The notes below the pieces were generated by a model. That model was not told where the DNA came from, did not search any database, and saw only the letters and a program-made list of their open reading frames with translations. Below are positions 1 through 64,000 of a stretch of 64,000 bases of DNA, in pieces (position 1 is the first letter of the stretch; every line of letters starts with the position of its first letter). Made by a program: the position numbers and the translations under genes. The stretch lies in the NCBI RefSeq assembly GCF_000152705.1, contig NZ_CH672413.1, positions 2,083,978-2,147,977 of the forward strand, read 5' to 3'. Origin of the DNA: Janibacter sp. HTCC2649. Lineage in GTDB: Bacteria > Actinomycetota > Actinomycetes > Actinomycetales > Dermatophilaceae.

Positions 1-323
1 ATGACGAACTCGTCGTAGCCGTCGGCATTCTTGATGCCCCGCAGGGAGGTGGGGAGGAGGCGAACGAGGTCCTCGACCTGCTGGGCGTCGGGTGGGCTCG
101 CGACCTCGACCTCGAGCGACTGGTCCCCTGCCCCACCGAGACTCGTGCCTGTGAAGGACGCATCAACGGCCACGACGCCGGATAGTTTGCCGACGGCAGC
201 AGCGACGCGTTGCTCGTCAGGTTCGGGCTGCGAGCAGCCCGAAGTCGCCATCAACAGGGCTGCACATCCGACGGCTGCGAGTCCGCTCCTCAGGCTTCGA
301 CCGGTCCCCGCTGTCCGTCGCAT
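1..323 (-). CDS. Putative lipoprotein, 5' part only
   Basis: Reading the minus strand from ATG at 323 gives an open frame that runs off the window edge after 107 codons. It starts with basic residues ([14 protein letters not shown]), then a hydrophobic stretch ending in a lipobox (LMATSGC, Cys at about residue 30), so the product should be exported and lipid-anchored. The rest is acidic and polar with no domain I recognise; the ending DGYDEFV does not identify it. It is transcribed divergently from the neighbouring tRNA gene. Function unknown. The reading frame and signal are directly visible; the anchoring follows from the lipobox rule. Confidence 0.75.
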
Positions 324-379
324 GGACCCCAGCCTGCCCTGTTTGCGGAACGGATTTCGGGAGGTGGGTCGGCGTCGGC

Positions 380-385
380 TATCCT
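380..385 (+). promoter_or_regulatory. -10 hexamer of tRNA-Pro promoter
   Basis: TATCCT lies 34 bases before the mature tRNA 5' end and fits the TAnnnT actinobacterial sigma-70 -10 pattern. The -35 region (around 357-362, TTTCGG) is poor. A short 5' leader removed by RNase P is implied. Confidence 0.45.
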
Positions 386-419
386 CTGGTGTCGCTGCCT
401 GCAAGGGCGGTGACAGCCA

Positions 420-494
<75 letters not shown>

Positions 495-500
495 AAAAAT

Positions 501-545
501 GAGTGGGCCTGCTGGATCGACGAGAATCGAGCGGCAGGCCCACTC
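501..545 (+). terminator. Terminator hairpin after tRNA-Pro
   Basis: A perfect 12-base inverted repeat, GAGTGGGCCTGC (501-512) and GCAGGCCCACTC (534-545), follows the tRNA by seven bases. There is no long U tract, as is common for high-GC actinobacterial terminators. Confidence 0.8.
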
Positions 546-634
546 TCATGTCAACGACCTCCCCCACCTCGAGCGCCGCTCCCACGGTTGAGACGGATTT
601 CTCCGGACCGCCGCCCGTCGGTAGTCTGGAGGCA

Positions 635-809
635 CGAAAGGGAGTAGTCCCCAATCAGCGCGTCGACATACTGACCCCGGGTCCGGTGCCTGAGCCACGT
701 TCTCGTGGCGGACGAGACTTTCGACCAGATTCACGACCCATCCAACGGACGTGCCTGGTCGAAAGGGACGTCCTACTCCGTTCTCCTTCGGCCGGGCTGC
801 GAGGAGAAC
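635..809 (+). promoter_or_regulatory. yybP-ykoY (Mn2+) riboswitch and expression platform
   Basis: The leader carries the conserved yybP-ykoY blocks in order: CGAAAGGGAGTAG (635-647), CGTCGACATACTGA (661-674), CCGGGTCCGGTGCCTGAGCC, and GAGACTTTCGACC (715-726). P1 is CGAAAG (635-640) with CTTTCG (718-723). Known members sense Mn2+ and often precede UPF0016/GDT1 genes, as here. Alternative pairings are visible: CTTTCGACCAG (718-728) is perfectly complementary to CTGGTCGAAAG (755-765); GGAGTAG (641-647) matches CTACTCC (773-779); and GTTCTCC (780-786) pairs with GGAGAAC (803-809), which contains the Shine-Dalgarno sequence. This suggests control of translation start: ligand-stabilised P1 would break the 718-765 hairpin and change access to the SD. 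The switching logic is inferred. Confidence 0.9.
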
Positions 810-815
810 ACCCAG

Positions 816-1394
816 ATGTACGCCTTCCTGCTCAGCACCGCCGTCATCTTCGTTGCCGAACTCGGCGACAAGAGCCAACTCATGGCCATGACGTTTGCGA
901 CCCGCTACACCGTCCGACAAGTCCTCATCGGGATCACGGTCGCCACCGCCATCGTGCACCTGGCATCCGTGGGCATCGGCCGCCTCGTCGGCGCCCAGTT
1001 CGCCGACAGCCAGTGGATCATCAACATCGTCGCGGGCGTCGCCTTCCTCGCCTTCGCCGCCTGGACCCTGCGCGGAGACGAGCTGACCGACGACGAGGCC
1101 GCCAAGGCGGGCCGGAGCAAGGGTGCCGCGATCGTCGCCGTCGGTGTCGCCTTCTTCCTCGCCGAGCTCGGCGACAAGACCATGCTCGCGACCATCACCC
1201 TCGCCACGAAGGAGAGCTGGTTCGGGACGTGGGTCGGAAGCACCCTCGGCATGGTGCTCGCCGACGCCCTGGCCATCGCGGTCGGCGCGATGCTCGGCAA
1301 GAAGCTCCCGGAGCGGGTCATCAAGATCGGCGCGACCGTCGCGTTCGTCGTCTTCGGCATCGTCCTCATCATTCAGGGGCTGGCGGCACGCTGA
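816..1394 (+). CDS. GDT1/TMEM165-family manganese exporter
   Basis: The 192-residue protein has the two family signature motifs, ELGDKS (residues 15-20) and ELGDKT (117-122), each at the start of a three-helix half, giving about six membrane helices with inverted symmetry. UPF0016/GDT1 proteins (MneA, Mnx, TMEM165) export Mn2+ or Ca2+/Mn2+ across the cell membrane. The Mn2+ riboswitch just upstream supports a Mn2+ detoxification role. I chose ATG at 816 because GGAGA lies nine bases before it and family members start a few residues before ELGDK; a longer in-frame reading from 705 would translate through the riboswitch. Its 3' end overlaps the convergent next gene by 26 bases. Confidence 0.92.
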   Translation: MYAFLLSTAVIFVAELGDKSQLMAMTFATRYTVRQVLIGITVATAIVHLASVGIGRLVGAQFADSQWIINIVAGVAFLAFAAWTLRGDELTDDEAAKAGRSKGAAIVAVGVAFFLAELGDKTMLATITLATKESWFGTWVGSTLGMVLADALAIAVGAMLGKKLPERVIKIGATVAFVVFGIVLIIQGLAAR

Positions 1395-2397
1395 CGGACG
1401 CTGCCCCTGACCCGGGTCCCGGCGTCGGTGTCGGCGCCAGGGCTGGCGTCGGCGCCGGGGCTGGCGTCGGCGCCGGCGTCGTCGCAGCCTCCTCGGGGAG
1501 ACCGTCTGCCCAGTAGTCGAAGGTCTGCGTGATCCAGAAGGTCGCGAACGCCACGAGCAGGATGACCTCGACCCACAGCACCCACTCGGTCGGTGTGCCG
1601 CCACCCAGGAACTGGTCGACGATCACGAGCACGATGGCCACGGCGAACGTCACCGCCATCACTCCTGCGACGGCGCCATAGACGGCGGTGTACGTCCTGG
1701 CCTCCCTGGTGGGCACACCCTCACGCCGCGCCGACGCCCGACGAGCGTTGACGTAGGCGACGCCGGTGATGAGCCCGAACAACGGCACGGCGGCGCCGAA
1801 GTGCGCACCCCCGAGGAAGGACTCCCGCCCGAACACGAACCACCCCACGAACGCCACCCACGTCAGGGCAGCGACGACGAATCCGATCCGGGTCCCCCGC
1901 GACGTCTCCGGCCGACGGAGGATCGTGACGGCGCCGAGCCCCAGAGCCGCCACCCCCAGCCCGATGAGGCACCACACGTTGTTGACGACCGACGGCACGA
2001 ACTCCGGCGGCACCGAGCAGCGCCCGTCCGGGTCACATGGCGCTCCCCCGGCACCGCGCGGCGTGGGGACGAACGCGACGATCGGCGCGAGCATCCCGGC
2101 GATGTTGAGCGCCGAGTCCTCGAAGCCGCGCCGACCCACGATCGCGGCGAGGCTGATCCCGACAGCGACGAGAGCTCCGACGAAGACGCTGCGAGCGGGC
2201 GTGTAGTAGTAGGCACTGATCGAGCCGAGGTGCTGGTTGATCTCGACGCCAGTGAGCCGTTCGAGCCACACGGACCCGAGCAGCAAGAGCACGAGCCCGA
2301 CGAGGCTCAGCCGCAGGTAGCGGTAGGTCCGCACCGCCGCGCTGGCGCGCACCCGGGGTGGAGTGATGGTGGCGACGATCTGGGTCGTGTCGTGCAT
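1369..2397 (-). CDS. Polytopic membrane protein with Pro-Ala-rich tail
   Basis: The 342-residue protein has about eight hydrophobic segments, including one near residues 28-46 and one in SVFVGALVAVGISLAAIVG. The motif HLGSISAYYYTPAR follows the first helix and resembles a conserved feature of unnamed actinobacterial membrane proteins; I do not recognise a characterised family. The last 35 residues are low-complexity (repeats of PAPTPAPAPTPA), matching the GCCGGCGTC-type tandem repeats at 1430-1490. Start ATG 2397 has AGGAG eight bases upstream. Function unknown. Confidence 0.8.
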   Translation of the reverse strand: MHDTTQIVATITPPRVRASAAVRTYRYLRLSLVGLVLLLLGSVWLERLTGVEINQHLGSISAYYYTPARSVFVGALVAVGISLAAIVGRRGFEDSALNIAGMLAPIVAFVPTPRGAGGAPCDPDGRCSVPPEFVPSVVNNVWCLIGLGVAALGLGAVTILRRPETSRGTRIGFVVAALTWVAFVGWFVFGRESFLGGAHFGAAVPLFGLITGVAYVNARRASARREGVPTREARTYTAVYGAVAGVMAVTFAVAIVLVIVDQFLGGGTPTEWVLWVEVILLVAFATFWITQTFDYWADGLPEEAATTPAPTPAPAPTPALAPTPTPGPGSGAASVSVPPAPE

Positions 2398-2464
2398 GGC
2401 GATCTCCTCTGCGTGACGGTGTCACCCAGGAGGAGGCGCGAGGATCCGCCCAAATACCTGCGGC

Positions 2465-2482
2465 GTATGCCGCCCGCTCGCC
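2465..2482 (+). repeat. Dispersed intergenic repeat GTATGCCGCCCGCTCGCC
   Basis: Full-length copy of the repeat described in the findings, between the membrane-protein gene and phosphofructokinase. It matches the copies at 7670-7687 and 53631-53648 in 16 or 17 of 18 positions. Confidence 0.7.
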
Positions 2483-2488
2483 TTTCGC

Positions 2489-3688
2489 TCAGCCGTGACC
2501 GATCGAGGTGCGCAGCTCCGCGAACCAGGGTGCGGCGACGTCGAACTTCTTGCCTCCGGCGACGCGCGGGAACTCGACCGCGCGCAGCTCGTTGCCGCGC
2601 TCCTCGTCCTCACCCACGAGACCGGACTCGCCCCGGAGAGCGGCGTCAACGGCATACTCCGTGCATTGTCTGATGAGCGCGAGGTCCTCGTCGCCAGCAG
2701 CGGCCGAGCGGGAGAAGTAGCCGGACTTCTGGACCATGACCTTCTCGGCACCGAGGAGCTGCGCGAACTGCTTGCCGAACCACGCGCCGGGGTTGACCTT
2801 GTCGAGCTGGACGTGGCCGAACGGGTCGACCGGCACCTCTTGCCCGGCGGCTTCGAGCTCGGCGACGACCTCGGCCACGCCAGCGCCCTCGGACAGGAAG
2901 ATGTTGACGCAGCCGACCTCGTCCATGATCGCCTTGAGACGCTCACTCTCGCCGGCGAGGTCGATGTGGAGCTCGGGCACGAAGACGGCGTGGACGTCCC
3001 AGCGGCGGGAGTCGAGCCCGACGCCGGGCAGCCATTCCTGACCGGCGACCCACGCGTGGTGGCGGCGGGCGGTCTCGGCCGTGAGCCAGCCACAGTGACG
3101 CCCCATGACCTCGTGGATGATCAGCATCCGCGGGTTGGACGAGTGCTCGGCGAGGATGTTGCGGGCAAAGATCGCACCCTGCTCGGCGGCGGTCCAGGCG
3201 CCGAGCGACTGCCGGATCGGGATGATGTCGTTGTCGATCGTCTTGGGCAGTCCGACGACCGTGAGCGGGTAGTCGTGCTCGGCGAGGTAGGCCGCGAGGT
3301 CGGCTGCGGTGGTGTTGGTGTCGTCGCCGCCGATGGTGTGGAGCACGTCGACGCCATCGGCCGTGAGCTGCTCGGCCGCGACCTGCAGCGGGTCCTGACC
3401 CTCCTGGACGAGGCCGCGCTTGACGCAGTCGGCGACGTTGGTGAGCTTGACCCGGCTGTTGCCGATCGGCGAGCCACCGAACTTGTGCAGCAGTGCGGCA
3501 CCGGCGCGGACCTCGGGGGTGACCTCGACCGAGCGGCCGGTGAGCAGACCGGCATACCCGTTCTGATAACTGATGATCCGCACGTCCGGCGCCAGCTCGG
3601 TGTAGCGCTCGATGAGTCCACCCACCGCTGACGAGAGGCAGGGCGCGAGGCCACCAGCGGTGAGCAGGGCGACGGTCTGGACGGGCAT
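2489..3688 (-). CDS. Pyrophosphate-dependent phosphofructokinase
   Basis: The 399-residue protein converts fructose-6-phosphate to fructose-1,6-bisphosphate in glycolysis. It has the PFK fold motifs TAGGLAPCLSS near the N terminus, GGDDTNTT (120-127) and PKTIDND (148-154). Known family rules say that GGDD instead of GGDG, with the Lys of PKTIDND, favours PPi over ATP as phosphoryl donor, which makes the step reversible. The catalytic Asp is in TIDND and MGRHCGW follows as usual. Start ATG 3688 has AGGAG eight bases upstream; an in-frame GTG at 3709 lacks a ribosome site. It stands alone, with no glycolytic neighbour. Confidence 0.9.
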   Translation of the reverse strand: MPVQTVALLTAGGLAPCLSSAVGGLIERYTELAPDVRIISYQNGYAGLLTGRSVEVTPEVRAGAALLHKFGGSPIGNSRVKLTNVADCVKRGLVQEGQDPLQVAAEQLTADGVDVLHTIGGDDTNTTAADLAAYLAEHDYPLTVVGLPKTIDNDIIPIRQSLGAWTAAEQGAIFARNILAEHSSNPRMLIIHEVMGRHCGWLTAETARRHHAWVAGQEWLPGVGLDSRRWDVHAVFVPELHIDLAGESERLKAIMDEVGCVNIFLSEGAGVAEVVAELEAAGQEVPVDPFGHVQLDKVNPGAWFGKQFAQLLGAEKVMVQKSGYFSRSAAAGDEDLALIRQCTEYAVDAALRGESGLVGEDEERGNELRAVEFPRVAGGKKFDVAAPWFAELRTSIGHG

Positions 3689-3794
3689 GGGCTGCTCTCC
3701 TGAGATCACGGGACGGACTGGGCGTCAGTCTCTCAGTGTGAGCGGCGACACAGGCAGCACTCGACCGACAGGTGGACGCTCGGCGCCCGAAGTG

Positions 3795-4787
3795 TCACTC
3801 GCAGGGACGCGAGACGGTGGGCGGCGGGTCCTTGCGCACGGCCTGCTTCGGGGGCATCTCAGCCGCGGGAATCACCCCGTTGTAGAGGTTGCCGAGGATG
3901 ACGTCGATCGTCATGTTGTCGCGCGGAACCTCTTTGAGGACGGCGCCCTTGATGTGGCTCTGCACCTGGGCGGCCGCGAGGTCGGCTTCCGGGCCATGGA
4001 GGATGACCGCGACGTCGTTGGGCAGGAACGACTTGTCCGGGTCGTTGCCCTGCTTGCCGGGCGAGAAGCCGCGCGCGGTGAGCTCGGTGAGAGTCGCCTT
4101 GGCCAGGCCCGAGCGCCACGTCGCGTTGTAGACGTTGACCTTGTAGGACTTCTGGTCCGGCGGCTTGGGCGGCGGGGCCGGAAGCATCTTGGTGAAGTCG
4201 GCTCCCACGACAACCGTGACTCCCGTGCCAGCGCGGCCATCGTTCTCGAGCTCGGCCCCGTCGATGGTCTGCGCCACGAGCAGGGCCTGGTCGAGGCCTG
4301 CCTTGCCGTGGTAGATCCGGGCAGGAGCCTTGACGTAGAGGGTGCGCGGCGCGCTCGACACGTCGCCGACGGCGAAGCCACGGCGACTGAGGTCGCGACC
4401 GACGGTGTGCCCCGCGCCGTTCTGACCGGAGGAGTTGAGGACGGTCACCTTGAAGGACCCGATGGCAGGGGCCAGGACGACGAGCGGCTGGCAGACCACC
4501 TTGGGCTGCTCGCCGCGCATGAGGCCGGTGCCGTAGGCGGCCGCGATGCTGGCCGTGCCGAGCAGCAGGGCCGGGATGGTGATGAAGGCCGCGAGGTGGC
4601 GGAACTGGTAGCGGCGCCAGATCTGGTCGTCGCTCAGCGCCTCCTGGGACTTGGCGCGCTCGAGGAGCTCCTTGTGCACCGTGTCGCGGGTCATGTCGAC
4701 ACCACGACGGGCGAGGTCACCAGCAGCAGATGCGGCGCGCAGGGGCAGCGGCGAGCGCTCGGGCTCTGGTGCTGACTTCCTGAACAC
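3795..4787 (-). CDS. Membrane protein with two LytR_C domains
   Basis: The 330-residue protein has a cytoplasmic N-terminal arm, one membrane helix (about residues 68-90) and then two copies of the LytR_C domain. Copy 1 begins FKVTVLNSSGQNGAG and includes LSRRGFAVGDV; copy 2 begins YKVNVYNATWRSGLA and includes LTARGFSPGKQ. LytR_C normally follows the catalytic LCP domain in proteins that attach glycopolymers to peptidoglycan; here no LCP domain is present, so a binding or scaffolding role outside the membrane is the most I infer. GTG start 4787 follows AGGAG by five bases. A TAGTGT hexamer at 4869-4864 could be its -10. Confidence 0.82.
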   Translation of the reverse strand: MFRKSAPEPERSPLPLRAASAAGDLARRGVDMTRDTVHKELLERAKSQEALSDDQIWRRYQFRHLAAFITIPALLLGTASIAAAYGTGLMRGEQPKVVCQPLVVLAPAIGSFKVTVLNSSGQNGAGHTVGRDLSRRGFAVGDVSSAPRTLYVKAPARIYHGKAGLDQALLVAQTIDGAELENDGRAGTGVTVVVGADFTKMLPAPPPKPPDQKSYKVNVYNATWRSGLAKATLTELTARGFSPGKQGNDPDKSFLPNDVAVILHGPEADLAAAQVQSHIKGAVLKEVPRDNMTIDVILGNLYNGVIPAAEMPPKQAVRKDPPPTVSRPCE

Positions 4788-5040
4788 GACTTCTCCTCAT
4801 GGCTCGACCTGTCGCAGCGGTCCCACAACCGCTGAACGCATTGCACCATGAGTCACACCCGTCACACTAGTAACACGCCGAATACCGTCACCTGATCGAT
4901 ATCCCCGCTGACTCGACCGGCCCCTGCCCCACTGCCCCGCTGGTTCGCACCGTGGCAGAGCCACATGGACGGAGTCTGTCCACGAGGTCACGTCGGTGTC
5001 ACGCAGGGCGTGTCTCCCTGCGCGGCGAACCACGACCGGG

Positions 5041-5055
5041 GTATGCCGCCCGCTC
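5041..5055 (+). repeat. Dispersed intergenic repeat, partial copy
   Basis: GTATGCCGCCCGCTC, identical to the first 15 bases of the copy at 2465. It lies in the 402-base gap 4788-5189, which otherwise holds a candidate promoter for the LytR_C gene and the direct repeat at 5074-5158 and no convincing gene. Confidence 0.6.
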
Positions 5056-5073
5056 AGGCTGAGTGCGCCGCGA

Positions 5074-5158
5074 ACCATTCGTGACCAATTAGACGAGAAC
5101 GGCGGCGGCAGGCTCCGGCGGCTTCGGCTGAGGCGACCATTCGTGACCTATTGGGCGA
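5074..5158. repeat. Direct repeat pair downstream of asd
   Basis: ACCATTCGTGACC occurs at 5074-5086 and 5136-5148. The match extends imperfectly (AATTAGACGA versus TATTGGGCGA), so 18 of 23 bases agree. The copies are 62 bases apart and flank a GC-rich stretch. They sit after the asd stop and before the LytR_C gene promoter. No known element is recognised. Confidence 0.55.
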
Positions 5159-5189
5159 AAAGTGATGGCGCGGTCAGAGAGTGGCTCGG

Positions 5190-6260
5190 TCAGAGGGTGT
5201 TGGCGACCAGCTCGGCGGTCTGCAGCATGTTGAGGGCAGCACCCTTGCGCAGGTTGTCGCCACAGACGAAGAGGTCGAGGGTGCGCGGGAAGTCGATGGC
5301 CTGCCGCAGCCGACCGACGAAGCGCGGGTCCGCGCCGACGATGTCGACGGGTGTGGGGTACTCCCCCTGGTCCGGGTCGTCGAGGACGACGACGGCCGGC
5401 GCCTCGACGAGGGCCTGGCGCGCCTTGGCCACCGTGATCGACTTCGCGAACGTCGCGTGCACCGACACGGAGTGGGTCGAGACGACAGGGACCCGCACAC
5501 ACGTCGCCGACACCTTGAGGTCGGGCATCCCGAGGATCTTGCGGGTCTCCTGGCGGATCTTGGACTCCTCCGAGCTCCACCCGTCACCGACGTGGGACCC
5601 CGCGAAGGGCAGGACGTTGAGTGCCAGCGGCCCGCCGAAGATGCTCGGGCCGAGCTCGTGGTCGATCGCCCGACGCACGTCGCCCGGGCGCATCCCGAGC
5701 TCACGGTCACCGGCGACGACGGCGATCTCGTCATGGAGCCGGCTCATGCCTGCCCGGCCGAGTCCTGAGGCCGCCTGGAAGCTCGTGACGACGAGCTCGG
5801 TGAGCTGCCACTGCGCGTGCAGCACGGCGAGCACGTCGATCATCGTCATGACGGTGGCGCCGGGGTTGGCGATGACACCCTTGGGCCGATCGTTGACGGC
5901 CTCCGGGTTGATCTCCGGCACGACGAGAGGCACAGCGGGGTCGCGGCGGAACGTCGGGCTGTTGTCGATGACGATGGCCCCACGCTCGGCCGCGATCGCC
6001 GCCCACTTGGCGGAGATCTCCGGCGGCACGTCCACCACGGCGACATCGACGCCGTCGAAGAACTCTGGGGTCAGGGCCTGGACGACCAAGTCCTCGTCAG
6101 CCACACGGCATACCTTGCCGACGTCCTCGGCCCCAGCGGCAAGGCGCACCTGGCCCCAGATGTGTCGTCGCATCGGCAACACGTCGAGGACAACGGTGCC
6201 CACGGCTCCAGTCGCTCCGACGATGGCCAGGGTCGGCGGTGCTGTAGTCACAGCGGTCAT
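5190..6260 (-). CDS. asd: Aspartate-semialdehyde dehydrogenase homologue, catalytic Cys replaced
   Basis: The 356-residue protein has the NADP-binding GATGAVG motif (about 15-21) and the ASADH landmarks TSFQAASG (Gln162), ATCVRVPV (Arg256), THS (His263) and a C-terminal DNLRKGAALN. ASADH reduces aspartyl phosphate to the semialdehyde for lysine, diaminopimelate, methionine and threonine synthesis. At the nucleophile site, where the family has N-P-x-C-T, this sequence reads ANPGATV: codon GCC, Ala135. Without that Cys the usual acyl-enzyme cannot form. It lies 28 bases after lysC, the normal operon order. I chose ATG 6260 over the longer frame because it falls just after lysC and gives the usual N terminus. 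It may be inactive, use another chemistry, or be backed up elsewhere. Confidence 0.85.
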   Translation of the reverse strand: MTAVTTAPPTLAIVGATGAVGTVVLDVLPMRRHIWGQVRLAAGAEDVGKVCRVADEDLVVQALTPEFFDGVDVAVVDVPPEISAKWAAIAAERGAIVIDNSPTFRRDPAVPLVVPEINPEAVNDRPKGVIANPGATVMTMIDVLAVLHAQWQLTELVVTSFQAASGLGRAGMSRLHDEIAVVAGDRELGMRPGDVRRAIDHELGPSIFGGPLALNVLPFAGSHVGDGWSSEESKIRQETRKILGMPDLKVSATCVRVPVVSTHSVSVHATFAKSITVAKARQALVEAPAVVVLDDPDQGEYPTPVDIVGADPRFVGRLRQAIDFPRTLDLFVCGDNLRKGAALNMLQTAELVANTL

Positions 6261-6288
6261 CCGATCATCGCCACCTGTACGCCACCTG

Positions 6289-7581
<1,293 letters not shown>

Positions 7582-7669
7582 GTGTGCACTCCCATGCGGT
7601 GGTTCGCGGGGTCGGTTGAGCGGTCGCCAGCGAGTCTAACGACGGGGTCGGGTCCTTGGACTGACGCCC

Positions 7670-7687
7670 GTATGCCGGTCGCTCGCC
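7670..7687 (+). repeat. Dispersed intergenic repeat GTATGCCGGTCGCTCGCC
   Basis: Copy of the 18-base dispersed repeat, between the FMO-like gene and lysC. It differs from the 2465 copy at two positions. Confidence 0.65.
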
Positions 7688-7769
7688 CGATCTCGGTGCG
7701 CTTTCCCATGGACATGCACCCTTCGTTCTGATGGGTGGTGGCCGTGCTCAGGTTGTGCGCTGCACCCGA

Positions 7770-9155
7770 CTACTGCAGGTCCGTTGGCGCGCCCAGCTCG
7801 GCGAGGCCCGCCATTCCCGCAGGGGTGTGGGTGGCGAGGCGCTCGCGGGCGTCGTCCAAAGCGGGCGACGCTGGATAGCCCGCAGGGACCCGGGTGGGGT
7901 TGAGGGAGATCCCGTCGGCCCAGGCCTTGATGTCGGGTTCGGCGGAGAACGTCATGGCCGCCCGGTTGCCCCGGTAGAACATGCGCGCCCAGTCGGCCCT
8001 GGAGTTGCCGTAGTTCGACGGCGGACAGACCCTGTTCTTCTCGTCGTCGTCCCTGTGGGTCGTCTCGACGAAACCGGCGATGGCCGCTCCGAATGACGGG
8101 AAGCCGGGCCTGACCGGTTGCAGCGTGATGACGTCGGGACGCCACACCGGGACGAGTGGCGGGTACTTCAGCCCGTCCGCGGCGCAGTGCACCACGAGGG
8201 CATCGTCGGCGACCCGGACCGACCCGTCGGCGAAGTGGAGCTGGCCACGGTCGACGGCCTTGATGTGCCCGCCCCGCACGACGTTCTGCAGGGTTCGCAG
8301 CTCCTCGAGCTCCCACTTCGCCAGCGTCGGCGCCTTGGCCATCATCGGCATGACGGACCGGTCGATCCGCATCATCACGTCGGCGTCCTCCAGGCGGAGG
8401 AACAACTCGTCGTGGGTGCTGGCCCCCGCCGCCGACTGCATGATGTCGGCCGCGAGACCCAGGAAGATCGCCGGGTCGGGCTGGACCCGAGCCCGGTTGA
8501 GCATCCACGGCTCGCGGGGCCGAACCCAGCAGATGGCGTCCGGGTCGACGCCTCGTGCCATGAGCCAGATGCACGTGTCGGTGGCGGTCTTGCCGGAGCC
8601 GACGACGACGTACTCGCTCGGTGCCTCGTCCAGGCGAGCGAGGTCGTTGACCGGCAGTACCCGGGCACCCTCGCCGACGACGAAGGGCGCCGGCTTCTCG
8701 GCCGGGATGCTGGGAGCGAGATAGCGCGCGTTGACGATCCGGCACGACTCGGGCACCTCGAAGCGGTCACCCGAGATGCGTGACACGACCGTGCGGTCGC
8801 CGACGTAGTCGCTGTTCGAGAAGAACTCGAGCCGACCCGTCTGCACCATCCGATCCAGTGCCCGCGCGTAGTACGCAGTGATCTCCGGTTGGGTCGCTCG
8901 CTCCTGCAGCCCTGCCTCAGGTCCGCTCTCCTGCAGCTTGCCGCCGCCGAGCATCGTGGACGCGACGCCGTAGAACGCCGACGACTGGTGCAGCCGGACG
9001 AACGGATAGGCCTCGAGCCAGTGGCCACCGACGCCATGTCGGCGGTCGACCATCACCACCCGCGCGTCCGAGTGGTCGATGACCGCGTCGGAGAACGCCA
9101 TCCCCATGGCACCGGCGCCGACCACCAGGTAGTCGGCTTCGACAGTGCGAGTCAT
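7770..9155 (-). CDS. FAD/NAD(P)-binding flavoprotein, monooxygenase-like
   Basis: The 461-residue protein has two dinucleotide-binding folds: FAD site YLVVGAGAMG at residues 9-18 and an NAD(P) site VVVGSGKTATD near 193-203. The order resembles flavin monooxygenase and Baeyer-Villiger-type enzymes, and FVRLHQSS after the FAD domain fits that group. The classical FxGxxxHxxxY fingerprint is not evident, so the substrate and true activity are open. It stands alone between lysC and the DUF5063 gene. A degenerate -10 (CACCGT) ends six bases before ATG 9155, and there is no ribosome site, so the mRNA may be leaderless. Confidence 0.78.
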   Translation of the reverse strand: MTRTVEADYLVVGAGAMGMAFSDAVIDHSDARVVMVDRRHGVGGHWLEAYPFVRLHQSSAFYGVASTMLGGGKLQESGPEAGLQERATQPEITAYYARALDRMVQTGRLEFFSNSDYVGDRTVVSRISGDRFEVPESCRIVNARYLAPSIPAEKPAPFVVGEGARVLPVNDLARLDEAPSEYVVVGSGKTATDTCIWLMARGVDPDAICWVRPREPWMLNRARVQPDPAIFLGLAADIMQSAAGASTHDELFLRLEDADVMMRIDRSVMPMMAKAPTLAKWELEELRTLQNVVRGGHIKAVDRGQLHFADGSVRVADDALVVHCAADGLKYPPLVPVWRPDVITLQPVRPGFPSFGAAIAGFVETTHRDDDEKNRVCPPSNYGNSRADWARMFYRGNRAAMTFSAEPDIKAWADGISLNPTRVPAGYPASPALDDARERLATHTPAGMAGLAELGAPTDLQ

Positions 9156-9227
9156 GGGTCAACGGTGGCACCACGCAGGTGGCGCCGTCCACATCCATTC
9201 GGGTGGGCCATTGACCACGAACCCTGA

Positions 9228-9839
9228 CTACGGGTGGAGGGCGTCGAACTCGGCTTCGGAGACGGCATCCGCGTCCGCGTCGAGGCGGATGTGCGCGAGC
9301 AGCGCCTGGAGGACGCGCAGCGCGCTGGCCGCGCGCTCGCCCCAGTCGGAGAGGTAGCTGAACTGCCACCACCACAGGGCTTCGAGGATGCGACCCTCCT
9401 CATGGTGACGCAGGCCGTGGGCGAGCGCGGACGCCACGACAGTGAGGTCGTTGGACAGCGAGCCGGTCGTGAGCTCAGGCTCGGTGACGGGGTCGACGAC
9501 GTCGGCGTAGTCGTCGAGGCCCTCGAGAAGGTTGGTGAGGTTCTCGCGCAGCGGATCGAGCTCGACGTCCGGGCCCGGGTCCACCTCGAAGCGGTCCTCG
9601 GGGACGATGTCCTCGATCGCGCCGAGACGGGCACCCATGACGAGGACCTGCGAGAGGGCGAGGAGTCCGAGCGGCAGGGCGGCTGCGGGGTTCGCACCGG
9701 AGGCGATGTCCGTGACGGTGGCGAGGTAGACGCGGGCTTCCTCGGCGGAGTCCGCCGCGAGGGCACGCAGGTCCGAGAGGTGCTCAGGATCGGCCGCACC
9801 AGAGGCTGCGGCGGTTGCAGGCGTGACCTGGTCAGGCAT
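9228..9839 (-). CDS. DUF5063-family protein
   Basis: The 203-residue protein is acidic and helical, with a conserved [17 protein letters not shown] segment near residues 160-177. This gene is commonly found directly after recR in actinobacteria, which supports the DUF5063 call; its function is unknown. The ATG at 9839 overlaps the recR stop by eight bases, so translation should be coupled to recR. No signal peptide or membrane segment is clear apart from one hydrophobic stretch ([18 protein letters not shown]) around residues 56-73. Confidence 0.8.
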
Positions 9840-10431
9840 CGAGCAGTCTCCGCCCTTCGAAGGCACGGCCGAGGGTGACCTCGTCGGCGTACTCGAGGTC
9901 GCCACCCACGGGCAGGCCGGACGCGAGGCGGGTGACCTTGATGTCCATGCCCTTGAGGAAGCGCGCGAGATAGCTCGCCGTCGCCTCACCCTCGAGGTTG
10001 GGGTCGGTCGCGATGATGATCTCGGTGACGTCGGAACTCGCGAGGCGGGTCATGAGCTCACGGAAGGTCAGGTCGTCGGGTCCGATGCCGTCGATGGGGC
10101 TGATCGCGCCGCCGAGCACGTGGTAGCGGCCGCGGAACTCACGGGTCCGCTCGATGGCGACGACGTCCTTGGGCTCCTCGACGACGCAGATGCTCGTGAG
10201 GTCGCGGCGGGGGTCGGCGCAGATGCGGCACTGCTCGGACTCGGCGATGTTGAAGCAGGTCACGCAGAAGCGCACCTTGACCTTGACCTGGGTCAGGGCA
10301 TCGACGAGTCGCTGCACATCGACCGCGTCCTGCGTGAGCAGGTGGAACGCGATCCGCTGCGCGCTCTTGGGACCGACGCCCGGGAGTCGTCCGAGTTCGT
10401 CGATGAGGTCCTGCACTGCGCCTTCGTACAC
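9832..10431 (-). CDS. recR: Recombination protein RecR
   Basis: RecR (199 residues, the usual length) forms a DNA clamp with RecO and RecF that loads RecA at gaps. Visible domains: helix-hairpin-helix [14 protein letters not shown] (13-26), zinc finger with C-x2-C (CVTC) and C-x2-C (CRIC), a Toprim domain starting ICVVEEPKD, and the C-terminal [18 protein letters not shown] motif. A -10 hexamer TAGTCT (10443-10438) ends six bases before the GTG start, so recR has its own leaderless promoter although an acyltransferase gene lies upstream on the same strand. Confidence 0.97.
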
Positions 10432-10483
10432 ACCATGAGACTAGGCCACTCGACCGTCAGTGGCTCGCGGCTGGCCCGGGCTG

Positions 10484-11164
10484 TCAGTCGTCGGGGTCGG
10501 TGGCGGGGCGTTCGTTGTAGCTGTCCACCCGTTCCTGCCCGGTGAGGGCGGCGATCGAGTCCATGACGTCGTCGGTGAGCTGGCGACGGGCACGCCCGGC
10601 GGGCAGGCCGGCATACGCCGAAGGCAGGATCGGCTTCCCGAACGCGATGGTGACGTCGGCGAATCGCAGCCCGCGCCTGTCGGCAGGCTGGACCCTGTCG
10701 GTGCCGATGAGACCCACAGGAACGACGGGGACGTCTGCGGTGAGGGACAGGAACGCGACGCCGGTCTTGCCGCGATAGAGGCGGCCGTCACGCGAGCGCG
10801 TGCCCTCGGGATAGATGCCGAATGCCTTGCCGTCGCGCAACACCGTGAGCGCGAGGTCGAGCGAATCCTTGGCACCACCAGCGTCGTCGCGGTCGACCGG
10901 GATCGCGTCGCCAGCCTCCATGAAGCCGCGAACGAGTCGTCCCTTGATGCCCGTGCCGATGAAGTAGTCGTGCTTGGCGAGGAACGACACCTTGCGCGGT
11001 GCGGCGACCGGGATCGCGAAGCTGTCGATGAAGGAGAGGTGGTTGCTCGCGAGGAGCACGCCGCCCTCCTTGGGGACGTTGTCCTTGCCGAGGATCTTCG
11101 GGCGCCAGATCGCGTGCGAGAGCGACATCATGGCGGTCCGGCCGACCCAGTAGTACGTGCTCAT
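10484..11164 (-). CDS. 1-acyl-sn-glycerol-3-phosphate acyltransferase-like protein
   Basis: The 226-residue protein has the acyltransferase catalytic motif NHLSFIDS (the H-x4-D form) and the glycerol-phosphate-binding EGTRS motif, both typical of PlsC, which makes phosphatidic acid at the membrane. DVPVVPVGLIGTDRVQP is the third conserved block. ATG 11164 overlaps the dnaX stop in an ATGA arrangement, so it is cotranslated with dnaX. It occupies the place between dnaX and recR where many bacteria have ybaB. It could act on another glycerolipid. Confidence 0.88.
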   Translation of the reverse strand: MSTYYWVGRTAMMSLSHAIWRPKILGKDNVPKEGGVLLASNHLSFIDSFAIPVAAPRKVSFLAKHDYFIGTGIKGRLVRGFMEAGDAIPVDRDDAGGAKDSLDLALTVLRDGKAFGIYPEGTRSRDGRLYRGKTGVAFLSLTADVPVVPVGLIGTDRVQPADRRGLRFADVTIAFGKPILPSAYAGLPAGRARRQLTDDVMDSIAALTGQERVDSYNERPATDPDD

Positions 11165-13551
11165 GCGTCCTCTTCGTGGATGACTTTGCCGCCGAGGACT
11201 CGCTCGATCACGGGAACGCCAACCTCCCCGAGGCCTTCCATGTCTTCGTCGTCGTCGCTGCGTGCGGAGTCGTCGGCGACCTGCGGCTCGTCGGGGTCGG
11301 GTTCGGACGCGACGGCCACCTTGGCGCGTGCGAACGGGCTCACCGCCTCGTCCGTGGCGCCTCCGCTGGCCCACGCAGGGGCGGTTGCGCCGTCGGCGGG
11401 TCCGCTCCCCCACTCGGCTTGCGCTGTGGGCGGCTGACTTGGCACGTATGCCGCCTGCTCGCCTTCGCGGTCCGCCTGCCCTTGCGCTTTGGCGCCGTTG
11501 GCCTCGGCCCGGGCCTGCGCCGACTGCTGGTTCTGGGCCGGACGGGCCTGCTCGGTGCGGGGTGCGGCCACGGGCTCGGGACGGTTGGGGTCGATGGTCG
11601 CGACCCCGGGGACGCCTCCGGCGGGAGCGGAGCCATCGGCGGGCACACCCTCGACGCGGGTGTCGATGCCGAGGACGTCGATGAGCGCCTGCTGCACGTA
11701 GGTCGCATGCGGTCCGCGGCGGAAGGTGTTGGCGAGACCGGTCGTCGAGATGCCGAGGAGCAGCCGCTCCCCGTCGTAGTCGAGGACCTGGGCGTGCTCG
11801 GACACGAACGTCCACGTCGTGCGGCGGAGCTCGAAGACCTTGGCGAGGACGTCGGGCCAGGAGCGCCGGATGGCCGCCGTGTCGAGTCCGGCCGGGCGTG
11901 CGGCAGGGGCTTGCTGGGGCGGGGCATCGACCGGGTCCTGAGCCACAGGGGCCGCGACAGGCTCCGAAGTCTGCTGGGCAGGCTGCTGCGGCGGGGACTG
12001 CGGTTGTTGCTGGGGCGCTTGGAACTCGGGAGCCTGAGGCGCGGACTGCTGCTGCGGCTCTGGCGCGCGTTGCGGCTCTCGGGGCTGCTGGTAGTGGTCC
12101 TCGGGCTCGATGAACTCGGGCTCGTCCAGCTCGGGCGGCTCGTCCATGGACTGCTCGGGAACGACGGACGCAGGGGCGGGAGCGGCGACGTTCTGCCGGG
12201 GCGGCTGGAGATCCTGTTCGGTCTTCGGTTGGACCGCCGGGGCGACCGGCTGCACCGGCGCCTGGACGGGCTGAGCCTGCGCCGGCTGCTGCACCTGAAC
12301 CGGCTGCGACTGCTGCACCGGCGGACTGGGCGGACTCGGCTGGCGCACCTGCGCCGAGGGCGGAGCGGCAGCCGCACCCGTCGGAACTCCGCCGACGTCA
12401 AGGCGACGTTCGAGACGATCCAGGCGAGCGGCATACCCCGCTTCTCCGGCAGCGCCGGGCAGCAGCAGGCGAGCCGCGATGAGCTCGAGCTGGAGGCGCG
12501 GCGCCGTCGCACCGGTCATCTCGGAGAGTCCGGCGTTGACGATGTCGGCGGCGCGCGAGAGGGCGCCGGGGCCGAACGCGGCCGCCTGCTGGCGCATGCG
12601 CTCGAGCTGGTCCGGGGGCAGGGCACGCAAAACAGCAGAGGCGCCATCGGGCACCGCCGCGACGACGATGAGGTCACGCAGCCGCTCGAGCAGGTCCTCG
12701 ATGTAGCGACGAGGGTCGAGCCCGGTCTCGATGACCCGCTCGATCGACGAGAAGGCGCCCGCACCATCGCCCGCGGCGAAGGCATCGATCGCGGCGTCGA
12801 GGAGCTCGCTGTCGGTGAAGCCGAGGAGCGCGGCGGCCGACTCATAGGTCAGTCCCTCGGCGCTCGAGCCGGCGATGAGCTGGTCGAGCACGGAGAGCGA
12901 GTCACGCACGGACCCGCCACCGGCGCGCACGACGAACGACAGGACACCCGGCGCCACCGCGACCTTCTCGGAGACGCAGAGCTTCTCCATGTATTCGGTG
13001 AGCTGCCCCGGCGGCACGAGGCGGAACGGGTAGTGGTGGGTGCGGGAACGGATCGTGCCGATGACCTTCTCGGGCTCGGTCGTCGCGAAGATGAACTTCA
13101 CGTGCTCCGGCGGCTCCTCGACGATCTTGAGCAGCGCGTTGAAGCCCTGCGGCGTCACCATGTGCGCCTCGTCGATGATGTAGATCTTGTAGCGACTCTG
13201 CGCCGGGCCATAACTGGCGCGTTCGCGCAGGTCACGGGCGTCGTCGACACCACCGTGGCTGGCCGCGTCGATCTCGATGACGTCGACCGTGCCGGCGCCA
13301 CCGCGGGCCAGCGCCACGCAGGAGTCGCACTCGCCACACGGGGTCGGCGTCGGGCCCTGCTCGCAGTTGAGGCAGCGGGCGAGGATGCGGGCACTCGTCG
13401 TCTTGCCACACCCGCGCGGTCCGCTGAAGAGATAGGCGTGGTTGACGCGTCCCGTCCGCAGCGCCTGCATGAGCGGCTCGGTCACGTGCTCCTGCCCGAT
13501 GACGTCGACGAACGTCTCGGGGCGATAGCGGCGGTACAGGGCGGTGCTCAC
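11161..13551 (-). CDS. dnaX: DNA polymerase III subunits gamma/tau
   Basis: The 796-residue protein is the clamp-loader ATPase. The start MSTALYRRYRPETF is the canonical DnaX N terminus. Walker A is GPRGCGKT (44-51), a four-Cys zinc module spans residues 63-78 (LNCEQ...PCGECDSC), and Walker B/DEAH-like IIDEAHM and sensor FIFATTEPEKV follow. Residues of about 400-580 form a long Pro/Gln/Glu-rich linker, followed by a tau-type C-terminal part. No programmed frameshift site for gamma is obvious. The GTG start at 13551 lies seven bases after a -10 TAGGTT (13564-13559), so the mRNA is probably leaderless. Confidence 0.96.
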   Translation of the reverse strand: MSTALYRRYRPETFVDVIGQEHVTEPLMQALRTGRVNHAYLFSGPRGCGKTTSARILARCLNCEQGPTPTPCGECDSCVALARGGAGTVDVIEIDAASHGGVDDARDLRERASYGPAQSRYKIYIIDEAHMVTPQGFNALLKIVEEPPEHVKFIFATTEPEKVIGTIRSRTHHYPFRLVPPGQLTEYMEKLCVSEKVAVAPGVLSFVVRAGGGSVRDSLSVLDQLIAGSSAEGLTYESAAALLGFTDSELLDAAIDAFAAGDGAGAFSSIERVIETGLDPRRYIEDLLERLRDLIVVAAVPDGASAVLRALPPDQLERMRQQAAAFGPGALSRAADIVNAGLSEMTGATAPRLQLELIAARLLLPGAAGEAGYAARLDRLERRLDVGGVPTGAAAAPPSAQVRQPSPPSPPVQQSQPVQVQQPAQAQPVQAPVQPVAPAVQPKTEQDLQPPRQNVAAPAPASVVPEQSMDEPPELDEPEFIEPEDHYQQPREPQRAPEPQQQSAPQAPEFQAPQQQPQSPPQQPAQQTSEPVAAPVAQDPVDAPPQQAPAARPAGLDTAAIRRSWPDVLAKVFELRRTTWTFVSEHAQVLDYDGERLLLGISTTGLANTFRRGPHATYVQQALIDVLGIDTRVEGVPADGSAPAGGVPGVATIDPNRPEPVAAPRTEQARPAQNQQSAQARAEANGAKAQGQADREGEQAAYVPSQPPTAQAEWGSGPADGATAPAWASGGATDEAVSPFARAKVAVASEPDPDEPQVADDSARSDDDEDMEGLGEVGVPVIERVLGGKVIHEEDA

Positions 13552-13644
13552 GGCGTCCAACCTAGTCGCCGTGAACGACAGCCGGTATGCCGCGTTCACC
13601 AGCCTGTGGAGGGGCTCGCGGCAGCGGGTCGCTAGCGTGGCGCC

Positions 13645-14292
13645 ATGGATGTCCGAGCCGAAGACGTGTCAAAGGTGATCGGCCCGGCGACCCTGCTCGC
13701 GCCCGTCACCGTCACCGCCCCGAGTGGGTCGTGCCTCGTGCTGCGCGGCCCCAACGGCTCTGGCAAGACGACGCTGTTGCGCATCCTCATCGGGATGATG
13801 CCGGCGACGACCGGTCAGGCGTTCATCGGCGAGACGAAGGCGGACGAGCGCGACCCTGCCGTGCGGGCGGCCGTGGCTGCTCTCGCCGGAGCGCCTGCCA
13901 CCTATCGCGACCTCACCCTGCGCGACCACCTCGTCCTCCTCGACGCGACCTGGGCCGGGGATGCCGACACGACGGACGAACGTGTGGCTGCGGCGCTCTC
14001 GTCCCTGGGGATCGGGGCGCTCGGTGGCAGGTTCCCGCACGAGCTGTCGTCGGGGCAGACACAGCTGTTCCGGTTGGCCCTGACGTTGTTCAGGCCGAGT
14101 TCGGTGCTGGTCCTCGATGAGCCCGAGCAGCGGCTCGACACCTCCAAGCGAACCCTCGTCGCCGAGCTCATCGCTGCCCGGCGCGACGCGGGGACCACCG
14201 TCGTCCTCGCCTGCCACGACCCGATCATCACGGAGCGCGTGACGGCAGGCTCGGCAGATCAGGTCGTCGACCTCGTCGCCGCCGAGGGCTGA
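13645..14292 (+). CDS. ABC transporter ATP-binding protein
   Basis: The 215-residue ATPase has Walker A GPNGSGKT (36-43), an ABC signature ELSSGQTQL, Walker B VLVLDEPE and a switch His in ACHDP. The signature is LSSGQ rather than LSGGQ. It is followed five bases later by a membrane protein that should be its permease partner; the cargo is unknown. No binding protein is adjacent, which fits an exporter. A -10 TAGCGT (13633-13638) ends six bases before ATG 13645 and no SD is present, so the transcript is likely leaderless. It is divergent from dnaX. Confidence 0.9.
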   Translation: MDVRAEDVSKVIGPATLLAPVTVTAPSGSCLVLRGPNGSGKTTLLRILIGMMPATTGQAFIGETKADERDPAVRAAVAALAGAPATYRDLTLRDHLVLLDATWAGDADTTDERVAAALSSLGIGALGGRFPHELSSGQTQLFRLALTLFRPSSVLVLDEPEQRLDTSKRTLVAELIAARRDAGTTVVLACHDPIITERVTAGSADQVVDLVAAEG

Positions 14293-14297
14293 CGCGC

Positions 14298-15689
14298 ATG
14301 TCCGAGACCCACGCGAGCGATGCCGAACGGCTCGCCGACACCGTCCACGTCCTCCACGGATCGGGTGGCAATCCCGCCCGCAAGGAAGTGGCGTATGCCG
14401 CGTACGTCGCCGTCATCGTCGTGGGGCTCTACGGCTTCCCGTTGCTGCGCGCTCTCGTCATTGCGGCCGACCGGGACACCATGGCGTCGGCGCTGCGCTC
14501 GCCCTGGTCGGCGCTGGTCCTGATCGTCGCCGTGGCGGCTGTGGCGCTGGCTGCGCGAGAGGCCGGGCGGGTGCGCGGGCCGATCGTTGCTCCTGTTCCG
14601 TGGATCGACCATGTCGTGGCGTCGTCCATCGACCGGTGGGCGAGCTTGCGGTCGTGGTTCGGATACTCACTGTTTGCAGCGCTTTTCGCGGGTGGTCTGG
14701 CTGGGTTGGCAGTCGGCGGCGGGTTCGCCGGCGCACATGCCGCCGGGTGGTGGATCCTGCCGGTCGGTCTCGTCGTGGGGTTGCTCGTCGGACTGCTCGC
14801 CGGCACCGCGTGGCTCGTCGGCCAGAGTCGCCTCTCTCCCCCGCCGCCGCCCGGGAGCGGGCCGTGGTGGGTGCGCGAGGTGCGACGACTCGGGGTCCAC
14901 GACCTGCGCACGCAGTCGTCCCGGTCCAACCGCATCGTCGGTGGAGTCCAGGCCGGTGACCTGCGCGCCGTCCGGCTCGAGGCCGCTCGGCCCGTCACGC
15001 GCGGTCGCGATCTGCGGCTGCGGCATCGTGGGCCGATCATGACGTTGGTCGCGAGGGACGTTCTGGGACTTCGGCGCTCGCCCGGCGCCGGTCTCGTTGG
15101 CTTGCTCCTGTGCGCTGCCGCTGGTGGCGGAATGGGCGCGACCCTCGGCAGCACCGCCGTCCCGCCGCTCGTCGGATTTGTGGCGGGGCTGGTGAGCCAC
15201 CTCGGCTTCGGCGCGCTGTCCGAGGGGCTGCGTCTTGAGGCCGACACCATGGGGACGCCTCCTCTGTTCGGTGCGCCTCCGGTGCGGGCGGCTGCAGCGC
15301 ACCTGCTGGTTCCCGGCGCGATCCACCTCGTCACAACCGTTCTCGTGGGCTGCATCACGGGGGTTTCCCTGGGCGCCGACCTCGGCTCGGTCCTGCCCTG
15401 GCTCGTCATGACCACGGTGTTCCTCGCGGGCGGAGCTCTCCTCGCGGCCTACCGTGGGCGTCCGCCGTCGAGCCCGTTCAACCCGGTCCCGAGTCCTCAG
15501 ACCGTCGCCATCTGGTACGCGTTCCCACTACTCCTCGGCACCCTGCTCATCGGCGGGATGGTCTGGGGCGCAACGCAATTCCCCACCAATGGCTACTTCG
15601 TCATCGCGACCTGGGTCGCTGGTTTCTGGCTCGTGTACGCCGGCCTCAACCGGGTGCAGCGAGAGAACCTCGCCCACCGCGACGTCTGA
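14298..15689 (+). CDS. Membrane protein, probable ABC exporter permease
   Basis: The 463-residue protein has about nine to eleven hydrophobic segments, such as VAVIVVGLYGFPLLRALVI near residue 35 and a pair around residues 130-175. A soluble loop with PPPPPGSGPWW at about 175-190 separates two membrane halves. It starts five bases after the ATPase gene, so the two are cotranscribed. Related unnamed permeases accompany small ATPases in actinobacteria. The substrate is not indicated by the sequence. No ribosome site is strong, consistent with translational coupling to the ATPase. Confidence 0.75.
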   Translation: MSETHASDAERLADTVHVLHGSGGNPARKEVAYAAYVAVIVVGLYGFPLLRALVIAADRDTMASALRSPWSALVLIVAVAAVALAAREAGRVRGPIVAPVPWIDHVVASSIDRWASLRSWFGYSLFAALFAGGLAGLAVGGGFAGAHAAGWWILPVGLVVGLLVGLLAGTAWLVGQSRLSPPPPPGSGPWWVREVRRLGVHDLRTQSSRSNRIVGGVQAGDLRAVRLEAARPVTRGRDLRLRHRGPIMTLVARDVLGLRRSPGAGLVGLLLCAAAGGGMGATLGSTAVPPLVGFVAGLVSHLGFGALSEGLRLEADTMGTPPLFGAPPVRAAAAHLLVPGAIHLVTTVLVGCITGVSLGADLGSVLPWLVMTTVFLAGGALLAAYRGRPPSSPFNPVPSPQTVAIWYAFPLLLGTLLIGGMVWGATQFPTNGYFVIATWVAGFWLVYAGLNRVQRENLAHRDV

Positions 15690-15700
15690 GTCGCCCGGGG

Positions 15701-16135
15701 CTACGACGACTTGGCCGCGCGGCGGCGCTCGGGCAACCCAGCGGCATACAGGGCTGCGCCGACGAGCACGGGCTGGAAGAAGAGGCGGATCAGCCGCTTG
15801 GTGTCCGTGTCGAGGCCGAACGCGCTGACACCGTCGACGTACTGCGCGATGTTGCCCGGGAAGATCGCGACATAGAACGCGGCGAGCGCGAGGCCGGTCG
15901 TGCGGCGGTACTTCGGCAGCGCGAGCAACGCCAGGCCGAGCCCCACCTCGGCGACACCGGATCCGAGCACGACAAGGTCCTCATCGACAGGCACCCAGCT
16001 CGGAACCTGCGCCCGGAACTCATCCCGGGCAACGGTGAGGTGCGTGACCCCAGCCCCGGCCATGAAGACGCCGAGCGCGAGACGGGTGAGGTTCTGCGAG
16101 AGCGTGGCCGGAACCTTGCGCGTGAGGAAGCCCAT
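15701..16135 (-). CDS. DoxX-family membrane protein
   Basis: The 144-residue protein has four hydrophobic segments and the pattern AAFYVAIFPGNIAQY near residues 84-98, typical of short DoxX-like proteins. DoxX members are membrane components linked to redox or thiol stress in some actinobacteria; no specific role can be claimed here. A -10 TACGGT (16147-16142) ends six bases before ATG 16135, so the mRNA is likely leaderless. It is convergent with the permease gene, with 11 bases between the stops. Confidence 0.85.
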   Translation of the reverse strand: MGFLTRKVPATLSQNLTRLALGVFMAGAGVTHLTVARDEFRAQVPSWVPVDEDLVVLGSGVAEVGLGLALLALPKYRRTTGLALAAFYVAIFPGNIAQYVDGVSAFGLDTDTKRLIRLFFQPVLVGAALYAAGLPERRRAAKSS

Positions 16136-16158
16136 GCCGTCACCGTAGACCTGCAGGC

Positions 16159-16818
16159 TCAGCCGGCGTTGACGACTCCGTGCTCGTAGGCGAACACCAC
16201 GGCCTGGGCCCGATCGCGCAGCCCCAGCTTGGCGAGCACCCGCGACACGTGCGTCTTGACCGTCTGCTCCGCGACGAACAACCGCGTCGCGATCTCGACG
16301 TTGGACAGTCCGCGGGCGATGAGTTCGAGCACCTCGAGCTCGCGCGGCGTCAGTTCGCGCAGCCGCGGCGAGTCCTTGGGCACACCCGACCGCGACTTGG
16401 TCACCTCAGCAATGAGCCGTTTCGTCACCGAGGGCGCGAGGAGCGAATCCCCCGCCGCCACAACGCGTACGGCCCGCGCGAGCTCCTCCGACGGCGCGTC
16501 CTTGAGCATGAATCCGCTCGCCCCGATGCGCAACGCCTCATAGACGTAGTCGTCCACGTCGAACGTCGTCAGCATCAACACGTGCGGGCGATCCGGACTC
16601 GGCGACGCAAGAATCGTGGCGGCTGCGTCGAGACCGTTGACCTCCGGCATACGCACATCCATCAGGACCACGTCGGGCTTGAGCCGGGAAACTTCGCGCA
16701 CGGCCTCCGCCCCGTTGGCCGCCTCACCGACGACATGGAGGTCCGGTTGGGCATTGAGAAGGGCGCCGAGCCCCTGCCGCACCATCGCCTGGTCGTCGAC
16801 GATGACCACTGTGATCAT
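16159..16818 (-). CDS. NarL/LuxR-type response regulator
   Basis: The 219-residue regulator has a receiver domain with acidic pocket VDDQ (8-11), phosphoacceptor Asp in VLMDVRMPEVNG (about residue 54), Thr in MLTTFD and Lys in GFMLKDAP. A LuxR helix-turn-helix follows (LTPRELEVLELIARGLSNVEIA, recognition helix QTVKTHVSRVLAKLG). ATG 16818 lies six bases after the kinase stop TGA; a TTG three codons earlier overlaps that stop and is less likely. It forms an operon with the upstream histidine kinase and would bind DNA once phosphorylated. Targets are unknown. Confidence 0.93.
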   Translation of the reverse strand: MITVVIVDDQAMVRQGLGALLNAQPDLHVVGEAANGAEAVREVSRLKPDVVLMDVRMPEVNGLDAAATILASPSPDRPHVLMLTTFDVDDYVYEALRIGASGFMLKDAPSEELARAVRVVAAGDSLLAPSVTKRLIAEVTKSRSGVPKDSPRLRELTPRELEVLELIARGLSNVEIATRLFVAEQTVKTHVSRVLAKLGLRDRAQAVVFAYEHGVVNAG

Positions 16819-16823
16819 GCGGT

Positions 16824-18119
16824 TCAACCTAGTCCGCTGACCTGCGGGCGGCCCGTCAGCGGCACCGTCGCGATGACGACGAACCCTGCGCCCACCGGCT
16901 CTGCCTCGAACGTTCCGCCGACTGCGCGGACCCGTTCGAACATGCCGGGTATGCCGTTCCCTCCGCCTTCGTCGTCGCCGCCAGTCCCAGCGCCCTCGCC
17001 GTTGCGTCCGCGCGGATGGTCGGGTTCGCGACCAACGGCGCGGACGTTGTGAGTGGGCGGCGGGGAGTTGCGGACCATGAGCCGGGCCCAGCCGGAGTCC
17101 TCTTCAAGCGTCAGCTCGACCGCGGCACCCGGCGCGTGACGGGCCGCGTTGGCCAGCGACTCCTGGGCCACGCGATAGAGCACGAGCGCGGTCCCGGGCG
17201 GCACCTGGGTCGGGTCGAGACGCAAACGGGAGGTGAGCGGCATACCCGCCGCCTTCGAAGCCTTGACCAGCGCTGGGAGCTGGGTGAGATCCGGCAGGGG
17301 GGCGGTCTTGACAGGGCCGCGTTCGTCGCGCAGGACGCCCAGGACCGAGCGCACCTCGGTGAGGGCCTGACGCGCTGACCCCTCGATGGCCGAGAACTCC
17401 GCGACAACCTCGGGATCGGTGACCCCGTGGCGGATCGGGGCACTCTGCGCCTGCACGACGATCATCGACATGTGGTGCGCGACGACGTCGTGGAGCTCAC
17501 GGGCGATGCGACTGCGCTCCTCGACGACGGCTCGGCGGGCGCGTTCGGTCTCGACCTCGTCCTTCTGGACGGCGAGCTGGCGGCGCGAGATGACGAGCCA
17601 GCGCACGAGGAGTGCGACGCCCATGACGAGCGCCTGACCGAGCGCCCACGGCTTGAGGTCGTCGGGCATGGCGACCACGAGGAGGACGCCGGTCGCGATG
17701 ATGACGACGGGGATCTCGCGCCACCGACCCCACAGGCCCACGGCCACGATCGTCGCGAGCAGCACGAGGAACTGGACGACCGGCCACGGCATCGGTGAGT
17801 CGAAGAACGCTGGAACGACCGCCCACCAGAGCACCGACACGGCTGCCGCGATCGCCCAGCCGACGAAGGGCGCCCGCCTCAGCAGGACCAGGGGCACGGC
17901 CTCGGCCAGTGCGAGGACCGGCAGCAGCGACACCGGCACGTCGTGGGTGAGGGAGATCGTGGACCAGCCGATGATGAACATGACCAGGGCGAGAAGGCCG
18001 AGCACGGCGTCGTTGTGACCGGCGACCCACCGCAGCCCATGCCACAGAGGTCGCCACAACGGGCGCATCAGCCGACGGACTGCACGCCCGCTGGCTCCGA
18101 TCACTCTGCCTCCGACCAT
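16824..18119 (-). CDS. NarL-family sensor histidine kinase
   Basis: The 431-residue protein has about five membrane helices, a short coiled-coil linker (VQKDEVETERARRAVVEERSR), the HisKA_3 box ELHDVVAHHMSMIVVQA with the phosphorylated His in ELHD, and an ATPase domain with N box ESLANAARHAPG. Its glycine-rich lid is replaced by a long polar loop (RGRNGEGAGTGGDDEGGG), longer than usual. I chose ATG 18119 because TACTGT (18132-18127) ends seven bases before it; ATG 18158 and GTG 18182 extend the frame upstream but lack such a site. The sensed signal is unknown. Confidence 0.9.
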   Translation of the reverse strand: MVGGRVIGASGRAVRRLMRPLWRPLWHGLRWVAGHNDAVLGLLALVMFIIGWSTISLTHDVPVSLLPVLALAEAVPLVLLRRAPFVGWAIAAAVSVLWWAVVPAFFDSPMPWPVVQFLVLLATIVAVGLWGRWREIPVVIIATGVLLVVAMPDDLKPWALGQALVMGVALLVRWLVISRRQLAVQKDEVETERARRAVVEERSRIARELHDVVAHHMSMIVVQAQSAPIRHGVTDPEVVAEFSAIEGSARQALTEVRSVLGVLRDERGPVKTAPLPDLTQLPALVKASKAAGMPLTSRLRLDPTQVPPGTALVLYRVAQESLANAARHAPGAAVELTLEEDSGWARLMVRNSPPPTHNVRAVGREPDHPRGRNGEGAGTGGDDEGGGNGIPGMFERVRAVGGTFEAEPVGAGFVVIATVPLTGRPQVSGLG

Positions 18120-18283
18120 GCCCCCAACAGTAGGCAGCGAGCGCGGCCGCGTCGTCATACGACGGAGTGAACCCGGGGTCACTCCTGGGTATCACCCGGC
18201 TTCGCTGGTCGCCCTCCGGTGCCGCCCGTGAACCGCTCCCGAGGGCGACGACCGCGAGTGCTGCCGACTCCGAGTGTTGCCGC

Positions 18284-18910
18284 ATGTTCACGAGACACCA
18301 CGCACTTCGAGTCGTCGTCGTCACCGGCCTCGCCACGGCAGCCGGCCTCCTGCTCGCCCCGACCGCGTCGTCACGGCCAGTGCCGGACCGTGCGGCCGAG
18401 CAGGCCCTCACCGCACTGGTCTCGCAGCCCGCAGCCGCAGCGAACTCCGCTGTGCCGCAGGATTTCGAGGCCCGCTTCGGCTACCGGCCGACCGTCGCCA
18501 ACGGGCTCCTCGGGGACCCGTCCGGTGAGTGCTCATCGCCCGTCCCGCTGCCGGCCGAGTTCACGGCCGCGTGCCGTCAGCACGACCTGGGATACGACCT
18601 TTTGAGGTATGCCGGCCGGTCCGGTCGCGCTCTCGCTCCCGACGCGCGCCGGTCCGTCGACACCCAGCTGGGCATGAATCTGGCGACCTCGTGCTCGACG
18701 CGCGAGGAGTCCCTGAGCCGGGCCACGTGCCTTGCCTGGGCCGACATCGCCGAGGGGTTCGTGCGGATCAACAGCGCCCGCCAGGGCTACGACGTGCCCG
18801 AGTCGGAGACGGCCAGGTCGATCGCGCCGGGGGTCAGCCTCGGCGTCGCCGCAGCCGGAGGCGTGGTGCTGCTCGTCCCGGGCCTGCGACGCCGGATCGG
18901 GGGTGCGTGA
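18284..18910 (+). CDS. Secreted prokaryotic phospholipase A2-family protein
   Basis: The 208-residue protein begins with a signal peptide (RHHALRVVVVTGLATAAGLLLAPTASS). The catalytic block CRQHDLGYDLLRYAG near residues 97-111 is the bacterial PLA2 His-Asp motif, and the paired cysteines CSS...C and CSTREESLSRATC fit its disulfides. A hydrophobic C-terminal helix (VSLGVAAAGGVVLLVPGLRRR) could keep it at the membrane. PLA2 would hydrolyse the sn-2 ester of phospholipids outside the cell. The start is uncertain: no good SD precedes ATG 18284. Its TGA overlaps the next ATG (TGATGA), so the two are coupled. Confidence 0.82.
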   Translation: MFTRHHALRVVVVTGLATAAGLLLAPTASSRPVPDRAAEQALTALVSQPAAAANSAVPQDFEARFGYRPTVANGLLGDPSGECSSPVPLPAEFTAACRQHDLGYDLLRYAGRSGRALAPDARRSVDTQLGMNLATSCSTREESLSRATCLAWADIAEGFVRINSARQGYDVPESETARSIAPGVSLGVAAAGGVVLLVPGLRRRIGGA

Positions 18911-20217
18911 TGACCGCCCTGACTGGTCGCCCCCAGGGCCGACTTATTGCGCAATCCGTCGGAGGGAGCGCAGCGAGTGACGCCGGATTGCGCAATGAGT
19001 CGCGGGTTATGGGCGCGTTGACGTTCCGCCTGCCCCGCGCGTCGTCCGCCCTCGCCACGCCTGTCGCCCTCGGTGCCGCGACGTTCCCGTCGTTCCTCCC
19101 CCAGCAGTCGATCGCCCTCGGCATCCTGGGCGCCCTGTCGTTCCTCGTCGTGCTCGGCCTCACCCGCCGCATCGCCGGCCCGCGCCAGCGTTTCACCGGT
19201 CGGACCCACCACCTGGCGGTTGGACTGGGAGGTGCGCTCACGGCATACATCGCCGTTCTTTCCGTCTCGACGCAGAACGGGATGCGCGCCCGGATCGGCA
19301 TGGATGCGTTGTCGCTCAGTGATATTGGCGTCGCCGCGGCGACCACTCTGGCCATCGTCGGGTTCGTCCGTGGGGTGCGCTGGGCGTGGCGGCGACGGGC
19401 CCGGGTGTCACGTCGCCTCGTCGCGGTCGTGGCCGGCCTGTCGTTGCTGAGCTTCGCGCCGAGCGCCCAGGCCGATGCCGGCACAGTCGCGCCGGCGTCC
19501 GACCAGGTCCTGCTCACGGCCTCCCCCGTCGGTGCCGTTCGGGCATATGCCGGCATGGCCGATTCCGCGGACAGCGCGACGCGTGCGCGAATCGCGGTCG
19601 AACGCCTCGTCGCCGCCGGAGGCCTGACGCGCAAGCACCTGCTCGTGGCCATCCCGACGGGCTCGGGATGGGTCAACCCGGCGTTCGTCGAAGGAACCGA
19701 GCGTCGGTTCGGTGCCGACGTGGCGACCGTGTCGATGCAGTACGACACGCGCCCGAGCTGGGTGGCGTTCCTCGTGAACCGCGACGGCGCCATCGACGGG
19801 GCCAGCGCTCTGCTGGAGGCCGTCGCCGCCGAGGTGGCCACCCTGCCCGAGCCCAAACAGCCACAGGTCCACGTCGTCGGCGAGAGCCTTGGTGCGACGG
19901 CGGGACTCGCGGCGCTGCGCGACCCGGCTGCGGCCGACGTGCGCGATGTCGTGTGCTCGACGTTCTGGCTCGGGATCCCGGGAGGTGACGGTCGGACCGG
20001 GCTGCCCCGCGAGACCATCGCTGCGAACGCCGACGACCCAGTGGTCCACGCGAGCCCGTCGATGTTGTTCACGCCGACGGGCGAGGGTCGGCCCTGGTTG
20101 CCGGTCGTGTCGTTCGTGCACGCAGGGGCTGACTTCGTCGAGTCGCTGGCCGTGCCGGCCGGCTCGGGTCACCGCTACGGCTCCGACCAGCCGGAGCGGC
20201 TGCAGACCTGCGACTGA
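18910..20217 (+). CDS. Abhydrolase_9-type membrane alpha/beta-hydrolase
   Basis: The 435-residue protein has an N-terminal membrane region with about four helices (from residue 45 to 195) and a C-terminal alpha/beta-hydrolase domain of the Abhydrolase_9 type: HLLVAIPTGSGWVNP, SMQYDTRPSWVAFLV, and nucleophile elbow VVGESLGAT. The catalytic Ser is in GESLG; HAGADF and the C-terminal GSGHRYG may give acid and base. The substrate is unknown; lipid or ester hydrolysis beside a phospholipase is plausible. The N-terminal 12-31 residues (RLIAQSVGGSAASDAGLRNE) are encoded by an inverted repeat element at 18940-19002. An alternative start is ATG 19009 after the repeat. Confidence 0.8.
   Translation: MTALTGRPQGRLIAQSVGGSAASDAGLRNESRVMGALTFRLPRASSALATPVALGAATFPSFLPQQSIALGILGALSFLVVLGLTRRIAGPRQRFTGRTHHLAVGLGGALTAYIAVLSVSTQNGMRARIGMDALSLSDIGVAAATTLAIVGFVRGVRWAWRRRARVSRRLVAVVAGLSLLSFAPSAQADAGTVAPASDQVLLTASPVGAVRAYAGMADSADSATRARIAVERLVAAGGLTRKHLLVAIPTGSGWVNPAFVEGTERRFGADVATVSMQYDTRPSWVAFLVNRDGAIDGASALLEAVAAEVATLPEPKQPQVHVVGESLGATAGLAALRDPAAADVRDVVCSTFWLGIPGGDGRTGLPRETIAANADDPVVHASPSMLFTPTGEGRPWLPVVSFVHAGADFVESLAVPAGSGHRYGSDQPERLQTCD
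18940..19002. repeat. Inverted repeat element within coding sequence
   Basis: CGACTTATTGCGCAATCCG (18940-18958) and CGGATTGCGCAATGAGTCG (18984-19002) are inverted with one mismatch and flank 25 bases of GAGCG-rich sequence. Each arm contains the palindrome ATTGCGCAAT. A related single unit lies at 50977-50998. The element lies in the first codons of the hydrolase gene. Confidence 0.75.
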
Positions 20218-20274
20218 TGTGCGATCGACAGTGCTGAGTGAAGGGTGCAGGCCGGGTCGACCTATCGTTGATGC

Positions 20275-20976
20275 ATGCGCATCGATGTCTGGTCCGACCT
20301 GGTCTGCCCCTTCTGCCACATCGGCCGTCGCCGTCTCGAACTCGCCCTCGAGCAGTTTGAGCACGCGGACGAGGTCGAGGTGACCTGGCACAGCTACCAG
20401 CTCGACCGGTCCGCCCCGCCCGTCCTCGAGGGCTCGAACGTCGACCGGATCGCCGCGAAGTACGGCAAGTCGCGCGAAGAGATGGTGGCCCAGCACGAGG
20501 CCATGGCAGCCGAGGCGGCCGAGGTCGGGCTCGACTTCCAGTGGGAGAAGGTCGTCAGCGGCAACAGCTTCGACGCCCACCGCGTCATCCACCTCGCCCG
20601 GGCCCGTGGCCTCGAGGCGCCGGTGACCGAGCGGATCATGCGCGGCTGGTACTCCGAGGGCGCCGCGATCGGCAACACCGACACCTTGGTCGGCCTGGCG
20701 GTCGACGGCGGGCTCGGCGAGAAGGACGTGCGCGAGATGCTCGGGTCCGACGCCTACGGCTATGACGTGCGTGCCGACGAGGCGACCGCCAACCAGATCG
20801 GCGTCACGGCCGTGCCGACGTTCGTGCTCGACCAGAAGTTCGCCGTCACCGGCGCCCAGCCCGTCGACGGGCTGCTGCGCGCGCTCGAGCTGACGTGGGA
20901 GGACCGGGCCAACCGTCCCGAGGCCGCCGCGGGTGGCTGTGGCGGGTGCGAGGGCGGCTGCGGCTGCGGCGCCTGA
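20275..20976 (+). CDS. FrnE-like DsbA-family oxidoreductase
   Basis: The 233-residue cytoplasmic protein has the thioredoxin-fold active site CPFCHIG (11-17) and the cis-Pro segment TAVPTFVLDQKFAVTGAQP near residues 178-196, as in FrnE/2-hydroxychromene-2-carboxylate isomerase-like DsbA proteins. These act on thiols or disulfides; FrnE was first linked to polyketide biosynthesis and later to stress tolerance. The last 15 residues form a Cys-Gly tail (GGCGGCEGGCGCGA) with five cysteines that could bind metal, a feature not found in all relatives. A -10 TATCGT (20263-20268) ends six bases before ATG 20275: leaderless. Confidence 0.9.
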   Translation: MRIDVWSDLVCPFCHIGRRRLELALEQFEHADEVEVTWHSYQLDRSAPPVLEGSNVDRIAAKYGKSREEMVAQHEAMAAEAAEVGLDFQWEKVVSGNSFDAHRVIHLARARGLEAPVTERIMRGWYSEGAAIGNTDTLVGLAVDGGLGEKDVREMLGSDAYGYDVRADEATANQIGVTAVPTFVLDQKFAVTGAQPVDGLLRALELTWEDRANRPEAAAGGCGGCEGGCGCGA

Positions 20977-21002
20977 CCCACCTTCGACGGCCCCATAGCG
21001 GA

Positions 21003-21052
21003 AGAAGGTCCCACACCTCGCGGTCTCTATGCCGCGTTCCGTGGGACCTTCT
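21003..21052. terminator. Bidirectional terminator between frnE-like gene and ffs
   Basis: AGAAGGTCCCAC (21003-21014) and GTGGGACCTTCT (21041-21052) form a perfect 12-bp stem. It lies after the plus-strand oxidoreductase gene and after the 3' end of the minus-strand SRP RNA, so it can serve both. The loop contains TATGCCG. Confidence 0.82.
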
Positions 21053-21071
21053 GTGCTGCCGGGACAAAGAA

Positions 21072-21160
21072 GACACCCCGCGTACCTGGAAGAGCTCACC
21101 TGCCCTTGCTGCATTCCTGCCCTGGGGGAGTTCGGCGAGGTACCACCACGCGGGGTGCCG
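21072..21160 (-). ncRNA. ffs: Small signal recognition particle RNA (4.5S type)
   Basis: Read on the minus strand, the sequence carries the conserved SRP domain IV: CCCCCAGGGCAGGAATGC then AGCAAGGGCAGGTGAGC, with the GGAA tetraloop and asymmetric internal loop that bind Ffh. The ends pair (CACCCCGCGTGG with CACGCGGGGTG-type sequence), giving a single hairpin of about 90 bases. It guides signal-sequence proteins to the membrane with Ffh. The ends are placed by pairing and by promoter position and could be off by a few bases. Confidence 0.93.
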
Positions 21161-21166
21161 GGTCCA

Positions 21167-21197
21167 AGTCTAACCCGGCAGTCGGGACCGACTCCAA
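21167..21197 (-). promoter_or_regulatory. ffs promoter
   Basis: On the minus strand, -35 TTGGAG (21197-21192) and -10 TAGACT (21172-21167) are 19 bases apart and place the start of transcription near 21160, the 5' end of the folded SRP RNA. Confidence 0.6.
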
Positions 21198-21236
21198 CTC
21201 GGTGGACATGCACCAGGGCGGTGGCACGATGCCCAC

Positions 21237-21791
21237 ATGCTGCCGTGGGTTGTCGAAGGAACAGAAGCCAAGTGGGGCACAGCCGACGACCCCGAATCCC
21301 AGATCAGCACCGGCCCCGACGGAATCCGGACCGAGAGTGCCTTGATCCCGTGGGACGACGTGCTGTCCCTCAGAATCGAGGTGCCGACCACCTCGCGTCG
21401 AGTGGCCCATGGACTCCAGTGGCTCGACCTGCTGCTGGGCCAGGGCGAGAGCGAACTCCCCGTTGAAGCCATCACGTTCACCCTGTCGCGACGCAGGCAG
21501 GAGCAAGTGTTGACCGTTCCATCGCAGGAATTCGACTGGCGAATCAACATTGCGTTGCGCGAACTCCTCGACGTCCTCGGCCGGCAAGTGCGCCTCATGG
21601 GCGATGTCCATGTCCTCGACGCTGCAGTGCGAGCCACGTACCGGCAGATCCCGCGGCGAGCGCGGATGTTGATGCGCACCGATCTGTTCGGGCTCGAGCG
21701 CCAGTTCGGAGGTTGGGCAAGCACTCGCCGAGCCATCGAAAAGGTCGTCACCGATGTCACTCCCTGTCGACCGGCGGACGATCAACCGTGA
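21237..21791 (+). CDS. Conserved-looking protein of unknown function
   Basis: The 184-residue protein starts MLPWVVEGTEAKWG and has no signal peptide or membrane helix. It alternates short strands and amphipathic helices (LTVPSQEFDWRINIALRELLDVLGRQVRLMGDVH). Third-position GC is slightly lower than in neighbours. I recognise no family. A degenerate -10 (CACGAT, 21225-21230) ends six bases before the ATG, the same spacing as other leaderless genes here; it is divergent from ffs. It is likely real because of codon bias and promoter spacing. Confidence 0.65.
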   Translation: MLPWVVEGTEAKWGTADDPESQISTGPDGIRTESALIPWDDVLSLRIEVPTTSRRVAHGLQWLDLLLGQGESELPVEAITFTLSRRRQEQVLTVPSQEFDWRINIALRELLDVLGRQVRLMGDVHVLDAAVRATYRQIPRRARMLMRTDLFGLERQFGGWASTRRAIEKVVTDVTPCRPADDQP

Positions 21792-21865
21792 GGTTTGAAA
21801 TCGCGACACGCCGAGTGGGGTTGCCGGGAGAGATGGGTTGATAGTCGGCCGGTCGGCGACCGCCT

Positions 21866-22819
21866 TCAGGAGAGATGGACGTATGCCGGGTGCCTGGGGA
21901 TTGCGCCCGTCTCACCGAGCATCTCGGCCAGGAGGAGAGCTCCCTCGAGTGCGCCACCCGCGGCCGGCGTCAGGGTCGCGCCGGCAGCGGCAACCGCCGA
22001 CTCGAGCGCCGAGCGCACGGGCGCCGCGTTGAGCAGCCCACCCGTGGCCACCAACGTGGGCGACGGGATGCCCGCGGCGGCGGACAACAGCGACTGCGCC
22101 AGCGACTCCCCCGCCTCCTGACAGATCTGCGCCGCCACTGCGTCCCCTGCCAGGGCAGCCTCGACGACCTGCGGCGCGAAGGACGCCAACAGTTCAGGTG
22201 CGTTGGTGCCGGTCATCACCCGACGGGGCCAGCGCGACGTCGCACCGAACGCCAGCTCCCCCGACACGAGCAGCCGCTCCGACCCGTCGCGGAGACCGTC
22301 ATGACGACGCAAGCCCGCCCGCAACCCGGAGAGCCCGACCCATGCGGCGGAACCCCGGTCGCCGAGCACGTGACCCCAGCCATCTACGAGCCGCCAGACC
22401 GAGGTGGCCTCCCCACCGAAGTCCGTCCCGAACGCCACGGCACCCGTGCCCGCCGCCACGACCGCCCCCGGCCGCACCGACCCCAGCGCGCCGACGAGCG
22501 AGGCGACGGCGTCACTCACGACAGCCGTTCTCGCAGCACCCAGCCCGGACGCCACCGTCGAGACGACCTCGGCCGGATCCGACAGGAAGAGCAACCCACG
22601 CTGGGACCAGCAGACCGCGTCGATCGCGACCTCAGACCCTGCGCCGACCCCGCCCTCGGCCAGCAGCCCGGCCGCGTCTGCCGTCAGCGCGGCCACGTCC
22701 ACGCCTCGCTCCACGATGCGAGCGCCAGGTGCGGTGTGCACGGGACTCAGCTCACCGGCATACGCCCATTGCAGTCGCAGTCCGGAACCGCCCACGTCGA
22801 CGCCGACGACGGCGCCCAT
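21866..22819 (-). CDS. BadF-type amino-sugar kinase (GlcNAc/MurNAc kinase)
   Basis: The 317-residue protein belongs to the BadF/BadG/BcrA/BcrD ATPase fold: phosphate-1 motif VGVDVGGSGLRLQ (5-17), phosphate-2 VVAAGTGAVAFGT and adenosine motif VATGGLLNAAP. Members include N-acetylglucosamine kinase and the MurNAc kinase MurK. It overlaps the murQ stop by one base (TGATG), so the most likely role is to phosphorylate MurNAc and/or GlcNAc released from cell wall, giving MurNAc-6-P for MurQ. Sugar specificity cannot be told from sequence alone. Confidence 0.85.
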   Translation of the reverse strand: MGAVVGVDVGGSGLRLQWAYAGELSPVHTAPGARIVERGVDVAALTADAAGLLAEGGVGAGSEVAIDAVCWSQRGLLFLSDPAEVVSTVASGLGAARTAVVSDAVASLVGALGSVRPGAVVAAGTGAVAFGTDFGGEATSVWRLVDGWGHVLGDRGSAAWVGLSGLRAGLRRHDGLRDGSERLLVSGELAFGATSRWPRRVMTGTNAPELLASFAPQVVEAALAGDAVAAQICQEAGESLAQSLLSAAAGIPSPTLVATGGLLNAAPVRSALESAVAAAGATLTPAAGGALEGALLLAEMLGETGAIPRHPAYVHLS

Positions 22820-23724
22820 CAGGACGTCAGCGAGGTGAGCGCGACCGCGACGGAGTCGTCGTGGGCACCGAGCGCGGCGACCGCGGCTTCGACGGGTACG
22901 CCAGCGAGGAGCGAGAGGAGCGCCGGTTTGAGCTGGCCATCGGAGGCCTCGAGAGCAGCGCGCGCATCGGTCTCGCTGGCGCCGCTGGCCTCCTGCAGGA
23001 TCCGGACGACGCGCCCGCGCAGCTTGGCGTTGGTCGCGACGACGTCGACCATGAGGTTGGACCAGGTGCGGCCGAGGCGAATCATCACCGCAGTCGAGAA
23101 CGCGTTGAGGACGAGCTTCTGAGCCGTGCCGGCCTTGAGCCGCGTCGAACCGGTGAGCACTTCAGCGCCGGTCTCGGGGGCCAACAGGTGATCGGCGTAT
23201 GCCGCCAGCTCGGCTCTCGGGTTCGCCGTCACGAGCGCTGTGCGCGCTCCCCGCTCGCGGGCGCCCGCGAGTGCGCCTTGGACGTAGGGGGTGCGGCCGG
23301 AGGCGGTCAGGCCGATGGCGATGTCGTGTGAGGTGAGGGTGGAGGCCTCGGCGCGACCGAGTTCGACATCGTCCTCGACGTTCTCGACCGCACTCACCAG
23401 GGCGGCGGACCCACCGGCGTGGTGCGCGACGAACAGCCCGGGCGGCGCGTTGAAGGTGGGCAGCAGCTCGGCTGCGTCGAGCACCGCGAGGCGCCCGGAC
23501 GTCCCGGCGCCGAAGTAGTGGACGTGCCCCCCGGCGCGGATCGCCTCGACGGCGTGGTCGACGAGGCGGGCCAGCTCGGGAAGGACCTCGGCGACGGCGT
23601 CGGCCACCGTGCGATCCGCATCGTTCATCAGGGTGAGGATCTCGAGCGTCGATGCTGTGTCGATGCCGGTCGTGCCCGGATGCCGCTCTTCGGTGGGTGC
23701 GCTCACCCGGACGTCACTGACCAT
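22819..23724 (-). CDS. murQ: N-acetylmuramic acid 6-phosphate etherase
   Basis: MurQ (301 residues) cleaves the lactyl ether of MurNAc-6-P to give GlcNAc-6-P and D-lactate. The N-terminal TEERHPGT motif, the SIS fold with FGAGTSGRLAVLDAAE and GLTASGRTPY, and the family signature LTGSTRLKAGTAQKLVLN are all present. The last 40 residues form a small UBA-like helical end. A -10 TAACCT (23736-23731) ends six bases before ATG 23724, so its mRNA is leaderless. It is followed by the kinase gene and preceded by the murR-type regulator. Confidence 0.95.
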   Translation of the reverse strand: MVSDVRVSAPTEERHPGTTGIDTASTLEILTLMNDADRTVADAVAEVLPELARLVDHAVEAIRAGGHVHYFGAGTSGRLAVLDAAELLPTFNAPPGLFVAHHAGGSAALVSAVENVEDDVELGRAEASTLTSHDIAIGLTASGRTPYVQGALAGARERGARTALVTANPRAELAAYADHLLAPETGAEVLTGSTRLKAGTAQKLVLNAFSTAVMIRLGRTWSNLMVDVVATNAKLRGRVVRILQEASGASETDARAALEASDGQLKPALLSLLAGVPVEAAVAALGAHDDSVAVALTSLTS

Positions 23725-23730
23725 TTTCGT

Positions 23731-23772
23731 AGGTTAGTTTCTCACGTCGTCAGCGTCAATCATGTGAATTCA
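23731..23772 (-). promoter_or_regulatory. murQ promoter with candidate operator
   Basis: The -10 TAACCT (23736-23731) is preceded, in the minus direction, by the 8-base palindrome TGAATTCA (23765-23772), just after the regulator stop codon. It sits near the -35 position, so it is a reasonable site for the adjacent RpiR-type regulator. No direct evidence for binding. Confidence 0.4.
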
Positions 23773-24657
23773 TTACGCGAGGTGATGGCCCGACACGGCC
23801 TTGCGGCTCTCGACCACGGCCTTGCGGGCTCGGGGCAGGTCGCGCTGGGCCACGGCGATGAAGAGGCAGTCCACCACGGTGAGGGCGGCGATGCGGCTCG
23901 CCGTCGCTCCCGACCGCAGCGACGTCTCGCGGGCGGCCGTCGTCAGCACGATGTCGGCCCCCTTCGCGAGCGGTGAGAGCGGGAAGTTGGTGATGGCGAT
24001 CGTCGTGGCGCCTCGCTCACGCGCGGCTGCCAGCGACTCGATCGTCTCGCTCGTCGCCCCCGAGTGGGAGATGCCGATGGCCACGTCCTTCTTGGTGAGC
24101 AACGTGGCGCTCGTGAGGGCGATGTGCGGGTCGTTCCAGGCGAACGAGACCACGCCGATGCGGTGGAGCTTCTGCTGCAGGTCGCTCCCCACGATCGCGC
24201 TCGCACCGATGCCGTAGATGTCGACGCGGGTCGCACCGGCCAGCCCGTCGGCCGCCTTCTTGAGCGCTTGGCGGTCGAGCTGCTGCGCGGTCTCCTCGAC
24301 GGCGCTGGAGTCGAGGGAGGCGACCTTGGCGATGATGTCGTCGATCGTGTCCGTCGCGCTGATGTCGCTGCCCGCCATGCGCTGCTCCCGCGGCAGGGCC
24401 GACTCGGCAGCCAGGCCGAGGCGGAGCTGTGGGTAGCCCTTGAGGCCGAGTCGCTTGCAGAAGCGCAGCACCGTCGTCTCGGACGTCTGTGCTGCCTGAG
24501 CCAGCTCGGTGATCGTCAGGTCGGATGCGCGCCGGGCATCCGCCAGGACCTGCGCCGCGACCCGGTCCTCGGCTGGCGTGAGCGTGGGGCGGATCCCACG
24601 CAGGCGAACGAGGAGTGGCGCGTCAGCCACGTCGGACAGCGGAATCGGTGATGACAT
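23773..24657 (-). CDS. RpiR/MurR-family transcriptional regulator
   Basis: The 294-residue protein has an N-terminal HTH_6 domain (LTPAEDRVAAQVL, then ITELAQAAQTSETTVLRFCKRLGLKGYPQLRL) and a C-terminal SIS domain (YGIGASAIVGSDL, IGISHSGATSETI) that binds sugar phosphates. Its position just before murQ and the kinase points to a MurR-like repressor sensing MurNAc-6-P or GlcNAc-6-P. A -10 TAGTTT (24669-24664) ends six bases before ATG 24657; it overlaps the end of the upstream hydrolase gene, so the regulator has its own leaderless promoter. Confidence 0.9.
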   Translation of the reverse strand: MSSPIPLSDVADAPLLVRLRGIRPTLTPAEDRVAAQVLADARRASDLTITELAQAAQTSETTVLRFCKRLGLKGYPQLRLGLAAESALPREQRMAGSDISATDTIDDIIAKVASLDSSAVEETAQQLDRQALKKAADGLAGATRVDIYGIGASAIVGSDLQQKLHRIGVVSFAWNDPHIALTSATLLTKKDVAIGISHSGATSETIESLAAARERGATTIAITNFPLSPLAKGADIVLTTAARETSLRSGATASRIAALTVVDCLFIAVAQRDLPRARKAVVESRKAVSGHHLA

Positions 24658-24666
24658 GGCCCAAAA

Positions 24667-26391
24667 CTACGACCTCGATCGCTTCGTCCAGCCCGAAGCC
24701 GAGAATGTGTTCGAGGAAGCATCGCTGTCGACGACCACGCCACCCTGGCCAACGACGCGAATCCTGCTCACCGCGACGCCGCGCCCCAGGGTGTTGCCGT
24801 CCGTCGTGTAGCGCCATCTCAGCGTCTGCTGGCCGCCAGCGAGCTCGGCGCGCACCTGGGACCAGCGTCGCTCACCGGGAGTCCCGCTCACGGATCCGTC
24901 CTCTTCGCCCGTGCGCGTATCGCCCGGGTGGCGGATCTCCATCGGGACGAGCGTCCACGTCGTGCCGTCGGTCGAGGACTCGAGACGGAGGATGTCGGTC
25001 TCCTCGGTCTCGGCGATGAGGTCGAAACCGAGACGTGCCCCAGCCGCCGGGACAGCGAGCGGCACCGACAGGACCGCGTTGGTCGCGTGGAGCGCCTGTG
25101 CCTCCCACTCCACGTGGCTGCCACGCGGCGTGATCGGCAGCGCCCTACCCAGGCCGCCGGCCCATTCCTGGCGAGCGACGTTGATGCTGCCCCACGCCCG
25201 CGACGGGTGAACGCGGTTGGTGAGCAGGACGGCGAAGGACCGCGACGTGAAGTCGATGACGATCGACGTTCCCGTGTAGCCCGTGTGGCCAGCAGTGCGC
25301 GGCCCGCTCAGGGCATCCATGTACCAGGTCTGGTTGAGCTCGAACCCGAGTCCGTGGTCGTCGCCGGGGAAGGCCTGGTTGAAGTTCGTGATGAGCAGCG
25401 AGACGCTCTTGCGGTCGAGGATGCGAGCGCCGCGATGGGTGCCACCGTTGAGGAGGGCCTGAGAGAGGACCGCCATGTCGTCCACGGTCGAGAACACTCC
25501 GGCGTGACCGGCGACTCCGTCGAGGGACCATGAGTTCTCGTCGTGCACCTCGCCCCAGACCATGCCGCGGGCGGGCACCGCCTGGTACTCGGTCGCTGCT
25601 GTGCGCTCCTTGACCGCGGGGTTGTAGCCCGTGTCCTTCATGCCCAACGGCCGGGTGATCCGCGCGCCGACGACCTCGTCGAGCGACTGGCCCCGCAGCC
25701 GCTCGACGAGAACGCCGAGTGTGATGAGGTTGAGGTCGCTGTAGAGATAGACCGTGCCCACGGGGTTGGTGAGCGGCTGGTTCATCACGGCAGCGATGCG
25801 TGAGGCCTTGTCGGGGTACTTGCTGTAGAGCGGGAGCCACGCGACGAACCCGCTCGTGTGGGTCAGCAGGTGCCGGATCGTCACCGCTTCCTTGCCCGCG
25901 GCCCCGAACTCCGGGAGGTACTCCGCGACCGCCGTCTCCAGCCCAACCCGCCCCTCCTCGATGAGCTGGACGACGGCGATCGAGGTGAACAGCTTTGACA
26001 CGGAAGCCATGTCGAAGATCGTGTCGCGCTTCATGGGGAGCCACTCGCTCTGAGGCAGCTCCTCCGTCGCGTTGCGGTAGCGGAGCGCGTAGCCATCGGC
26101 CTGCGTGGCGACGACGACCCCGTCGTGGGCCATGAGCCCGACGTGTCCGGGATAGAGGGGGTGGCCGCCAGCCGGCGCGGTCTGGTGGCCGATCACCTGT
26201 GCCTTGGCGACCTCGATGGGAGCCGGGTCGAGACCGACCGACGCGGGGGTCCCGTCGCGCAACACCGTCGACGGCGGGGCGAACCCGGTGAACGGCTTGT
26301 CGAAGTCATCAGCCCTGGCCACGCCTGGTGCGAAGAACGCTGTGCCAGCGGCCAATCCGCCACCGAGGACCACGCGTCGCGAGAGGTTCAT
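24667..26391 (-). CDS. Tat-exported beta-lactamase-fold serine hydrolase
   Basis: The 574-residue protein begins with a twin-arginine signal (NLSRRVVLGGG...GVARA). The catalytic domain (about 50-430) shows S-x-x-K as SVSK (130-133), a Tyr motif in YLYSDLN (Tyr217) and AGHTGYTGTS as a late HTG-like block, all typical of class C beta-lactamase/PBP-related hydrolases. The C-terminal 130 residues form an extra beta-rich domain. In Bacillus cell-wall recycling loci such proteins (AmiE/YbbE-like) lie beside NagZ and NamZ and act on muropeptides. It overlaps the namZ stop (ATGA). Confidence 0.88.
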   Translation of the reverse strand: MNLSRRVVLGGGLAAGTAFFAPGVARADDFDKPFTGFAPPSTVLRDGTPASVGLDPAPIEVAKAQVIGHQTAPAGGHPLYPGHVGLMAHDGVVVATQADGYALRYRNATEELPQSEWLPMKRDTIFDMASVSKLFTSIAVVQLIEEGRVGLETAVAEYLPEFGAAGKEAVTIRHLLTHTSGFVAWLPLYSKYPDKASRIAAVMNQPLTNPVGTVYLYSDLNLITLGVLVERLRGQSLDEVVGARITRPLGMKDTGYNPAVKERTAATEYQAVPARGMVWGEVHDENSWSLDGVAGHAGVFSTVDDMAVLSQALLNGGTHRGARILDRKSVSLLITNFNQAFPGDDHGLGFELNQTWYMDALSGPRTAGHTGYTGTSIVIDFTSRSFAVLLTNRVHPSRAWGSINVARQEWAGGLGRALPITPRGSHVEWEAQALHATNAVLSVPLAVPAAGARLGFDLIAETEETDILRLESSTDGTTWTLVPMEIRHPGDTRTGEEDGSVSGTPGERRWSQVRAELAGGQQTLRWRYTTDGNTLGRGVAVSRIRVVGQGGVVVDSDASSNTFSASGWTKRSRS

Positions 26392-27716
26392 CGGGTCGGA
26401 CCCCCGTAGATGAGGAACGGCTGTCGCGCCGCGTCGAACGCCGCCAGCTCGTCCTTCCATGCGCCGATGACGGTGTCGGCGTCGGCGCCGGCCGTGATCT
26501 GGTCGCGCAGTCGGGTCGAGCCAGAGAGCTTGTCGATCCAGTACGGCCGCGCCGGGTCGTAGGTGTCGTAGCGCCACTGGAACGCGCTGTAGAGCGCCTT
26601 CGCCGCGACGAGCATCTCGACGCCCACCCGCGTCGGGTCGATGGCGGACGGCTCGAGGATCTGGACCTGCACGCCGCCACACACCAAGCCGACGTGCTTG
26701 TTGAACGTCGGCGTGAAGTAGGCCTCGCGGAAGCCGACTCCGGCAATCCCGCGGCCTGCCAGACGATCGGCCCACTTGTGGTCGATGTAGGGCGCGCCAA
26801 TCAGCTCGAACGGCCGCGTCGTCCCGCGACCCTCCGAGAGGTTCGTGCCCTCGAACATGCCCGTCCCCGGGTAGACGAGTGCGGTGTCGGGAGTCGGCAT
26901 GTTGGGACTGGGCATGACCCACGGAAGTCCCGTCCCGGCATACGTGACATCACGTCGCCAGCCCTTGACCTCGACGACCTTGAGCTCGGAAAGGTGACCA
27001 CCATTGGTGTCGGTCGGCAGGATGATCGCGTCGAGGTACTTCGCGAGCTCGCCAACGGTCATACCGTGCGCCTGGACGATCTTCTCGGCGCCCACACCCG
27101 AGGTCCACGCGTCGGTCATCATCGGCCCAAAAGCCTTGCCGCCAATGGGGTTCGGGCGGTCGAGCACGACCATGGAGGCGCCGGTCTCCACGCACGCCTT
27201 CATCGCCGTGTACATCGTCCAGATGTAGGTGTAGAACCGCGAACCGACGTCCTGGATGTCGAAGACGACCGTGTCGACGCCAGCAGTGCGAATCATCTGC
27301 GCGAACTTCGCGGTCGTCGCGCCATAGGCGTCATAGACCGTCAGGCCGGTGCGCTCGTCGACGTAGGTGTCCTCCGCCTCGCCGGCCTGAGCCGTGCCGC
27401 GGAAGCCGTGCTCGGGCCCGAAGACGCCCTTGATGTCGACGGCACCGGACTCGTGCATCTCGTCGACGATCGTGCGCAGGTTCATCAGGATGCCGGTGGG
27501 GTTCGTGATGATGCCGACCTTGCGTCCGGCCAGGACGGACCAGTTCGCGGCGGCGGCGACATCCGCACCGGGCGTCACCTTGCGCTTGGGGTCATTCACG
27601 ACGGAGGGGTATGCCGCTGGGCTGGCAAACGCTGCCGGGGCACCGAGGGTGAGGGCGGCGGCTCCGGCGAGCCCGGCCCCGCCCGTGAGGAGCTGGCGAC
27701 GGTTGGGACTGGTCAT
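26388..27716 (-). CDS. namZ: Exo-beta-N-acetylmuramidase (NamZ/DUF1343)
   Basis: The 442-residue protein has a Tat signal (SPNRRQLLTGGAGLAGAAALTLGAPAAFA) and a DUF1343 domain: GIITNPTG, FGPEHGFRG, VFDIQDVGSRFYTYIWTM, LDRPNPIGG and MPSPNMPT are in family order. NamZ removes MurNAc from the non-reducing end of peptidoglycan fragments. Glu in PEHG and nearby residues are the likely catalytic site in this family. ATG 27716 has GGAGA five bases upstream; an ATG four codons earlier lacks it. The gene is between nagZ and a serine hydrolase, the arrangement expected for extracellular muropeptide turnover. Confidence 0.92.
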   Translation of the reverse strand: MTSPNRRQLLTGGAGLAGAAALTLGAPAAFASPAAYPSVVNDPKRKVTPGADVAAAANWSVLAGRKVGIITNPTGILMNLRTIVDEMHESGAVDIKGVFGPEHGFRGTAQAGEAEDTYVDERTGLTVYDAYGATTAKFAQMIRTAGVDTVVFDIQDVGSRFYTYIWTMYTAMKACVETGASMVVLDRPNPIGGKAFGPMMTDAWTSGVGAEKIVQAHGMTVGELAKYLDAIILPTDTNGGHLSELKVVEVKGWRRDVTYAGTGLPWVMPSPNMPTPDTALVYPGTGMFEGTNLSEGRGTTRPFELIGAPYIDHKWADRLAGRGIAGVGFREAYFTPTFNKHVGLVCGGVQVQILEPSAIDPTRVGVEMLVAAKALYSAFQWRYDTYDPARPYWIDKLSGSTRLRDQITAGADADTVIGAWKDELAAFDAARQPFLIYGGPTR

Positions 27717-27793
27717 GGTTCTCTCCATTCATCACGCCTTGTGTGCCTGACGCCACGTCAGGGCGTGGGCTCACACACACAAGGCCAGGGGTT

Positions 27794-29599
27794 TCAGTAG
27801 GCGAGGCTGTGGCCGAACGGGTAGAGCACGGTGTCGGGGTCGTCCTTGGTGGGGATGTCGACGGGGAGCTTGCCGGTCGGTGCGACCGCGCCGGTGATGA
27901 TCTTGGCGGCCGACTCCATCGAGACGGCGTTGTAGGAGTACGTCGCGAGGTAGGTGCGCGTCCCCGGCAGGTAGGCGATGTCGTAGGGGTCGCGCGTTGC
28001 GACGACGATGACGGGAACTCCGTTGTCCTGCAACGCCTTCACGAGCCGCTGCTGGCCTGCCTTCTTGTCGGTGACGGCGGTGTCCCACGCCTTCATCGTG
28101 GTGATGACGACGTAGTCCTTGCCGGCCGCGGCAGCGACGGAGGCAGCGATCTGGGCATCGGTGGGGGCGGCGCCGGTCGTGACGCGTGTGCTCGTCGTGC
28201 CGGCCCTGTCGAGGGCCGCAGCCAGGGTCGTCGTGGCCACGTCGCCGTAGCCGGTGACGAGGACCTTCTTGCCCGCGGCCGCGATGGGGAGGACGGCGTC
28301 GTCGTTGCGGACGAGGGTGCCGGTGCGGTTGGTGATGTCGTCGGCGGCCGCGAGGTGCTCGGGCGTTCCGACGATGCTGCTGATCGTGTCCGCGTCGACC
28401 ATGGGATCGCTGACGATCCCCCGACGCACCTTTTGCTCGAGCACTCGACGCACCTTGGCGTCGAGGTCGGCCCGGCTGATGCGCCCGCTCTGCACCGCGT
28501 CGACGACTGCAGGGAAGGCCGTGGTCATCACCGGGGTCATGAGGAGCTGGTCGGCGCCAGCCTCGAGAGCACGCACGGCCACCTCGGCGTCGCCGTAGCG
28601 GTCCCGCACACCCTGCATCTCGAGGGAGTCGGTGATGATGACGCCCTTGTAGCCGAGCTCGTTGCGGAGCAGGTCGGTGAGGATGGGCTTGCTCAACGTC
28701 GCAGGGTCACCGGAGTCATCGAGGGCCGGGAAGTTGAGGTGCGCCGTCATGATCATGTCGATGCCCTGCTCGATGGCCGCCTTGAACGGCGGGGCGTCGA
28801 TGGCCTCCCACTGCTCGCGGCTGTGGGTGATGATCGGGAACGCGACGTGGCTGTCGGTGGCGGTGTCGCCGTGGCCGGGGAAGTGCTTGGCGCTCGAGGA
28901 GACGTTGCCGTCCTGCTGGTAGCCCGCGACCTGGGCCGCCACCAGCTCGGCGGTGAGCGCGGGGTTGCCCGAGAACGACCGGGTGCCGATGACCGGGTTG
29001 AGCGCGTTGACGTTGACGTCGGCGACCGGCGCGAAGTTCGTGTTGATGCCCAGCGCGCGCAGCTCCTGGCCCGTGATCCCTGCTGCTGTGCGGGCGTCCG
29101 TGGCTGACCGACCCGCACCGAGCGCCATGTTGCCGGGGAACTGGGTGGCTGGAGGGCCGACGCGAGTGACGACACCCATCTCCTGGTCGGTGGAGATGCC
29201 GAGCGGGATGTGCACCTTGGACGGCTGGGTGAGCGAAGCCTGCTGGAGCCCGTTGGACAGGGCCGCGATCTGCTGCGGGTTCTGGACGCTGCCGGTCCAT
29301 GCGAAGTAGATGACACCACCGAGGTGGTACTTCTGCACGGCCTCGGCAGGGGTGGCCACCCCGAAGATCGGGATGTTGCGGCTGTCGGCGGTGGTGGCGT
29401 CCTTGCCGTAGGCGTACTGGACGAAGAGCTGTCCGACCTTCTCCTCGAGCGTCATCCGGGCCAGGGTCGACTGAACCCAACCAGTGGGGCCGGCAGGGAC
29501 CGCGGCATCGGCCGACATGGCCGGCAAGGCCCCCGCGGCAAGGGTCGCAGCGACCGCCGAGGCGATCGCGGTGCGGCGGGTGACGGACGGACGGGGCAT
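27794..29599 (-). CDS. nagZ: Exported GH3 beta-N-acetylglucosaminidase (NagZ)
   Basis: The 601-residue protein has a signal peptide with two arginines (SVTRRTAIASAVAATLAAGALPAMSADA), possibly Tat. The GH3 N domain holds the NagZ loop KHFPGHGDTATDSH (238-251) with its His/Asp acid-base dyad, and the nucleophile Asp324 in IITDSLEM. The C domain (about 390-600) is the usual GH3 alpha/beta sandwich, as in long Bacillus-type NagZ. It removes GlcNAc from muropeptide non-reducing ends. Start ATG 29599 has GGAGA seven bases upstream. It is the first gene of the nagZ-namZ-hydrolase operon. Confidence 0.94.
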   Translation of the reverse strand: MPRPSVTRRTAIASAVAATLAAGALPAMSADAAVPAGPTGWVQSTLARMTLEEKVGQLFVQYAYGKDATTADSRNIPIFGVATPAEAVQKYHLGGVIYFAWTGSVQNPQQIAALSNGLQQASLTQPSKVHIPLGISTDQEMGVVTRVGPPATQFPGNMALGAGRSATDARTAAGITGQELRALGINTNFAPVADVNVNALNPVIGTRSFSGNPALTAELVAAQVAGYQQDGNVSSSAKHFPGHGDTATDSHVAFPIITHSREQWEAIDAPPFKAAIEQGIDMIMTAHLNFPALDDSGDPATLSKPILTDLLRNELGYKGVIITDSLEMQGVRDRYGDAEVAVRALEAGADQLLMTPVMTTAFPAVVDAVQSGRISRADLDAKVRRVLEQKVRRGIVSDPMVDADTISSIVGTPEHLAAADDITNRTGTLVRNDDAVLPIAAAGKKVLVTGYGDVATTTLAAALDRAGTTSTRVTTGAAPTDAQIAASVAAAAGKDYVVITTMKAWDTAVTDKKAGQQRLVKALQDNGVPVIVVATRDPYDIAYLPGTRTYLATYSYNAVSMESAAKIITGAVAPTGKLPVDIPTKDDPDTVLYPFGHSLAY

Positions 29600-29625
29600 G
29601 CGGGGCTCTCCGATGTGTCGGCGTG

Positions 29626-29667
29626 TCACAGCACTGTGAACAATTGACGCACTAGGTCTTCCTAGTG
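29626..29667 (-). promoter_or_regulatory. Two palindromes upstream of nagZ
   Basis: TCACAG-CA-CTGTGA (29626-29639) and CACTAGG-TCTT-CCTAGTG (29650-29667) are perfect inverted repeats 27 to 68 bases before the nagZ start. Both have the size of repressor operators. They differ from the palindrome near murQ. Which regulator binds is unknown. Confidence 0.5.
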
Positions 29668-29722
29668 GAACTTAGCCACAGAGAAGGGTCCGCGCAACCG
29701 CTATCGAGTGGTCATTTCGGAA

Positions 29723-29740
29723 CGGGAGCGGACGGCATAC
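29723..29740 (-). repeat. Dispersed intergenic repeat GTATGCCGTCCGCTCCCG
   Basis: Minus-strand copy of the 18-base repeat, just after the stop of the broken membrane-protein gene. Sixteen positions match the copy at 53631-53648. Confidence 0.6.
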
Positions 29741-29751
29741 GCCGCCTGTCG

Positions 29752-30329
29752 TCAGAGCAGGAGGCCCAGCAGCGGCGGCAGGAAGAGGCCGCCGACGACC
29801 GCGGCGAGGAAGCCGTGGGTCCAGCGCAATCGGTGCCCCTCCGGCCCGGCATGAGGCTCAGTCGCGAGTTCACGAAGCGCATAGGCCAGCACCCCGAGTC
29901 CGGCGAAGACGGTGGCGACGAGCACCCAGAACGGGCGCGTGCCCCTGCGCGGTGGCCAGGCCACGAGACTTCCGATGACGAGCACCAGCATGAGAAGACC
30001 CGGGTATGCCGCCCAGTCCCGATTCGGGGGCGCTGTCGCCGGCGTGAACTGGCCGGCACCCGATGCGCGCAGTGCCTCATAGGGGTCAGGTCCGTTGACG
30101 AGCAGGTCAACCACACGGGTGCGTCCGCCGTCGACGGTGTAGATCACCTGCGAGAGCGCCACTTCCTCGGGAAACCCGTCGGCGCCAGCTGCGGGCACGC
30201 CGGGACCGCCCACGCCAGCCAGGAGGCAACCATGAGCAGCGCCAGCAGACGACGGACCGTCGGCCGGTCACGGGGGGCAGCGAGCTCCGGGGCTGGAGCG
30301 TCAGCGGCCGGCGTGACGTCAGCGGTCAT
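29752..30329 (-). pseudogene. Membrane protein gene with apparent frameshift
   Basis: From ATG 30329 the frame reads MTADVTPAADAPAPELAA and a hydrophobic segment TVRRLLALLMVASWLAWAV, then a nonsense-like tail ending at 30144. In another frame, from 30213, the sequence continues GGPGVPAAGADGFPEEVALSQ, a soluble domain and two more helices (LLMLVLVIGSLVAW and VLVATVFAGLGVLAYAL) plus GFLAAVVGGLFLPPLLGLLL to 29752. Joining the halves at about 30195-30213 gives one protein of about 190 residues with four helices. One extra or missing base near 30200 would explain it. It may also be two genes, the second starting at GTG 30213, or a sequencing error. No family recognised. Confidence 0.5.
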
Positions 30330-30468
30330 GCCCAGATGCTCCCACTGCGCGGCCTGACGTGGCGCGAAGTCTGCAGGTCTCGCCCATCCACGTCGGTCTC
30401 GCTGGGCCATGGCGCCCTGGGGACATGGCCCAGTGAGAACGCCATGGATGGCGCGGAGGGGATGCAGC

Positions 30469-30497
30469 AAGGGCCCCGACACGTGGTCGGGGCCCTT
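30469..30497 (-). terminator. Terminator after tRNA-Ser(GGA)
   Basis: AAGGGCCCCGAC (30469-30480) and GTCGGGGCCCTT (30486-30497) form a perfect 12-bp stem with a 5-base loop, eight bases past the tRNA 3' end. Confidence 0.88.
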
Positions 30498-30504
30498 GAT
30501 CTGG

Positions 30505-30589
30505 CGGAGGATAGGGGATTCGAACCCCTGCGGGTGTTACCCCAACGCGCTTTCCAAGCGCGCGCACTAGGCCACTATGCGAATCCTCC
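30505..30589 (-). tRNA. tRNA-Ser (anticodon GGA)
   Basis: On the minus strand the sequence begins GGAGGAT and ends ATCCTCC plus discriminator G. The anticodon arm is CGCGCTTGGAAAGCGCG (anticodon GGA, reading TCC and TCT), with a long variable arm (GTTGGGGTAACACCCGC) typical of class II tRNAs and a T arm AGGGG-TTCGAAT-CCCCT. CCA is not encoded. Confidence 0.96.
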
Positions 30590-30597
30590 AACGGAGG

Positions 30598-30603
30598 AGA
30601 TTA
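30598..30603 (-). promoter_or_regulatory. -10 hexamer of tRNA-Ser(GGA) promoter
   Basis: TAATCT on the minus strand ends eight bases before the mature tRNA 5' end, so transcription should begin at or next to it. Confidence 0.55.
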
Positions 30604-30632
30604 CCCGAGCGCTGATGCCCCACGAAATCCGC

Positions 30633-31499
30633 TCATTTCTGGCCCCGGTAGCGGCTCGGCGGCACGCCCACCAGGGCGGTGAAATCGCGGGTGAAGTGGG
30701 CCTGGTCGTACCAACCGTGGCGCAGCGCGAGATCGGTCAAGGACCCGTCGTATCCACCGTCAAGAGCCGCCACGACATCGTGCATCCGGTAGCGCCCGAG
30801 CACCCACTTCGGCCCGACCCCCACGTAGTGGAGGAAGTCGCGTTGCAGGGTCCGGGCCGAGACACCGTGCCGTTCCTCGAGGTCGGCCACGGCCAGGATC
30901 GAGCGGTCCTCCAGCATGTCGGCCACCACCCGCAGCACCCGGTCGTAGCGCGCGTCCCCGCCCACCGGCGCAGCCGGGAACGCCTCCTCGACCGCACTCA
31001 TCCCCGCCTCCAGAGCACCGTCGTCGCCCTCCACGTCGAGGCCCGCGAGCGCCGTGACAACCCCCGAGGGCACGACATCACGAGCAGCGACCGTGCGATC
31101 GGTCCATGCCCTCGCCGACAGCCCACTGAGCGCCGCGAGCCCACCGGGCCGGAACCGCAACCCCGCGACCCGCCCACTCCCCCGGATCTCTACATCGAAG
31201 CGGCGCGTCACGACCCCGGTGACCACGACCTCTTCACCCGCCGCCTCGGGCCGCGGGTGATCGCCGCGCTCGACCGTCAGCGAACAGGTTGGATGAGGCA
31301 GCACCTCACTGGCGAATGACGCACCCTCAGGCAGGTCCCACCGCAGCGACCAGTGGTTCTCGACCCAGTGGGACACCCGGGCCGAGGCCGGCCACCGCCG
31401 CACCTGAACGAACTCCGCCAGCTGCTCGGGTCGCAGGATCCCGGCGAAGGTCGCCGTGGCTGTCGTCGACACCGGTGGCGGATTTGTCCTATCGGGCAC
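30633..31499 (-). CDS. AraC-family transcriptional regulator
   Basis: The 288-residue protein has an N-terminal DUF6597-like sensing domain (VENHWSLRWDLPEG) and a C-terminal AraC double helix-turn-helix: first helix pair VADLEERHGVSARTLQRDFLHYVGVGPK, second LTDLALRHGWYDQAHFTRDFTALVGVPPSRYR. The GTG start at 31499 lies six bases after TAGGCT (31511-31506), so the mRNA is likely leaderless. It is divergent from a VOC protein gene 58 bases away, which is a likely target. The effector is unknown. Confidence 0.9.
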   Translation of the reverse strand: MPDRTNPPPVSTTATATFAGILRPEQLAEFVQVRRWPASARVSHWVENHWSLRWDLPEGASFASEVLPHPTCSLTVERGDHPRPEAAGEEVVVTGVVTRRFDVEIRGSGRVAGLRFRPGGLAALSGLSARAWTDRTVAARDVVPSGVVTALAGLDVEGDDGALEAGMSAVEEAFPAAPVGGDARYDRVLRVVADMLEDRSILAVADLEERHGVSARTLQRDFLHYVGVGPKWVLGRYRMHDVVAALDGGYDGSLTDLALRHGWYDQAHFTRDFTALVGVPPSRYRGQK

Positions 31500-31557
31500 C
31501 GGCCCAGCCTAGGGAGACTCGGTGACAAGCAACCCGATCCGACCAAGGAGCCCTCAC

Positions 31558-31926
31558 ATGGCCATCGCCACCCTCAAGATGCTCACCCTCGACAGCTCGG
31601 ACGCGAGCCGCGACGCGAAGTTCTGGTCGGCCGTCCTCGGCTGGGACGTTGCCGCCGACGGCGACGGCTACGCCATGCTCACCGGCCCCGACCACGCCCT
31701 CGGTTTCGGCACCCTCCCCGACCACGAGGAGCCCGGCTGGCCCAACGAGCACGGCACCAAGCAGTTCCACCTCGACCTCGCCGTCGACGACCTCGACGCT
31801 GCCGCCGCCGAGATCGTCACTCTCGGCGGGACCCTCCCCGACGAGCAGCCCGGAGAGACCTGGCGCGTCCTGCTCGACCCGAGCGGTCACCCCTTCTGCC
31901 TCACCAAGGCCGAGAACTGGGGCTGA
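31558..31926 (+). CDS. VOC-superfamily protein (glyoxalase/bleomycin-resistance fold)
   Basis: The 122-residue protein has the paired beta-alpha-beta units of the VOC fold: DASRDAKFWSAVLGWDV at the start, FHLDLAVDDLDAAAAEI in the middle and LLDPSGHPFCLTK at the end. These small proteins bind metals or sequester ligands, or are part of enzymes; the substrate is not evident. AAGGAG lies eight bases before ATG 31558. It is divergent from the AraC regulator. Confidence 0.9.
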   Translation: MAIATLKMLTLDSSDASRDAKFWSAVLGWDVAADGDGYAMLTGPDHALGFGTLPDHEEPGWPNEHGTKQFHLDLAVDDLDAAAAEIVTLGGTLPDEQPGETWRVLLDPSGHPFCLTKAENWG

Positions 31927-32021
31927 GCCGCCCACCCATTCGCCGCAGCCTCGACGCCGCTCGGCCAGCCGGTTCACGTGAACCTCTGGCCGAGCGGTCC
32001 GCAACGGGCCACGATGGCGAG

Positions 32022-33932
32022 ATGACCCACGACGGCTACGCGGCGGCATACCGGCAATCCCTGGACGACCCGGACACCTTCTGGCGCACGGCCGCCGAAC
32101 GGATCGAGTGGATCACTCCCCCGACGACGATCCTCGACAGCTCGAACCCGCCGCTCTATCGCTGGTTCACCGGCGCGACGCTCAACACGTGCTTCAACGC
32201 GCTCGACCGTCACGTGCGCGACGGCCGCGGCGAGCAGCCCGCACTCATCCACGACAGTCCCGTCACCGGAACCCAGCAGACCATCACGTATGCCGGCCTG
32301 CTGGGTCGCGTGGCGACGTTCGCCGGTGCGTTGGCGAGCCTGGGCGTCGGATCAGGCGACCGCGTCGTCATCTACATGCCGATGGTGCCGGAGGCCGTCG
32401 TCGCGATGCTCGCGTGTGCCCGGCTCGGGGCCATCCACTCGGTGGTGTTCGGTGGGTTCGCACCGGCCGAGCTGGCGGCGCGCATCGAGGACGCGCAGCC
32501 CAAGGTCGTCGTGGCCGCGAGCTGTGGGATCGAGCCGACGCGGGTCGTCGAGTACAAGCCGATGCTCGACGCCGCCCTGGACCGCAGCTCGCACAAGCCG
32601 GAGTCGGTCATCGTCTTCCAGCGCGAGCAGGCCCGGGCCGCGGTCGGTGAGCGCGACACCGACTGGGAGGAGATGGACTGGGACGAGCTCGTCTCCGACG
32701 CCGAACCCGCTGACTGTGTCGAGGTCGCGGCGACGGATCCGCTCTACGTCCTCTACACCTCCGGCACGACCGGCCGCCCCAAGGGGATCGTCCGCGACAA
32801 CGGTGGTCACGCCGTCGCCCTGCGCTGGTCGATGGACAACATCTATGGCATCAACCCGGGCGACGTGTGGTTCACCGCGAGTGACGTCGGCTGGGTCGTC
32901 GGCCACTCCTACATCGTCTATGCGCCGCTGCTCTCCGGCGCGACCACCGTTCTCTACGAGGGCAAACCGGTCGGCACCCCCGACGCCGGCGCCTTCTGGA
33001 GACTCATCGCCGAACACAAGGTGCGGGCCATGTTCACCGCCCCCACGGCATACCGGGCCATCAAACGGGACGACCCGAACGGTGAGCTGATGCGCGAGCA
33101 CGACCTCTCGTCCCTCGACACGGTCTTCCTCGCGGGCGAGCGGCTCGACCCCGACACCTACGAGTGGGCGACCTCGATGCTCGGCGTGCCCGTCGTGGAC
33201 AACTGGTGGCAGACCGAGACGGGCTGGCCGATCGCGTCGAACCTGCGCGGGCTCGAACCGATGCCGCTCAAGCCGGGTTCTCCGTCGGTTGCCGTGCCGG
33301 GGTATGCCGTGGCGATCCTCGACGAGTCCGGTGCGCCTCTGCCGGCCGGCCAGGAAGGTGCGATCTGCCTCAAGCTGCCGATGCCGCCGGGGACGTTGCC
33401 GACGCTGTGGGGCGACGACCAGCGCTACGTCGATGGGTATCTGTCGACATTCCCGGGCTACTACGTGTCGGGTGATGGCGGGCTCGTGGACGAGGACGGC
33501 TACCTCTATGTCATGGGGCGGACCGACGACATCCTCAACGTGGCCGGACACCGACTGTCGACGGGCTCGATCGAGGCGGCGCTGGCCGGTCACCCCGACG
33601 TCGCCGAGTGCGCGGTCATCGGTGTCGCCGATGAACTCAAGGGACAGGTGCCGCGTGGGCTCGTCGTCCTCAAGGGCGGCATCGATGGGACCGGCGCGGA
33701 GGGTGAGCGGATCTGTCGCGAACTCGTCCAGCGGGTCCGTGACGAGGTCGGTGCCGTGGCCGCGCTGCGGCAGGTCGACATCGTCGCCGCGCTGCCCAAG
33801 ACGCGCTCCGGCAAGATCCTGCGCAAGACGATGCGCGAGCTCGCCGACGGTCGGACGCCGGTGGTGCCGGGCACGATCGAGGATGCCTCCGTGCTCGACA
33901 CTCTCGCCCCGGTGCTGCGGAAGTCGAACTAG
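32022..33932 (+). CDS. Propionyl-CoA synthetase-like acyl-CoA ligase
   Basis: The 636-residue enzyme belongs to the acetyl/propionyl-CoA synthetase branch of the ANL family. It has an ACAS N-terminal domain (YRQSLDDPDTFW), P-loop YTSGTTGRPKG, the core block VDNWWQTETGWPI, hinge GRTDDILNVAGHRLSTGSIE and C-terminal PKTRSGKILRK with the acetylatable Lys. GHRLSTG (not GHRIGTAE) and its length favour PrpE, activating propionate; acetate or butyrate are possible. A CACGAT hexamer ends six bases before ATG 32022. Its stop codon shares CTAG with the convergent MFS gene. No methylcitrate genes are adjacent. Confidence 0.9.
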   Translation: MTHDGYAAAYRQSLDDPDTFWRTAAERIEWITPPTTILDSSNPPLYRWFTGATLNTCFNALDRHVRDGRGEQPALIHDSPVTGTQQTITYAGLLGRVATFAGALASLGVGSGDRVVIYMPMVPEAVVAMLACARLGAIHSVVFGGFAPAELAARIEDAQPKVVVAASCGIEPTRVVEYKPMLDAALDRSSHKPESVIVFQREQARAAVGERDTDWEEMDWDELVSDAEPADCVEVAATDPLYVLYTSGTTGRPKGIVRDNGGHAVALRWSMDNIYGINPGDVWFTASDVGWVVGHSYIVYAPLLSGATTVLYEGKPVGTPDAGAFWRLIAEHKVRAMFTAPTAYRAIKRDDPNGELMREHDLSSLDTVFLAGERLDPDTYEWATSMLGVPVVDNWWQTETGWPIASNLRGLEPMPLKPGSPSVAVPGYAVAILDESGAPLPAGQEGAICLKLPMPPGTLPTLWGDDQRYVDGYLSTFPGYYVSGDGGLVDEDGYLYVMGRTDDILNVAGHRLSTGSIEAALAGHPDVAECAVIGVADELKGQVPRGLVVLKGGIDGTGAEGERICRELVQRVRDEVGAVAALRQVDIVAALPKTRSGKILRKTMRELADGRTPVVPGTIEDASVLDTLAPVLRKSN

Positions 33933-35125
33933 CTCACGTTCGCTCGCGGCCGTGGTGCCCAGAGTGTGCGGGCCGAAAGGTGCTGTGCCACACCGGTGGT
34001 CAGCATTGCTGAGGAGGCGACGAGCCAGAACGTCCGCGTTCCTTGGTCCAGCATCAGCCCCATCACGGGTGGCCCGAGAGTCAGGGCGATGCCCCACGTG
34101 ATGCCGTAGGCGGCGAAGTAAGCGGCCTTCGCTCCGGGCGGAGCCAGCCGCGCCACGAGCGTGTAGGCGTAGCCGAGGAGGAGCGCGTCGCCGAGCGCGA
34201 CTACCGCGGTCGACAGGGTGTAGCCGATGGTCGTCGGAACGACCCCGGCGATGGCGAGTCCGGCCGTGAGGAGCACGTAGCCGCCGACCATTCGTCGGTG
34301 TGGATCGTCGTGGCGTCGCAGGAGTGGTTGAGCCGCGAGGATGACGAGCGCGGCCAACGTCGCGAGCAACCCCGCATCCGAAGGCGGGCGACCCGCAGCG
34401 GCGAGAGAGATGGGCAGGGCCATGGGAATGGCGAGGTAGACCGTGGCGAAGCTGGTGCCGGTGGCCATGAGCACGAGAAGGCGGCGATCGGACCGGGGTC
34501 GCGAGGGCGCGCCCAGCTCCCGGGCCGGACGCGGGGTGGGCGGCATGGTGGTGGCGACGAGCAGCGCACAGGCCAGTGCAGTGACGGCGTCGATGGCGAA
34601 CAGCCACTCGAGCCCGAGCCGCCCGACAGTGGCGGCGATGACGCCGGCCACAAGCCCTGCCGCCGACAGGGTCACGCCGAGCAGACCGTAGGCCGACGGC
34701 AGGAGGTGGTCGGGCGTGACATCGGCGATGAGGCCCTGACTCGCGGGCTCATAGATCTCGAAGCAGAGCCCGAGCAGGATCGCCCCGGCGAGAGCGACGC
34801 CCAGGCCGGGTGCAGCGGCGATGACGAGCTGAGCGGCTGCCGTGCCGATGAGACCGATGATCACGGCGGCCTTCGACCCGACCTCGCCGACCAGTCGCCC
34901 ACCCAGGAGACGCGAAGGGATGGTCGCGGCCCCGAACGCCCCGACGACCAGACCCGCGACAGTCACGGATGCCCCGTGGTCCTGCACGAGGAGCACCGCG
35001 AGGAAGGGCATCGAGAACGCGCCCAGCCGATTGACGAACCGCGCCACCAACAGCACCTTGACCGACCGCGGCAGTCCACCTCCCAGTGAGGCGAGGCGAC
35101 TGGTGATGGGGCTTTTGTCAGTCAT
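33929..35125 (-). CDS. MFS transporter
   Basis: The 398-residue protein has about twelve hydrophobic helices. The cytosolic loop between helices 2 and 3 carries PSRLLGGRLVGEVGSKAAV, the MFS motif A region (G-x-L-x-D-x-x-G variant). The fold fits drug-type exporters such as the DHA1 group; the substrate is unknown. ATG 35125 lies seven bases after a -10 TAGCGT (35138-35133), with -35 TTGAAC 17 bases upstream, so the transcript should be leaderless. It is divergent from a CGNR-type regulator, 36 bases away, which likely controls it. Confidence 0.9.
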   Translation of the reverse strand: MTDKSPITSRLASLGGGLPRSVKVLLVARFVNRLGAFSMPFLAVLLVQDHGASVTVAGLVVGAFGAATIPSRLLGGRLVGEVGSKAAVIIGLIGTAAAQLVIAAAPGLGVALAGAILLGLCFEIYEPASQGLIADVTPDHLLPSAYGLLGVTLSAAGLVAGVIAATVGRLGLEWLFAIDAVTALACALLVATTMPPTPRPARELGAPSRPRSDRRLLVLMATGTSFATVYLAIPMALPISLAAAGRPPSDAGLLATLAALVILAAQPLLRRHDDPHRRMVGGYVLLTAGLAIAGVVPTTIGYTLSTAVVALGDALLLGYAYTLVARLAPPGAKAAYFAAYGITWGIALTLGPPVMGLMLDQGTRTFWLVASSAMLTTGVAQHLSARTLWAPRPRANVS

Positions 35126-35132
35126 GGCTCCG

Positions 35133-35161
35133 ACGCTAGAGCCAGGGCGTAACCTGTTCAA
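35133..35161. promoter_or_regulatory. Overlapping divergent leaderless promoters
   Basis: In a 36-base intergenic gap, the minus-strand promoter has -35 TTGAAC (35161-35156), a 17-base spacer and -10 TAGCGT (35138-35133). The plus-strand -10 TAACCT (35150-35155) ends six bases before the regulator ATG and lies within the other promoter's spacer. The two promoters cannot both be occupied. Confidence 0.7.
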
Positions 35162-35734
35162 ATGCGTTTTGACAGTCACGTCGTGGACCTGCTCCGGGTG
35201 GCGACGAACCTCGTGAACACGCAGACCTGCCGCCACGCCGGAGGTCGCCCTGCGGAGAGCCCGACCGGGGCAGCGTTGCGCCGGGAGCTGGCCACCGTCC
35301 TCGTGCGCGAGGGGCGGGAGCCGCGCGTGGAGGAGCGCGACGCGAAGGTCCTGGCCCGGTTCGCGCGCGACGCCCGGCGCGTCTTCGAGGCCGCCGCCGA
35401 CGAGGATTTCGAGCGGGCCGCGGCTGCGACCAACGAGCTCCTGGCGTGGTCCCGCCCGGCACCCCGACTCGACCAGCACGGCTCGGTCTGGGACCTGCAC
35501 TTCCACGGACCCACCGACCGCCTCGGCGACGGCTGGGCAGCAGGGTGTGCGGCAGCGCTTGCCCTGGCGATCGGCAGCGAGCGCGCGGGGCGGCTCGGCG
35601 TCTGCAGCGCACCCGAATGCGACCGCGTCTATGTCGACCTCTCCAAGAACGGCAGTCGCAGCTTCTGCTCCGTCACCTGCCAGAACCGCGTCAAGAACAC
35701 CCGCCACCGACTCGTCCGAGCACCCGGCCGCTGA
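35162..35734 (+). CDS. CGNR zinc-finger regulator
   Basis: The 190-residue protein has an N-terminal ABATE-like helical domain (DLLRVATNLVNT...) and a C-terminal zinc finger with CSAPECDRVYVDLSKNGSRSF then CSVTCQNRVK. The signature is CQNRVK instead of the usual CGNRxK. CGNR proteins are thought to be DNA-binding regulators. It is leaderless (TAACCT ends six bases before the ATG) and divergent from the MFS exporter, so it likely senses a ligand exported by that pump. Confidence 0.88.
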   Translation: MRFDSHVVDLLRVATNLVNTQTCRHAGGRPAESPTGAALRRELATVLVREGREPRVEERDAKVLARFARDARRVFEAAADEDFERAAAATNELLAWSRPAPRLDQHGSVWDLHFHGPTDRLGDGWAAGCAAALALAIGSERAGRLGVCSAPECDRVYVDLSKNGSRSFCSVTCQNRVKNTRHRLVRAPGR

Positions 35735-35780
35735 CGAGACGGCCACGCACCCCCGGGCCGTGCGGCTCTAGCCTGACCGG

Positions 35781-36704
35781 GTGCAGGGAGTCTTCACGGG
35801 GTTCGCGACGATCGCCGTCGTCATCGGCGTCGGCGCCCTCCTCGCCCACCTGCGCATCCTCGACCTGACCGCCCAGCGGATCCTGTCGCAGGTCGCGTTC
35901 TTCGTCGGGTCGCCTGCCCTCATGGTGGTGACCCTGAGTCGGGCCGACGTCCACCAGGTCCTGTCGGCCAACCTCGTCGCCACCGCCGTGGCCGTGCTCG
36001 TCCCGCTCTCCATCTATGCCGGGCTCGCCCGGTTTGTCTGGCGGCGACGCCTGGGTGACGCGACCATCGGAGCCCTCTCGGCGGCATACGTGAATGCGGG
36101 AAACCTGGGTATCCCGGTGGCGAGCTACGTCCTGGGTGATGCGTCCTACGTCGCGCCGACGCTGCTGCTGCAGCTGCTCGTGCTGCAGCCCATTGCGTTG
36201 GCGCTGTTGGATGCTGACGCGTTGGGCCGGTCGCCGTCGTTCGTGCAGCTCCTGACCCGACCGTTCAAGAACCCGCTCACCGTCGGCTCGCTCATCGGGG
36301 TGCTGCTGTCGGTCACCGGGTGGACGCTGCCGGACTTCGTCGGCAACCCCCTCGAGCTCCTCGGCAACCTCGCGGTGCCGTCGATGCTCATCGCCTACGG
36401 GATCGCGTTGCGGCTCGGCCCCGGCCTCGGCGCCGCCGGATCGGTGAGCGAGCTCGCCACGACGTCGGCGCTCAAGCTCGTCGTCCAACCCGTTGTCGCG
36501 TATGCCGTCGCGCATTTCGCGCTCGGAGTCGACGGTCACGCCCTGCTCGCCATCGTCGTCTGCTCGGCCCTGCCCACGGCGCAGAACATCTTCGTCCACG
36601 CGACGCGCTACGAACGGGCAACGGTGCTCGCGCGCGACACCATCCTCATCACGACGATGGGTTCGGTGCCGGTGATCCTCGTCGTCGCCGCGCTTCTCGG
36701 CTGA
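35781..36704 (+). CDS. AEC-family transporter
   Basis: The 307-residue protein has ten predicted helices in two similar halves, with AAYVNAGNLGIPVA near residue 100 and SALPTAQNIFVHATRY near residue 255, the two crossover motifs of the auxin-efflux-carrier/BASS-like fold. Bacterial AEC proteins move malate, malonate or other small acids; the substrate here is not known. GTG 35781 lies six bases after TAGCCT (35769-35774), so the mRNA is likely leaderless. Confidence 0.9.
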   Translation: MQGVFTGFATIAVVIGVGALLAHLRILDLTAQRILSQVAFFVGSPALMVVTLSRADVHQVLSANLVATAVAVLVPLSIYAGLARFVWRRRLGDATIGALSAAYVNAGNLGIPVASYVLGDASYVAPTLLLQLLVLQPIALALLDADALGRSPSFVQLLTRPFKNPLTVGSLIGVLLSVTGWTLPDFVGNPLELLGNLAVPSMLIAYGIALRLGPGLGAAGSVSELATTSALKLVVQPVVAYAVAHFALGVDGHALLAIVVCSALPTAQNIFVHATRYERATVLARDTILITTMGSVPVILVVAALLG

Positions 36705-36722
36705 TCGACCTAATCTGGCCGG

Positions 36723-37178
36723 ATGGGGAACGGTCCTTTCTACCAAGACGCCCTCCGACAGGGGGAGCATCCGCGTGGCGCCCCGGTCCCACGACGTCCG
36801 GGAACGTGGCGAACCGACGGACGGGTCATCGCCGGCCTCGTGCACCTCGCGCCGGTGTTCCTCGGCCCGCTGTTCATCGTCTCGCTCGCCATCCATCTCA
36901 TCTCGCGTGGAGACAAGCGACCTCTCGTGACCAACGCAGCTGGTGGGGTGTGGCGCTTCACCCTCAAGGCTGTCGTGGTGCTGATCCTGGCCGTGTTCGG
37001 GCCCCTGCTGGCCGGGCGGACCGACCTCGTGGGACCGGCCGCCGCGACCGTCGTCGGCCTGTGGGCCCTGACCAACCTGCTCGCGGCCGTGTGGACGTGG
37101 ACGACCGGGCGGACGTTTCGCTACCCACTGGACGGGCTCAGCCTCCGGTCGCGGCGACGAGGATCGCGACGGGGTTGA
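36723..37178 (+). CDS. Small membrane protein, DUF4870-like
   Basis: The 151-residue protein has a polar N terminus (about 40 residues) and three hydrophobic segments starting at VIAGLVHLAPVFLGPLFIVSLAIHLI, followed by an Arg-rich C-terminal end (SRRRGSRRG). The layout resembles DUF4870 membrane proteins, with weak similarity only. ATG 36723 lies six bases after a -10 TAATCT (36711-36716): leaderless. Function unknown. Confidence 0.7.
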   Translation: MGNGPFYQDALRQGEHPRGAPVPRRPGTWRTDGRVIAGLVHLAPVFLGPLFIVSLAIHLISRGDKRPLVTNAAGGVWRFTLKAVVVLILAVFGPLLAGRTDLVGPAAATVVGLWALTNLLAAVWTWTTGRTFRYPLDGLSLRSRRRGSRRG

Positions 37179-37233
37179 ACCCATGATCCTCATCGGCACT
37201 CCCCTGCCGGAGTGAGCGACCTATCCTGAGCCG

Positions 37234-37860
37234 ATGTGGGGATCTGCGCTCTTGGGGGAGCACTCGACTGATGTCGGGATCGGCCATGAACGCCTGTGGA
37301 CGGGCGCGACCGTCATCACGGCCGTGCGCACGATCGCGTCGGCGGGGGTGGCTGCCTGGGCGGTGCACGACCGCAGCCTCACCCTGCTCGTCGTCGCCCT
37401 CGGCATCTACTGGGTCGGCGACATCGCTGACGGGGCGTGGGCGCGACGTCGAGGGTGCGAGACGCGGATCGGTGCCGTGCTCGACATCTTCTCGGACCGG
37501 CTCAACGCGGGCGCCTTCTACTTCGGCCTGGCCTGGCTGCAGCCCGAGCTGGCGCCGGCGGTCTTCGTCTACCTCGCCGAGTTCATGGTCGTCGACTGCT
37601 TCCTGTCGATCGCGTTCCTGGCGTGGCCGATCCGCAGCCCCAACTACTTCTACGTCGTGGACCGCCAGATCTGGCTGTGGAACTGGTCCAAGCCCGCGAA
37701 GGCCGTCAACAGCGCGCTCTTCGCGGTGCTTCTGCTCGTGACCGGCTGGATGTGGGTGGGGCTGGCCGTCGCCGTCGCACTGCTCGCCATGAAGTCCTGG
37801 TCGTTGACCCGGTTGATGCGGGTCGGACTACCCGTGCCGGGCACAACGCATGTGGCTTGA
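37234..37860 (+). CDS. CDP-alcohol phosphatidyltransferase
   Basis: The 208-residue membrane enzyme has the complete catalytic motif D63-x2-D66-G67-x2-A70-R71-x8-G80-x3-D84-x3-D88 between the first helices. The family transfers a phosphatidyl or other phosphoalcohol group from CDP-linked donors, for example to glycerol-phosphate or inositol-phosphate. The acceptor cannot be told. The long segment FYVVDRQIWLWNWSKPAK between helices is unusual for PgsA-type enzymes. ATG 37234 lies six bases after TATCCT (37222-37227). It overlaps the next gene by 11 bases. Confidence 0.88.
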   Translation: MWGSALLGEHSTDVGIGHERLWTGATVITAVRTIASAGVAAWAVHDRSLTLLVVALGIYWVGDIADGAWARRRGCETRIGAVLDIFSDRLNAGAFYFGLAWLQPELAPAVFVYLAEFMVVDCFLSIAFLAWPIRSPNYFYVVDRQIWLWNWSKPAKAVNSALFAVLLLVTGWMWVGLAVAVALLAMKSWSLTRLMRVGLPVPGTTHVA

Positions 37861-38314
37861 GGGCCTGACGACCGCCGGTCTCGGCGTGGCCTCTGCGATC
37901 GTGCCGGTCATCAACATCGAGGCACTCATCGTCGTGGCCGCGGCCCAGGACCGGGCACCCACCTGGCTCCTCGTGGCCGCGGCGACGATCGGGCAGATGG
38001 CGGGCAAGCTGCTCTGGTACTACGGCGGTCGAGAGCTCGAACGCTTCCCCTTCGTCGCGCGTCGCATGCGCAAGCCCAGGGCGAGCGCGGCGATGGAGAG
38101 ATGGCGCGCCCGCACGGAGGGCCGACCGTGGTTCATGGCCGGGCTCCTGCTCGTGTCGGCTGCCGCCGGCCTTCCTCCGTATGCCGTGCTCGCCGTGGTC
38201 GCCGGCGCCCTGCGGGTGCGGCTGTCGGTCTTCCTCATCACCGGGCTGATCGGACGGGCGTTGAGGTTCTGGGCCGTCATCTCCGGGACGGCCGCAGTCC
38301 TCACCTGGTGGTGA
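37850..38314 (+). CDS. VTT/DedA-like small membrane protein
   Basis: The 154-residue protein has four hydrophobic segments. VINIEALIVVAAA, GQMAGKLLWYYGGRELE and AAAGLPPYAVLAVVAGALRVRLSVFL follow the pattern of YqaA/VTT (SNARE-associated) domain proteins, a lipid-scramblase-related fold. Its start lies inside the end of the CDP-alcohol phosphatidyltransferase gene, so the pair is translationally coupled, consistent with a common role in membrane lipid handling (inference). Confidence 0.8.
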   Translation: MWLEGLTTAGLGVASAIVPVINIEALIVVAAAQDRAPTWLLVAAATIGQMAGKLLWYYGGRELERFPFVARRMRKPRASAAMERWRARTEGRPWFMAGLLLVSAAAGLPPYAVLAVVAGALRVRLSVFLITGLIGRALRFWAVISGTAAVLTWW

Positions 38315-38354
38315 GACCGCAACGTCCGCGTGCGAGTCGGGTCATGATGGGGCG

Positions 38355-38750
38355 ATGATCAGCCTCGAACTCGCCCGCCGCCTGGCCCACGACGCGGGAG
38401 TCCTGTGGGAGCCCGCGACGGGTGACCGGTTCGTCATCGACACCGCAAACCTCGCCGACGAGGTCTTCTGGATCAGCAACCTGACGATCGAGCCACAGCA
38501 CTTCGCGGACCAGACCGTCCTCGGTTTCAACGGCACCACCGAGTGGGCGCTCGACTCGGTCAGCCTGGACCAGTCCCTCTGGCTCCCCCGCGAGGACCAG
38601 CTGCGCGCGCTGCTCGGCGACCGGCTCGAGTCGCTCCGCCGAGTCGGGGACGGCTGGCAGGTGACGTATGCCGCGGGCGACGGCACGCGGCATACGCTCA
38701 CGGATTCGGACGTCGAATGTGCCTACGCGAGGGCCCTGCTCACCCTCTGA
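38355..38750 (+). CDS. Actinobacterial protein of unknown function
   Basis: The 131-residue protein has no signal or membrane segment. It starts MISLELARRLAHDAGVLW and contains GDRFVIDTANLADEVFWIS and the C-terminal block YAAGDGTRHTLTDSDVECAYARALL. Similar short proteins in actinobacteria are sometimes labelled as pilus-assembly CpaE, without good cause. A CATGAT hexamer ends six bases before ATG 38355, a degenerate leaderless promoter. Function unknown. Confidence 0.78.
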   Translation: MISLELARRLAHDAGVLWEPATGDRFVIDTANLADEVFWISNLTIEPQHFADQTVLGFNGTTEWALDSVSLDQSLWLPREDQLRALLGDRLESLRRVGDGWQVTYAAGDGTRHTLTDSDVECAYARALLTL

Positions 38751-38786
38751 ACAGCAGACTTCGTGTTCGGCGGAGCAGTTGTTGGT

Positions 38787-38833
38787 GAGACGACCAGCTG
38801 GAGCTGGTCGCCTCACCAGGAACTGGTCGTCTC
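38787..38833. terminator. Bidirectional terminator between convergent genes
   Basis: GAGACGACCAG (38787-38797) and CTGGTCGTCTC (38823-38833) form a perfect 11-bp stem, and a nested CGACCAGCTGGAGCTGGTCG gives an alternative shorter hairpin. It ends seven bases before the stop of the HerA-like gene. Confidence 0.8.
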
Positions 38834-38840
38834 GAGCGGA

Positions 38841-40523
38841 TCAGCGCTTGCGGGTGCCGAAGATCGAGCGGGTGATCTCGCGGCCGAGAACCGTGCCCGC
38901 CGAGCGCAGCGCTGACCTGAAGGCACTGGACTTCACGACCTGGCTCACCAGACTCGGGTCCTCCTTGGGCGCAGCGGTCTTCTTGGCTGCGGTGGGGGCC
39001 GGCGCCTGCTGCGGGGCTTCGGCTGCCGGTGGTGCCTGGACGCGGGCATTGAGCTTCTCGTAGGCCGACTCGCGATCCGCGACCGCGGCGTACTTCGAGG
39101 CAATGGGCGACGCGGCGATCGCGGCATCGAGCACGGCGTCGGACGACGGTGCCATGAGCGACAGCGGTGCACGCATGCGGGTCCACGCCACCGGGGTGGG
39201 TGCGCCCTTCTCGGACAGGACCGTGACCACGGCCTCGCCTGTGCCGAGCGAGGTGAGCAGCTCCTCGAGGTCGTAGGCACTGTGCGGGTAGGTGCCGACT
39301 GCCGCCTTGAGAGCCTTGGCGTCGTCGGGCGTGAAGGCACGAAGAGCGTGCTGCACCCGGTTGCCGAGCTGGCCGAGCACGCCCGAGGGAACGTCCTTGG
39401 GCGACTGCGTCACGAAGAACACGCCCACACCCTTGGAGCGGATGAGGCGGACGGTCTGCTCGATGGCTTCCTGGAAGGACTTGCTCGCGTCGGCGAAGAG
39501 CAGGTGCGCCTCGTCGAAGAAGAAGACGAGCTTGGGCTTGTCGATGTCGCCGACCTCGGGCAGGTCGTGGAAGAGGTCCGCGAGCATCCACATGAGGAAG
39601 GTCGAGAAGAGCGCCGGCCGATCCTGCACACCCGGCAGCTCGAGGCAGGTGACGAGCCCCTTGCCGTCGGCGGCCGTGCGGATGAGGTCGCTGGTCTCGA
39701 ACGCCGGCTCACCGAAGAACGCGTCGGCGCCCTGGTCCTCGAAGGCGATGAGCTCGCGCAGGATGACGCCGGCCGTCGCGGACGAGAGGCCACCGAGCGC
39801 CTTGAGCTCCGGCTTGCCCTCGTCACTCACGAGGTGGCTGATGACGGCGCGCAGGTCCTTGAGGTCGAGGAGCAGCAGGCCGTTCTTGTCGGCGTAGTGG
39901 AAGACGAGTCCGAGGCTCGACTCCTGGGTGTCGTTGAGGCCGAGCACCTTGGAGAGCAGGGTCGGTCCGAAGTCGGTGATGGTCGCGCGGATGGCAATGC
40001 CCTTGCCCTGACCACCGAGAGACAAGAACTCGGTCGGGTATGCCGTGGGCTGCCAGTCCTGTCCGACATCCTTGGCTCGCGCTGTGGTCCGGTCGCTGGG
40101 CGCTCCGGGGCTGGCCATGCCGGACAGGTCGCCCTTGATGTCTGCGAGGAAGACGGGAACGCCCTGGCCGCTGAGCTGCTCAGCCATCAGCTGGAGCGTC
40201 TTGGTCTTGCCGGTACCGGTGGCGCCGGCGACGAGGCCGTGGCGGTTGAGGACGGCGAGGGGGATGCGCACCGGAGTGTCCGGGTGGGCGACGTCGTCGA
40301 TGACGGCCGCGCCGAAGTCGAGGGCCGGGCCATCGAAGGCGTAGCCGGCGCGGATCTCATCGAGGTGGGCGCTGCTCTCGGCGGGCACCTCCTTCGCGGC
40401 CGGAGCCTGCTCTGCTGGGGCCGCGGGTGCCGTCTCCGCAGCGGGAGCAGCCTCCTCCGCGACGGGGGCGGGAGCCGCGGGTGCGTCGGCTGAGGACTGC
40501 TCTGGCGTCACGTTCTCGGTCAC
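38841..40523 (-). CDS. HerA-like ATPase (DUF853)
   Basis: The 560-residue ATPase has an N-terminal Ala/Pro/Glu-rich tail (about 50 residues), Walker A GATGTGKT, Walker B LVFFFDEAHLLF and FVTQSPKDVP as sensor block. DUF853 members are related to HerA/FtsK helicases; their cellular role is poorly known, with DNA translocation or DNA-end processing as suggested roles. A second Ala/Pro-rich stretch (APPAAEAPQQAPAPTAA) comes before the basic C terminus. I chose GTG 40523 because TAGAGT (40536-40531) ends seven bases before it. Confidence 0.9.
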   Translation of the reverse strand: MTENVTPEQSSADAPAAPAPVAEEAAPAAETAPAAPAEQAPAAKEVPAESSAHLDEIRAGYAFDGPALDFGAAVIDDVAHPDTPVRIPLAVLNRHGLVAGATGTGKTKTLQLMAEQLSGQGVPVFLADIKGDLSGMASPGAPSDRTTARAKDVGQDWQPTAYPTEFLSLGGQGKGIAIRATITDFGPTLLSKVLGLNDTQESSLGLVFHYADKNGLLLLDLKDLRAVISHLVSDEGKPELKALGGLSSATAGVILRELIAFEDQGADAFFGEPAFETSDLIRTAADGKGLVTCLELPGVQDRPALFSTFLMWMLADLFHDLPEVGDIDKPKLVFFFDEAHLLFADASKSFQEAIEQTVRLIRSKGVGVFFVTQSPKDVPSGVLGQLGNRVQHALRAFTPDDAKALKAAVGTYPHSAYDLEELLTSLGTGEAVVTVLSEKGAPTPVAWTRMRAPLSLMAPSSDAVLDAAIAASPIASKYAAVADRESAYEKLNARVQAPPAAEAPQQAPAPTAAKKTAAPKEDPSLVSQVVKSSAFRSALRSAGTVLGREITRSIFGTRKR

Positions 40524-40548
40524 CCTCGGCACTCTAGTGCGAGCGCAC

Positions 40549-40566
40549 GGCGAGTCGACGGCATAC
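40549..40566 (-). repeat. Dispersed intergenic repeat GTATGCCGTCGACTCGCC
   Basis: Minus-strand copy of the 18-base repeat in the 73-base gap before the HerA-like gene, with two mismatches to the 53631 copy. Confidence 0.6.
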
Positions 40567-40596
40567 GCCGTCGTGAAGGCACGTGGGCTTGCTCGC

Positions 40597-41061
40597 TCAC
40601 GGAGACGTCACCTGGTCGGCCCAGGCGGCACGTGCCCCGGAGTCACCGACGCGATAGACCTGCACCGCGCAGGCCACCGAAGACACGATGGCCAGAGCGG
40701 CGACGGCCTTGAACACTGCGGGTCGAATGCTGTCGGCTCCAGAGGCGCGGCGGCGTTCGAGGAGGACCAGAGCGATGGCGAGGATCAGCATCGGGAGGGC
40801 GAACCACAGCAGCTGGTCGCCGAGCTCGGCGTGCTCCCCGGGGTCACCGACGCGTCGCTCCAGCGCCTCACCACTCTGGGTGGCGATCGGGATGAGAACG
40901 GTCCCCGCCGCCGACACGGCGACGACGAGGTGACCGTAGCGGGTGCGCCAAGCCGGCCGAAGCGCGATGGCGATCGTGGCCAGGACCGCCAGTGGCACGA
41001 GCACAGCGACGCCGTGAACCACCAAAGGGTGCACGGGCAGTCCGTTGAAGAGATCGAACAC
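40597..41061 (-). CDS. DUF2231-type membrane protein
   Basis: The 154-residue protein has four hydrophobic helices. The start MFDLFNGLPVHPLVVHGVAVLVPLA holds the HPLVVH pair of histidines near the first helix that marks DUF2231, which suggests heme or metal binding. GTG start 41061 has GGAGG six bases upstream. It is read away from the xylA gene, whose end is 105 bases upstream on the same strand. Function unknown. Confidence 0.85.
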   Translation of the reverse strand: MFDLFNGLPVHPLVVHGVAVLVPLAVLATIAIALRPAWRTRYGHLVVAVSAAGTVLIPIATQSGEALERRVGDPGEHAELGDQLLWFALPMLILAIALVLLERRRASGADSIRPAVFKAVAALAIVSSVACAVQVYRVGDSGARAAWADQVTSP

Positions 41062-41166
41062 GTGAGTCCTCCGTCAGTCGGGAGACCTCAGTATGGAGGC
41101 GGGAACCTGAGCAACCACTGAAGGAGCGCGGGGCATCTGGAGAGCGGGACGGCGAAAGACCTCGCG

Positions 41167-42336
41167 TCACCGGATCCCGTAGAGGTGCTCGAGAGCGAGC
41201 TGGTCGAGGTGCTCGAAGGCCATGCCGCGGGCGGCTGCCTCCTCCGGGTCGAAACTCTCCGCGCGCAGGGCATCGAGGCCCTCGCCCGGCGACAGGGTGG
41301 GGGTGGCGAGCTGGTCGAGGCGGGAGGCCTTGAGAGCCGCCTGGACCTCCGGGTCGACACGGAAGGCGCGCGACTTCTCGCGCAGGATCAGGTAGTTGCG
41401 CATGCAGCCGGCGGCCGACGCCCACACCCCGTCCATGTCCTCGGTGCGGGGCGGTTTGAAGTCGAAGTGGCGCGGGCCGTCGTAGCCACCCTGCTCAACG
41501 GTGTCGACGGTCCAGAAGGCGCCACGGGCGTTGCCGGCCCCGAAGCGGAGGTCCTGGTCGAAGCGGGGACCGTGCTGACCGTTGAGGTCGAGGTGGAAGA
41601 GCTTGCCGTGCCACAGCGCCTGGGCGATGCCGTGGGCGTAGTTGAGCCCGGCCATCTCCTCGTGTCCGACCTCGGGGTTGAGGCCGACGAGCTCGGGGTG
41701 CTCGAGCTCGTTGATGAAGGCGAGGGCGTGGCCGATGGTCGGGAGCAGGATGTCGCCGCGAGGCTCGTTGGGCTTGGGTTCGAGAGCGAACTTGAGGTCG
41801 TAGCCCTGCTCGAGGACATAGGCGCCGAGGACGTCGAAAGCCTCCTTGTAGCGGTCGAGGGCTGACCGGACGTCCTTGGCCGCACCCGACTCCGCGCCCT
41901 CGCGCCCACCCCAGGCGACGAACGTCGTGGCACCGAGCTCGACGGCGAGGTCGATGTTGTCGGCGACCTTGCTGATCGCAAAGCGGCGGACGTCGCGGTC
42001 GTTGTTGGTGAAGCCACCGTCGCGGAAAACGGGGTGGGAGAACAGGTTTGTCGTCACCATCGGCACGACGAGCCCGGTGTCGGCGAGGGCCTTGCGGAAC
42101 GGCGCGAGGTGGTCGAGCCGCTCCTGGGTGCTCGCCCCGAAGGGGATGACGTCGTCGTCGTGGAAGGTGATGCCCCAGGCACCAAGGTCAGAGAGTCTGT
42201 GGACCGCTTCGGCCGGGTCGAGCGGAGGGCGGACCGCGCCGCCGAAGACGTCGACGCCCTGCCAGCCGACGGTCCACAGGCCGAACGAGAACTTGTCGTC
42301 ACGGGTGGGCGTGAAGTCGTGGGCGGAGGTGGTCAT
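41167..42336 (-). CDS. xylA: Xylose isomerase
   Basis: The 389-residue TIM-barrel enzyme matches the actinobacterial (class I, short) xylose isomerases: [21 protein letters not shown] with the catalytic His, [22 protein letters not shown] with metal ligand Glu and Lys, [15 protein letters not shown], and [18 protein letters not shown]. It interconverts D-xylose and D-xylulose, or D-glucose and D-fructose. It is the last gene of a sugar operon, and its ATG overlaps the preceding stop by one base. No xylulokinase gene is in the window. Confidence 0.95.
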
Positions 42337-43352
42337 CAGGCGTTGTCCTTGCTCGAGCTGAAGGCGGCATCAAAGGCGGTTGCGGGTGGTTCGAAGGCGA
42401 GCCGGCGCACGAATCCGACGGCTTCGGCTGCTCCCACGAGGCGGTCCATGCCGGCGTCCTCCCACTCGATCGAGATGGGCCCGGCGTAGCCGATCGCTCC
42501 GAGGGTGCGGAAGCAGTCCTCCCACGGCACGTCGCCGTGTCCGGTGGAGACGAAGTCCCAGCCGCGGCGGGGGTCGTTCCAGGGCAGGTGCGAGGACAGA
42601 CGACCGTTGCGGCCGTTGCCGACTCGCATCCGCACGTCCTTGCAGTCGACGTGATAGATCCGGTCCTGGAAGTCCCAGATGAAGGCCGCCGGGTCGAGGT
42701 CCTGCCAGACCATGTGCGACGGGTCCCAGTTGAGGCCGAACGCGGGGCGGTGGTCGATGGCCTCGAGCGTGCGCACCGTCGTCCAGTGGTCATAGGCGAT
42801 CTCGCTCGGGTGCACCTCGTGGGCGAACCGCACACCGACCTCGTCGAAGACGTCGAGGATCGGGTTCCACCGGTCCGCAAAGTCCTGGTAGCCCGCCTCG
42901 ATCGTCTCCGCCGACACCGGCGGGAACATCGCGACGTACTTCCAGATGGCCGACCCCGTGAAGCCGATGACGACATCGACGCCCAACAGTGCAGCGGCCC
43001 GAGCGGTGTCAGCCATGCGAGCCGCAGCCCGCTGCCGCACCCCCTCGGGATCACCGTCGCCCCAGATGTCGGCCGGCAGGATGTCCTGGTGCCGCTGGTC
43101 TATGGGATCGTCGCAGACCGCCTGTCCGACAAGGTGATTGGAGATGGCCCAGACACCAAGTCCATGGCGTTCGAGGATCTCGCGACGCCCGGCGACGTAG
43201 TCGTCCTCGGCCAGAGCCCGATCGACCTCGAAGTGGTCGCCCCAGCAGGCGATCTCGAGGCCGTCGTACCCCCAGGAGGCGGCCAGACGGCATACCTCCT
43301 CGAAGGGCAGGTCGGCCCACTGTCCCGTGAACAGGGTGATCGGTCGTCCCAC
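42336..43352 (-). CDS. Sugar phosphate isomerase/epimerase (TIM barrel)
   Basis: The 338-residue cytosolic protein belongs to the AP-endonuclease-2 type TIM-barrel family: [56 protein letters not shown] and ISIEWEDAG contain His, Glu and Asp residues expected to bind metal. Such enzymes include inosose isomerases and 3-keto-sugar-processing enzymes. I set the start at GTG 43352, five bases after GGAGG; an ATG four codons earlier includes that site. It is cotranscribed with xylA. Confidence 0.88.
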
Positions 43353-43496
43353 GATGTCCTCCATGCTCCATCTTTGTCGGGTTCCACGAACGTAGAATCC
43401 GGGTCACGTCTCGATTGTCGAAAGTCGGGTCGGAAGCCGGCATCCGGTGCGGTCCGCTGCTGCAACAGTGGACCGCACCGGCACCGGTGACGAGCT

Positions 43497-44618
43497 CTAG
43501 CCGCGAAGTGCGGCCATGTTGGTGTAGCTGACCTGGGCAAGGTCGAGCGACTGTCCCGGGTTGGCAGTGCCCCCGGGCGCGGTGTCCTGCTCCCACATCG
43601 CGTTGTGCGAGCCCTTGGCACCGACGCGGCGCAGGAACGTCGAGTAGTCGATGTCGCCCTGTCCGAACGGCGCCATGACGTAGCCGTTGGCCTGGGTGGC
43701 GTCCTTCTTGCCGTCCTTGGTGTGGAACAGCGGGAAGCGCTTCGTCTGCGCGGCGACCACGCCGGCCGGATCGAAGATCGAGGCCACCGTGCTTCCGTCC
43801 GCAGCTGTGTATGCCGTGTGCTTGTACTGAGCGACGTGGGCCCAGTAGATGTCCATCTCGAGGAAGACATTCTTGGGATCCGTGTTGGCGAGGAAGTACT
43901 CGAGGCGGCGGATGCCGGACGACCTCGTCGGCCGACCCTGGTCATCGAGCGGTCCGCTGTCGAGCAGGAAGCTGTAGGCGATGTCGTGGTTGTGCGTGTA
44001 GAGCTTGAGCCCGTGACCCCTGGCCCGCTCACCGAGGATGTCCCATCGCTCGGCGGCCGCAGCCCAGTCCGCGACGTAGGCGCTGTTGGTCGGGTCACTG
44101 CCCGTGCCGATGTGGCCCATGCCGAGAATGTTGGCCACCTCGCAGGCGTTGTCGAACTGTGCCAGTGACGCTTCGGTGATGGTCGAGGGGATGCTGCCGT
44201 GGTTGCCCTCTGCCTCAATTCCGTTGTCGTCCAGCCACGTTCGCAGCAACTGGGCGCCGGCCACGGTGTTGACGTTGCCGCCAGGTGCGTTGGCGTTCTG
44301 GTTGAATCCCGCGAACTCCAGCTGGCTGTAGCCGATGCGGCCGAGCTCCTCGATGACGGCCTTGAAGCCGGAGGCGAAGGGCGACGTCGCCGGGTCACGC
44401 GAGATGGCGTCGCGAACGGTGTAGAGGATGATGCCGCGCTTGGCGGCCGGGATGAGGACACCATTCGGTCCGGGCGCGGCGCTGGCCGCGGCGGCCAGCG
44501 GCACGCTGGAGACGGCTGCGGCTGCGGCCATCCCGGTGGTGGCCGCGAAGAACTGACGTCGGTTGAGACCGAGGCCCTTGGCGAGGGCGAGGGGGTTGGG
44601 GTTGTGCTCGGTGTTCAT
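43497..44618 (-). CDS. Tat-exported TIM-barrel isomerase/epimerase
   Basis: The 373-residue protein has a Tat signal (GLNRRQFFAATTGMAAAAAV...AAPG) and then an AP-endonuclease-2-like barrel: RIGYSQLEFAGFNQ, GIEAEGNHGS, LKLYTHNHDIAYSF, VFLEMDIYWAHV and FPLFHTKDGKKD. The Glu, His and Asp residues in these blocks are likely metal ligands. Export of such an enzyme suggests action on a sugar derivative, perhaps a 3-keto sugar or glycoside, before uptake. AAGGAG lies four bases before ATG 44618. Substrate unknown. Confidence 0.85.
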   Translation of the reverse strand: MNTEHNPNPLALAKGLGLNRRQFFAATTGMAAAAAVSSVPLAAAASAAPGPNGVLIPAAKRGIILYTVRDAISRDPATSPFASGFKAVIEELGRIGYSQLEFAGFNQNANAPGGNVNTVAGAQLLRTWLDDNGIEAEGNHGSIPSTITEASLAQFDNACEVANILGMGHIGTGSDPTNSAYVADWAAAAERWDILGERARGHGLKLYTHNHDIAYSFLLDSGPLDDQGRPTRSSGIRRLEYFLANTDPKNVFLEMDIYWAHVAQYKHTAYTAADGSTVASIFDPAGVVAAQTKRFPLFHTKDGKKDATQANGYVMAPFGQGDIDYSTFLRRVGAKGSHNAMWEQDTAPGGTANPGQSLDLAQVSYTNMAALRG

Positions 44619-44720
44619 GCTGCTCCTTGGTCACTGCAATGACGGGGGGTGAAGCGGGACGAACTGACGTCTCTCCTTCCAGGGATGGTGGTGGGCGCGG
44701 GCCGGGCTGGCTGACAGGAA

Positions 44721-45920
44721 TCAGCTGACAGGGACCGGCTCGATGGGGGTCCAGGTGGCGCCGTTGGCGGCGCTGCTCTCGACGGCTTCGAGGACACACT
44801 GGATGGCGAGTCCGTCGGCGAACGAGGGTGTGGGGTCGCGGTCCTCGGCGATCGCCGAGAGGAAGTCCGCGGCCTGGTGGGTGAAGCCGTGCTCGTAGCC
44901 GAGCCCGTGGCCCGGTGGCCACCACGCGGCCACGTAGGGGTGGTCGGGTTCGGTGACGATGATGCGGCGGAAGCCGGGCTGGTCGGCGTCGGCTTCGTAC
45001 ATCTCGAGGACGTTCATGTCCTCGAAGTCGAAGGCGATGGTGCCGCGAGTTCCGTTGAACTCCAACCGAATCGAGTTCTTGCGGCCCGTGGCGAAGCGGG
45101 TGGCCTCGAACGAGGCCACCGCCCCGCGCGCGAACCGGCCGATGAACACGGTGGCGTCGTCGACGGTCACGGGCCCGGTGCCCGAGCCGACCGTGGCCGA
45201 CAGACCGCTTGAGCTCGCCGGCAACGGGCGCTCCTTGACGAAGGTCTCGGTGAGCGCGCTGACCCCGGCCACGAGGTCGCCGGTGACGAACTGGGTCAGG
45301 TCGATGATGTGCGCGCCGATGTCACCGAGCGCACCCGACCCGGCGCGTTCCTTCTGGAGCCGCCACGTGAGCGGCGACTCCGGATCGACGAGCCAGTCCT
45401 GGAGATACTGAGCGCGCACGTGGCGCACCTCCCCGATCCGACCGTCGGCGACGAGCTGGCGCGCGAGCGCGATGGCCGGCACCCGCCGGTACGTGAACCC
45501 GACCATGCTGCGTATGCCGTTCTCCCGAGCCTGTTCCGCGGCCTCGGCCATCGTGGCGGCCTCGTCGACAGAGTTGGCCAGGGGCTTCTCGCAGAGGACG
45601 TGCTTGCCGGCAGCGAGGGCCGCCAACGCGATCTCGGCGTGGGTGTCACCGGGGGTGCAGATGTCGACGATGTCGACGTCGTCGCGCGCAATGGCTGCGC
45701 GCCAGTCGGTCTCGACCGACTCCCAGCCGAAGCGGCGGGCGAGGTCGCCAGCCGCCTCGGCATCGCGGCCGCATACAACGCGCAGTTCCGGCACGACCGA
45801 AGGGTCGAAGAAGCTGCGGGCGTTGCGCCAGCCCTGGGAGTGCGCCTTGCCCATGAATGCGTAGCCGATGAGGGCCACGCCGAGCCGTTGAGGCTGCGTC
45901 GGGTCAGGTGTCCTGGTCAT
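44721..45920 (-). CDS. Gfo/Idh/MocA-family oxidoreductase
   Basis: The 399-residue protein has an N-terminal NAD(P) fold (VALIGYAFMGKAHSQGW, residues 15-31), the conserved CEKPLANS (Lys of EKP is catalytic), and the C-terminal alpha/beta domain with GALGDIGAHIIDL, where Asp and His complete the site. These enzymes oxidise or reduce sugars and inositols. The nucleotide motif GYAFMG replaces the usual GxGxxG. It lies 20 bases after the binding-protein gene, so it is in the same operon and probably acts on the imported sugar. Confidence 0.9.
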   Translation of the reverse strand: MTRTPDPTQPQRLGVALIGYAFMGKAHSQGWRNARSFFDPSVVPELRVVCGRDAEAAGDLARRFGWESVETDWRAAIARDDVDIVDICTPGDTHAEIALAALAAGKHVLCEKPLANSVDEAATMAEAAEQARENGIRSMVGFTYRRVPAIALARQLVADGRIGEVRHVRAQYLQDWLVDPESPLTWRLQKERAGSGALGDIGAHIIDLTQFVTGDLVAGVSALTETFVKERPLPASSSGLSATVGSGTGPVTVDDATVFIGRFARGAVASFEATRFATGRKNSIRLEFNGTRGTIAFDFEDMNVLEMYEADADQPGFRRIIVTEPDHPYVAAWWPPGHGLGYEHGFTHQAADFLSAIAEDRDPTPSFADGLAIQCVLEAVESSAANGATWTPIEPVPVS

Positions 45921-45940
45921 CTGTCGATCCCCGCGCCGGC

Positions 45941-46993
45941 TCAGGACTCGAAGCCGAGAGGCAGGTACTTGTCGACGTTGTCCTTGGTGACGACCGGTGC
46001 GTTGAGGACGATGCGGCGCGGCACCTCGACCTGGACGAGGTCGGTCATGCCCTTGTTCTGCGCGAGCAGGCGGGCGAGTCGGACACCGTCGGCCGCCTGG
46101 GTCGGCGGGTAGATGACGGTCGAGTCCATCTTGCCCTCCTTGATCCAGCGCATGGCGTTCGCGGATCCGGCGCCGCCGATGAAGGCGAACTCCTTGCGGT
46201 TGGCGTTGTCGAAGGCGGCCATGACGCCGACACCCTGGTCGTCGTCGTGGTTCCAGATGATGTCGATCTTGGGCGCGGCCTGCAGCAGGTTGGACGCAAC
46301 GCTCTCGCCGGACGCGACGGTGAACTCGGCGGCCACGCGGTTGTCGACGGTCTGGTTGCACGTCTTCAGGGCGTCGGCGAAGCCCTTGCTGCGGTCCTGT
46401 GTCAGGGGTAGGGCATCGATGCCCGCGATCTCCGCGATGACGGGGTTGGTGAGCTTCTTGTCGGCGATGACCGTGCACGCACGGGTGCCAGCGCTCACGC
46501 CCATGCCGTAGTTGTCGCCGAGGACGGTGGTGCGTGCCGCGAACGGGCTGGAGAACTCACGGTCGACGTTGACGACGATGATGCCGGCCTGCGTCGCCTT
46601 CGTCGCAACCTCGGTGAGTGCCGCACCGTCGGTCGGGAGCAGGACGATCGCGTCGACCTTGTCGTTGATGAAGGTCTCGATCTGCGAGATCTGCAGGCTC
46701 GCGTCGTTGGTGCCCTCGGCGAAGCGGAACTCGACGTCGCTGTACTTCTTGGCCTCGGCCTGGGCGGAGGAGTTGATGGCCGCGAGCCAGCCGTGGTCGG
46801 AGGCGGGTCCGGAGAAGCCGATGGTGACCTTCTCGCCGGGCTTGGCGTTGTCACCGGCCGGGGCCGCGTTGCTGGCCGAGTCGTTCGAGGTCTCGGGAGT
46901 GTTGCTCGTACATCCCGCGGCGACGAGGGCGACGACGCCGAGCGCTGCTGCGGTCCGGACGGGCCGGGTGAGGGTGAGGCGGGAACGGTTCAT
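45941..46993 (-). CDS. Sugar ABC transporter substrate-binding lipoprotein
   Basis: The 350-residue protein has a lipoprotein signal (LGVVALVAAGCTS) and the periplasmic binding protein type-4 (ribose/galactose) fold: TIGFSGPASDHGWLAAIN, VDAIVLLPTDGAALTEVATKA, GIIVVNVDREF and IIWNHDDDQGVGVMAAF. It would deliver a sugar to the permease and ATPase encoded upstream. The sugar cannot be read from the sequence; relatives bind ribose, xylose, inositol and others. CAGGAG lies six bases before ATG 46993. Confidence 0.92.
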   Translation of the reverse strand: MNRSRLTLTRPVRTAAALGVVALVAAGCTSNTPETSNDSASNAAPAGDNAKPGEKVTIGFSGPASDHGWLAAINSSAQAEAKKYSDVEFRFAEGTNDASLQISQIETFINDKVDAIVLLPTDGAALTEVATKATQAGIIVVNVDREFSSPFAARTTVLGDNYGMGVSAGTRACTVIADKKLTNPVIAEIAGIDALPLTQDRSKGFADALKTCNQTVDNRVAAEFTVASGESVASNLLQAAPKIDIIWNHDDDQGVGVMAAFDNANRKEFAFIGGAGSANAMRWIKEGKMDSTVIYPPTQAADGVRLARLLAQNKGMTDLVQVEVPRRIVLNAPVVTKDNVDKYLPLGFES

Positions 46994-47064
46994 GAAGTGC
47001 TCCTGGGTCGTGCCGAAGGGATGGGAGAGGGTGGATGGACGTGCCGAGGTGATGGGTGAGGTGC

Positions 47065-48120
47065 CTAGGGACTGGCTCGACGAGAGGCCAGGCGCTGCTG
47101 CAGCAGGACGGCGGCGACGATGATCACGCCCTTGGCCACGGCCTGGGTGGAGGTGTCGAGGTTGTTGAGCGTGAAGACGTTGGTGAGCGTCGCGAAGATG
47201 AGGACGCCGAGGACGGTGCCGACGATCGTTCCGCGTCCGCCGCTGAGGAGGGTGCCGCCGATGACCACGGCGGCGATGGAGTCGAGCTCGAGCAGCTGCC
47301 CGTGCGTCGAGGTGCCGGTCGTCGTCCTGGCCATCAACATGACGGCCGCCAGTCCGCAGGCGAGACCGAGCAACACATACAGGTATGCCGTTTGGCGCTG
47401 GACCTTGATCCCCGCCAGTCGCGCTGCCTCCGGGTTGCCTCCGATCGCCAGGGTGCGTCGCCCGAAGGTGGTGCGGTTCAGCAGGATCCAGCCAGCAACG
47501 GCGACGGCCGCGAAGATGATGACGAGCACCGGGATGCCGAGGACGCTGCCGCCGAAGAAGTCGATGAACCCTCGGTCACGGATGATCTGGGTCTTGCGCT
47601 GGGCGATGATCTCGGCCAGTCCTCGGGCACCTGCGAGCATCGCCAACGTCGCGATGAAGGCGGCCACCTTGCCGTAGGCGATGAGCAGACCGTTGACGAG
47701 CCCACACGCGGCGCCCACGAGCAGGGCGGTGCCGACCATGACAATCCAGTGGGTGTTCTCGGCCATGGTCTGGGTGGCGAGAGTCGTCGCCCACACCGAC
47801 GAGAGCGCGACGATGGCGCCGACGGAGAGATCGATGCCGCCACCGGAGATGACGAAGGTCATCCCGATGCTGACCACTCCGATGACCGAGGCGAACCGCA
47901 GGATCGTGAGGATGTTGTCGAAGCTGGCGAACCGGTCGCCGCCCGTCGCGACCCCCACGATGAAGAGCACCGCGAAGGCGATGACCAGGCCGAGGTTGCG
48001 GGTGGCCGAGCTCCCCACGAAGCGACTCAGCGCACTGGCCGACGCCGCGGGCGCGGCCGGACTGGCCATCTCCTGGGTGCTGTCGGGGTCGGGAGCAGTT
48101 CGGGGTGTGTCGACGCTCAT
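47065..48120 (-). CDS. Sugar ABC transporter permease (RbsC-like)
   Basis: The 351-residue permease has about ten helices, with the family blocks SIGMTFVISGGGIDLSVGA, AIGGNPEAARLAGI (the cytosolic EAA-like loop that contacts the ATPase) and GGTLLSGGRGTIVGTVLG. The first 35 residues are polar and Ala/Pro-rich. ATG 48120 overlaps the ATPase stop (ATGA). It belongs to the CUT2 group (ribose/xylose/inositol importers). Confidence 0.93.
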   Translation of the reverse strand: MSVDTPRTAPDPDSTQEMASPAAPAASASALSRFVGSSATRNLGLVIAFAVLFIVGVATGGDRFASFDNILTILRFASVIGVVSIGMTFVISGGGIDLSVGAIVALSSVWATTLATQTMAENTHWIVMVGTALLVGAACGLVNGLLIAYGKVAAFIATLAMLAGARGLAEIIAQRKTQIIRDRGFIDFFGGSVLGIPVLVIIFAAVAVAGWILLNRTTFGRRTLAIGGNPEAARLAGIKVQRQTAYLYVLLGLACGLAAVMLMARTTTGTSTHGQLLELDSIAAVVIGGTLLSGGRGTIVGTVLGVLIFATLTNVFTLNNLDTSTQAVAKGVIIVAAVLLQQRLASRRASP

Positions 48121-49634
48121 GCGGCGTCTCCTCTCATGATGATGTCGAGCACGCGGTGTTCGTCGAGGTCAGTGGAGGGCCCCTCGTGGAGCACCTGTCC
48201 GTCACCGACGACGAGGACTCGGTCGGCGAGACCGAGGACTTCCTCGATCTCGCTCGAGACCACGACCACGGCGACGCCGTCGTCGGCAAGGCGCCGGACG
48301 AGGGCATAGATCTCGGAGCGGGCGCCGATGTCGACGCCGCGCGTGGGTTCGTCCAAGAGCAGGACGCGACAGCCGCGCAGCAGCCACCGCGCGAGCACGA
48401 CCTTCTGCTGGTTGCCGCCGGACAGGGTGCGCACTTCGCGCGTGACGCCGGTCGGACGGAGGTCAAGGTCGGTCGCGAGCTCCTGGGCCGCTCGCCGCTC
48501 GCCGCCCTGGTCGAGCCAGCCTGCCTTCGCGAACCGCGTGAGGGTGGCCATGGTGATGTTCGAGGCGACACTGTTGCCGAGCACGAGGGCCTGGCTCTTG
48601 CGCTCCTCGGGGCACAGACCGATGCCGGCGTCGACTGCCGCACTGACCGACCCGGACCTCAGGTGCTTGCCGCCCACCGCGATGGTCCCGGCATCTGCCC
48701 GACGGGCACCGAAGACGGTCTCGACGATCTCGGACCGCCCGGCGCCGACGAGTCCGGCAAGGCCGAGGACCTCACCGGGCGAAACGGTGAAGCTGACGTC
48801 GGTGAACTCGCCGCGGCGGGTCAGGCCGGCGACCTCGAGGAGCGGCTCGCCCTCGGGCACGACGTCCTTGGCCGGGAAGACGTACTCGATCGAACGTCCG
48901 GTCATGAGCTTGATGACCTCGGAGGTCGGCGTCTCCTTGGCCGAGAGGCCCGTGGCGACGGTGCGCCCGTCCTTGAGGACGGTGACCCGGTCGCCGATGA
49001 CCCGGATCTCCTCGAGGCGGTGGGAGATGTAGACGACGGCCACGCCCTGGGCAGTGAGGTCGCGGATCACGTCGAACAGACGCTCCACCTCTCCGCCGTC
49101 GAGCACGGCGGAGGGCTCGTCCATGACGATGAGTCGGGCGTCGCGCGACAGCGCACGGGCCATGCTCACGATCTGCTGCCCGGCTGCGGACAGCTGACCC
49201 ACCTCGGTGGACGGCGAGATCTCGGGGTGACCCAGTCGGGCGAGCAGTGCTGCCGTCTCGGCCCGCGCCACCGACCGCTGGGAGAAGCCGAAGCGCGAGC
49301 GCTCCTGGCCCAGGAAGATGTTCTCGGAGACCGTGAGTCCCTCGACGAGATCGAGCTCCTGATAGATGGTCGCGATGCCGCGGTCCATCGCGGCCTGCGG
49401 GTGCGCGAGGGTCACGTCCTCGCCGTTCCAGGTGATCGCGCCCTCGTCGGGCTGGTGGACACCGGCGAGCACCTTGATGAGCGTCGACTTGCCGGCACCG
49501 TTCTGGCCAAGGAGGCAGTGCACCTCTCCCGGCCGCACGTCGAGGTCGACACCTCCGAGCGCGGTCACACCTGGGAATCGCTTGACGATCCCTGCCATCA
49601 CCAGAAGAGGTGAGGCGTCATTGCCTCTGATCAT
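48117..49634 (-). CDS. Sugar ABC transporter ATPase (RbsA-like, double domain)
   Basis: The 505-residue protein has two ABC domains. The first has Walker A GQNGAGKST, signature QLSAAGQQIVSMARA and Walker B RLIVMDEPSA. The second has a degenerate Walker A (GLVGAGRSE), LSGGNQQKVVLARWL and VLLLDEPTRG, the usual asymmetry of CUT2 ATPases. ATG 49634 is seven bases after a -10 TAGCGT, with -35 TTGACG 17 bases further up, and has no SD, so it starts a leaderless operon of at least seven genes. Confidence 0.93.
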   Translation of the reverse strand: MIRGNDASPLLVMAGIVKRFPGVTALGGVDLDVRPGEVHCLLGQNGAGKSTLIKVLAGVHQPDEGAITWNGEDVTLAHPQAAMDRGIATIYQELDLVEGLTVSENIFLGQERSRFGFSQRSVARAETAALLARLGHPEISPSTEVGQLSAAGQQIVSMARALSRDARLIVMDEPSAVLDGGEVERLFDVIRDLTAQGVAVVYISHRLEEIRVIGDRVTVLKDGRTVATGLSAKETPTSEVIKLMTGRSIEYVFPAKDVVPEGEPLLEVAGLTRRGEFTDVSFTVSPGEVLGLAGLVGAGRSEIVETVFGARRADAGTIAVGGKHLRSGSVSAAVDAGIGLCPEERKSQALVLGNSVASNITMATLTRFAKAGWLDQGGERRAAQELATDLDLRPTGVTREVRTLSGGNQQKVVLARWLLRGCRVLLLDEPTRGVDIGARSEIYALVRRLADDGVAVVVVSSEIEEVLGLADRVLVVGDGQVLHEGPSTDLDEHRVLDIIMRGDAA

Positions 49635-49641
49635 GGCGTGG

Positions 49642-49677
49642 ACGCTATTGCCCTTTTGTCGGCGCGTCAAGCAAAAG
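49642..49677 (-). promoter_or_regulatory. Promoter and operator of the sugar-uptake operon
   Basis: On the minus strand: -35 TTGACG (49670-49665), 17-base spacer, -10 TAGCGT (49647-49642), start of transcription at or next to ATG 49634. An inverted repeat CTTTTG (49653-49658) / CAAAAG (49672-49677) spaced by 13 bases straddles the -35 hexamer, so the divergent ROK protein is the likely repressor. A GTATGCCG octamer is at 49681. Confidence 0.75.
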
Positions 49678-49745
49678 TTTGTATGCCGTGACATTCTTCC
49701 GTTTCTCGGCGTGCCGGAAGTCGTGCGTTGTGCTTCACTACGAAC

Positions 49746-50975
49746 GTGAGTGGACCCACCAGCATCAAGGCACCCGGCAGCACCGGGGCGTCGCCCGCAC
49801 CCGGCACCGGAGCCCCCGGCGCAGGAGCCCTCCTGCAGCTCATGCGAGACGGCCAACCCCGCACTCGCGCGGAGCTCATCGAGATCACCGGTCTTGCCCG
49901 GTCCACCGTCGGCGCACGCGTCGAATCGCTGCTCGCCGCAGGCCTGCTCACGCCTGCGGGTGAGTCACGATCCACTGGCGGACGGCCACCCACGCGGCTC
50001 GCCTTCAACCCCGAAGCCGGCTTCGTCCTCGGCGCCGACCTCGGCGCGACACACGTGACCGTCGCCCTCACGGACCTCGGCGGCCGAGTCGTCGCGGAGA
50101 CCTCCGAGGCGCTCGACATCCGCCAGGGACCTGAGGTCGTCCTCGACGCCGTCGTCGAGATCGGCAAGAGCCTGCTGCGCTCGGCCGGCCACACGAAGCG
50201 CCGGCTCGTCGGCGTCGGGCTGGGCCTGCCCGGACCGGTGGAGCACTCGACGGGTCGACCGGCCTCGCCGCCGATCATGCCGGGCTGGGACGGCTACGAC
50301 GTTCCGGCGCACGTCTCGGCCAAGCTCGGTGGACCCGTTCTCGTCGACAACGACGTCAACATCATGGCTCTGGGCGAGCACGCGACGAGCTATCCCCACG
50401 TTGAGCACCTCGTCTTCGTCAAGGTCGCCACCGGCATTGGCGCCGGCATCATCAGCAGCGGCCAGCTCCACCGCGGGGCGCAGGGTTCGGCCGGGGACCT
50501 CGGCCACGTCGCGGCCCCCCACGGCGAGGGCATCATCTGCCGCTGCGGCAACGAAGGATGCCTCGAGGCCGTGGCCAGCGGTCCGGCCATCGTCGCGCGG
50601 CTCGCCGAGCAGGGCATCGAGGTCAAGGACAGCCGCGCACTGCTCGAGCTGTCCCGCTCCGGCAGCCCCGAGGCCGTCGCCGCGCTCCGTCAGGCAGGCC
50701 GCGAGATCGGCGCCGTCCTCGCCTCGATCGTCAGCCTGCTCAACCCGTCGGTGATCGCCATCGGAGGGCTGCTGGCCCAGTCCAACGACGGCTTGCTCGC
50801 GGGCATCCGCGAGGTCGTCTACGGACGCTCACTCCCCCTCGCGACCGGCGAGCTCCAGATCGTCGCGGCCCGCACCGGCGACCACGCGGGCGTCATCGGC
50901 GCGGCGACGATGGTCATCCAGCACGTGCTGTCCGCCGATGAGGTCGAGCGCCACCTCGCCTCCTGGGCCTCCTGA
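49746..50975 (+). CDS. ROK-family transcriptional repressor
   Basis: The 409-residue protein has an N-terminal winged helix (TRAELIEITGLARSTVGARVESLLAAGLL), the ROK sugar-binding domain (GADLGATHVTVALTDL) and the zinc motif GHVAAPHGEGIICRCGNEGCLE. DNA-binding ROK proteins (XylR/NagC type) release DNA when they bind sugar. It is divergent from the sugar ABC operon, which it most likely represses. The exact start is uncertain: GTG 49746 has no SD and only a weak -10 (TTCACT) six bases before it; an in-frame start at 49728 also exists. Confidence 0.9.
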   Translation: MSGPTSIKAPGSTGASPAPGTGAPGAGALLQLMRDGQPRTRAELIEITGLARSTVGARVESLLAAGLLTPAGESRSTGGRPPTRLAFNPEAGFVLGADLGATHVTVALTDLGGRVVAETSEALDIRQGPEVVLDAVVEIGKSLLRSAGHTKRRLVGVGLGLPGPVEHSTGRPASPPIMPGWDGYDVPAHVSAKLGGPVLVDNDVNIMALGEHATSYPHVEHLVFVKVATGIGAGIISSGQLHRGAQGSAGDLGHVAAPHGEGIICRCGNEGCLEAVASGPAIVARLAEQGIEVKDSRALLELSRSGSPEAVAALRQAGREIGAVLASIVSLLNPSVIAIGGLLAQSNDGLLAGIREVVYGRSLPLATGELQIVAARTGDHAGVIGAATMVIQHVLSADEVERHLASWAS

Positions 50976-50976
50976 T

Positions 50977-50998
50977 CGACTTATTGCGCAATACGTCG
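50977..50998. repeat. Palindromic repeat unit, possible terminator
   Basis: CGACTTATTGCGCAATACGTCG is a near-perfect palindrome (TATTGCGCAATA is perfect) directly after the ROK stop and before the convergent SIS gene. It shares CGACTTATTGCGCAAT with the inverted repeat at 18940. It could serve as a terminator. Confidence 0.7.
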
Positions 50999-51004
50999 GG
51001 GCTT

Positions 51005-52063
51005 TCAGGTGGTGCGGGTGACCTTGCTGAGGCCGCGGGGTGCGTCCGGATTCTCGTGCCGGGCGAGCGCCATGGCGTGAGCGAGACGCTGCATCGGGAT
51101 GATCTCGATGAGCGGGCTGACCTCCTCGGCCACGCGCGGCAGGATGATCGCGGGCTCCTGACCAGCCGACTCGGCGTCACCGACGACGGTGAGGTCGGCG
51201 CCGCGGTCACGCAGTCGCTCGAGCACCGGACCCATCGCGCGACCCGCCACGCCGTGCGGCACGAGGGCCAGCACCGGGCGCTCCGAGTCGACCATGGCCA
51301 GCGGGCCGTGGAGCAGGTCCGCGCCCGAGAAGGCGTGCGCCGCGAGGTACGACGTCTCCATGAGCTTGAGCGCTGCCTCGCGCGCCGTCGGATAGGCGTA
51401 GCCGCGTCCTGTGAGCACGAGCTTCTCGACGAAGCGATAGTGGCCGGCCACCTGGGCGACACCATCGAGCGACACCGCCGCTTCGGCTGCCGCCACCAGG
51501 CCCGGGCCATCGACCTGGCGTCGGTCGCTCCAGGCATCGACGAGCAGCCACAGGGTGAGCAGCGTTGCCGTGTAGGTCTTCGTCGCAGCCACAGCCTTCT
51601 CGTGGCCGGCACGCACGTCGAGGTGCAGCTCCGCCGCCGCAGCCAGGGGCGAGTCGGGGTTGTTGGTCACCGCGAGGGTGAGGGCTCCCGCACGACCCGC
51701 GGCCCGAGTGGATTCCAGAAGGTCGGGAGATCCGCCGGACTGGCTCACCGCGACCCAGAGGACGTCGCGCAGGTCGGGTTCGGCGCCGTAGGCCGTCGTC
51801 GTCGACGGTGACGCGAGCCCACACGGAAGTCCGAGGACGATCTCGACGAGGTACTTGAAGTACAGCGCCGCGTGGTCGCTCGTGCCGCGTGCCGCGATGA
51901 GGACGAACCGCGGCGCGGTCTCCCGGATCCGGGCTGCGACGACACCCACGTCACCGAGGCCCTCGGCGAGAATCCGGTCGAACACGGCCGGCTGCTCCGC
52001 GATCTCGGCTGCCATCAGTGCACCGGGAACCGCTGCGGCAGTGGGCTGTTCGAAAGTCATCAT
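51005..52063 (-). CDS. SIS-domain amino-sugar phosphate isomerase/deaminase
   Basis: The 352-residue protein has two SIS domains like the isomerase half of GlmS: LIAARGTSDHAALYFKYLVE, WVAVSQSGGSPDLLES, EKAVAATKTYTATL, then LTGRGYAYPTAREAALKLMET and a C-terminal ENPDAPRGLSKVTRT. There is no glutaminase domain, so it resembles AgaS/FrlB/NagB-II type deaminases or deglycases. AAGGAG lies two bases before the tandem start (ATGATG). It follows a truncated binding-protein gene whose stop codon is ten bases before this start. Likely substrate: a 6-phospho amino sugar or fructosamine. Confidence 0.88.
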   Translation of the reverse strand: MMTFEQPTAAAVPGALMAAEIAEQPAVFDRILAEGLGDVGVVAARIRETAPRFVLIAARGTSDHAALYFKYLVEIVLGLPCGLASPSTTTAYGAEPDLRDVLWVAVSQSGGSPDLLESTRAAGRAGALTLAVTNNPDSPLAAAAELHLDVRAGHEKAVAATKTYTATLLTLWLLVDAWSDRRQVDGPGLVAAAEAAVSLDGVAQVAGHYRFVEKLVLTGRGYAYPTAREAALKLMETSYLAAHAFSGADLLHGPLAMVDSERPVLALVPHGVAGRAMGPVLERLRDRGADLTVVGDAESAGQEPAIILPRVAEEVSPLIEIIPMQRLAHAMALARHENPDAPRGLSKVTRTT

Positions 52064-52072
52064 GTCTCCTTG

Positions 52073-52393
52073 TCAGTACGGCTCGCGGGTGCGGGGGGCC
52101 GCATCCCAGAGGGACTCGTACACGTGGTTGTGGGCGGCCATCGCGAACGCCGAGCCCGTGTTGTGCGGGTCCCAGCTGCTGTTGTTGTTGTAACCGATGG
52201 CGACGTCGATGTGGTCGAGCGTCTTGGCGTCGCCCTGTCCGGCGTTGCTGCTGGAGGCGGGGCCGCTGCAGGCACTCACCGAAGCGGTCAGGGCTGCGCC
52301 GAGTGACAGACCGCCGGTGACCCGCAGAAAGTTACGACGGTTGACGTTGACCTGGCCGAGGCCGGTCGCCGGGGCGGGGGACTTGGTGCTCAT
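52073..52393 (-). pseudogene. Truncated ABC solute-binding lipoprotein
   Basis: The 106-residue product begins with NVNRRNFLRVTGGLSLGAAL (twin arginine) and a lipobox (SVSACSG), then a mature N terminus DHIDVAIGYNNNSSWDPHNTGSAF...YESLWDAAPRTREPY typical of family-5 (peptide/nickel) binding proteins, and stops. Family members are about 500 residues, so some 80% is missing. The stop lies just before the ribosome site of the SIS gene, as if a deletion had fused the 5' end of the transporter gene to the next intact gene. GGAGG lies nine bases before ATG 52393. The fragment may still be made and exported but cannot bind solute. Confidence 0.8.
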
Positions 52394-52458
52394 TGCGGGG
52401 GGACCTCCGGGGCGTTTTGAGGACGTCCATGTCCTCTGGGTCGGTGTGGCACAGGCTC

Positions 52459-52475
52459 GTCTGACATCTGACGTC
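52459..52475. promoter_or_regulatory. Operator A of the GntR regulator (candidate)
   Basis: GTCTGACATCTGACGTC, matching the core GTCWGAYRTCWGAC shared with 52818-52838. It lies upstream of the truncated binding-protein gene (minus strand). Confidence 0.6.
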
Positions 52476-52585
52476 TTATGCCGTTGCCGAGACTGTGCCC
52501 CAGCCCGTCGGCGCAAAGCAAGGGATTCGGCGAAATCCACCCAGGCAAATTTCCCCCTTGTGCGGAGGTGATCGGGGGAATAACG

Positions 52586-52607
52586 TACGTCATACGTCAG
52601 ATGTCGG
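52586..52607. promoter_or_regulatory. Operator B of the GntR regulator (candidate)
   Basis: The segment contains ACGTCAGATGTCGG (52594-52607), eleven of fourteen core positions in common with operators A and C, plus a preceding TACGTCATACGTC direct repeat. Confidence 0.5.
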
Positions 52608-52731
52608 CTGTCCGCTGCGCCGAACGTCTGGACGCGGAAACCCCACCATCCAGTGGGAACTTCAGGACCAGCGTCTGTACTTCAGCCGGCTTCCCCTGAG
52701 CTGGCTCACCGACTCCAAGTCCTGAGGGACG

Positions 52732-52760
52732 CCGTCGGGCCGGATCCCCCGGCCCGACGG
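52732..52760 (+). terminator. Strong hairpin with no gene before it
   Basis: CCGTCGGGCCGG (52732-52743) and CCGGCCCGACGG (52749-52760) form a perfect 12-bp stem with a 5-base loop. It is in the middle of the 490-base gap between two divergent genes (52394-52883). No good coding frame ends there. It may close a small RNA begun near 52590 or insulate the gntR promoter. Confidence 0.7.
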
Positions 52761-52817
52761 CTCGTCACTCGACCTGCGCACTCGACACACACGACACGAC
52801 ACCAGTTCAGCTAAATG

Positions 52818-52849
52818 TATGACGTCTGATATCTGACAGCGACTACGCT
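52818..52849 (+). promoter_or_regulatory. gntR promoter with operator C
   Basis: TATGACGTCTGATATCTGACA (52818-52838) covers the -35 region and -10 TACGCT is at 52844-52849. The inner 14 bases GTCTGATATCTGAC are a palindrome broken at only two symmetric positions. This is a good case for autorepression by the gene it precedes. Confidence 0.65.
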
Positions 52850-52857
52850 GGCGGCAC

Positions 52858-52887
52858 ATGATCCATGAGAAGAGGGTTTGGGCATGA
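52858..52887 (+). CDS. Nine-codon leader ORF coupled to gntR
   Basis: ATG 52858 starts eight bases after the -10 TACGCT, so it would be at or next to the transcript 5' end. The frame reads Met-Ile-His-Glu-Lys-Arg-Val-Trp-Ala-stop. Its TGA overlaps the gntR ATG (ATGA). An internal AGAGGG also acts as the SD of gntR. Translation is likely but unproven. Confidence 0.5.
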   Translation: MIHEKRVWA

Positions 52888-53612
52888 CAACACTTGCAGG
52901 GTCCGCACGCACCACCCGGTCCGGACACCGACGTCAAGAGGTCGCGAACGGGATCAAGGACTACATCCTGACCCATCAGCTCAAGCCCGGCGACCCCTTG
53001 CCCACGGAGACCGAACTCTGTGACGCCGTCGGGGCGAGCCGCTCAAGCGTGCGCGAGGCCGTCAAGACGCTGAGCGCTCTCGACATCGTCGAGGTCCGCC
53101 ACGGCCACGGCACCTACGTCGGGCGCATGTCCCTCGCCGCCCTTGTCGAAAGCCTGGCCTTCCGTGGCCTGCTCAGCAGCGAGGACGACCACCTCGTCCT
53201 CGGACAGGTCGTCGAAATCCGCCAGACCATCGAGCAGGGTCTGGCGCCCCGCGTGGTGGCCGGCCTCGATGCGGACCAGCTCATCCGACTCCGCGCACTC
53301 GCCACCGGCATGGCCGAGGCGGCCGCCCGAGGCGAGGAGTACCTCGAGCTCGACCGCGAGTTCCACCTGCTCCTCATGGAGCCCCTCGGCAACGACCTCA
53401 TCCAGCAGCTCACCGGAGCGTTCTGGGAGGTCCAGTCGATCGTGACTCCCACTCTCGGGCAGGACCACCGCTCCGCGCTGAGCCTCACCGCAAGCCTGCA
53501 CATGGCCATCGTCGATGCTGCCGAGGCCCGCGACATCGAGGCCCTCCAGGAAGCAGTCGCCGCCCACTACGCCCCCATTCGCGAGCTCATCCAGAGCGTG
53601 CGCAAACCCTGA
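52884..53612 (+). CDS. FadR-type GntR regulator
   Basis: The 242-residue protein has a GntR winged helix (RRQEVANGIKDYILTHQLKPGDPLPTETELCDAVGASRSSVREAVKTLSALDIVEVRHGHGTYVG) and a C-terminal helical FCD domain with conserved EIRQTIEQGLAPRVV, DREFHLLL and AALHMAIVDA-like His (SLHMAIVDA), which bind a metal and an organic-acid-like ligand. ATG 52884 has AGAGGG seven bases upstream. It is divergent from the truncated transporter gene and the SIS gene, and matching operators precede both units. Confidence 0.92.
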   Translation: MTTLAGSARTTRSGHRRQEVANGIKDYILTHQLKPGDPLPTETELCDAVGASRSSVREAVKTLSALDIVEVRHGHGTYVGRMSLAALVESLAFRGLLSSEDDHLVLGQVVEIRQTIEQGLAPRVVAGLDADQLIRLRALATGMAEAAARGEEYLELDREFHLLLMEPLGNDLIQQLTGAFWEVQSIVTPTLGQDHRSALSLTASLHMAIVDAAEARDIEALQEAVAAHYAPIRELIQSVRKP

Positions 53613-53630
53613 CTTGAGATGCGACGCACA

Positions 53631-53648
53631 GGCGAGCGGACGGCATAC
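53631..53648 (-). repeat. Dispersed intergenic repeat GTATGCCGTCCGCTCGCC
   Basis: Minus-strand full copy of the 18-base repeat, in the 119-base gap after gntR. It differs from the 2465 copy at one base. Confidence 0.7.
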
Positions 53649-53731
53649 CTGCTCGTCGTCGGCAGGTCACAGTGCGCTCACGACCCGAGAGGCGACGCGC
53701 TTCCGGTGACGCGGCCCCATACAGTGGCGGC

Positions 53732-54025
53732 GTGATCTTCAAGGCCGTCGGCGACACGCGTCCGTACCCCGAACACGGGTACAGCACGCGTCAATGGTCG
53801 AACGTGCCCCCGCGCCTCGTCCGTCTCGACGACCTCGTGACGACCAAGCGCACGCTCGACCTGGGGATGCTTCTGTCGGAGGACTCGACCTTCTACGGCG
53901 ACCTGTTCGCCCACGTCGTCGAGTTCGAGGGGACGCTCTATCTCGAGGACGGACTGCATCGCGCGCTCCGCGCTGCGCTGCACCAGCGACCCACGCTCCA
54001 CGCGCGCGTCCTGGTCATTGAGTAA
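53732..54025 (+). CDS. Small conserved actinobacterial protein
   Basis: The 97-residue protein starts MIFKAVGDTRPYPEHG and has the motifs TTKRTLDLGMLLSEDSTFYGDLF and GTLYLEDGLHRALRAALHQRPTLHARVL. Similar proteins are widespread in actinobacteria and are sometimes labelled VapB antitoxin, but no toxin gene is beside it. GTG 53732 lies six bases after a clear -10 TACAGT (53720-53725): leaderless. It is ten bases before a LytR_C gene and likely cotranscribed. Function unknown. Confidence 0.85.
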   Translation: MIFKAVGDTRPYPEHGYSTRQWSNVPPRLVRLDDLVTTKRTLDLGMLLSEDSTFYGDLFAHVVEFEGTLYLEDGLHRALRAALHQRPTLHARVLVIE

Positions 54026-54034
54026 GGGCCCCAC

Positions 54035-54616
54035 ATGCCGCAACGCGAACTCACCTCCGAGCTGAGGCACCGTCATCAGCAGCGCCGCACGACAGCGACC
54101 ATCCTCGTCGTCATCCTCATGCTGTTCTTCGCGTTCTGGTACGCCTACTCCTACTACCGCAGCTCCACTGGCGAGGCGGCACCGCGCAGCACCAGTTCCG
54201 CGTGCACGCCCTTCAACCCCAAGGTCGCGACCCCCGCGAACACCACGGTCAACGTCTACAACGCCACCACCAAGAAGGGCCTCGCGGCCCGCACCGCCAC
54301 CGAGCTCAAGCGCCGCGGTTTCACCATCGGCGACGTGTCCAACGACCCGCTGAAGCGCAAGGTCGCTGCCACTGAGGTCCGCTTCGGGCCGTCCGGCAAG
54401 TCGCGCGCGCAGCTCCTCGTCCCGCTGGGCGGCAAGGGCACGACCCAGGTCGCCGACAAGCGCAAGAGCGTCACGATCGACCTCGTCCTGGGCACCAGCT
54501 TCACCACCCTCGCACCCGCGCCCTCCCCGACGGGCAAGCCGATGTGCGCCTCCCCGAGCACCGTTCCCACCTCCACCCCGTCAGCCTCCCCGTCGGCCTC
54601 CTCGTCTGCGCGCTGA
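54035..54616 (+). CDS. Membrane protein with one LytR_C domain
   Basis: The 193-residue protein has a basic N terminus, one membrane helix (TATILVVILMLFFAFWYAYSY) and an external LytR_C domain (TTVNVYNATTKKGLAARTATELKRRGFTIGDVSND). The last 35 residues are Pro/Ser/Thr-rich. As in the two-domain protein at 3.8-4.8 kb there is no catalytic LCP domain. A role at the cell wall is inferred from the domain. The CHAD gene follows after two bases. Confidence 0.88.
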   Translation: MPQRELTSELRHRHQQRRTTATILVVILMLFFAFWYAYSYYRSSTGEAAPRSTSSACTPFNPKVATPANTTVNVYNATTKKGLAARTATELKRRGFTIGDVSNDPLKRKVAATEVRFGPSGKSRAQLLVPLGGKGTTQVADKRKSVTIDLVLGTSFTTLAPAPSPTGKPMCASPSTVPTSTPSASPSASSSAR

Positions 54617-54618
54617 TC

Positions 54619-55482
54619 GTGCCGGCTCCTCCGGCGGCGATCGTGCTCACCCGCGACCTGTCGACCACTCAGGCGCTCGACGTCATCGTGCGCTCCTGTG
54701 GGCGCCAGGTCCTCGACCAGGTGCATCCCCTGCTCGACACCCGCGACCCGGTGGCCCTGCACGACATGCGGGTGGGGATCCGCCGCCTGCGCGCGGCCCT
54801 GTCCCTGCTTCGTCGGCCCCTCGGCGACGGCGAGAAGATCGCCTGGGTGAGCATCGAGACCCGCGACCTCGCCGCACCGCTCGGCCACGCCCGCGACCTC
54901 GACGTCGCCGTGCGCGATCACGGCGATCGACTCACCGGCAGTTCCCGACGCAAGCTGCTCGAGCTGCGCGAGGGTGCCTACGACGAGGCGCTCGCGGTCG
55001 TGGGTTCGGATCGCTGGCACGACCTCACCGCCCACCTCGACCGGTTCCTCCGCAAGATCCACGACGACGTTCCGGTCGACCCGCCCATCGCCGACGCTGC
55101 GGGCGAAGCCCTGGACCGGCGGTTCCGTCGCGTCTCGCGGCGCGGCGCCCTCATCGAGCGATCGCACGCCCCGGAGCGCCACCGGGTGCGCATCGAGGCC
55201 AAGAAGCTGCGCTACGGCGCACAGTTCTTTTCCACCCTGTATGCCGTCACGCCCGGTTCCGACTCGGCCGCCGGTTCCGCTGCCGAGGACTTCACCCACT
55301 CCGTGGCTGCTCTTCAGGACGCGTTGGGCGACCTGCGCGACATCCAGACGACCCGCCACATCCTTGACCTGGTCGGCGCCACGCCGCCGCACATCGAGAC
55401 CGCACCCCTGGTCGCCCGCGCCGTCGCCGCGCACGCCGACATCGTTGCCCGCGGCCCCTTCTGGCGACCCCCGCTGCGGTGA
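54619..55482 (+). CDS. CHAD-domain protein
   Basis: The 287-residue protein is a CHAD domain alone: two four-helix bundles with the conserved His/Arg/Lys residues HDMRVGIRRLRAAL (about 49-62) and HRVRIEAKKLRYGAQFF (about 193-209). CHAD domains bind polyphosphate on a basic surface. Its GTG start at 54619 is two bases after the LytR_C stop, and an in-frame ATG at 54544 inside that gene is less likely. Its stop overlaps the next GTG. Confidence 0.88.
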   Translation: MPAPPAAIVLTRDLSTTQALDVIVRSCGRQVLDQVHPLLDTRDPVALHDMRVGIRRLRAALSLLRRPLGDGEKIAWVSIETRDLAAPLGHARDLDVAVRDHGDRLTGSSRRKLLELREGAYDEALAVVGSDRWHDLTAHLDRFLRKIHDDVPVDPPIADAAGEALDRRFRRVSRRGALIERSHAPERHRVRIEAKKLRYGAQFFSTLYAVTPGSDSAAGSAAEDFTHSVAALQDALGDLRDIQTTRHILDLVGATPPHIETAPLVARAVAAHADIVARGPFWRPPLR

Positions 55483-56624
55483 GGACCCTCCGCTCGAGCG
55501 GCGCGGTCCGAGCCGGCGCAGCCTTCTTCGCGTCGCGGATCCTCCTCGCCCTCACGGTCCTTGTCGTCGCGGGCGCCACCGGCCAGGGCGCCGTCCATCA
55601 CCAGTGGGCCACGGGAATCTGGTGGCTCGACCGCTTCTCGGTGTGGGACAGCTACCACTTCATCCGCATCGCCACACTGGGCTATCTGCCTCCGGGGCTG
55701 GACTGCTGCGACCAGGCCTACTTCCCCGGTTATCCACTGCTCATGGCCGCCGTCGCTCCCCTGACGGGCGGAAACATCACTGCCGCAGGCCTGCTCATCA
55801 GCCTCGTGGCGGGAGCCGTCGCCGCCGCTCTCCTGTGGATGCTCGTCGCCGAAGACGCGCGAGGAGGCAAGGTCGCGGCCCGACGGGCGGTCACCCTGCT
55901 GGCCCTCGCACCGACCGGCTTCTTCTTCGTCGCCGTCTACACCGAGGCGCTGTTCCTCGCGCTGGCCCTGGGCGCCTGGCTGCTCGCCACGCGCCGCCAC
56001 TGGTGGTTTGCCGGGATCCTCGCCGCCTTCGCCACGGGCGTGCGCGTCAACGGTCTCTTCCTCGCCGCGGCCCTGGCCGTCATGTATGCCGTCCAGTGGC
56101 ATCACGACGGCCGCCCCCGACCGCGCCTCGACGTCCTCGCTCTCGGCCTGCCCGCCGTGAGTGTCGCAGCCTTCATGACCCACCTCCACGGTCGCACCGG
56201 CTCCTGGGATGCCTGGCGTGAGGCCGAGCACGAAGGCTGGGACCGTGCCACCGCGTGGCCGTGGGAGGGCCTGTCCACGGCTTGGCGGTCGCTGCTCGAC
56301 AGCCCCGACGCGTGGCTCGCGGCCAGCCGAGCCGCCGACATCGCGGCAGTCCTGCTCGGTGTCGCCCTGTGCATTCTCCTTGCGAGACAGCGCCGTTGGC
56401 CAGAACTCACGTACCTCACCCTCACGGTCGGCGTCGTCCTCTGCTCCAACCTTTGGGTCTCCACGCCCCGCTACGCCTTGACCTGGTTCCCCGCCTACCT
56501 GGCCATCGCCACGATGCGGGACCACCCGGCATACCGGCGCGTGTATGCCGTGGGGCTGGGACTGTCGGCCGCCCTACTTCTGGGTGCCACGTGGGCCGTC
56601 GCGACGCGACACTGGGTGGCCTGA
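55479..56624 (+). CDS. PIG-V-like mannosyltransferase (GT-C membrane protein)
   Basis: The 381-residue protein has about ten helices. The first external loop has RFSVWDSYHFIRIATLGY, with the conserved Asp after Trp of PIG-V-type GT-C enzymes, and AYFPGYPLLMAA follows. Bacterial members use polyprenyl-phosphate sugars to modify proteins or lipids at the outer face of the membrane. The acceptor is unknown. It is coupled to the CHAD gene by a GTGA overlap. Confidence 0.85.
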   Translation: MRTLRSSGAVRAGAAFFASRILLALTVLVVAGATGQGAVHHQWATGIWWLDRFSVWDSYHFIRIATLGYLPPGLDCCDQAYFPGYPLLMAAVAPLTGGNITAAGLLISLVAGAVAAALLWMLVAEDARGGKVAARRAVTLLALAPTGFFFVAVYTEALFLALALGAWLLATRRHWWFAGILAAFATGVRVNGLFLAAALAVMYAVQWHHDGRPRPRLDVLALGLPAVSVAAFMTHLHGRTGSWDAWREAEHEGWDRATAWPWEGLSTAWRSLLDSPDAWLAASRAADIAAVLLGVALCILLARQRRWPELTYLTLTVGVVLCSNLWVSTPRYALTWFPAYLAIATMRDHPAYRRVYAVGLGLSAALLLGATWAVATRHWVA

Positions 56625-56699
56625 CACGGACTCGCGCAGCCGGCATACAGGTGCATGAGTCACAATCTGTCGACATCGATCGATCTTCAGGAGTGTCTC

Positions 56700-57437
56700 G
56701 TGGCCCCGTCCGGCAGTGGCAGCAAGAAGGTGCGCGCCAACCAGCGCAACGCCTCCGACCGCGTTTCGCAGATGCGCAAGGAACAGCAGGCGAAGGACCG
56801 TCGTCGGCTCATCGCGATCTGGGGTGCGGCCGCCGTGACCATCGCGATCATCGTCGGCGCGGTGACCTTCGCGGTCATCCACAGCAACGCGAACAAGCCG
56901 AACCTGTCGGCCGTGAAGTCCTACAAGTACGACGCGGGCGCGCACACCAAGGACCAGGTCACCTACAAGGAGTCCCCGCCCGTGGGTGGAGAGCACAACC
57001 CCGTGTGGCTCAACTGTGGTGTCTACACAACGCCAGTGCCCAAGGAGAACGCCGTCCACTCGATGGAGCACGGCGCCGTGTGGATCACCTACAAGCCGGA
57101 CCTGTCGGCGGCGGACATTGCGAAGCTCAAGGAGATCACTCCTGACACGTATGCCGTCCTGTCGCCCTACGAGGGCCTGACCTCGCCCGTCGTGATCTCG
57201 GCGTGGGGCAAGCAGCTCGCCCTCACTGGTGTGAACGACAACCGGCTCGAGGCCTTCATCAAGGAGTACCGCCAGGGTCCGCAGACGCCGGAGCCCAACG
57301 CGCTCTGCACCGGTGGCACTGACGGCACCGACGAGAACGCCACGCCGCAGACCCCGGTCTCGCCGAGCGCCTCGCCTTCGGCCACGCCGTCCACCTCTGT
57401 CTCGCCGTCGGCCACTCCCTCGCCGTCGAAGTCGTGA
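56700..57437 (+). CDS. DUF3105 membrane-anchored protein
   Basis: The 245-residue protein has one helix (IAIWGAAAVTIAIIVGAVTFAVI, about residues 35-57) and an external DUF3105 domain with PPVGGEHNPVWLNCGVYTTPVP, HSMEHGAVWITYKP and ISAWGKQLAL; the conserved His residues of GGEHN and MEHGAV suggest metal binding. The C-terminal 35 residues are Ser/Pro/Thr-rich. GTG 56700 has CAGGAG six bases upstream; an ATG 15 codons earlier does not. It is cotranscribed with a DUF305 gene, a usual pair. Confidence 0.9.
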   Translation: MAPSGSGSKKVRANQRNASDRVSQMRKEQQAKDRRRLIAIWGAAAVTIAIIVGAVTFAVIHSNANKPNLSAVKSYKYDAGAHTKDQVTYKESPPVGGEHNPVWLNCGVYTTPVPKENAVHSMEHGAVWITYKPDLSAADIAKLKEITPDTYAVLSPYEGLTSPVVISAWGKQLALTGVNDNRLEAFIKEYRQGPQTPEPNALCTGGTDGTDENATPQTPVSPSASPSATPSTSVSPSATPSPSKS

Positions 57438-58087
57438 CCGACGCTTCCTTGCAGGACCCGACGACCTCGTCCCGTTCACGGGGTGAGGTCGTCGGTCTGT
57501 CGGTGCTCCTCGGCGTGATGTGCCTGCTGGCCGGGCTCGTCCTCGGGTGGGCAGTGTTTGGTCGCGGTGGCTTCCCGTTGGACAACTCGGCCGAGGCTGG
57601 GTTCTCCCGCGACATGCAGACCCACCACGGGCAGGCAGTCCAGATGTCACTGCTCATCGCCGAGCGCACCGAGGACCCCGCGGTGCGCACCCTGGCCAAC
57701 GACATCATGACCAGCCAGCAGGGCCAGGCCGGTCGCATGTCCGGTTGGCTCGAGGTGTGGGGGCTGTCCCCCACGGGCTCGGAGCCGGCGATGGCGTGGA
57801 TGGGCTCTGAGCACCACGGCGCCACGGCTGGCGCGGCCGAGTCCGTGGCCATGCCCGGAATGGCGTCGGCGACCGACATCGCCAACCTCACCGCTGCGCG
57901 TGGAGTCGATGCCGACCGGATCTTCCTGTCGCTCATGATCGAGCATCACCGCGGCGGCATCGAGATGGCCGATGCCGTTCTCGCGCGCTCGAAGCGCACC
58001 GAGGTCGTGACGTTGGCGGGCGCGATGAAGTCGGCCCAGACGTCCGAGATCGCGGTCATGGAGCAGATGCTCGCCGGCAAGCCCTGA
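57434..58087 (+). CDS. DUF305 protein (ferritin-like, membrane-anchored)
   Basis: The 217-residue protein has one N-terminal helix (VVGLSVLLGVMCLLAGLVLGWAVF) and two DUF305 half-repeats: FSRDMQTHHGQAVQMS and FLSLMIEHHRGGIEMA, each with M-x2-H-H and E/Q-M residues, which form copper- or metal-binding sites in relatives. The external domain may bind copper. Its GTG start overlaps the DUF3105 stop (GTGA). Confidence 0.92.
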   Translation: MTDASLQDPTTSSRSRGEVVGLSVLLGVMCLLAGLVLGWAVFGRGGFPLDNSAEAGFSRDMQTHHGQAVQMSLLIAERTEDPAVRTLANDIMTSQQGQAGRMSGWLEVWGLSPTGSEPAMAWMGSEHHGATAGAAESVAMPGMASATDIANLTAARGVDADRIFLSLMIEHHRGGIEMADAVLARSKRTEVVTLAGAMKSAQTSEIAVMEQMLAGKP

Positions 58088-58145
58088 CGCTCTGCTCGAC
58101 TCACCGCCTGGCCGGGCCCGATTTCGCTCCCGCCGCGTCGTTGCG

Positions 58146-58151
58146 TATTCT
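58146..58151 (+). promoter_or_regulatory. -10 hexamer of tRNA-Ser(CGA) promoter
   Basis: TATTCT ends seven bases before the mature 5' end of the tRNA, so the transcript should begin at the tRNA itself. Confidence 0.6.
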
Positions 58152-58158
58152 GCTTCGC

Positions 58159-58248
58159 GGTGGTGTGTCCGAGCGGCCTAAGGAGCACGCCTCGAAAGCG
58201 TGTGAGGGTGAAAGCCCTCCGTGGGTTCAAATCCCACCGCCACCGCCA
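58159..58248 (+). tRNA. tRNA-Ser (anticodon CGA), CCA encoded
   Basis: Acceptor GGTGGTG pairs with CGCCACC (one G-U), followed by G and an encoded CCA (58246-58248). The anticodon loop CTCGAAA gives CGA, which reads TCG. A long variable arm (GAGGGTGAAAGCCCTC) and T arm GTGGG-TTCAAAT-CCCAC are present. Unlike the other two tRNAs here, CCA is encoded. Confidence 0.97.
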
Positions 58249-58379
58249 ACTGGAATTGCCCCGGGAGCTTGCGACCGGGGCTTTTCCTGTTGGCGCGTGG
58301 CGAGGGGATGCCGGGAGCGCGGACTCGGGGATGCGACGCAGGAGCAGACGCGATCCGCGCGGCTCCCACCGCCACCGCC
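58232..58379 (+). repeat. Direct repeat of tRNA 3' end (attachment-site-like)
   Basis: TCCCACCGCCACCGCC occurs in the tRNA (58232-58247) and again at 58364-58379, a 16-base identity 132 bp apart. Copies of tRNA 3' ends are left when elements integrate at or leave a tRNA gene. The 385-base stretch 58249-58633 holds this copy, the tRNA terminator and AT-richer DNA (from about 58500), and no convincing gene. Confidence 0.55.
58258..58285 (+). terminator. Rho-independent terminator of tRNA-Ser(CGA)
   Basis: GCCCCGG (58258-58264) and CCGGGGC (58275-58281) form the stem, followed by TTTT. Confidence 0.88.
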
Positions 58380-58633
58380 GCTGATCAGCTGTTCGCCAGC
58401 GTTCGTCATCGTCCAGGCGCGTCCGTTTCGACCACAGCTGACGCGAGGAACACGCTCCCAAAGCGTGCTCCCTGTCGACCCACCGGCCTGCTCAACAGTT
58501 GGCCGACGGCGCCACGATAGAGCCGGGCCCTAACGGGAAAGTTGACGATACTGCCACCCCCTTACTTGATCACTTCTGAGCACGATTGCTTCGACTCTTG
58601 AGGTATCGGACTGCTACATCTAACGTAAGTGTC

Positions 58634-59215
58634 ATGTACTCACGCGCGGAGATGGAAGAGCAGTTCAGGCACTACTACATGGTCGGTCCTGTGATGGAGG
58701 ACTGGGTGGGCTGGGCCAACCTCTTCACGGAGGACGCAACCTATTTCGACCACTTCTACGGGTCGTTCACCGGGCCAGACGAGATCGCGCCCTACCTCGA
58801 AGGCACCATGGGCGGCTCGCCCTGCGTCTATACCGTCCTCAAGTGGTATGCCATCGACGGCAACCGTGTGGTCTACGAGGCACTCAATCGAGCGGACAAC
58901 CCGGAGCCGGGCGGTCCGCCGATCGACTTTCCGTCGTTCCAGGTCATCGACTACGCCGGCGACGGCAAGTGGAGCTACGAGGAGGACATCTGGGTCATGG
59001 GTGAGATGAAAGCCTTTGCCCAGCGATACGCCGAGGCGGAGTCACGATTTCCGCAGAGTTTGGAGCAGAAGCTCTCTCGCAAGGACTGGGGTCCGTGGGT
59101 GGACTGGGCTCGACCCGACGATGGCCACGTGGCTCGTCCCTCGTGGTACGAGAAGGAAGGCTTCGCGCCCTTCACGAGTCTGCGCGACATCGATTTTGGA
59201 TCCCGCGCGTTCTGA
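58634..59215 (+). CDS. SnoaL/NTF2-like protein
   Basis: The 193-residue protein matches the NTF2-like fold: MEDWVGWANLFTEDATYFDHFYGSFTGPDEIAPYLEGTM at residues 20-58 is the helix-strand start of SnoaL-like domains, and PSFQVIDYAGDGKWSYEEDIW the sheet. It is longer than typical SnoaL domains, with a C-terminal helical extension rich in Trp. Members act as cyclases, isomerases or ketosteroid-isomerase-like enzymes. A -10 TAACGT (58621-58626) ends seven bases before ATG 58634: leaderless. It heads an acyl-CoA-type cluster. Confidence 0.82.
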   Translation: MYSRAEMEEQFRHYYMVGPVMEDWVGWANLFTEDATYFDHFYGSFTGPDEIAPYLEGTMGGSPCVYTVLKWYAIDGNRVVYEALNRADNPEPGGPPIDFPSFQVIDYAGDGKWSYEEDIWVMGEMKAFAQRYAEAESRFPQSLEQKLSRKDWGPWVDWARPDDGHVARPSWYEKEGFAPFTSLRDIDFGSRAF

Positions 59216-59337
59216 TCCGGACGATGCCAGGACCTTGCGTGGCCTGCGACTGAGTTGTGGCGTCAGGCATCGGGCCGAGCCCGCGACCGTGAGCCTTGAT
59301 CGACTTTTTGACGGAAGTGTCATAAAGTACATATCGC

Positions 59338-59352
59338 TCACTGATTGAGTGA
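59338..59352. promoter_or_regulatory. Candidate operator before LLM gene
   Basis: TCACTGATTGAGTGA has perfect 5-base arms (TCACT/AGTGA). It lies 26 bases before the LLM start and after an AT-rich segment with a -35-like TTGACG (near 59307), consistent with a repressor site. Confidence 0.45.
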
Positions 59353-59377
59353 TTTGCGGCACCGACAAGGAGGTCAG

Positions 59378-60286
59378 GTGAAGTTTGCCTTCGAGTACGT
59401 GGTCGACAGCACGGCCGACGGTGGATCCCTTGCGAGTGCGGACGGGCTGGCGACGGTGGTCCGCGCCGCCGAAGGGCTCGGATACTCCGCAGTCGCACTC
59501 CCCGAGCACCCTGCCCCCTCCCTGAAGTGGCTCACGCACGGGGGGCACGAGACCTTCGATCCGATGACGGCGCTGGCCTATGTGGCAGCACTGACCACGC
59601 GACTGCAGATCATGACCCACCTGCTCGTGGTCCCCTATCGCAACCCCTTCCTTGCCGCGAAAGGTCTTGCCACCCTCGACCGACTCTCCGGCGGCCGTCT
59701 TGTTGTCGGGGTCGGTAGCGGCTACCTCGCATCGGAGTTCCTCGCTCTGGGAGTGGACATGGAAGAGCGCAACGCCCTCTTCGAGGAAGGCGTCGAGGTG
59801 ATGCGCGGTGTCTGGTCGACGAGTCCGTACGACCACGAGGGCGACAACGTCACCGCCCGAGGGGTTGCCGCAGTCCCCGGACCACTCACTCCGGGCGGTC
59901 CGCCGATCATCGTCGGCGGCAACAGCGGCCTGAGTCGGCGGCGCGCCGCACGCCTCAACGGCTGGTCTCCCATGCTGCTGTCGGAAGAGGTCGCTGCCTC
60001 GACGCGCACCCGCGCCCTCACCTCGATCGCTGACCTGGCCAAAGGAATCTCCGAGGTCCGTCGACTCGCCGAGGACAACGGCAACCCCGGGCCCATCATC
60101 TTCAACGCGGCGACACCACACCTCGAATTTCCCAGCACCGGGGGTTCGGTCGAGGAGCACCACGACCACCTCGGCCAGCTTTCAGAGGCCGGGGTGGACC
60201 AGTTCCTGGTTCGGCCCTCCCCTCGCGGCACCGACGCGGCCGTGGAGTCCCTCCAGAACTACGCAGCCCTCGTCGGCCTGACCTGA
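59378..60286 (+). CDS. LLM-class (F420-type) oxidoreductase
   Basis: The 302-residue TIM-barrel protein has the luciferase-like monooxygenase pattern: KFAFEYVVD at the N terminus, LGYSAVALPEHPAP, THLLVVPYRNPFLAAKGLATLDRLSGGRLVVGVGSGY, and PGGPPIIVGGNSGLSRRRAARLNGW. GVGSGY and the Pro-rich cofactor loop fit F420-dependent members common in actinobacteria, but FMN-dependence cannot be ruled out. GTG 59378 follows AAGGAGG by four bases. It probably oxidises or reduces an intermediate of the adjacent acyl-CoA pathway. Confidence 0.88.
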   Translation: MKFAFEYVVDSTADGGSLASADGLATVVRAAEGLGYSAVALPEHPAPSLKWLTHGGHETFDPMTALAYVAALTTRLQIMTHLLVVPYRNPFLAAKGLATLDRLSGGRLVVGVGSGYLASEFLALGVDMEERNALFEEGVEVMRGVWSTSPYDHEGDNVTARGVAAVPGPLTPGGPPIIVGGNSGLSRRRAARLNGWSPMLLSEEVAASTRTRALTSIADLAKGISEVRRLAEDNGNPGPIIFNAATPHLEFPSTGGSVEEHHDHLGQLSEAGVDQFLVRPSPRGTDAAVESLQNYAALVGLT

Positions 60287-60303
60287 CCACCCAAGGAGCC
60301 CCC

Positions 60304-61875
60304 ATGCCGCTACCGATGGACCTCACCGTCCTTGCCGATGACCTCGGTGACAAGCCCGCCTACGTCCTCGCGGACACGGGTGAATCCCTGAGCTATCGGG
60401 AGCTGGAGGAGAGCTCGAACCGCGTTGCCCACCTTTTCCGCAACCTGGGACTCAGGCGCGGCGATCACGTAGCCATCCTCATGGAGAACCGCCTCGACGC
60501 CTTCCCCATCTATTGGGCAGCCCAGCGAACGGGCCTCTACTACACGCCAGTCAACTGGCACCTCACCCGGGACGAGGCGGCATACATCGTCGACAACTGC
60601 GAGGCCAAGGTTCTCGTCTCCTCGGTCGACCTCGAGGACATCGCTGCACATGCAGCTGCGACCGCCACGCACCTCGAACAGCGATATGTCGTCGGCGGCG
60701 AGGTCGATGGAGTCGACTCCCTCGAGTCGGCGGTGGCAGTCCTCCCCACGACCCCAGTCGAGAACCAGTCCGAGGGCTACTACATGTTCTACAGTTCGGG
60801 CACGACCGGGCGGCCCAAGGGGATTCTGCCGGCGATGGCAGATGTGCCGTTCGGCACGGGCCTGACGCTCGACCATCAGTTGCCGACGTTCGGCTTCTCC
60901 CACGCGGCGACCTACCTCAACACCGGGCCGCTCTACCACGCGGCGCCCGTCGGTTGGTCGATGGGCACCATCCGCAACGGTGCAACAGCCGTGTTCATGA
61001 GTCGGTTCGATCCCGAGCTCACCCTGCGGGTCATCCAGGATCTGGGGGTCACTCATGCGCAGTTCGTGCCGACCATGTTCGTCCGGATGCTCAAGCTCCC
61101 CGACGAGGTTCGACAGGCGTACGACGTCTCCTCGCTCATGGTGGCGATTCACGCTGCCGCTCCCTGCCCCATCACGGTCAAGGAAGCGATGATCGACTGG
61201 CTGGGGCCCAAGATCGTCGAGTACTACGCGGGCAGTGAGTCCAACTGCTTTTTCGTCATCACCAGCCCCGAATGGTTGGAGCACAGGGGATCCGTGGGCA
61301 AGGCCGTCATCGGCACTGCCCACGTGTGCGACGCGCATGGACACGAGTTGCCCTCCGGGGAAATCGGCCAACTCTGGTTCGACGGACCCGACTTCGAATA
61401 CCACCAGGACCCCGACAAGACAGCGTCGGCGCACGACGCACGCGGGTGGAGCACGCTCGGCGACCTCGGCTGGCTCGATGACGAGGGCTACCTCTATCTC
61501 GCGGACCGCCGAACCGACCTCATCATCAGCGGGGGCGTCAACATCTATCCGCGTGAGATCGAGGACGCTCTCGCCCTACACCCCGCTGTCCAGGACATCG
61601 CCGTCATCGGTGTTCCCGACGACGAGATGGGCCAGCGCGTCCACGCCATCGTCCAGGTGGCAGATGGCGTCACGCCGGGTGCCGAACTCGCGGCCGACCT
61701 CGCGCAAGAGGCATCGAGTCGGATCGCGGGCTTCAAGCTTCCGCGCACGATCGAGTTCGTCGATGACTTCCCGCGGCTCCCCAGCGGCAAGGTCCTTCGT
61801 CGGAAACTCATCGCCGACTACTCCCCCGCCCGAGCCCTCACCGTCCCCCGAGCAGCAAAGAAGGTCCAGACATGA
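60304..61875 (+). CDS. Fatty-acyl/aryl-CoA synthetase (FadD-like)
   Basis: The 523-residue ANL enzyme activates a carboxylic acid with ATP and CoA. P-loop YSSGTTGRPKG (about 163-173), core VEYYAGSESNCF, STLGDLGWLDDEGYLYLADR with the ATP-binding Asp, hinge DLIISGGVNIYPREIED and catalytic Lys in PSGKVLRR are all present. The N terminus lacks a long extension, as in medium-chain or aromatic/steroid acid ligases. AAGGAG lies six bases before ATG 60304. It overlaps the next gene by ATGA. Confidence 0.92.
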   Translation: MPLPMDLTVLADDLGDKPAYVLADTGESLSYRELEESSNRVAHLFRNLGLRRGDHVAILMENRLDAFPIYWAAQRTGLYYTPVNWHLTRDEAAYIVDNCEAKVLVSSVDLEDIAAHAAATATHLEQRYVVGGEVDGVDSLESAVAVLPTTPVENQSEGYYMFYSSGTTGRPKGILPAMADVPFGTGLTLDHQLPTFGFSHAATYLNTGPLYHAAPVGWSMGTIRNGATAVFMSRFDPELTLRVIQDLGVTHAQFVPTMFVRMLKLPDEVRQAYDVSSLMVAIHAAAPCPITVKEAMIDWLGPKIVEYYAGSESNCFFVITSPEWLEHRGSVGKAVIGTAHVCDAHGHELPSGEIGQLWFDGPDFEYHQDPDKTASAHDARGWSTLGDLGWLDDEGYLYLADRRTDLIISGGVNIYPREIEDALALHPAVQDIAVIGVPDDEMGQRVHAIVQVADGVTPGAELAADLAQEASSRIAGFKLPRTIEFVDDFPRLPSGKVLRRKLIADYSPARALTVPRAAKKVQT

Positions 61876-62486
61876 GCCCCAGGCCCCGACTGGGAGAGCC
61901 CACCCGGACAGCCGTCGTCGTCGTCGAGTGCCAGGAGGGCGTGCTCGGCACGACCTCGGTACTGCCGGACCTCGCCGGCCCGGCCGAGTCTCTCGTTGGG
62001 CCCCTGAGTGAGCTGCTCACCTTCGCACGTACTGCTGGCGTCCCGGTCATTCATGCGACGTATGCCGGACCGCTGGGTGGGACGGCCATGGGCACCGCGC
62101 CGCTGTGGCGGGCTCTCGCGCCGGTCACCGATGTCTGGGACGACGATCACCCGGGAACCCGGGTCCTCGCCGCGCTGCTCGGTGAGGGTGATCTCGTGCT
62201 CCCTCGGCACCATGGCCTCAACCCGGCCAAGGGCACCGAACTCCTCCCTGTCCTGCGTGGCAAGGGTGTCGACACGATCATCCTCACCGGGGTCTCGGTC
62301 AACCTGGCCCTGCCGCTGGTCGCCGGCGAGGCGACCGAAGAGGGCTTCCACGTCGTCGTTCCCCGCGATGCCGTCGCGGGCACCCCGACGGACTACGCCG
62401 AGCAGGCGCTGCGCCATACCCTCGGAATGCTGGCGGCCCTGACGACGGTCAGTGACCTGAGGGAGCACTGGCAGTCTGGTCGCTGA
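61872..62486 (+). CDS. Isochorismatase-fold protein with altered catalytic triad
   Basis: The 204-residue protein has the isochorismatase/cysteine hydrolase fold: TAVVVVECQEGVLG at the first strand, RTAGVPVIHATYA, RGKGVDTIILTGVSVNLAL and EEGFHVVVPRDAVAGTPTDYAEQALRHTL. The family uses an Asp-Lys-Cys triad. Here the first-strand Asp is Glu (VECQ) and the expected Cys after TGVSVN is in the run LAL, with no Cys. The Lys region reads RHHGLNPAKGTEL. It may be an inactive or altered enzyme in this cluster. Its ATG overlaps the FadD-like stop (ATGA). Confidence 0.82.
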   Translation: MSPRPRLGEPTRTAVVVVECQEGVLGTTSVLPDLAGPAESLVGPLSELLTFARTAGVPVIHATYAGPLGGTAMGTAPLWRALAPVTDVWDDDHPGTRVLAALLGEGDLVLPRHHGLNPAKGTELLPVLRGKGVDTIILTGVSVNLALPLVAGEATEEGFHVVVPRDAVAGTPTDYAEQALRHTLGMLAALTTVSDLREHWQSGR

Positions 62487-63546
62487 TCAGCGACCAGACG
62501 CCACCCGCGGCGGCGGATGTCAGGTCGGTTGGTGAGTTCGTTGCCGCGGCCTCGGCGGACAGCGCGGCGCGGGTGAGCACCGTGTCGAACTCGCCGACCG
62601 TGCCGTACTCATTGACCCAAGCCATCGCGGGGACAGTGAGCAGGTGCAATGCATGCTCCTGAGTCGTTCCGATGGCCCCATGCAGTTGGTGGGCTGCGCG
62701 CACGACGACCGAGCTGGCGTGGCCGGCGCAGGATCGAGCAGCAGCGATCGACACCGTCAGACCACCACCGGTGAACTGGGTCGCGACCGCTTCGTCAAGT
62801 GCGGCCCGGGTAGCCGCGCGCGCCAGGGCGGCCTCGGCTGCGGCATCCGCGAGCCGGTGCTGCACCGCCTGGAACTGGGCCAGGGACCGCCCGAACTGGA
62901 CGCGTTCACTCGCAAAGTCAACTGTGGCGGAGACCGCGGCATCAAGCGCCCCGCACACCTGGATGGCGCGGATCAGGGACGCCCGATGCCTCAGCGCTTC
63001 GACCAGATCCGTGCCGACCTCGAATCGGCGCGAGTTGAGGGTGTCGAGTCCCGAGATCGTGTCCCGGGTTTCACCGGCGAGGTTGCGGCCCGGGTCGAGA
63101 GACACCTCACCTGGTGTCACCACCTGGAGGTGGCGAGGTCCCTGGCCCTGCCCTCGAAGGAGAAGAATCTGGTCGGCAACAGCGGCCCAGGGCACGGCGT
63201 GAGCTGCGCCATCGGCACCCACGTGGCCGAGCGTCGTGAGACCACCGGGGAGATCGAGCCCCAGCTCCTCGAGCAACCAGCAGGCGAGAAGGTCGTGCTC
63301 GGCGAGCGGCAGTTGGAGTCCGTGGGCGGCCACCTGCTCATGGAGGAAAGCCGCGTCGTACCAGTTCGCACCTGACCCGCCCGAGGCCTCGCCGCCGGTC
63401 AGCCGGCTCAGTCCGAGGCCCTCGAGCAGTGTCCAGAAGTCACGATCGAGGACTCCCGACTCCCGAGTGGGATCGGGGCGGTGCTTGCGCAGCACCTCGG
63501 TGACAAGAGCGACGAACTCGGGGTCGGCCTGTTGTGGCGTGCTCAT
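62449..63546 (-). CDS. Acyl-CoA dehydrogenase, first of a pair
   Basis: The 365-residue protein is an acyl-CoA dehydrogenase: helical N-terminal domain (residues 1-110), a short middle domain, and C-terminal FASERVQFGRSLAQFQAVQHRLADAAAEAALARAA and AHQLHGAIGTTQEHALHLL. FGRxxxxFQ is the FAD-contact motif. Proteins of this short form often make alpha2beta2 heterotetramers with a neighbouring ACAD, as in steroid side-chain pathways. The next ACAD gene overlaps its start by four bases. Its end overlaps the isochorismatase-like gene by 38 bases (convergent). Confidence 0.88.
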   Translation of the reverse strand: MSTPQQADPEFVALVTEVLRKHRPDPTRESGVLDRDFWTLLEGLGLSRLTGGEASGGSGANWYDAAFLHEQVAAHGLQLPLAEHDLLACWLLEELGLDLPGGLTTLGHVGADGAAHAVPWAAVADQILLLRGQGQGPRHLQVVTPGEVSLDPGRNLAGETRDTISGLDTLNSRRFEVGTDLVEALRHRASLIRAIQVCGALDAAVSATVDFASERVQFGRSLAQFQAVQHRLADAAAEAALARAATRAALDEAVATQFTGGGLTVSIAAARSCAGHASSVVVRAAHQLHGAIGTTQEHALHLLTVPAMAWVNEYGTVGEFDTVLTRAALSAEAAATNSPTDLTSAAAGGVWSLISDQTASAPSGH

Positions 63547-64000
63547 CGCAGTCCCATTCCTCGGGCGATGACACCGCGCAGGATCTCACTGGTGCCACCG
63601 CGAAGTGTGAAGCCCGGCCGCTGGAGCAGGCCCGCGGCGAGCAGGGGGTCACTGTCCGGCAGCCCTCCGCCGAGCTGGGCGGCCTCGACGAGGTCACCCT
63701 CAAACGAGGTGCCGAGCACCTTGACGACAGCGGCTGCAGTGTCCGCGCGGTCACCCCGTTCGACAGCGGCGTTGACGGCCATCGACATGTGGTGCAGGCC
63801 GCGGAGCCGGGCGAGTGCGCGGCCGATCGCAGGGTCGGCCGGAGTTCCTTCGGGTTGCGCGGCAGCCCTTCTCACCTGGGCGCGAAAGAGCGGGAAGGTG
63901 GACAAGAAGCGCTCGGGCCCACTGCGCTCATAGGCGAGCTCCGACGTGACCTGGTGCCACCCTGCGCCCACGTCTCCCAGAACACGGGCATCGGGGACGA
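63543..64000 (-). CDS. Acyl-CoA dehydrogenase, second of a pair, 5' part missing
   Basis: The frame is open to the window edge; the visible C-terminal 151 residues read VPDARVLGDVGAGW, then LAYERSGPERFLSTFPLF, RALARLRGLHHMSMAV and GFTLRGGTSEILRGVIARGMGL. RGGTSEI with ERSGP is the usual C-terminal ACAD pattern that holds FAD. Its stop overlaps the start of the other ACAD (63543-63546), so the two are cotranslated and probably form one enzyme. Confidence 0.9.
   Translation of the reverse strand, partial: VPDARVLGDVGAGWHQVTSELAYERSGPERFLSTFPLFRAQVRRAAAQPEGTPADPAIGRALARLRGLHHMSMAVNAAVERGDRADTAAAVVKVLGTSFEGDLVEAAQLGGGLPDSDPLLAAGLLQRPGFTLRGGTSEILRGVIARGMGLR

Follow-up and report, generated by a model that had tools for sequence, protein, structure and literature searches.

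The host of the window (the whole 64,000-nucleotide stretch of DNA analyzed here) is a Knoellia (Actinomycetota), a soil bacterium, and its genome is strewn with a non-palindromic octamer, GTATGCCG. Judging from sequence patterns, this octamer together with a weak extension probably serves Knoellia, as well as many genera related to it, as a DNA uptake sequence. Among the functions that an earlier, sequence-only reading of the window had offered for the octamer, an uptake-like sequence fits best.

The window holds 49 copies of GTATGCCG, 27 on the plus strand and 22 on the minus strand, the first starting at 2465 and the last ending at 62067 (table 1). The sequence-only reading had counted about 49, with the same split between strands. 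Its claim of over-representation also stands, but its expectation of two to three copies was if anything generous: 100 dinucleotide-preserving shuffles of the window average 0.97 copies (maximum 3) and an order-3 Markov model, which includes the motif's own words, expects 1.94. The whole genome (4.24 Mb) has 2,982 copies, one per 1.42 kb, and the near-even strand balance noted earlier extends across it (1,486 and 1,496). The reversed word, a control, occurs 59 times (35 + 24) and is ∼50 times rarer. In a 424 kb sample of the genome, GTATGCCG is the top enriched 8-mer (z 82) and the best 8-mer unrelated to it, CTCCCCCG, has a z of 14.4. Enrichment outlasts Markov correction, a check on composition bias that had been proposed earlier, with 543 exact copies in a 744 kb sample versus 6.3 expected under a Markov-4 model (∼85-fold), and the whole-genome counts agree. 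One-mismatch neighbors of GTATGCCG show no excess (24 words, 444 seen vs. 437 expected); the core is sharply bounded, with no mismatch tolerated.

Table 1. Copies of GTATGCCG in the window, all exact matches. Fractions give the Knoellia genomes in which a copy is kept.
Position	Strand	Setting	Kept in relatives
2465..2472	+	between genes	2/3 aligned (looser alignment), 2/2 (stricter)
2650..2657	-		2/7
3550..3557	-		7/7; beyond genus: L121, L122, L124, L126, L116
5041..5048	+	between genes	unaligned in looser Knoellia alignment
6106..6113	-	in asd	5/7
7670..7677	+	between genes	7/7
10609..10616	-		7/7; beyond genus: L121, L122, L124, L126
11446..11453	+	just past ORF end 11437; coding by crude caller	7/7
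12429..12436	-		5/5 aligned; GTATGCGG in Nostocoides F2B08
13585..13592	+	between genes	4/4 aligned
14393..14400	+		2/3 aligned
15742..15749	-		2/2 aligned
16645..16652	-		
16949..16956	+		
17238..17245	-		
18607..18614	+		
19241..19248	-		
21881..21888	+		1/1 aligned
22756..22763	-		
23197..23204	+		
26936..26943	-		
27609..27616	+		
29733..29740	-	between genes	
30004..30011	+		
32044..32051	-		
32288..32295	+		
33046..33053	-		
33302..33309	+		
36082..36089	-		
36500..36507	+		
38179..38186	+		
38666..38673	+	hairpin left arm, inside called gene	
38688..38695	-	right arm of hairpin with 38666..38673	
40038..40045	+		
40559..40566	-	between genes	
43288..43295	-		
43809..43816	+		
45512..45519	+		
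47383..47390	+		
49681..49688	+	between genes	
53641..53648	-	between genes	
55239..55246	+		
56084..56091	+		
56527..56534	-	inverted pair with 56543..56550, outward order	
56543..56550	+	inverted pair with 56527..56534, outward order	
56641..56648	-	between genes	
57149..57156	+		
60578..60585	-		
62060..62067	+		

Density of GTATGCCG is 1.17 per kb between genes, 0.59 per kb in genes, and 1.98 per kb in convergent gaps. A crude gene caller places 9 of the 49 window copies between genes, so the "about ten" given earlier was about right. Coding copies occupy all six phases, and the flanks of the word show weak sequence preferences only. Among 434 coding copies, 203 encode Tyr-Ala and 131 encode Ala-Tyr; the asd copy at 6106..6113 encodes Val-Cys-Arg in phase 0 (GTA-TGC-CGT), as the sequence-only reading had it. 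Its remark that the Tyr codon in GTATGCCG is unusually TAT is borne out as well. Where a Tyr codon has G before it and GCCG after it, TAT is used in 203 of 227 cases, versus 653 of 4,157 elsewhere.

Positions of GTATGCCG are conserved among relatives. In a stricter count that takes one locus per genome and removes overlaps, 64 of 75 comparisons with other Knoellia (85%; 17 sites, 12 genomes) show the word intact, whereas control words of the same composition are unchanged in 2,143 of 6,497 (33%). Conservation of intergenic copies had been proposed earlier as a check: they are kept in all 16 comparisons at 4 sites (control words, 607 of 3,223); under a looser alignment, a single further comparison, at 2465, shows a change. 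The use of six phases, the doubled intergenic density, and conserved positions, including those between genes, lend good support to the earlier view of a DNA-level signal. One island of 60 kb, chosen for its gap in copy positions, has 5 copies versus 44 expected; we infer that this island is mobile DNA.

Intergenic copies also occur as inverted pairs. Inward intergenic pairs number 9 compared to a simulated mean of 1.0 (maximum of 5 in 500), and outward intergenic pairs number 1 compared to 1.1; with genic pairs included, there are 12 inward and 9 outward. Genome-wide, there are 76 inward pairs, and in genome G050 there are 206. Folding was done on five chosen pairs, and the hairpin formed by the copies at 38666 and 38688 has an energy of −28.8 kcal/mol (z −6.8). 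Downstream of the core is a weak extension of about T/C-S-C-G-C-T-C, plus a T at +18 (counted from 0). This T is present at 210 of 538 sites, and all seven contexts, some of them small, show it elevated.

The word and its variants are distributed unevenly across the host's GTDB family. In 30 of 53 genera, GTATGCCG exceeds 400 copies, and some other genera have the one-base dialects GGATGCCG, GAATGCCG, and GTATGCGG. Perhaps GTACGCCG is a further one-base dialect; its signal is weak and, in the congener G144, does not stand out clearly (11 vs. 6.3). Another enriched word in the family, CGAAGGGG, has no likeness to GTATGCCG or its dialects. Within genera, GTATGCCG is near-absent or switched in G102, G142, G163, and G119. 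The last belongs to a genus (g44) with two words: G118 carries GTATGCCG, and a G119 piece of 5.3 kb carries GGATGCCG. At one place, window positions 12429..12436, Knoellia have GTATGCCG and Nostocoides F2B08 has GTATGCGG. Most alignable dialect sites fall elsewhere than on the GTATGCCG sites of relatives, with coincidence in 1 of 7 cases in L128 and 0 of 9 in L116.

Chi sites are abundant, short, and asymmetric and may differ between lineages; those of Escherichia coli, and of several further bacteria, have a skewed distribution along the replichore. It is possible, though unlikely, that GTATGCCG is a Chi-like hotspot that halts a RecBCD/AddAB/AdnAB-type nuclease and starts recombination, with dialects tracking changes in the enzyme. 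The word resembles Chi in being abundant, short, and non-palindromic, it is kept in place and scarce in one island, and the recognition word of a nuclease can change. Unlike Chi, it lacks replichore polarity: 266 copies are leading and 287 lagging (P = 0.40), with origin and terminus located by GC skew in just 39 stretches, and a polar Chi or KOPS-like site, as weighed earlier, is thus unsupported. The degree of enrichment over the Markov-4 model and the intergenic pairs resemble uptake sequences more, and sister genera with and without the word (G009/G051 and G035/G023) would imply the loss of a repair signal.

We give a similarly small chance to a binding site for a nucleoid, chromosome-organizing, or housekeeping protein, with one protein and one word per genus. 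Even strands, occurrence in all frames, and intervals a little more uniform than expected by chance (CV of 0.86 vs. 0.97, SD 0.04) are consistent with such a site, but scarcity in the island and pairing of intergenic copies speak against it. A housekeeping site should persist among congeners, and the near-absences and switches within genera therefore count against it.

Still less probable is the target of a DNA methyltransferase or self-marking defense system. A strict eight-base word that tolerates no mismatch is typical of enzymes, and the HIP1 octamer of cyanobacteria, likewise over-represented across whole genomes, is described as palindromic and linked to methylases (PMC4390886). GTATGCCG differs from HIP1 in being non-palindromic, in varying by genus, and in having no methylase link as far as tested. 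The word-rich genomes G015 (4,724 copies) and G042 (1,251 copies) have no match to the methylase families PF01555, PF07669, PF02384, and PF00145, and we reject these four as its methylases; the window's genome has no match to the first three and does have matches to PF00145. The methylation site suggested earlier is contradicted to the extent of these tests. There is practically no chance that the pattern arose without selection on the word, whether from a repeat that spreads or from biases in codons, dinucleotides, or mutation. The many Tyr-Ala and Ala-Tyr copies would fit such an origin, but against it stand the shuffles, the Markov excess, the rarity of the reversed word, the six phases, the weak flanking preferences, and conservation above that of control words.

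If GTATGCCG is an uptake sequence, natural transformation would begin when a surface receptor captures word-bearing double-stranded DNA from outside the cell. The receptor would probably belong to a Tad/Flp competence pilus or be linked to ComEA, and DNA would enter via ComEC and then recombine. Word-bearing DNA would be over-represented among recombinants, and the word would therefore spread and be held in place by molecular drive; newly acquired DNA would lack it. A change in receptor specificity would let a new dialect accumulate as old copies decay, and loss of specificity would leave copies to decay. It is the receptor, the uptake bias, and the drive that we infer. In favor of an uptake sequence are the abundance on both strands without replichore bias, the density and inward pairing of copies between genes, the extension, the conserved positions, and the dialects. 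Against it are competence genes that fail to track the word, the lack of a one-mismatch excess, the mostly non-coinciding dialect sites, the unlikeness of CGAAGGGG, the 12 inward versus 9 outward pairs once genic ones are counted, and word labels in a ComEC tree that hardly cluster beyond shuffled ones.

The DUS of Neisseriaceae is similar in density to GTATGCCG and even between strands. Neisseria has ∼1,900 copies, and Neisseriaceae dialects are reported to differ by one or two bases and to follow taxa, with two dialects at once in one genome and none in some members (Frye et al. 2013, PMC3630211). GTATGCCG is like DUS in its thousands of copies, its taxon-following dialects, and the existence of members without the word. 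Conserved positions across species and slightly altered words in some relatives are likewise traits of the tags of Neisseria and Haemophilus. Allowing one mismatch adds 21% to the DUS count of Kingella oralis (PMC3630211), whereas GTATGCCG has no one-mismatch excess; such an excess, reported for this one DUS genome, is no strict criterion of an uptake sequence. The core of eight bases is also shorter than the 10–12 of DUS, and Knoellia, unlike DUS hosts, are Gram-positive, carry Tad/Flp genes, and lack PilM. In Pasteurellaceae, the USS has a short core, and its copies lie within genes as well as in inverted repeats between them. An extended USS and two named USS dialects are described (PMC12616744). 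GTATGCCG shares the short core with a weaker extension and the combination of genic copies and intergenic inverted repeats, but it is an unrelated word in another host phylum.

Neisseriaceae and Pasteurellaceae are described as the only families in which uptake sequences are known (PMC12616744). Among the open-access papers listed by our searches, there was no uptake experiment in the GTDB family and no title that presents GTATGCCG as a genomic repeat. Working protocols for natural transformation are available for Micrococcus luteus. With more caution than for the uptake sequence itself, we lean toward a third, independent origin of self-recognizing DNA uptake, the first in Gram-positives. It would span the family and act via Tad/Flp pili. 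Besides the unrelated CGAAGGGG, it would comprise three or four dialects that differ by one base, and switches would form barriers to gene exchange between and within genera. If true, uptake tags can arise independently, on another pilus, and in a single-membrane cell. With many genera having gained, lost, or switched the word, a search for the receptor could proceed through comparison of sister genera, and the evolution of self-recognition would become testable in the family. It would also hint at which of these bacteria are transformable, and with which tag.

Competence genes are widespread in the family. The window's genome has comEA, comEC, and two tad clusters; across 60 genomes, ComEC and ComEA are each found in 57 and T2SSE-type ATPases in all 60. 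The type IV pilus protein PilM is found in 2 of 60 genomes and is absent from Knoellia, making a ComP-like receptor unlikely, and we reject a true type IV pilus as the carrier. The three genomes with no ComEC or ComEA match (G036, G040, and G041) are all word-rich and have fragmented assemblies (58%, 81%, and 95% complete; 330–760 contigs), and an assembly gap is a possible cause. ComEC, ComEA, and T2SSE are equally common in genera with and without GTATGCCG, so gene content does not predict the word. In a ComEC tree of 30 genomes, from which G044 is to be disregarded as very probably in the wrong frame (end branch of 5.9), word labels are hardly more clustered than when shuffled (91 of 500 as low). 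Sisters in this tree differ in word state, with none in G009 and high in G051, and likewise none in G035 and high in G023, each pair with support of 100/100.

The 8-base word GTATGCCG is present in exactly 49 copies in the window (27 plus, 22 minus), matching the approximate hand count of the sequence-only reading. Its expectation of two to three from base composition was, if anything, generous; dinucleotide-keeping shuffles give a mean of 0.97 (maximum 3). Across the genome (4,235,068 bases), the word occurs 1,486 times forward and 1,496 times reverse, and a backward-read control word 35 and 24 times. The suspected excess over a third-order Markov model was borne out in a 744 kb sample (the window and 34 stretches, with four stretches around the putative island described below omitted and motif copies masked for the model), where 543 copies were observed against 5.1 expected, or 6.3 at order 4. 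In the same sample, the 24 one-mismatch words together occur 444 times against 437 expected; thus, GTATGCCG is a unit with sharp boundaries. Other words are also enriched in stretches of this genome: CTCCCCCG, the next most enriched unrelated word, at 77 versus 17 in 424 kb, and ACTCCCCC at 37 versus 5. Three window positions carry the palindrome ATTGCGCAAT (a count of six over both strands), against an expectation of almost none.

Identity of the window asd protein is 83–89% to seven named Knoellia genomes, 63–71% to 18 further loci (Phycicoccus, Nostocoides, Tetrasphaera, Ornithinibacter, and unclassified MAGs), and 28–29% to two distant loci. As judged from protein sequence, the window organism belongs to Knoellia (Actinomycetota). 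GTATGCCG is abundant in each of the seven Knoellia loci (9 to 25 copies in 16–21 kb). There are none in seven Phycicoccus loci or the Nostocoides Soil756 locus, and 23 in the Phycicoccus elongatus locus. Counted once per site and genome over 17 sites and 12 other Knoellia genomes, the word is intact in 64 of 75 comparisons, which share ancestry and are not independent, versus 2,143 of 6,497 for words of the same composition, 24,866 of 86,512 for all other words, and 0 of 7 for TATGCC with other flanks. Intergenic copies proved conserved in relatives, as anticipated (16 of 16 at four sites, versus 607 of 3,223 for all words). In 9 of the 11 broken cases, at least two bases differ.

Placement relative to genes was analyzed in 39 stretches of the genome (824 kb including the window; 788 genes from a simple gene caller). 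The 553 copies comprise 434 genic, 104 intergenic, and 15 at gene edges, and all six coding phases are used, in line with the earlier claim of copies in other frames and in gaps. Tyr-Ala is indeed the common coding, with 203 genic copies ahead of 131 for Ala-Tyr. Copies occur at 0.59 per kb within genes and 1.17 per kb in intergenic sequence, rising to 1.98 per kb where the gap separates converging genes. Beyond the core, A is avoided at +8, and intergenic sites favor T-S-C-G-C-T-C at +8 to +14, partly because of recurring hairpins. T at +18 occurs in 210 of 538 sites against a base frequency of ∼0.16 and is elevated in all seven contexts, three of which hold just 9 to 30 sites.

Intergenic copies form nine inward-facing pairs (simulated mean 1.0, maximum 5 in 500 runs) and one outward pair; pooling genes and gaps, pairs at most 60 bases apart number 12 inward and 9 outward. 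With spacers of 2–26 bases, there are 76 inward pairs in the whole genome, 206, 65, 64, and 28 in genomes G050, G003, G015, and G039, respectively, and zero in G009 and G021, both of which lack GTATGCCG. Five hand-picked pairs fold with z of −6.8 to −10.5. Uptake sequences of Neisseria and Haemophilus form terminator hairpins, which the folded pairs resemble.

Among 186 genomes in 53 genera of the GTDB family, the count exceeds 400 in one or more genomes of 30 genera (highest G015, 4,724). Of the remaining 23, genera g17, g19, g20, and g48 hold about 150–320 copies, above their controls. Counts were 2 to 167 in each of 38 genomes from 19 other families of the order. In genera with CC before copies, the reversed-word control is raised and so serves only as a rough yardstick. 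Some genomes depart sharply from their genus: G102 has 37 copies versus 1,251–1,660 in four congeners, G142 has 19 versus 1,062 and 3,681, and G163 has 50. In G023 (L102, L103), most of 20 sites lie inside a longer common sequence, approximately GTATGCCGCTGGGCTC, more like a repeat family.

A search for over-represented words in sampled stretches uncovered dialects. GGATGCCG is over-represented in G033 (39 in 40 kb versus 5–11), G024, G107, L116, and a 5.3 kb piece of G119; GTATGNCG in G012 and G019; GTATGCGG in Nostocoides F2B08 (G027 and L131, one genome); and GGTATGCG, listed with GTATGCGG, in L127. Locus L128 has 20 GAATGCCG alongside 8 GTATGCCG. The weakest case is GTACGCCG (34–38 in 40 kb versus 7–14 in G030, G047, and G055), for which G144, from the same genus as G047, gives no clear signal. 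At one place, Nostocoides F2B08 has GTATGCGG where Knoellia and three further loci have GTATGCCG, and one GAATGCCG of L128 coincides with GTATGCCG of three loci. Most dialect sites lie off GTATGCCG sites: of those listed, 1 of 7 in L128 and none of 9 in L116 fall on one. Dialect change is thus partly a matter of sites arising afresh and earlier ones decaying, beyond rewriting in place. Both analyzed g37 genomes share the unrelated CGAAGGGG (G044 L085 and L086, 35 in 40 kb versus 4; G146 L201, 19 in 20 kb versus 2; a third gave only 1.4 kb), which may fill an equivalent role in this genus, where GTATGCCG is lacking. No such word was prominent in 40–69 kb samples of 11 genomes (G009, G010, G016, G018, G021, G048, G052, G056, G102, G142, and G163). 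Three genomes without GTATGCCG, namely G021 (L079–L080), L118, and G102 (L187–L188), carry an excess of the palindrome ATCGCGAT.

As a set, these traits closely match those of Neisseriaceae uptake sequences, which show thousands of copies, dialects, one mixed genome, and family members without the sequence (PMC3630211). Points of difference are the host, the pilus, the length of the core, and the lack of an excess of one-mismatch words for GTATGCCG. We consider it probable that GTATGCCG is a DNA uptake sequence: a receptor would recognize it, DNA carrying it would be taken up preferentially, and the resulting drive would maintain or spread it. The window genome has comEA adjoining comEC near the contig start and two tad clusters (CpaF-type ATPase, Flp pilin, and TadE/F-like proteins; the names Flp, TadE/F, and TadZ were assigned by inspection of sequences). 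According to a study of Micrococcus luteus, transformation requires tad genes there, and tad together with comEA/EC is said to be frequent in actinobacteria (PMC4322843). Almost every genome of the family has such genes, which therefore permit GTATGCCG without predicting it; three GTATGCCG-rich genomes with fragmented assemblies (G036, G040, G041) gave no ComEC or ComEA match. Methylase searches (two families in 47 genomes and the remaining two in 29) returned no match to any of four families in G015 and G042, and none to three of the four in the window genome.

The near-even strand balance first seen in the window holds more widely, with 266 copies oriented in the direction of replication and 287 opposed to it (p 0.40; a noisy GC skew puts the origin close to 0 and the terminus at about 2.15 Mb), and spacing is a little more regular than random (CV 0.86 versus 0.97, sd 0.04). 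That the word serves as a Chi-like signal we judge improbable, and a role as a chromosome-binding site seems equally doubtful. A stretch chosen because the list of GTATGCCG positions had a gap there (L066–L068) holds 5 copies against 44 expected; 6 of 10 proteins examined from it have Pfam matches, and it may be a mobile island.

Locations of the window, individual GTATGCCG sites, and Pfam matches in the GTATGCCG-poor stretch
Location	Feature	Observation
Contig, 2.08–2.15 Mb of 4.22 Mb	Window	
Window, 2465	GTATGCCG site	One changed case added to the intergenic comparisons under looser alignment
Window, 3550 and 10609	GTATGCCG sites	Intact in 7/7 Knoellia species and in more distant L121, L122, L124, L126; other letters in Phycicoccus jejuensis, Phycicoccus HDW14, Nostocoides Soil756 (all without GTATGCCG)
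Window, 7670 and 11446	GTATGCCG sites	Intact in 7/7 Knoellia species
G000 C1, 160–220 kb	Pfam match	M23/SLT/NlpC peptidoglycan enzyme
G000 C1, 160–220 kb	Pfam match	T5orf172 protein
G000 C1, 160–220 kb	Pfam match	Subtilase
G000 C1, 160–220 kb	Pfam match	DnaG-type primase
G000 C1, 160–220 kb	Pfam match	Two P-type ATPases, one with heavy-metal domain
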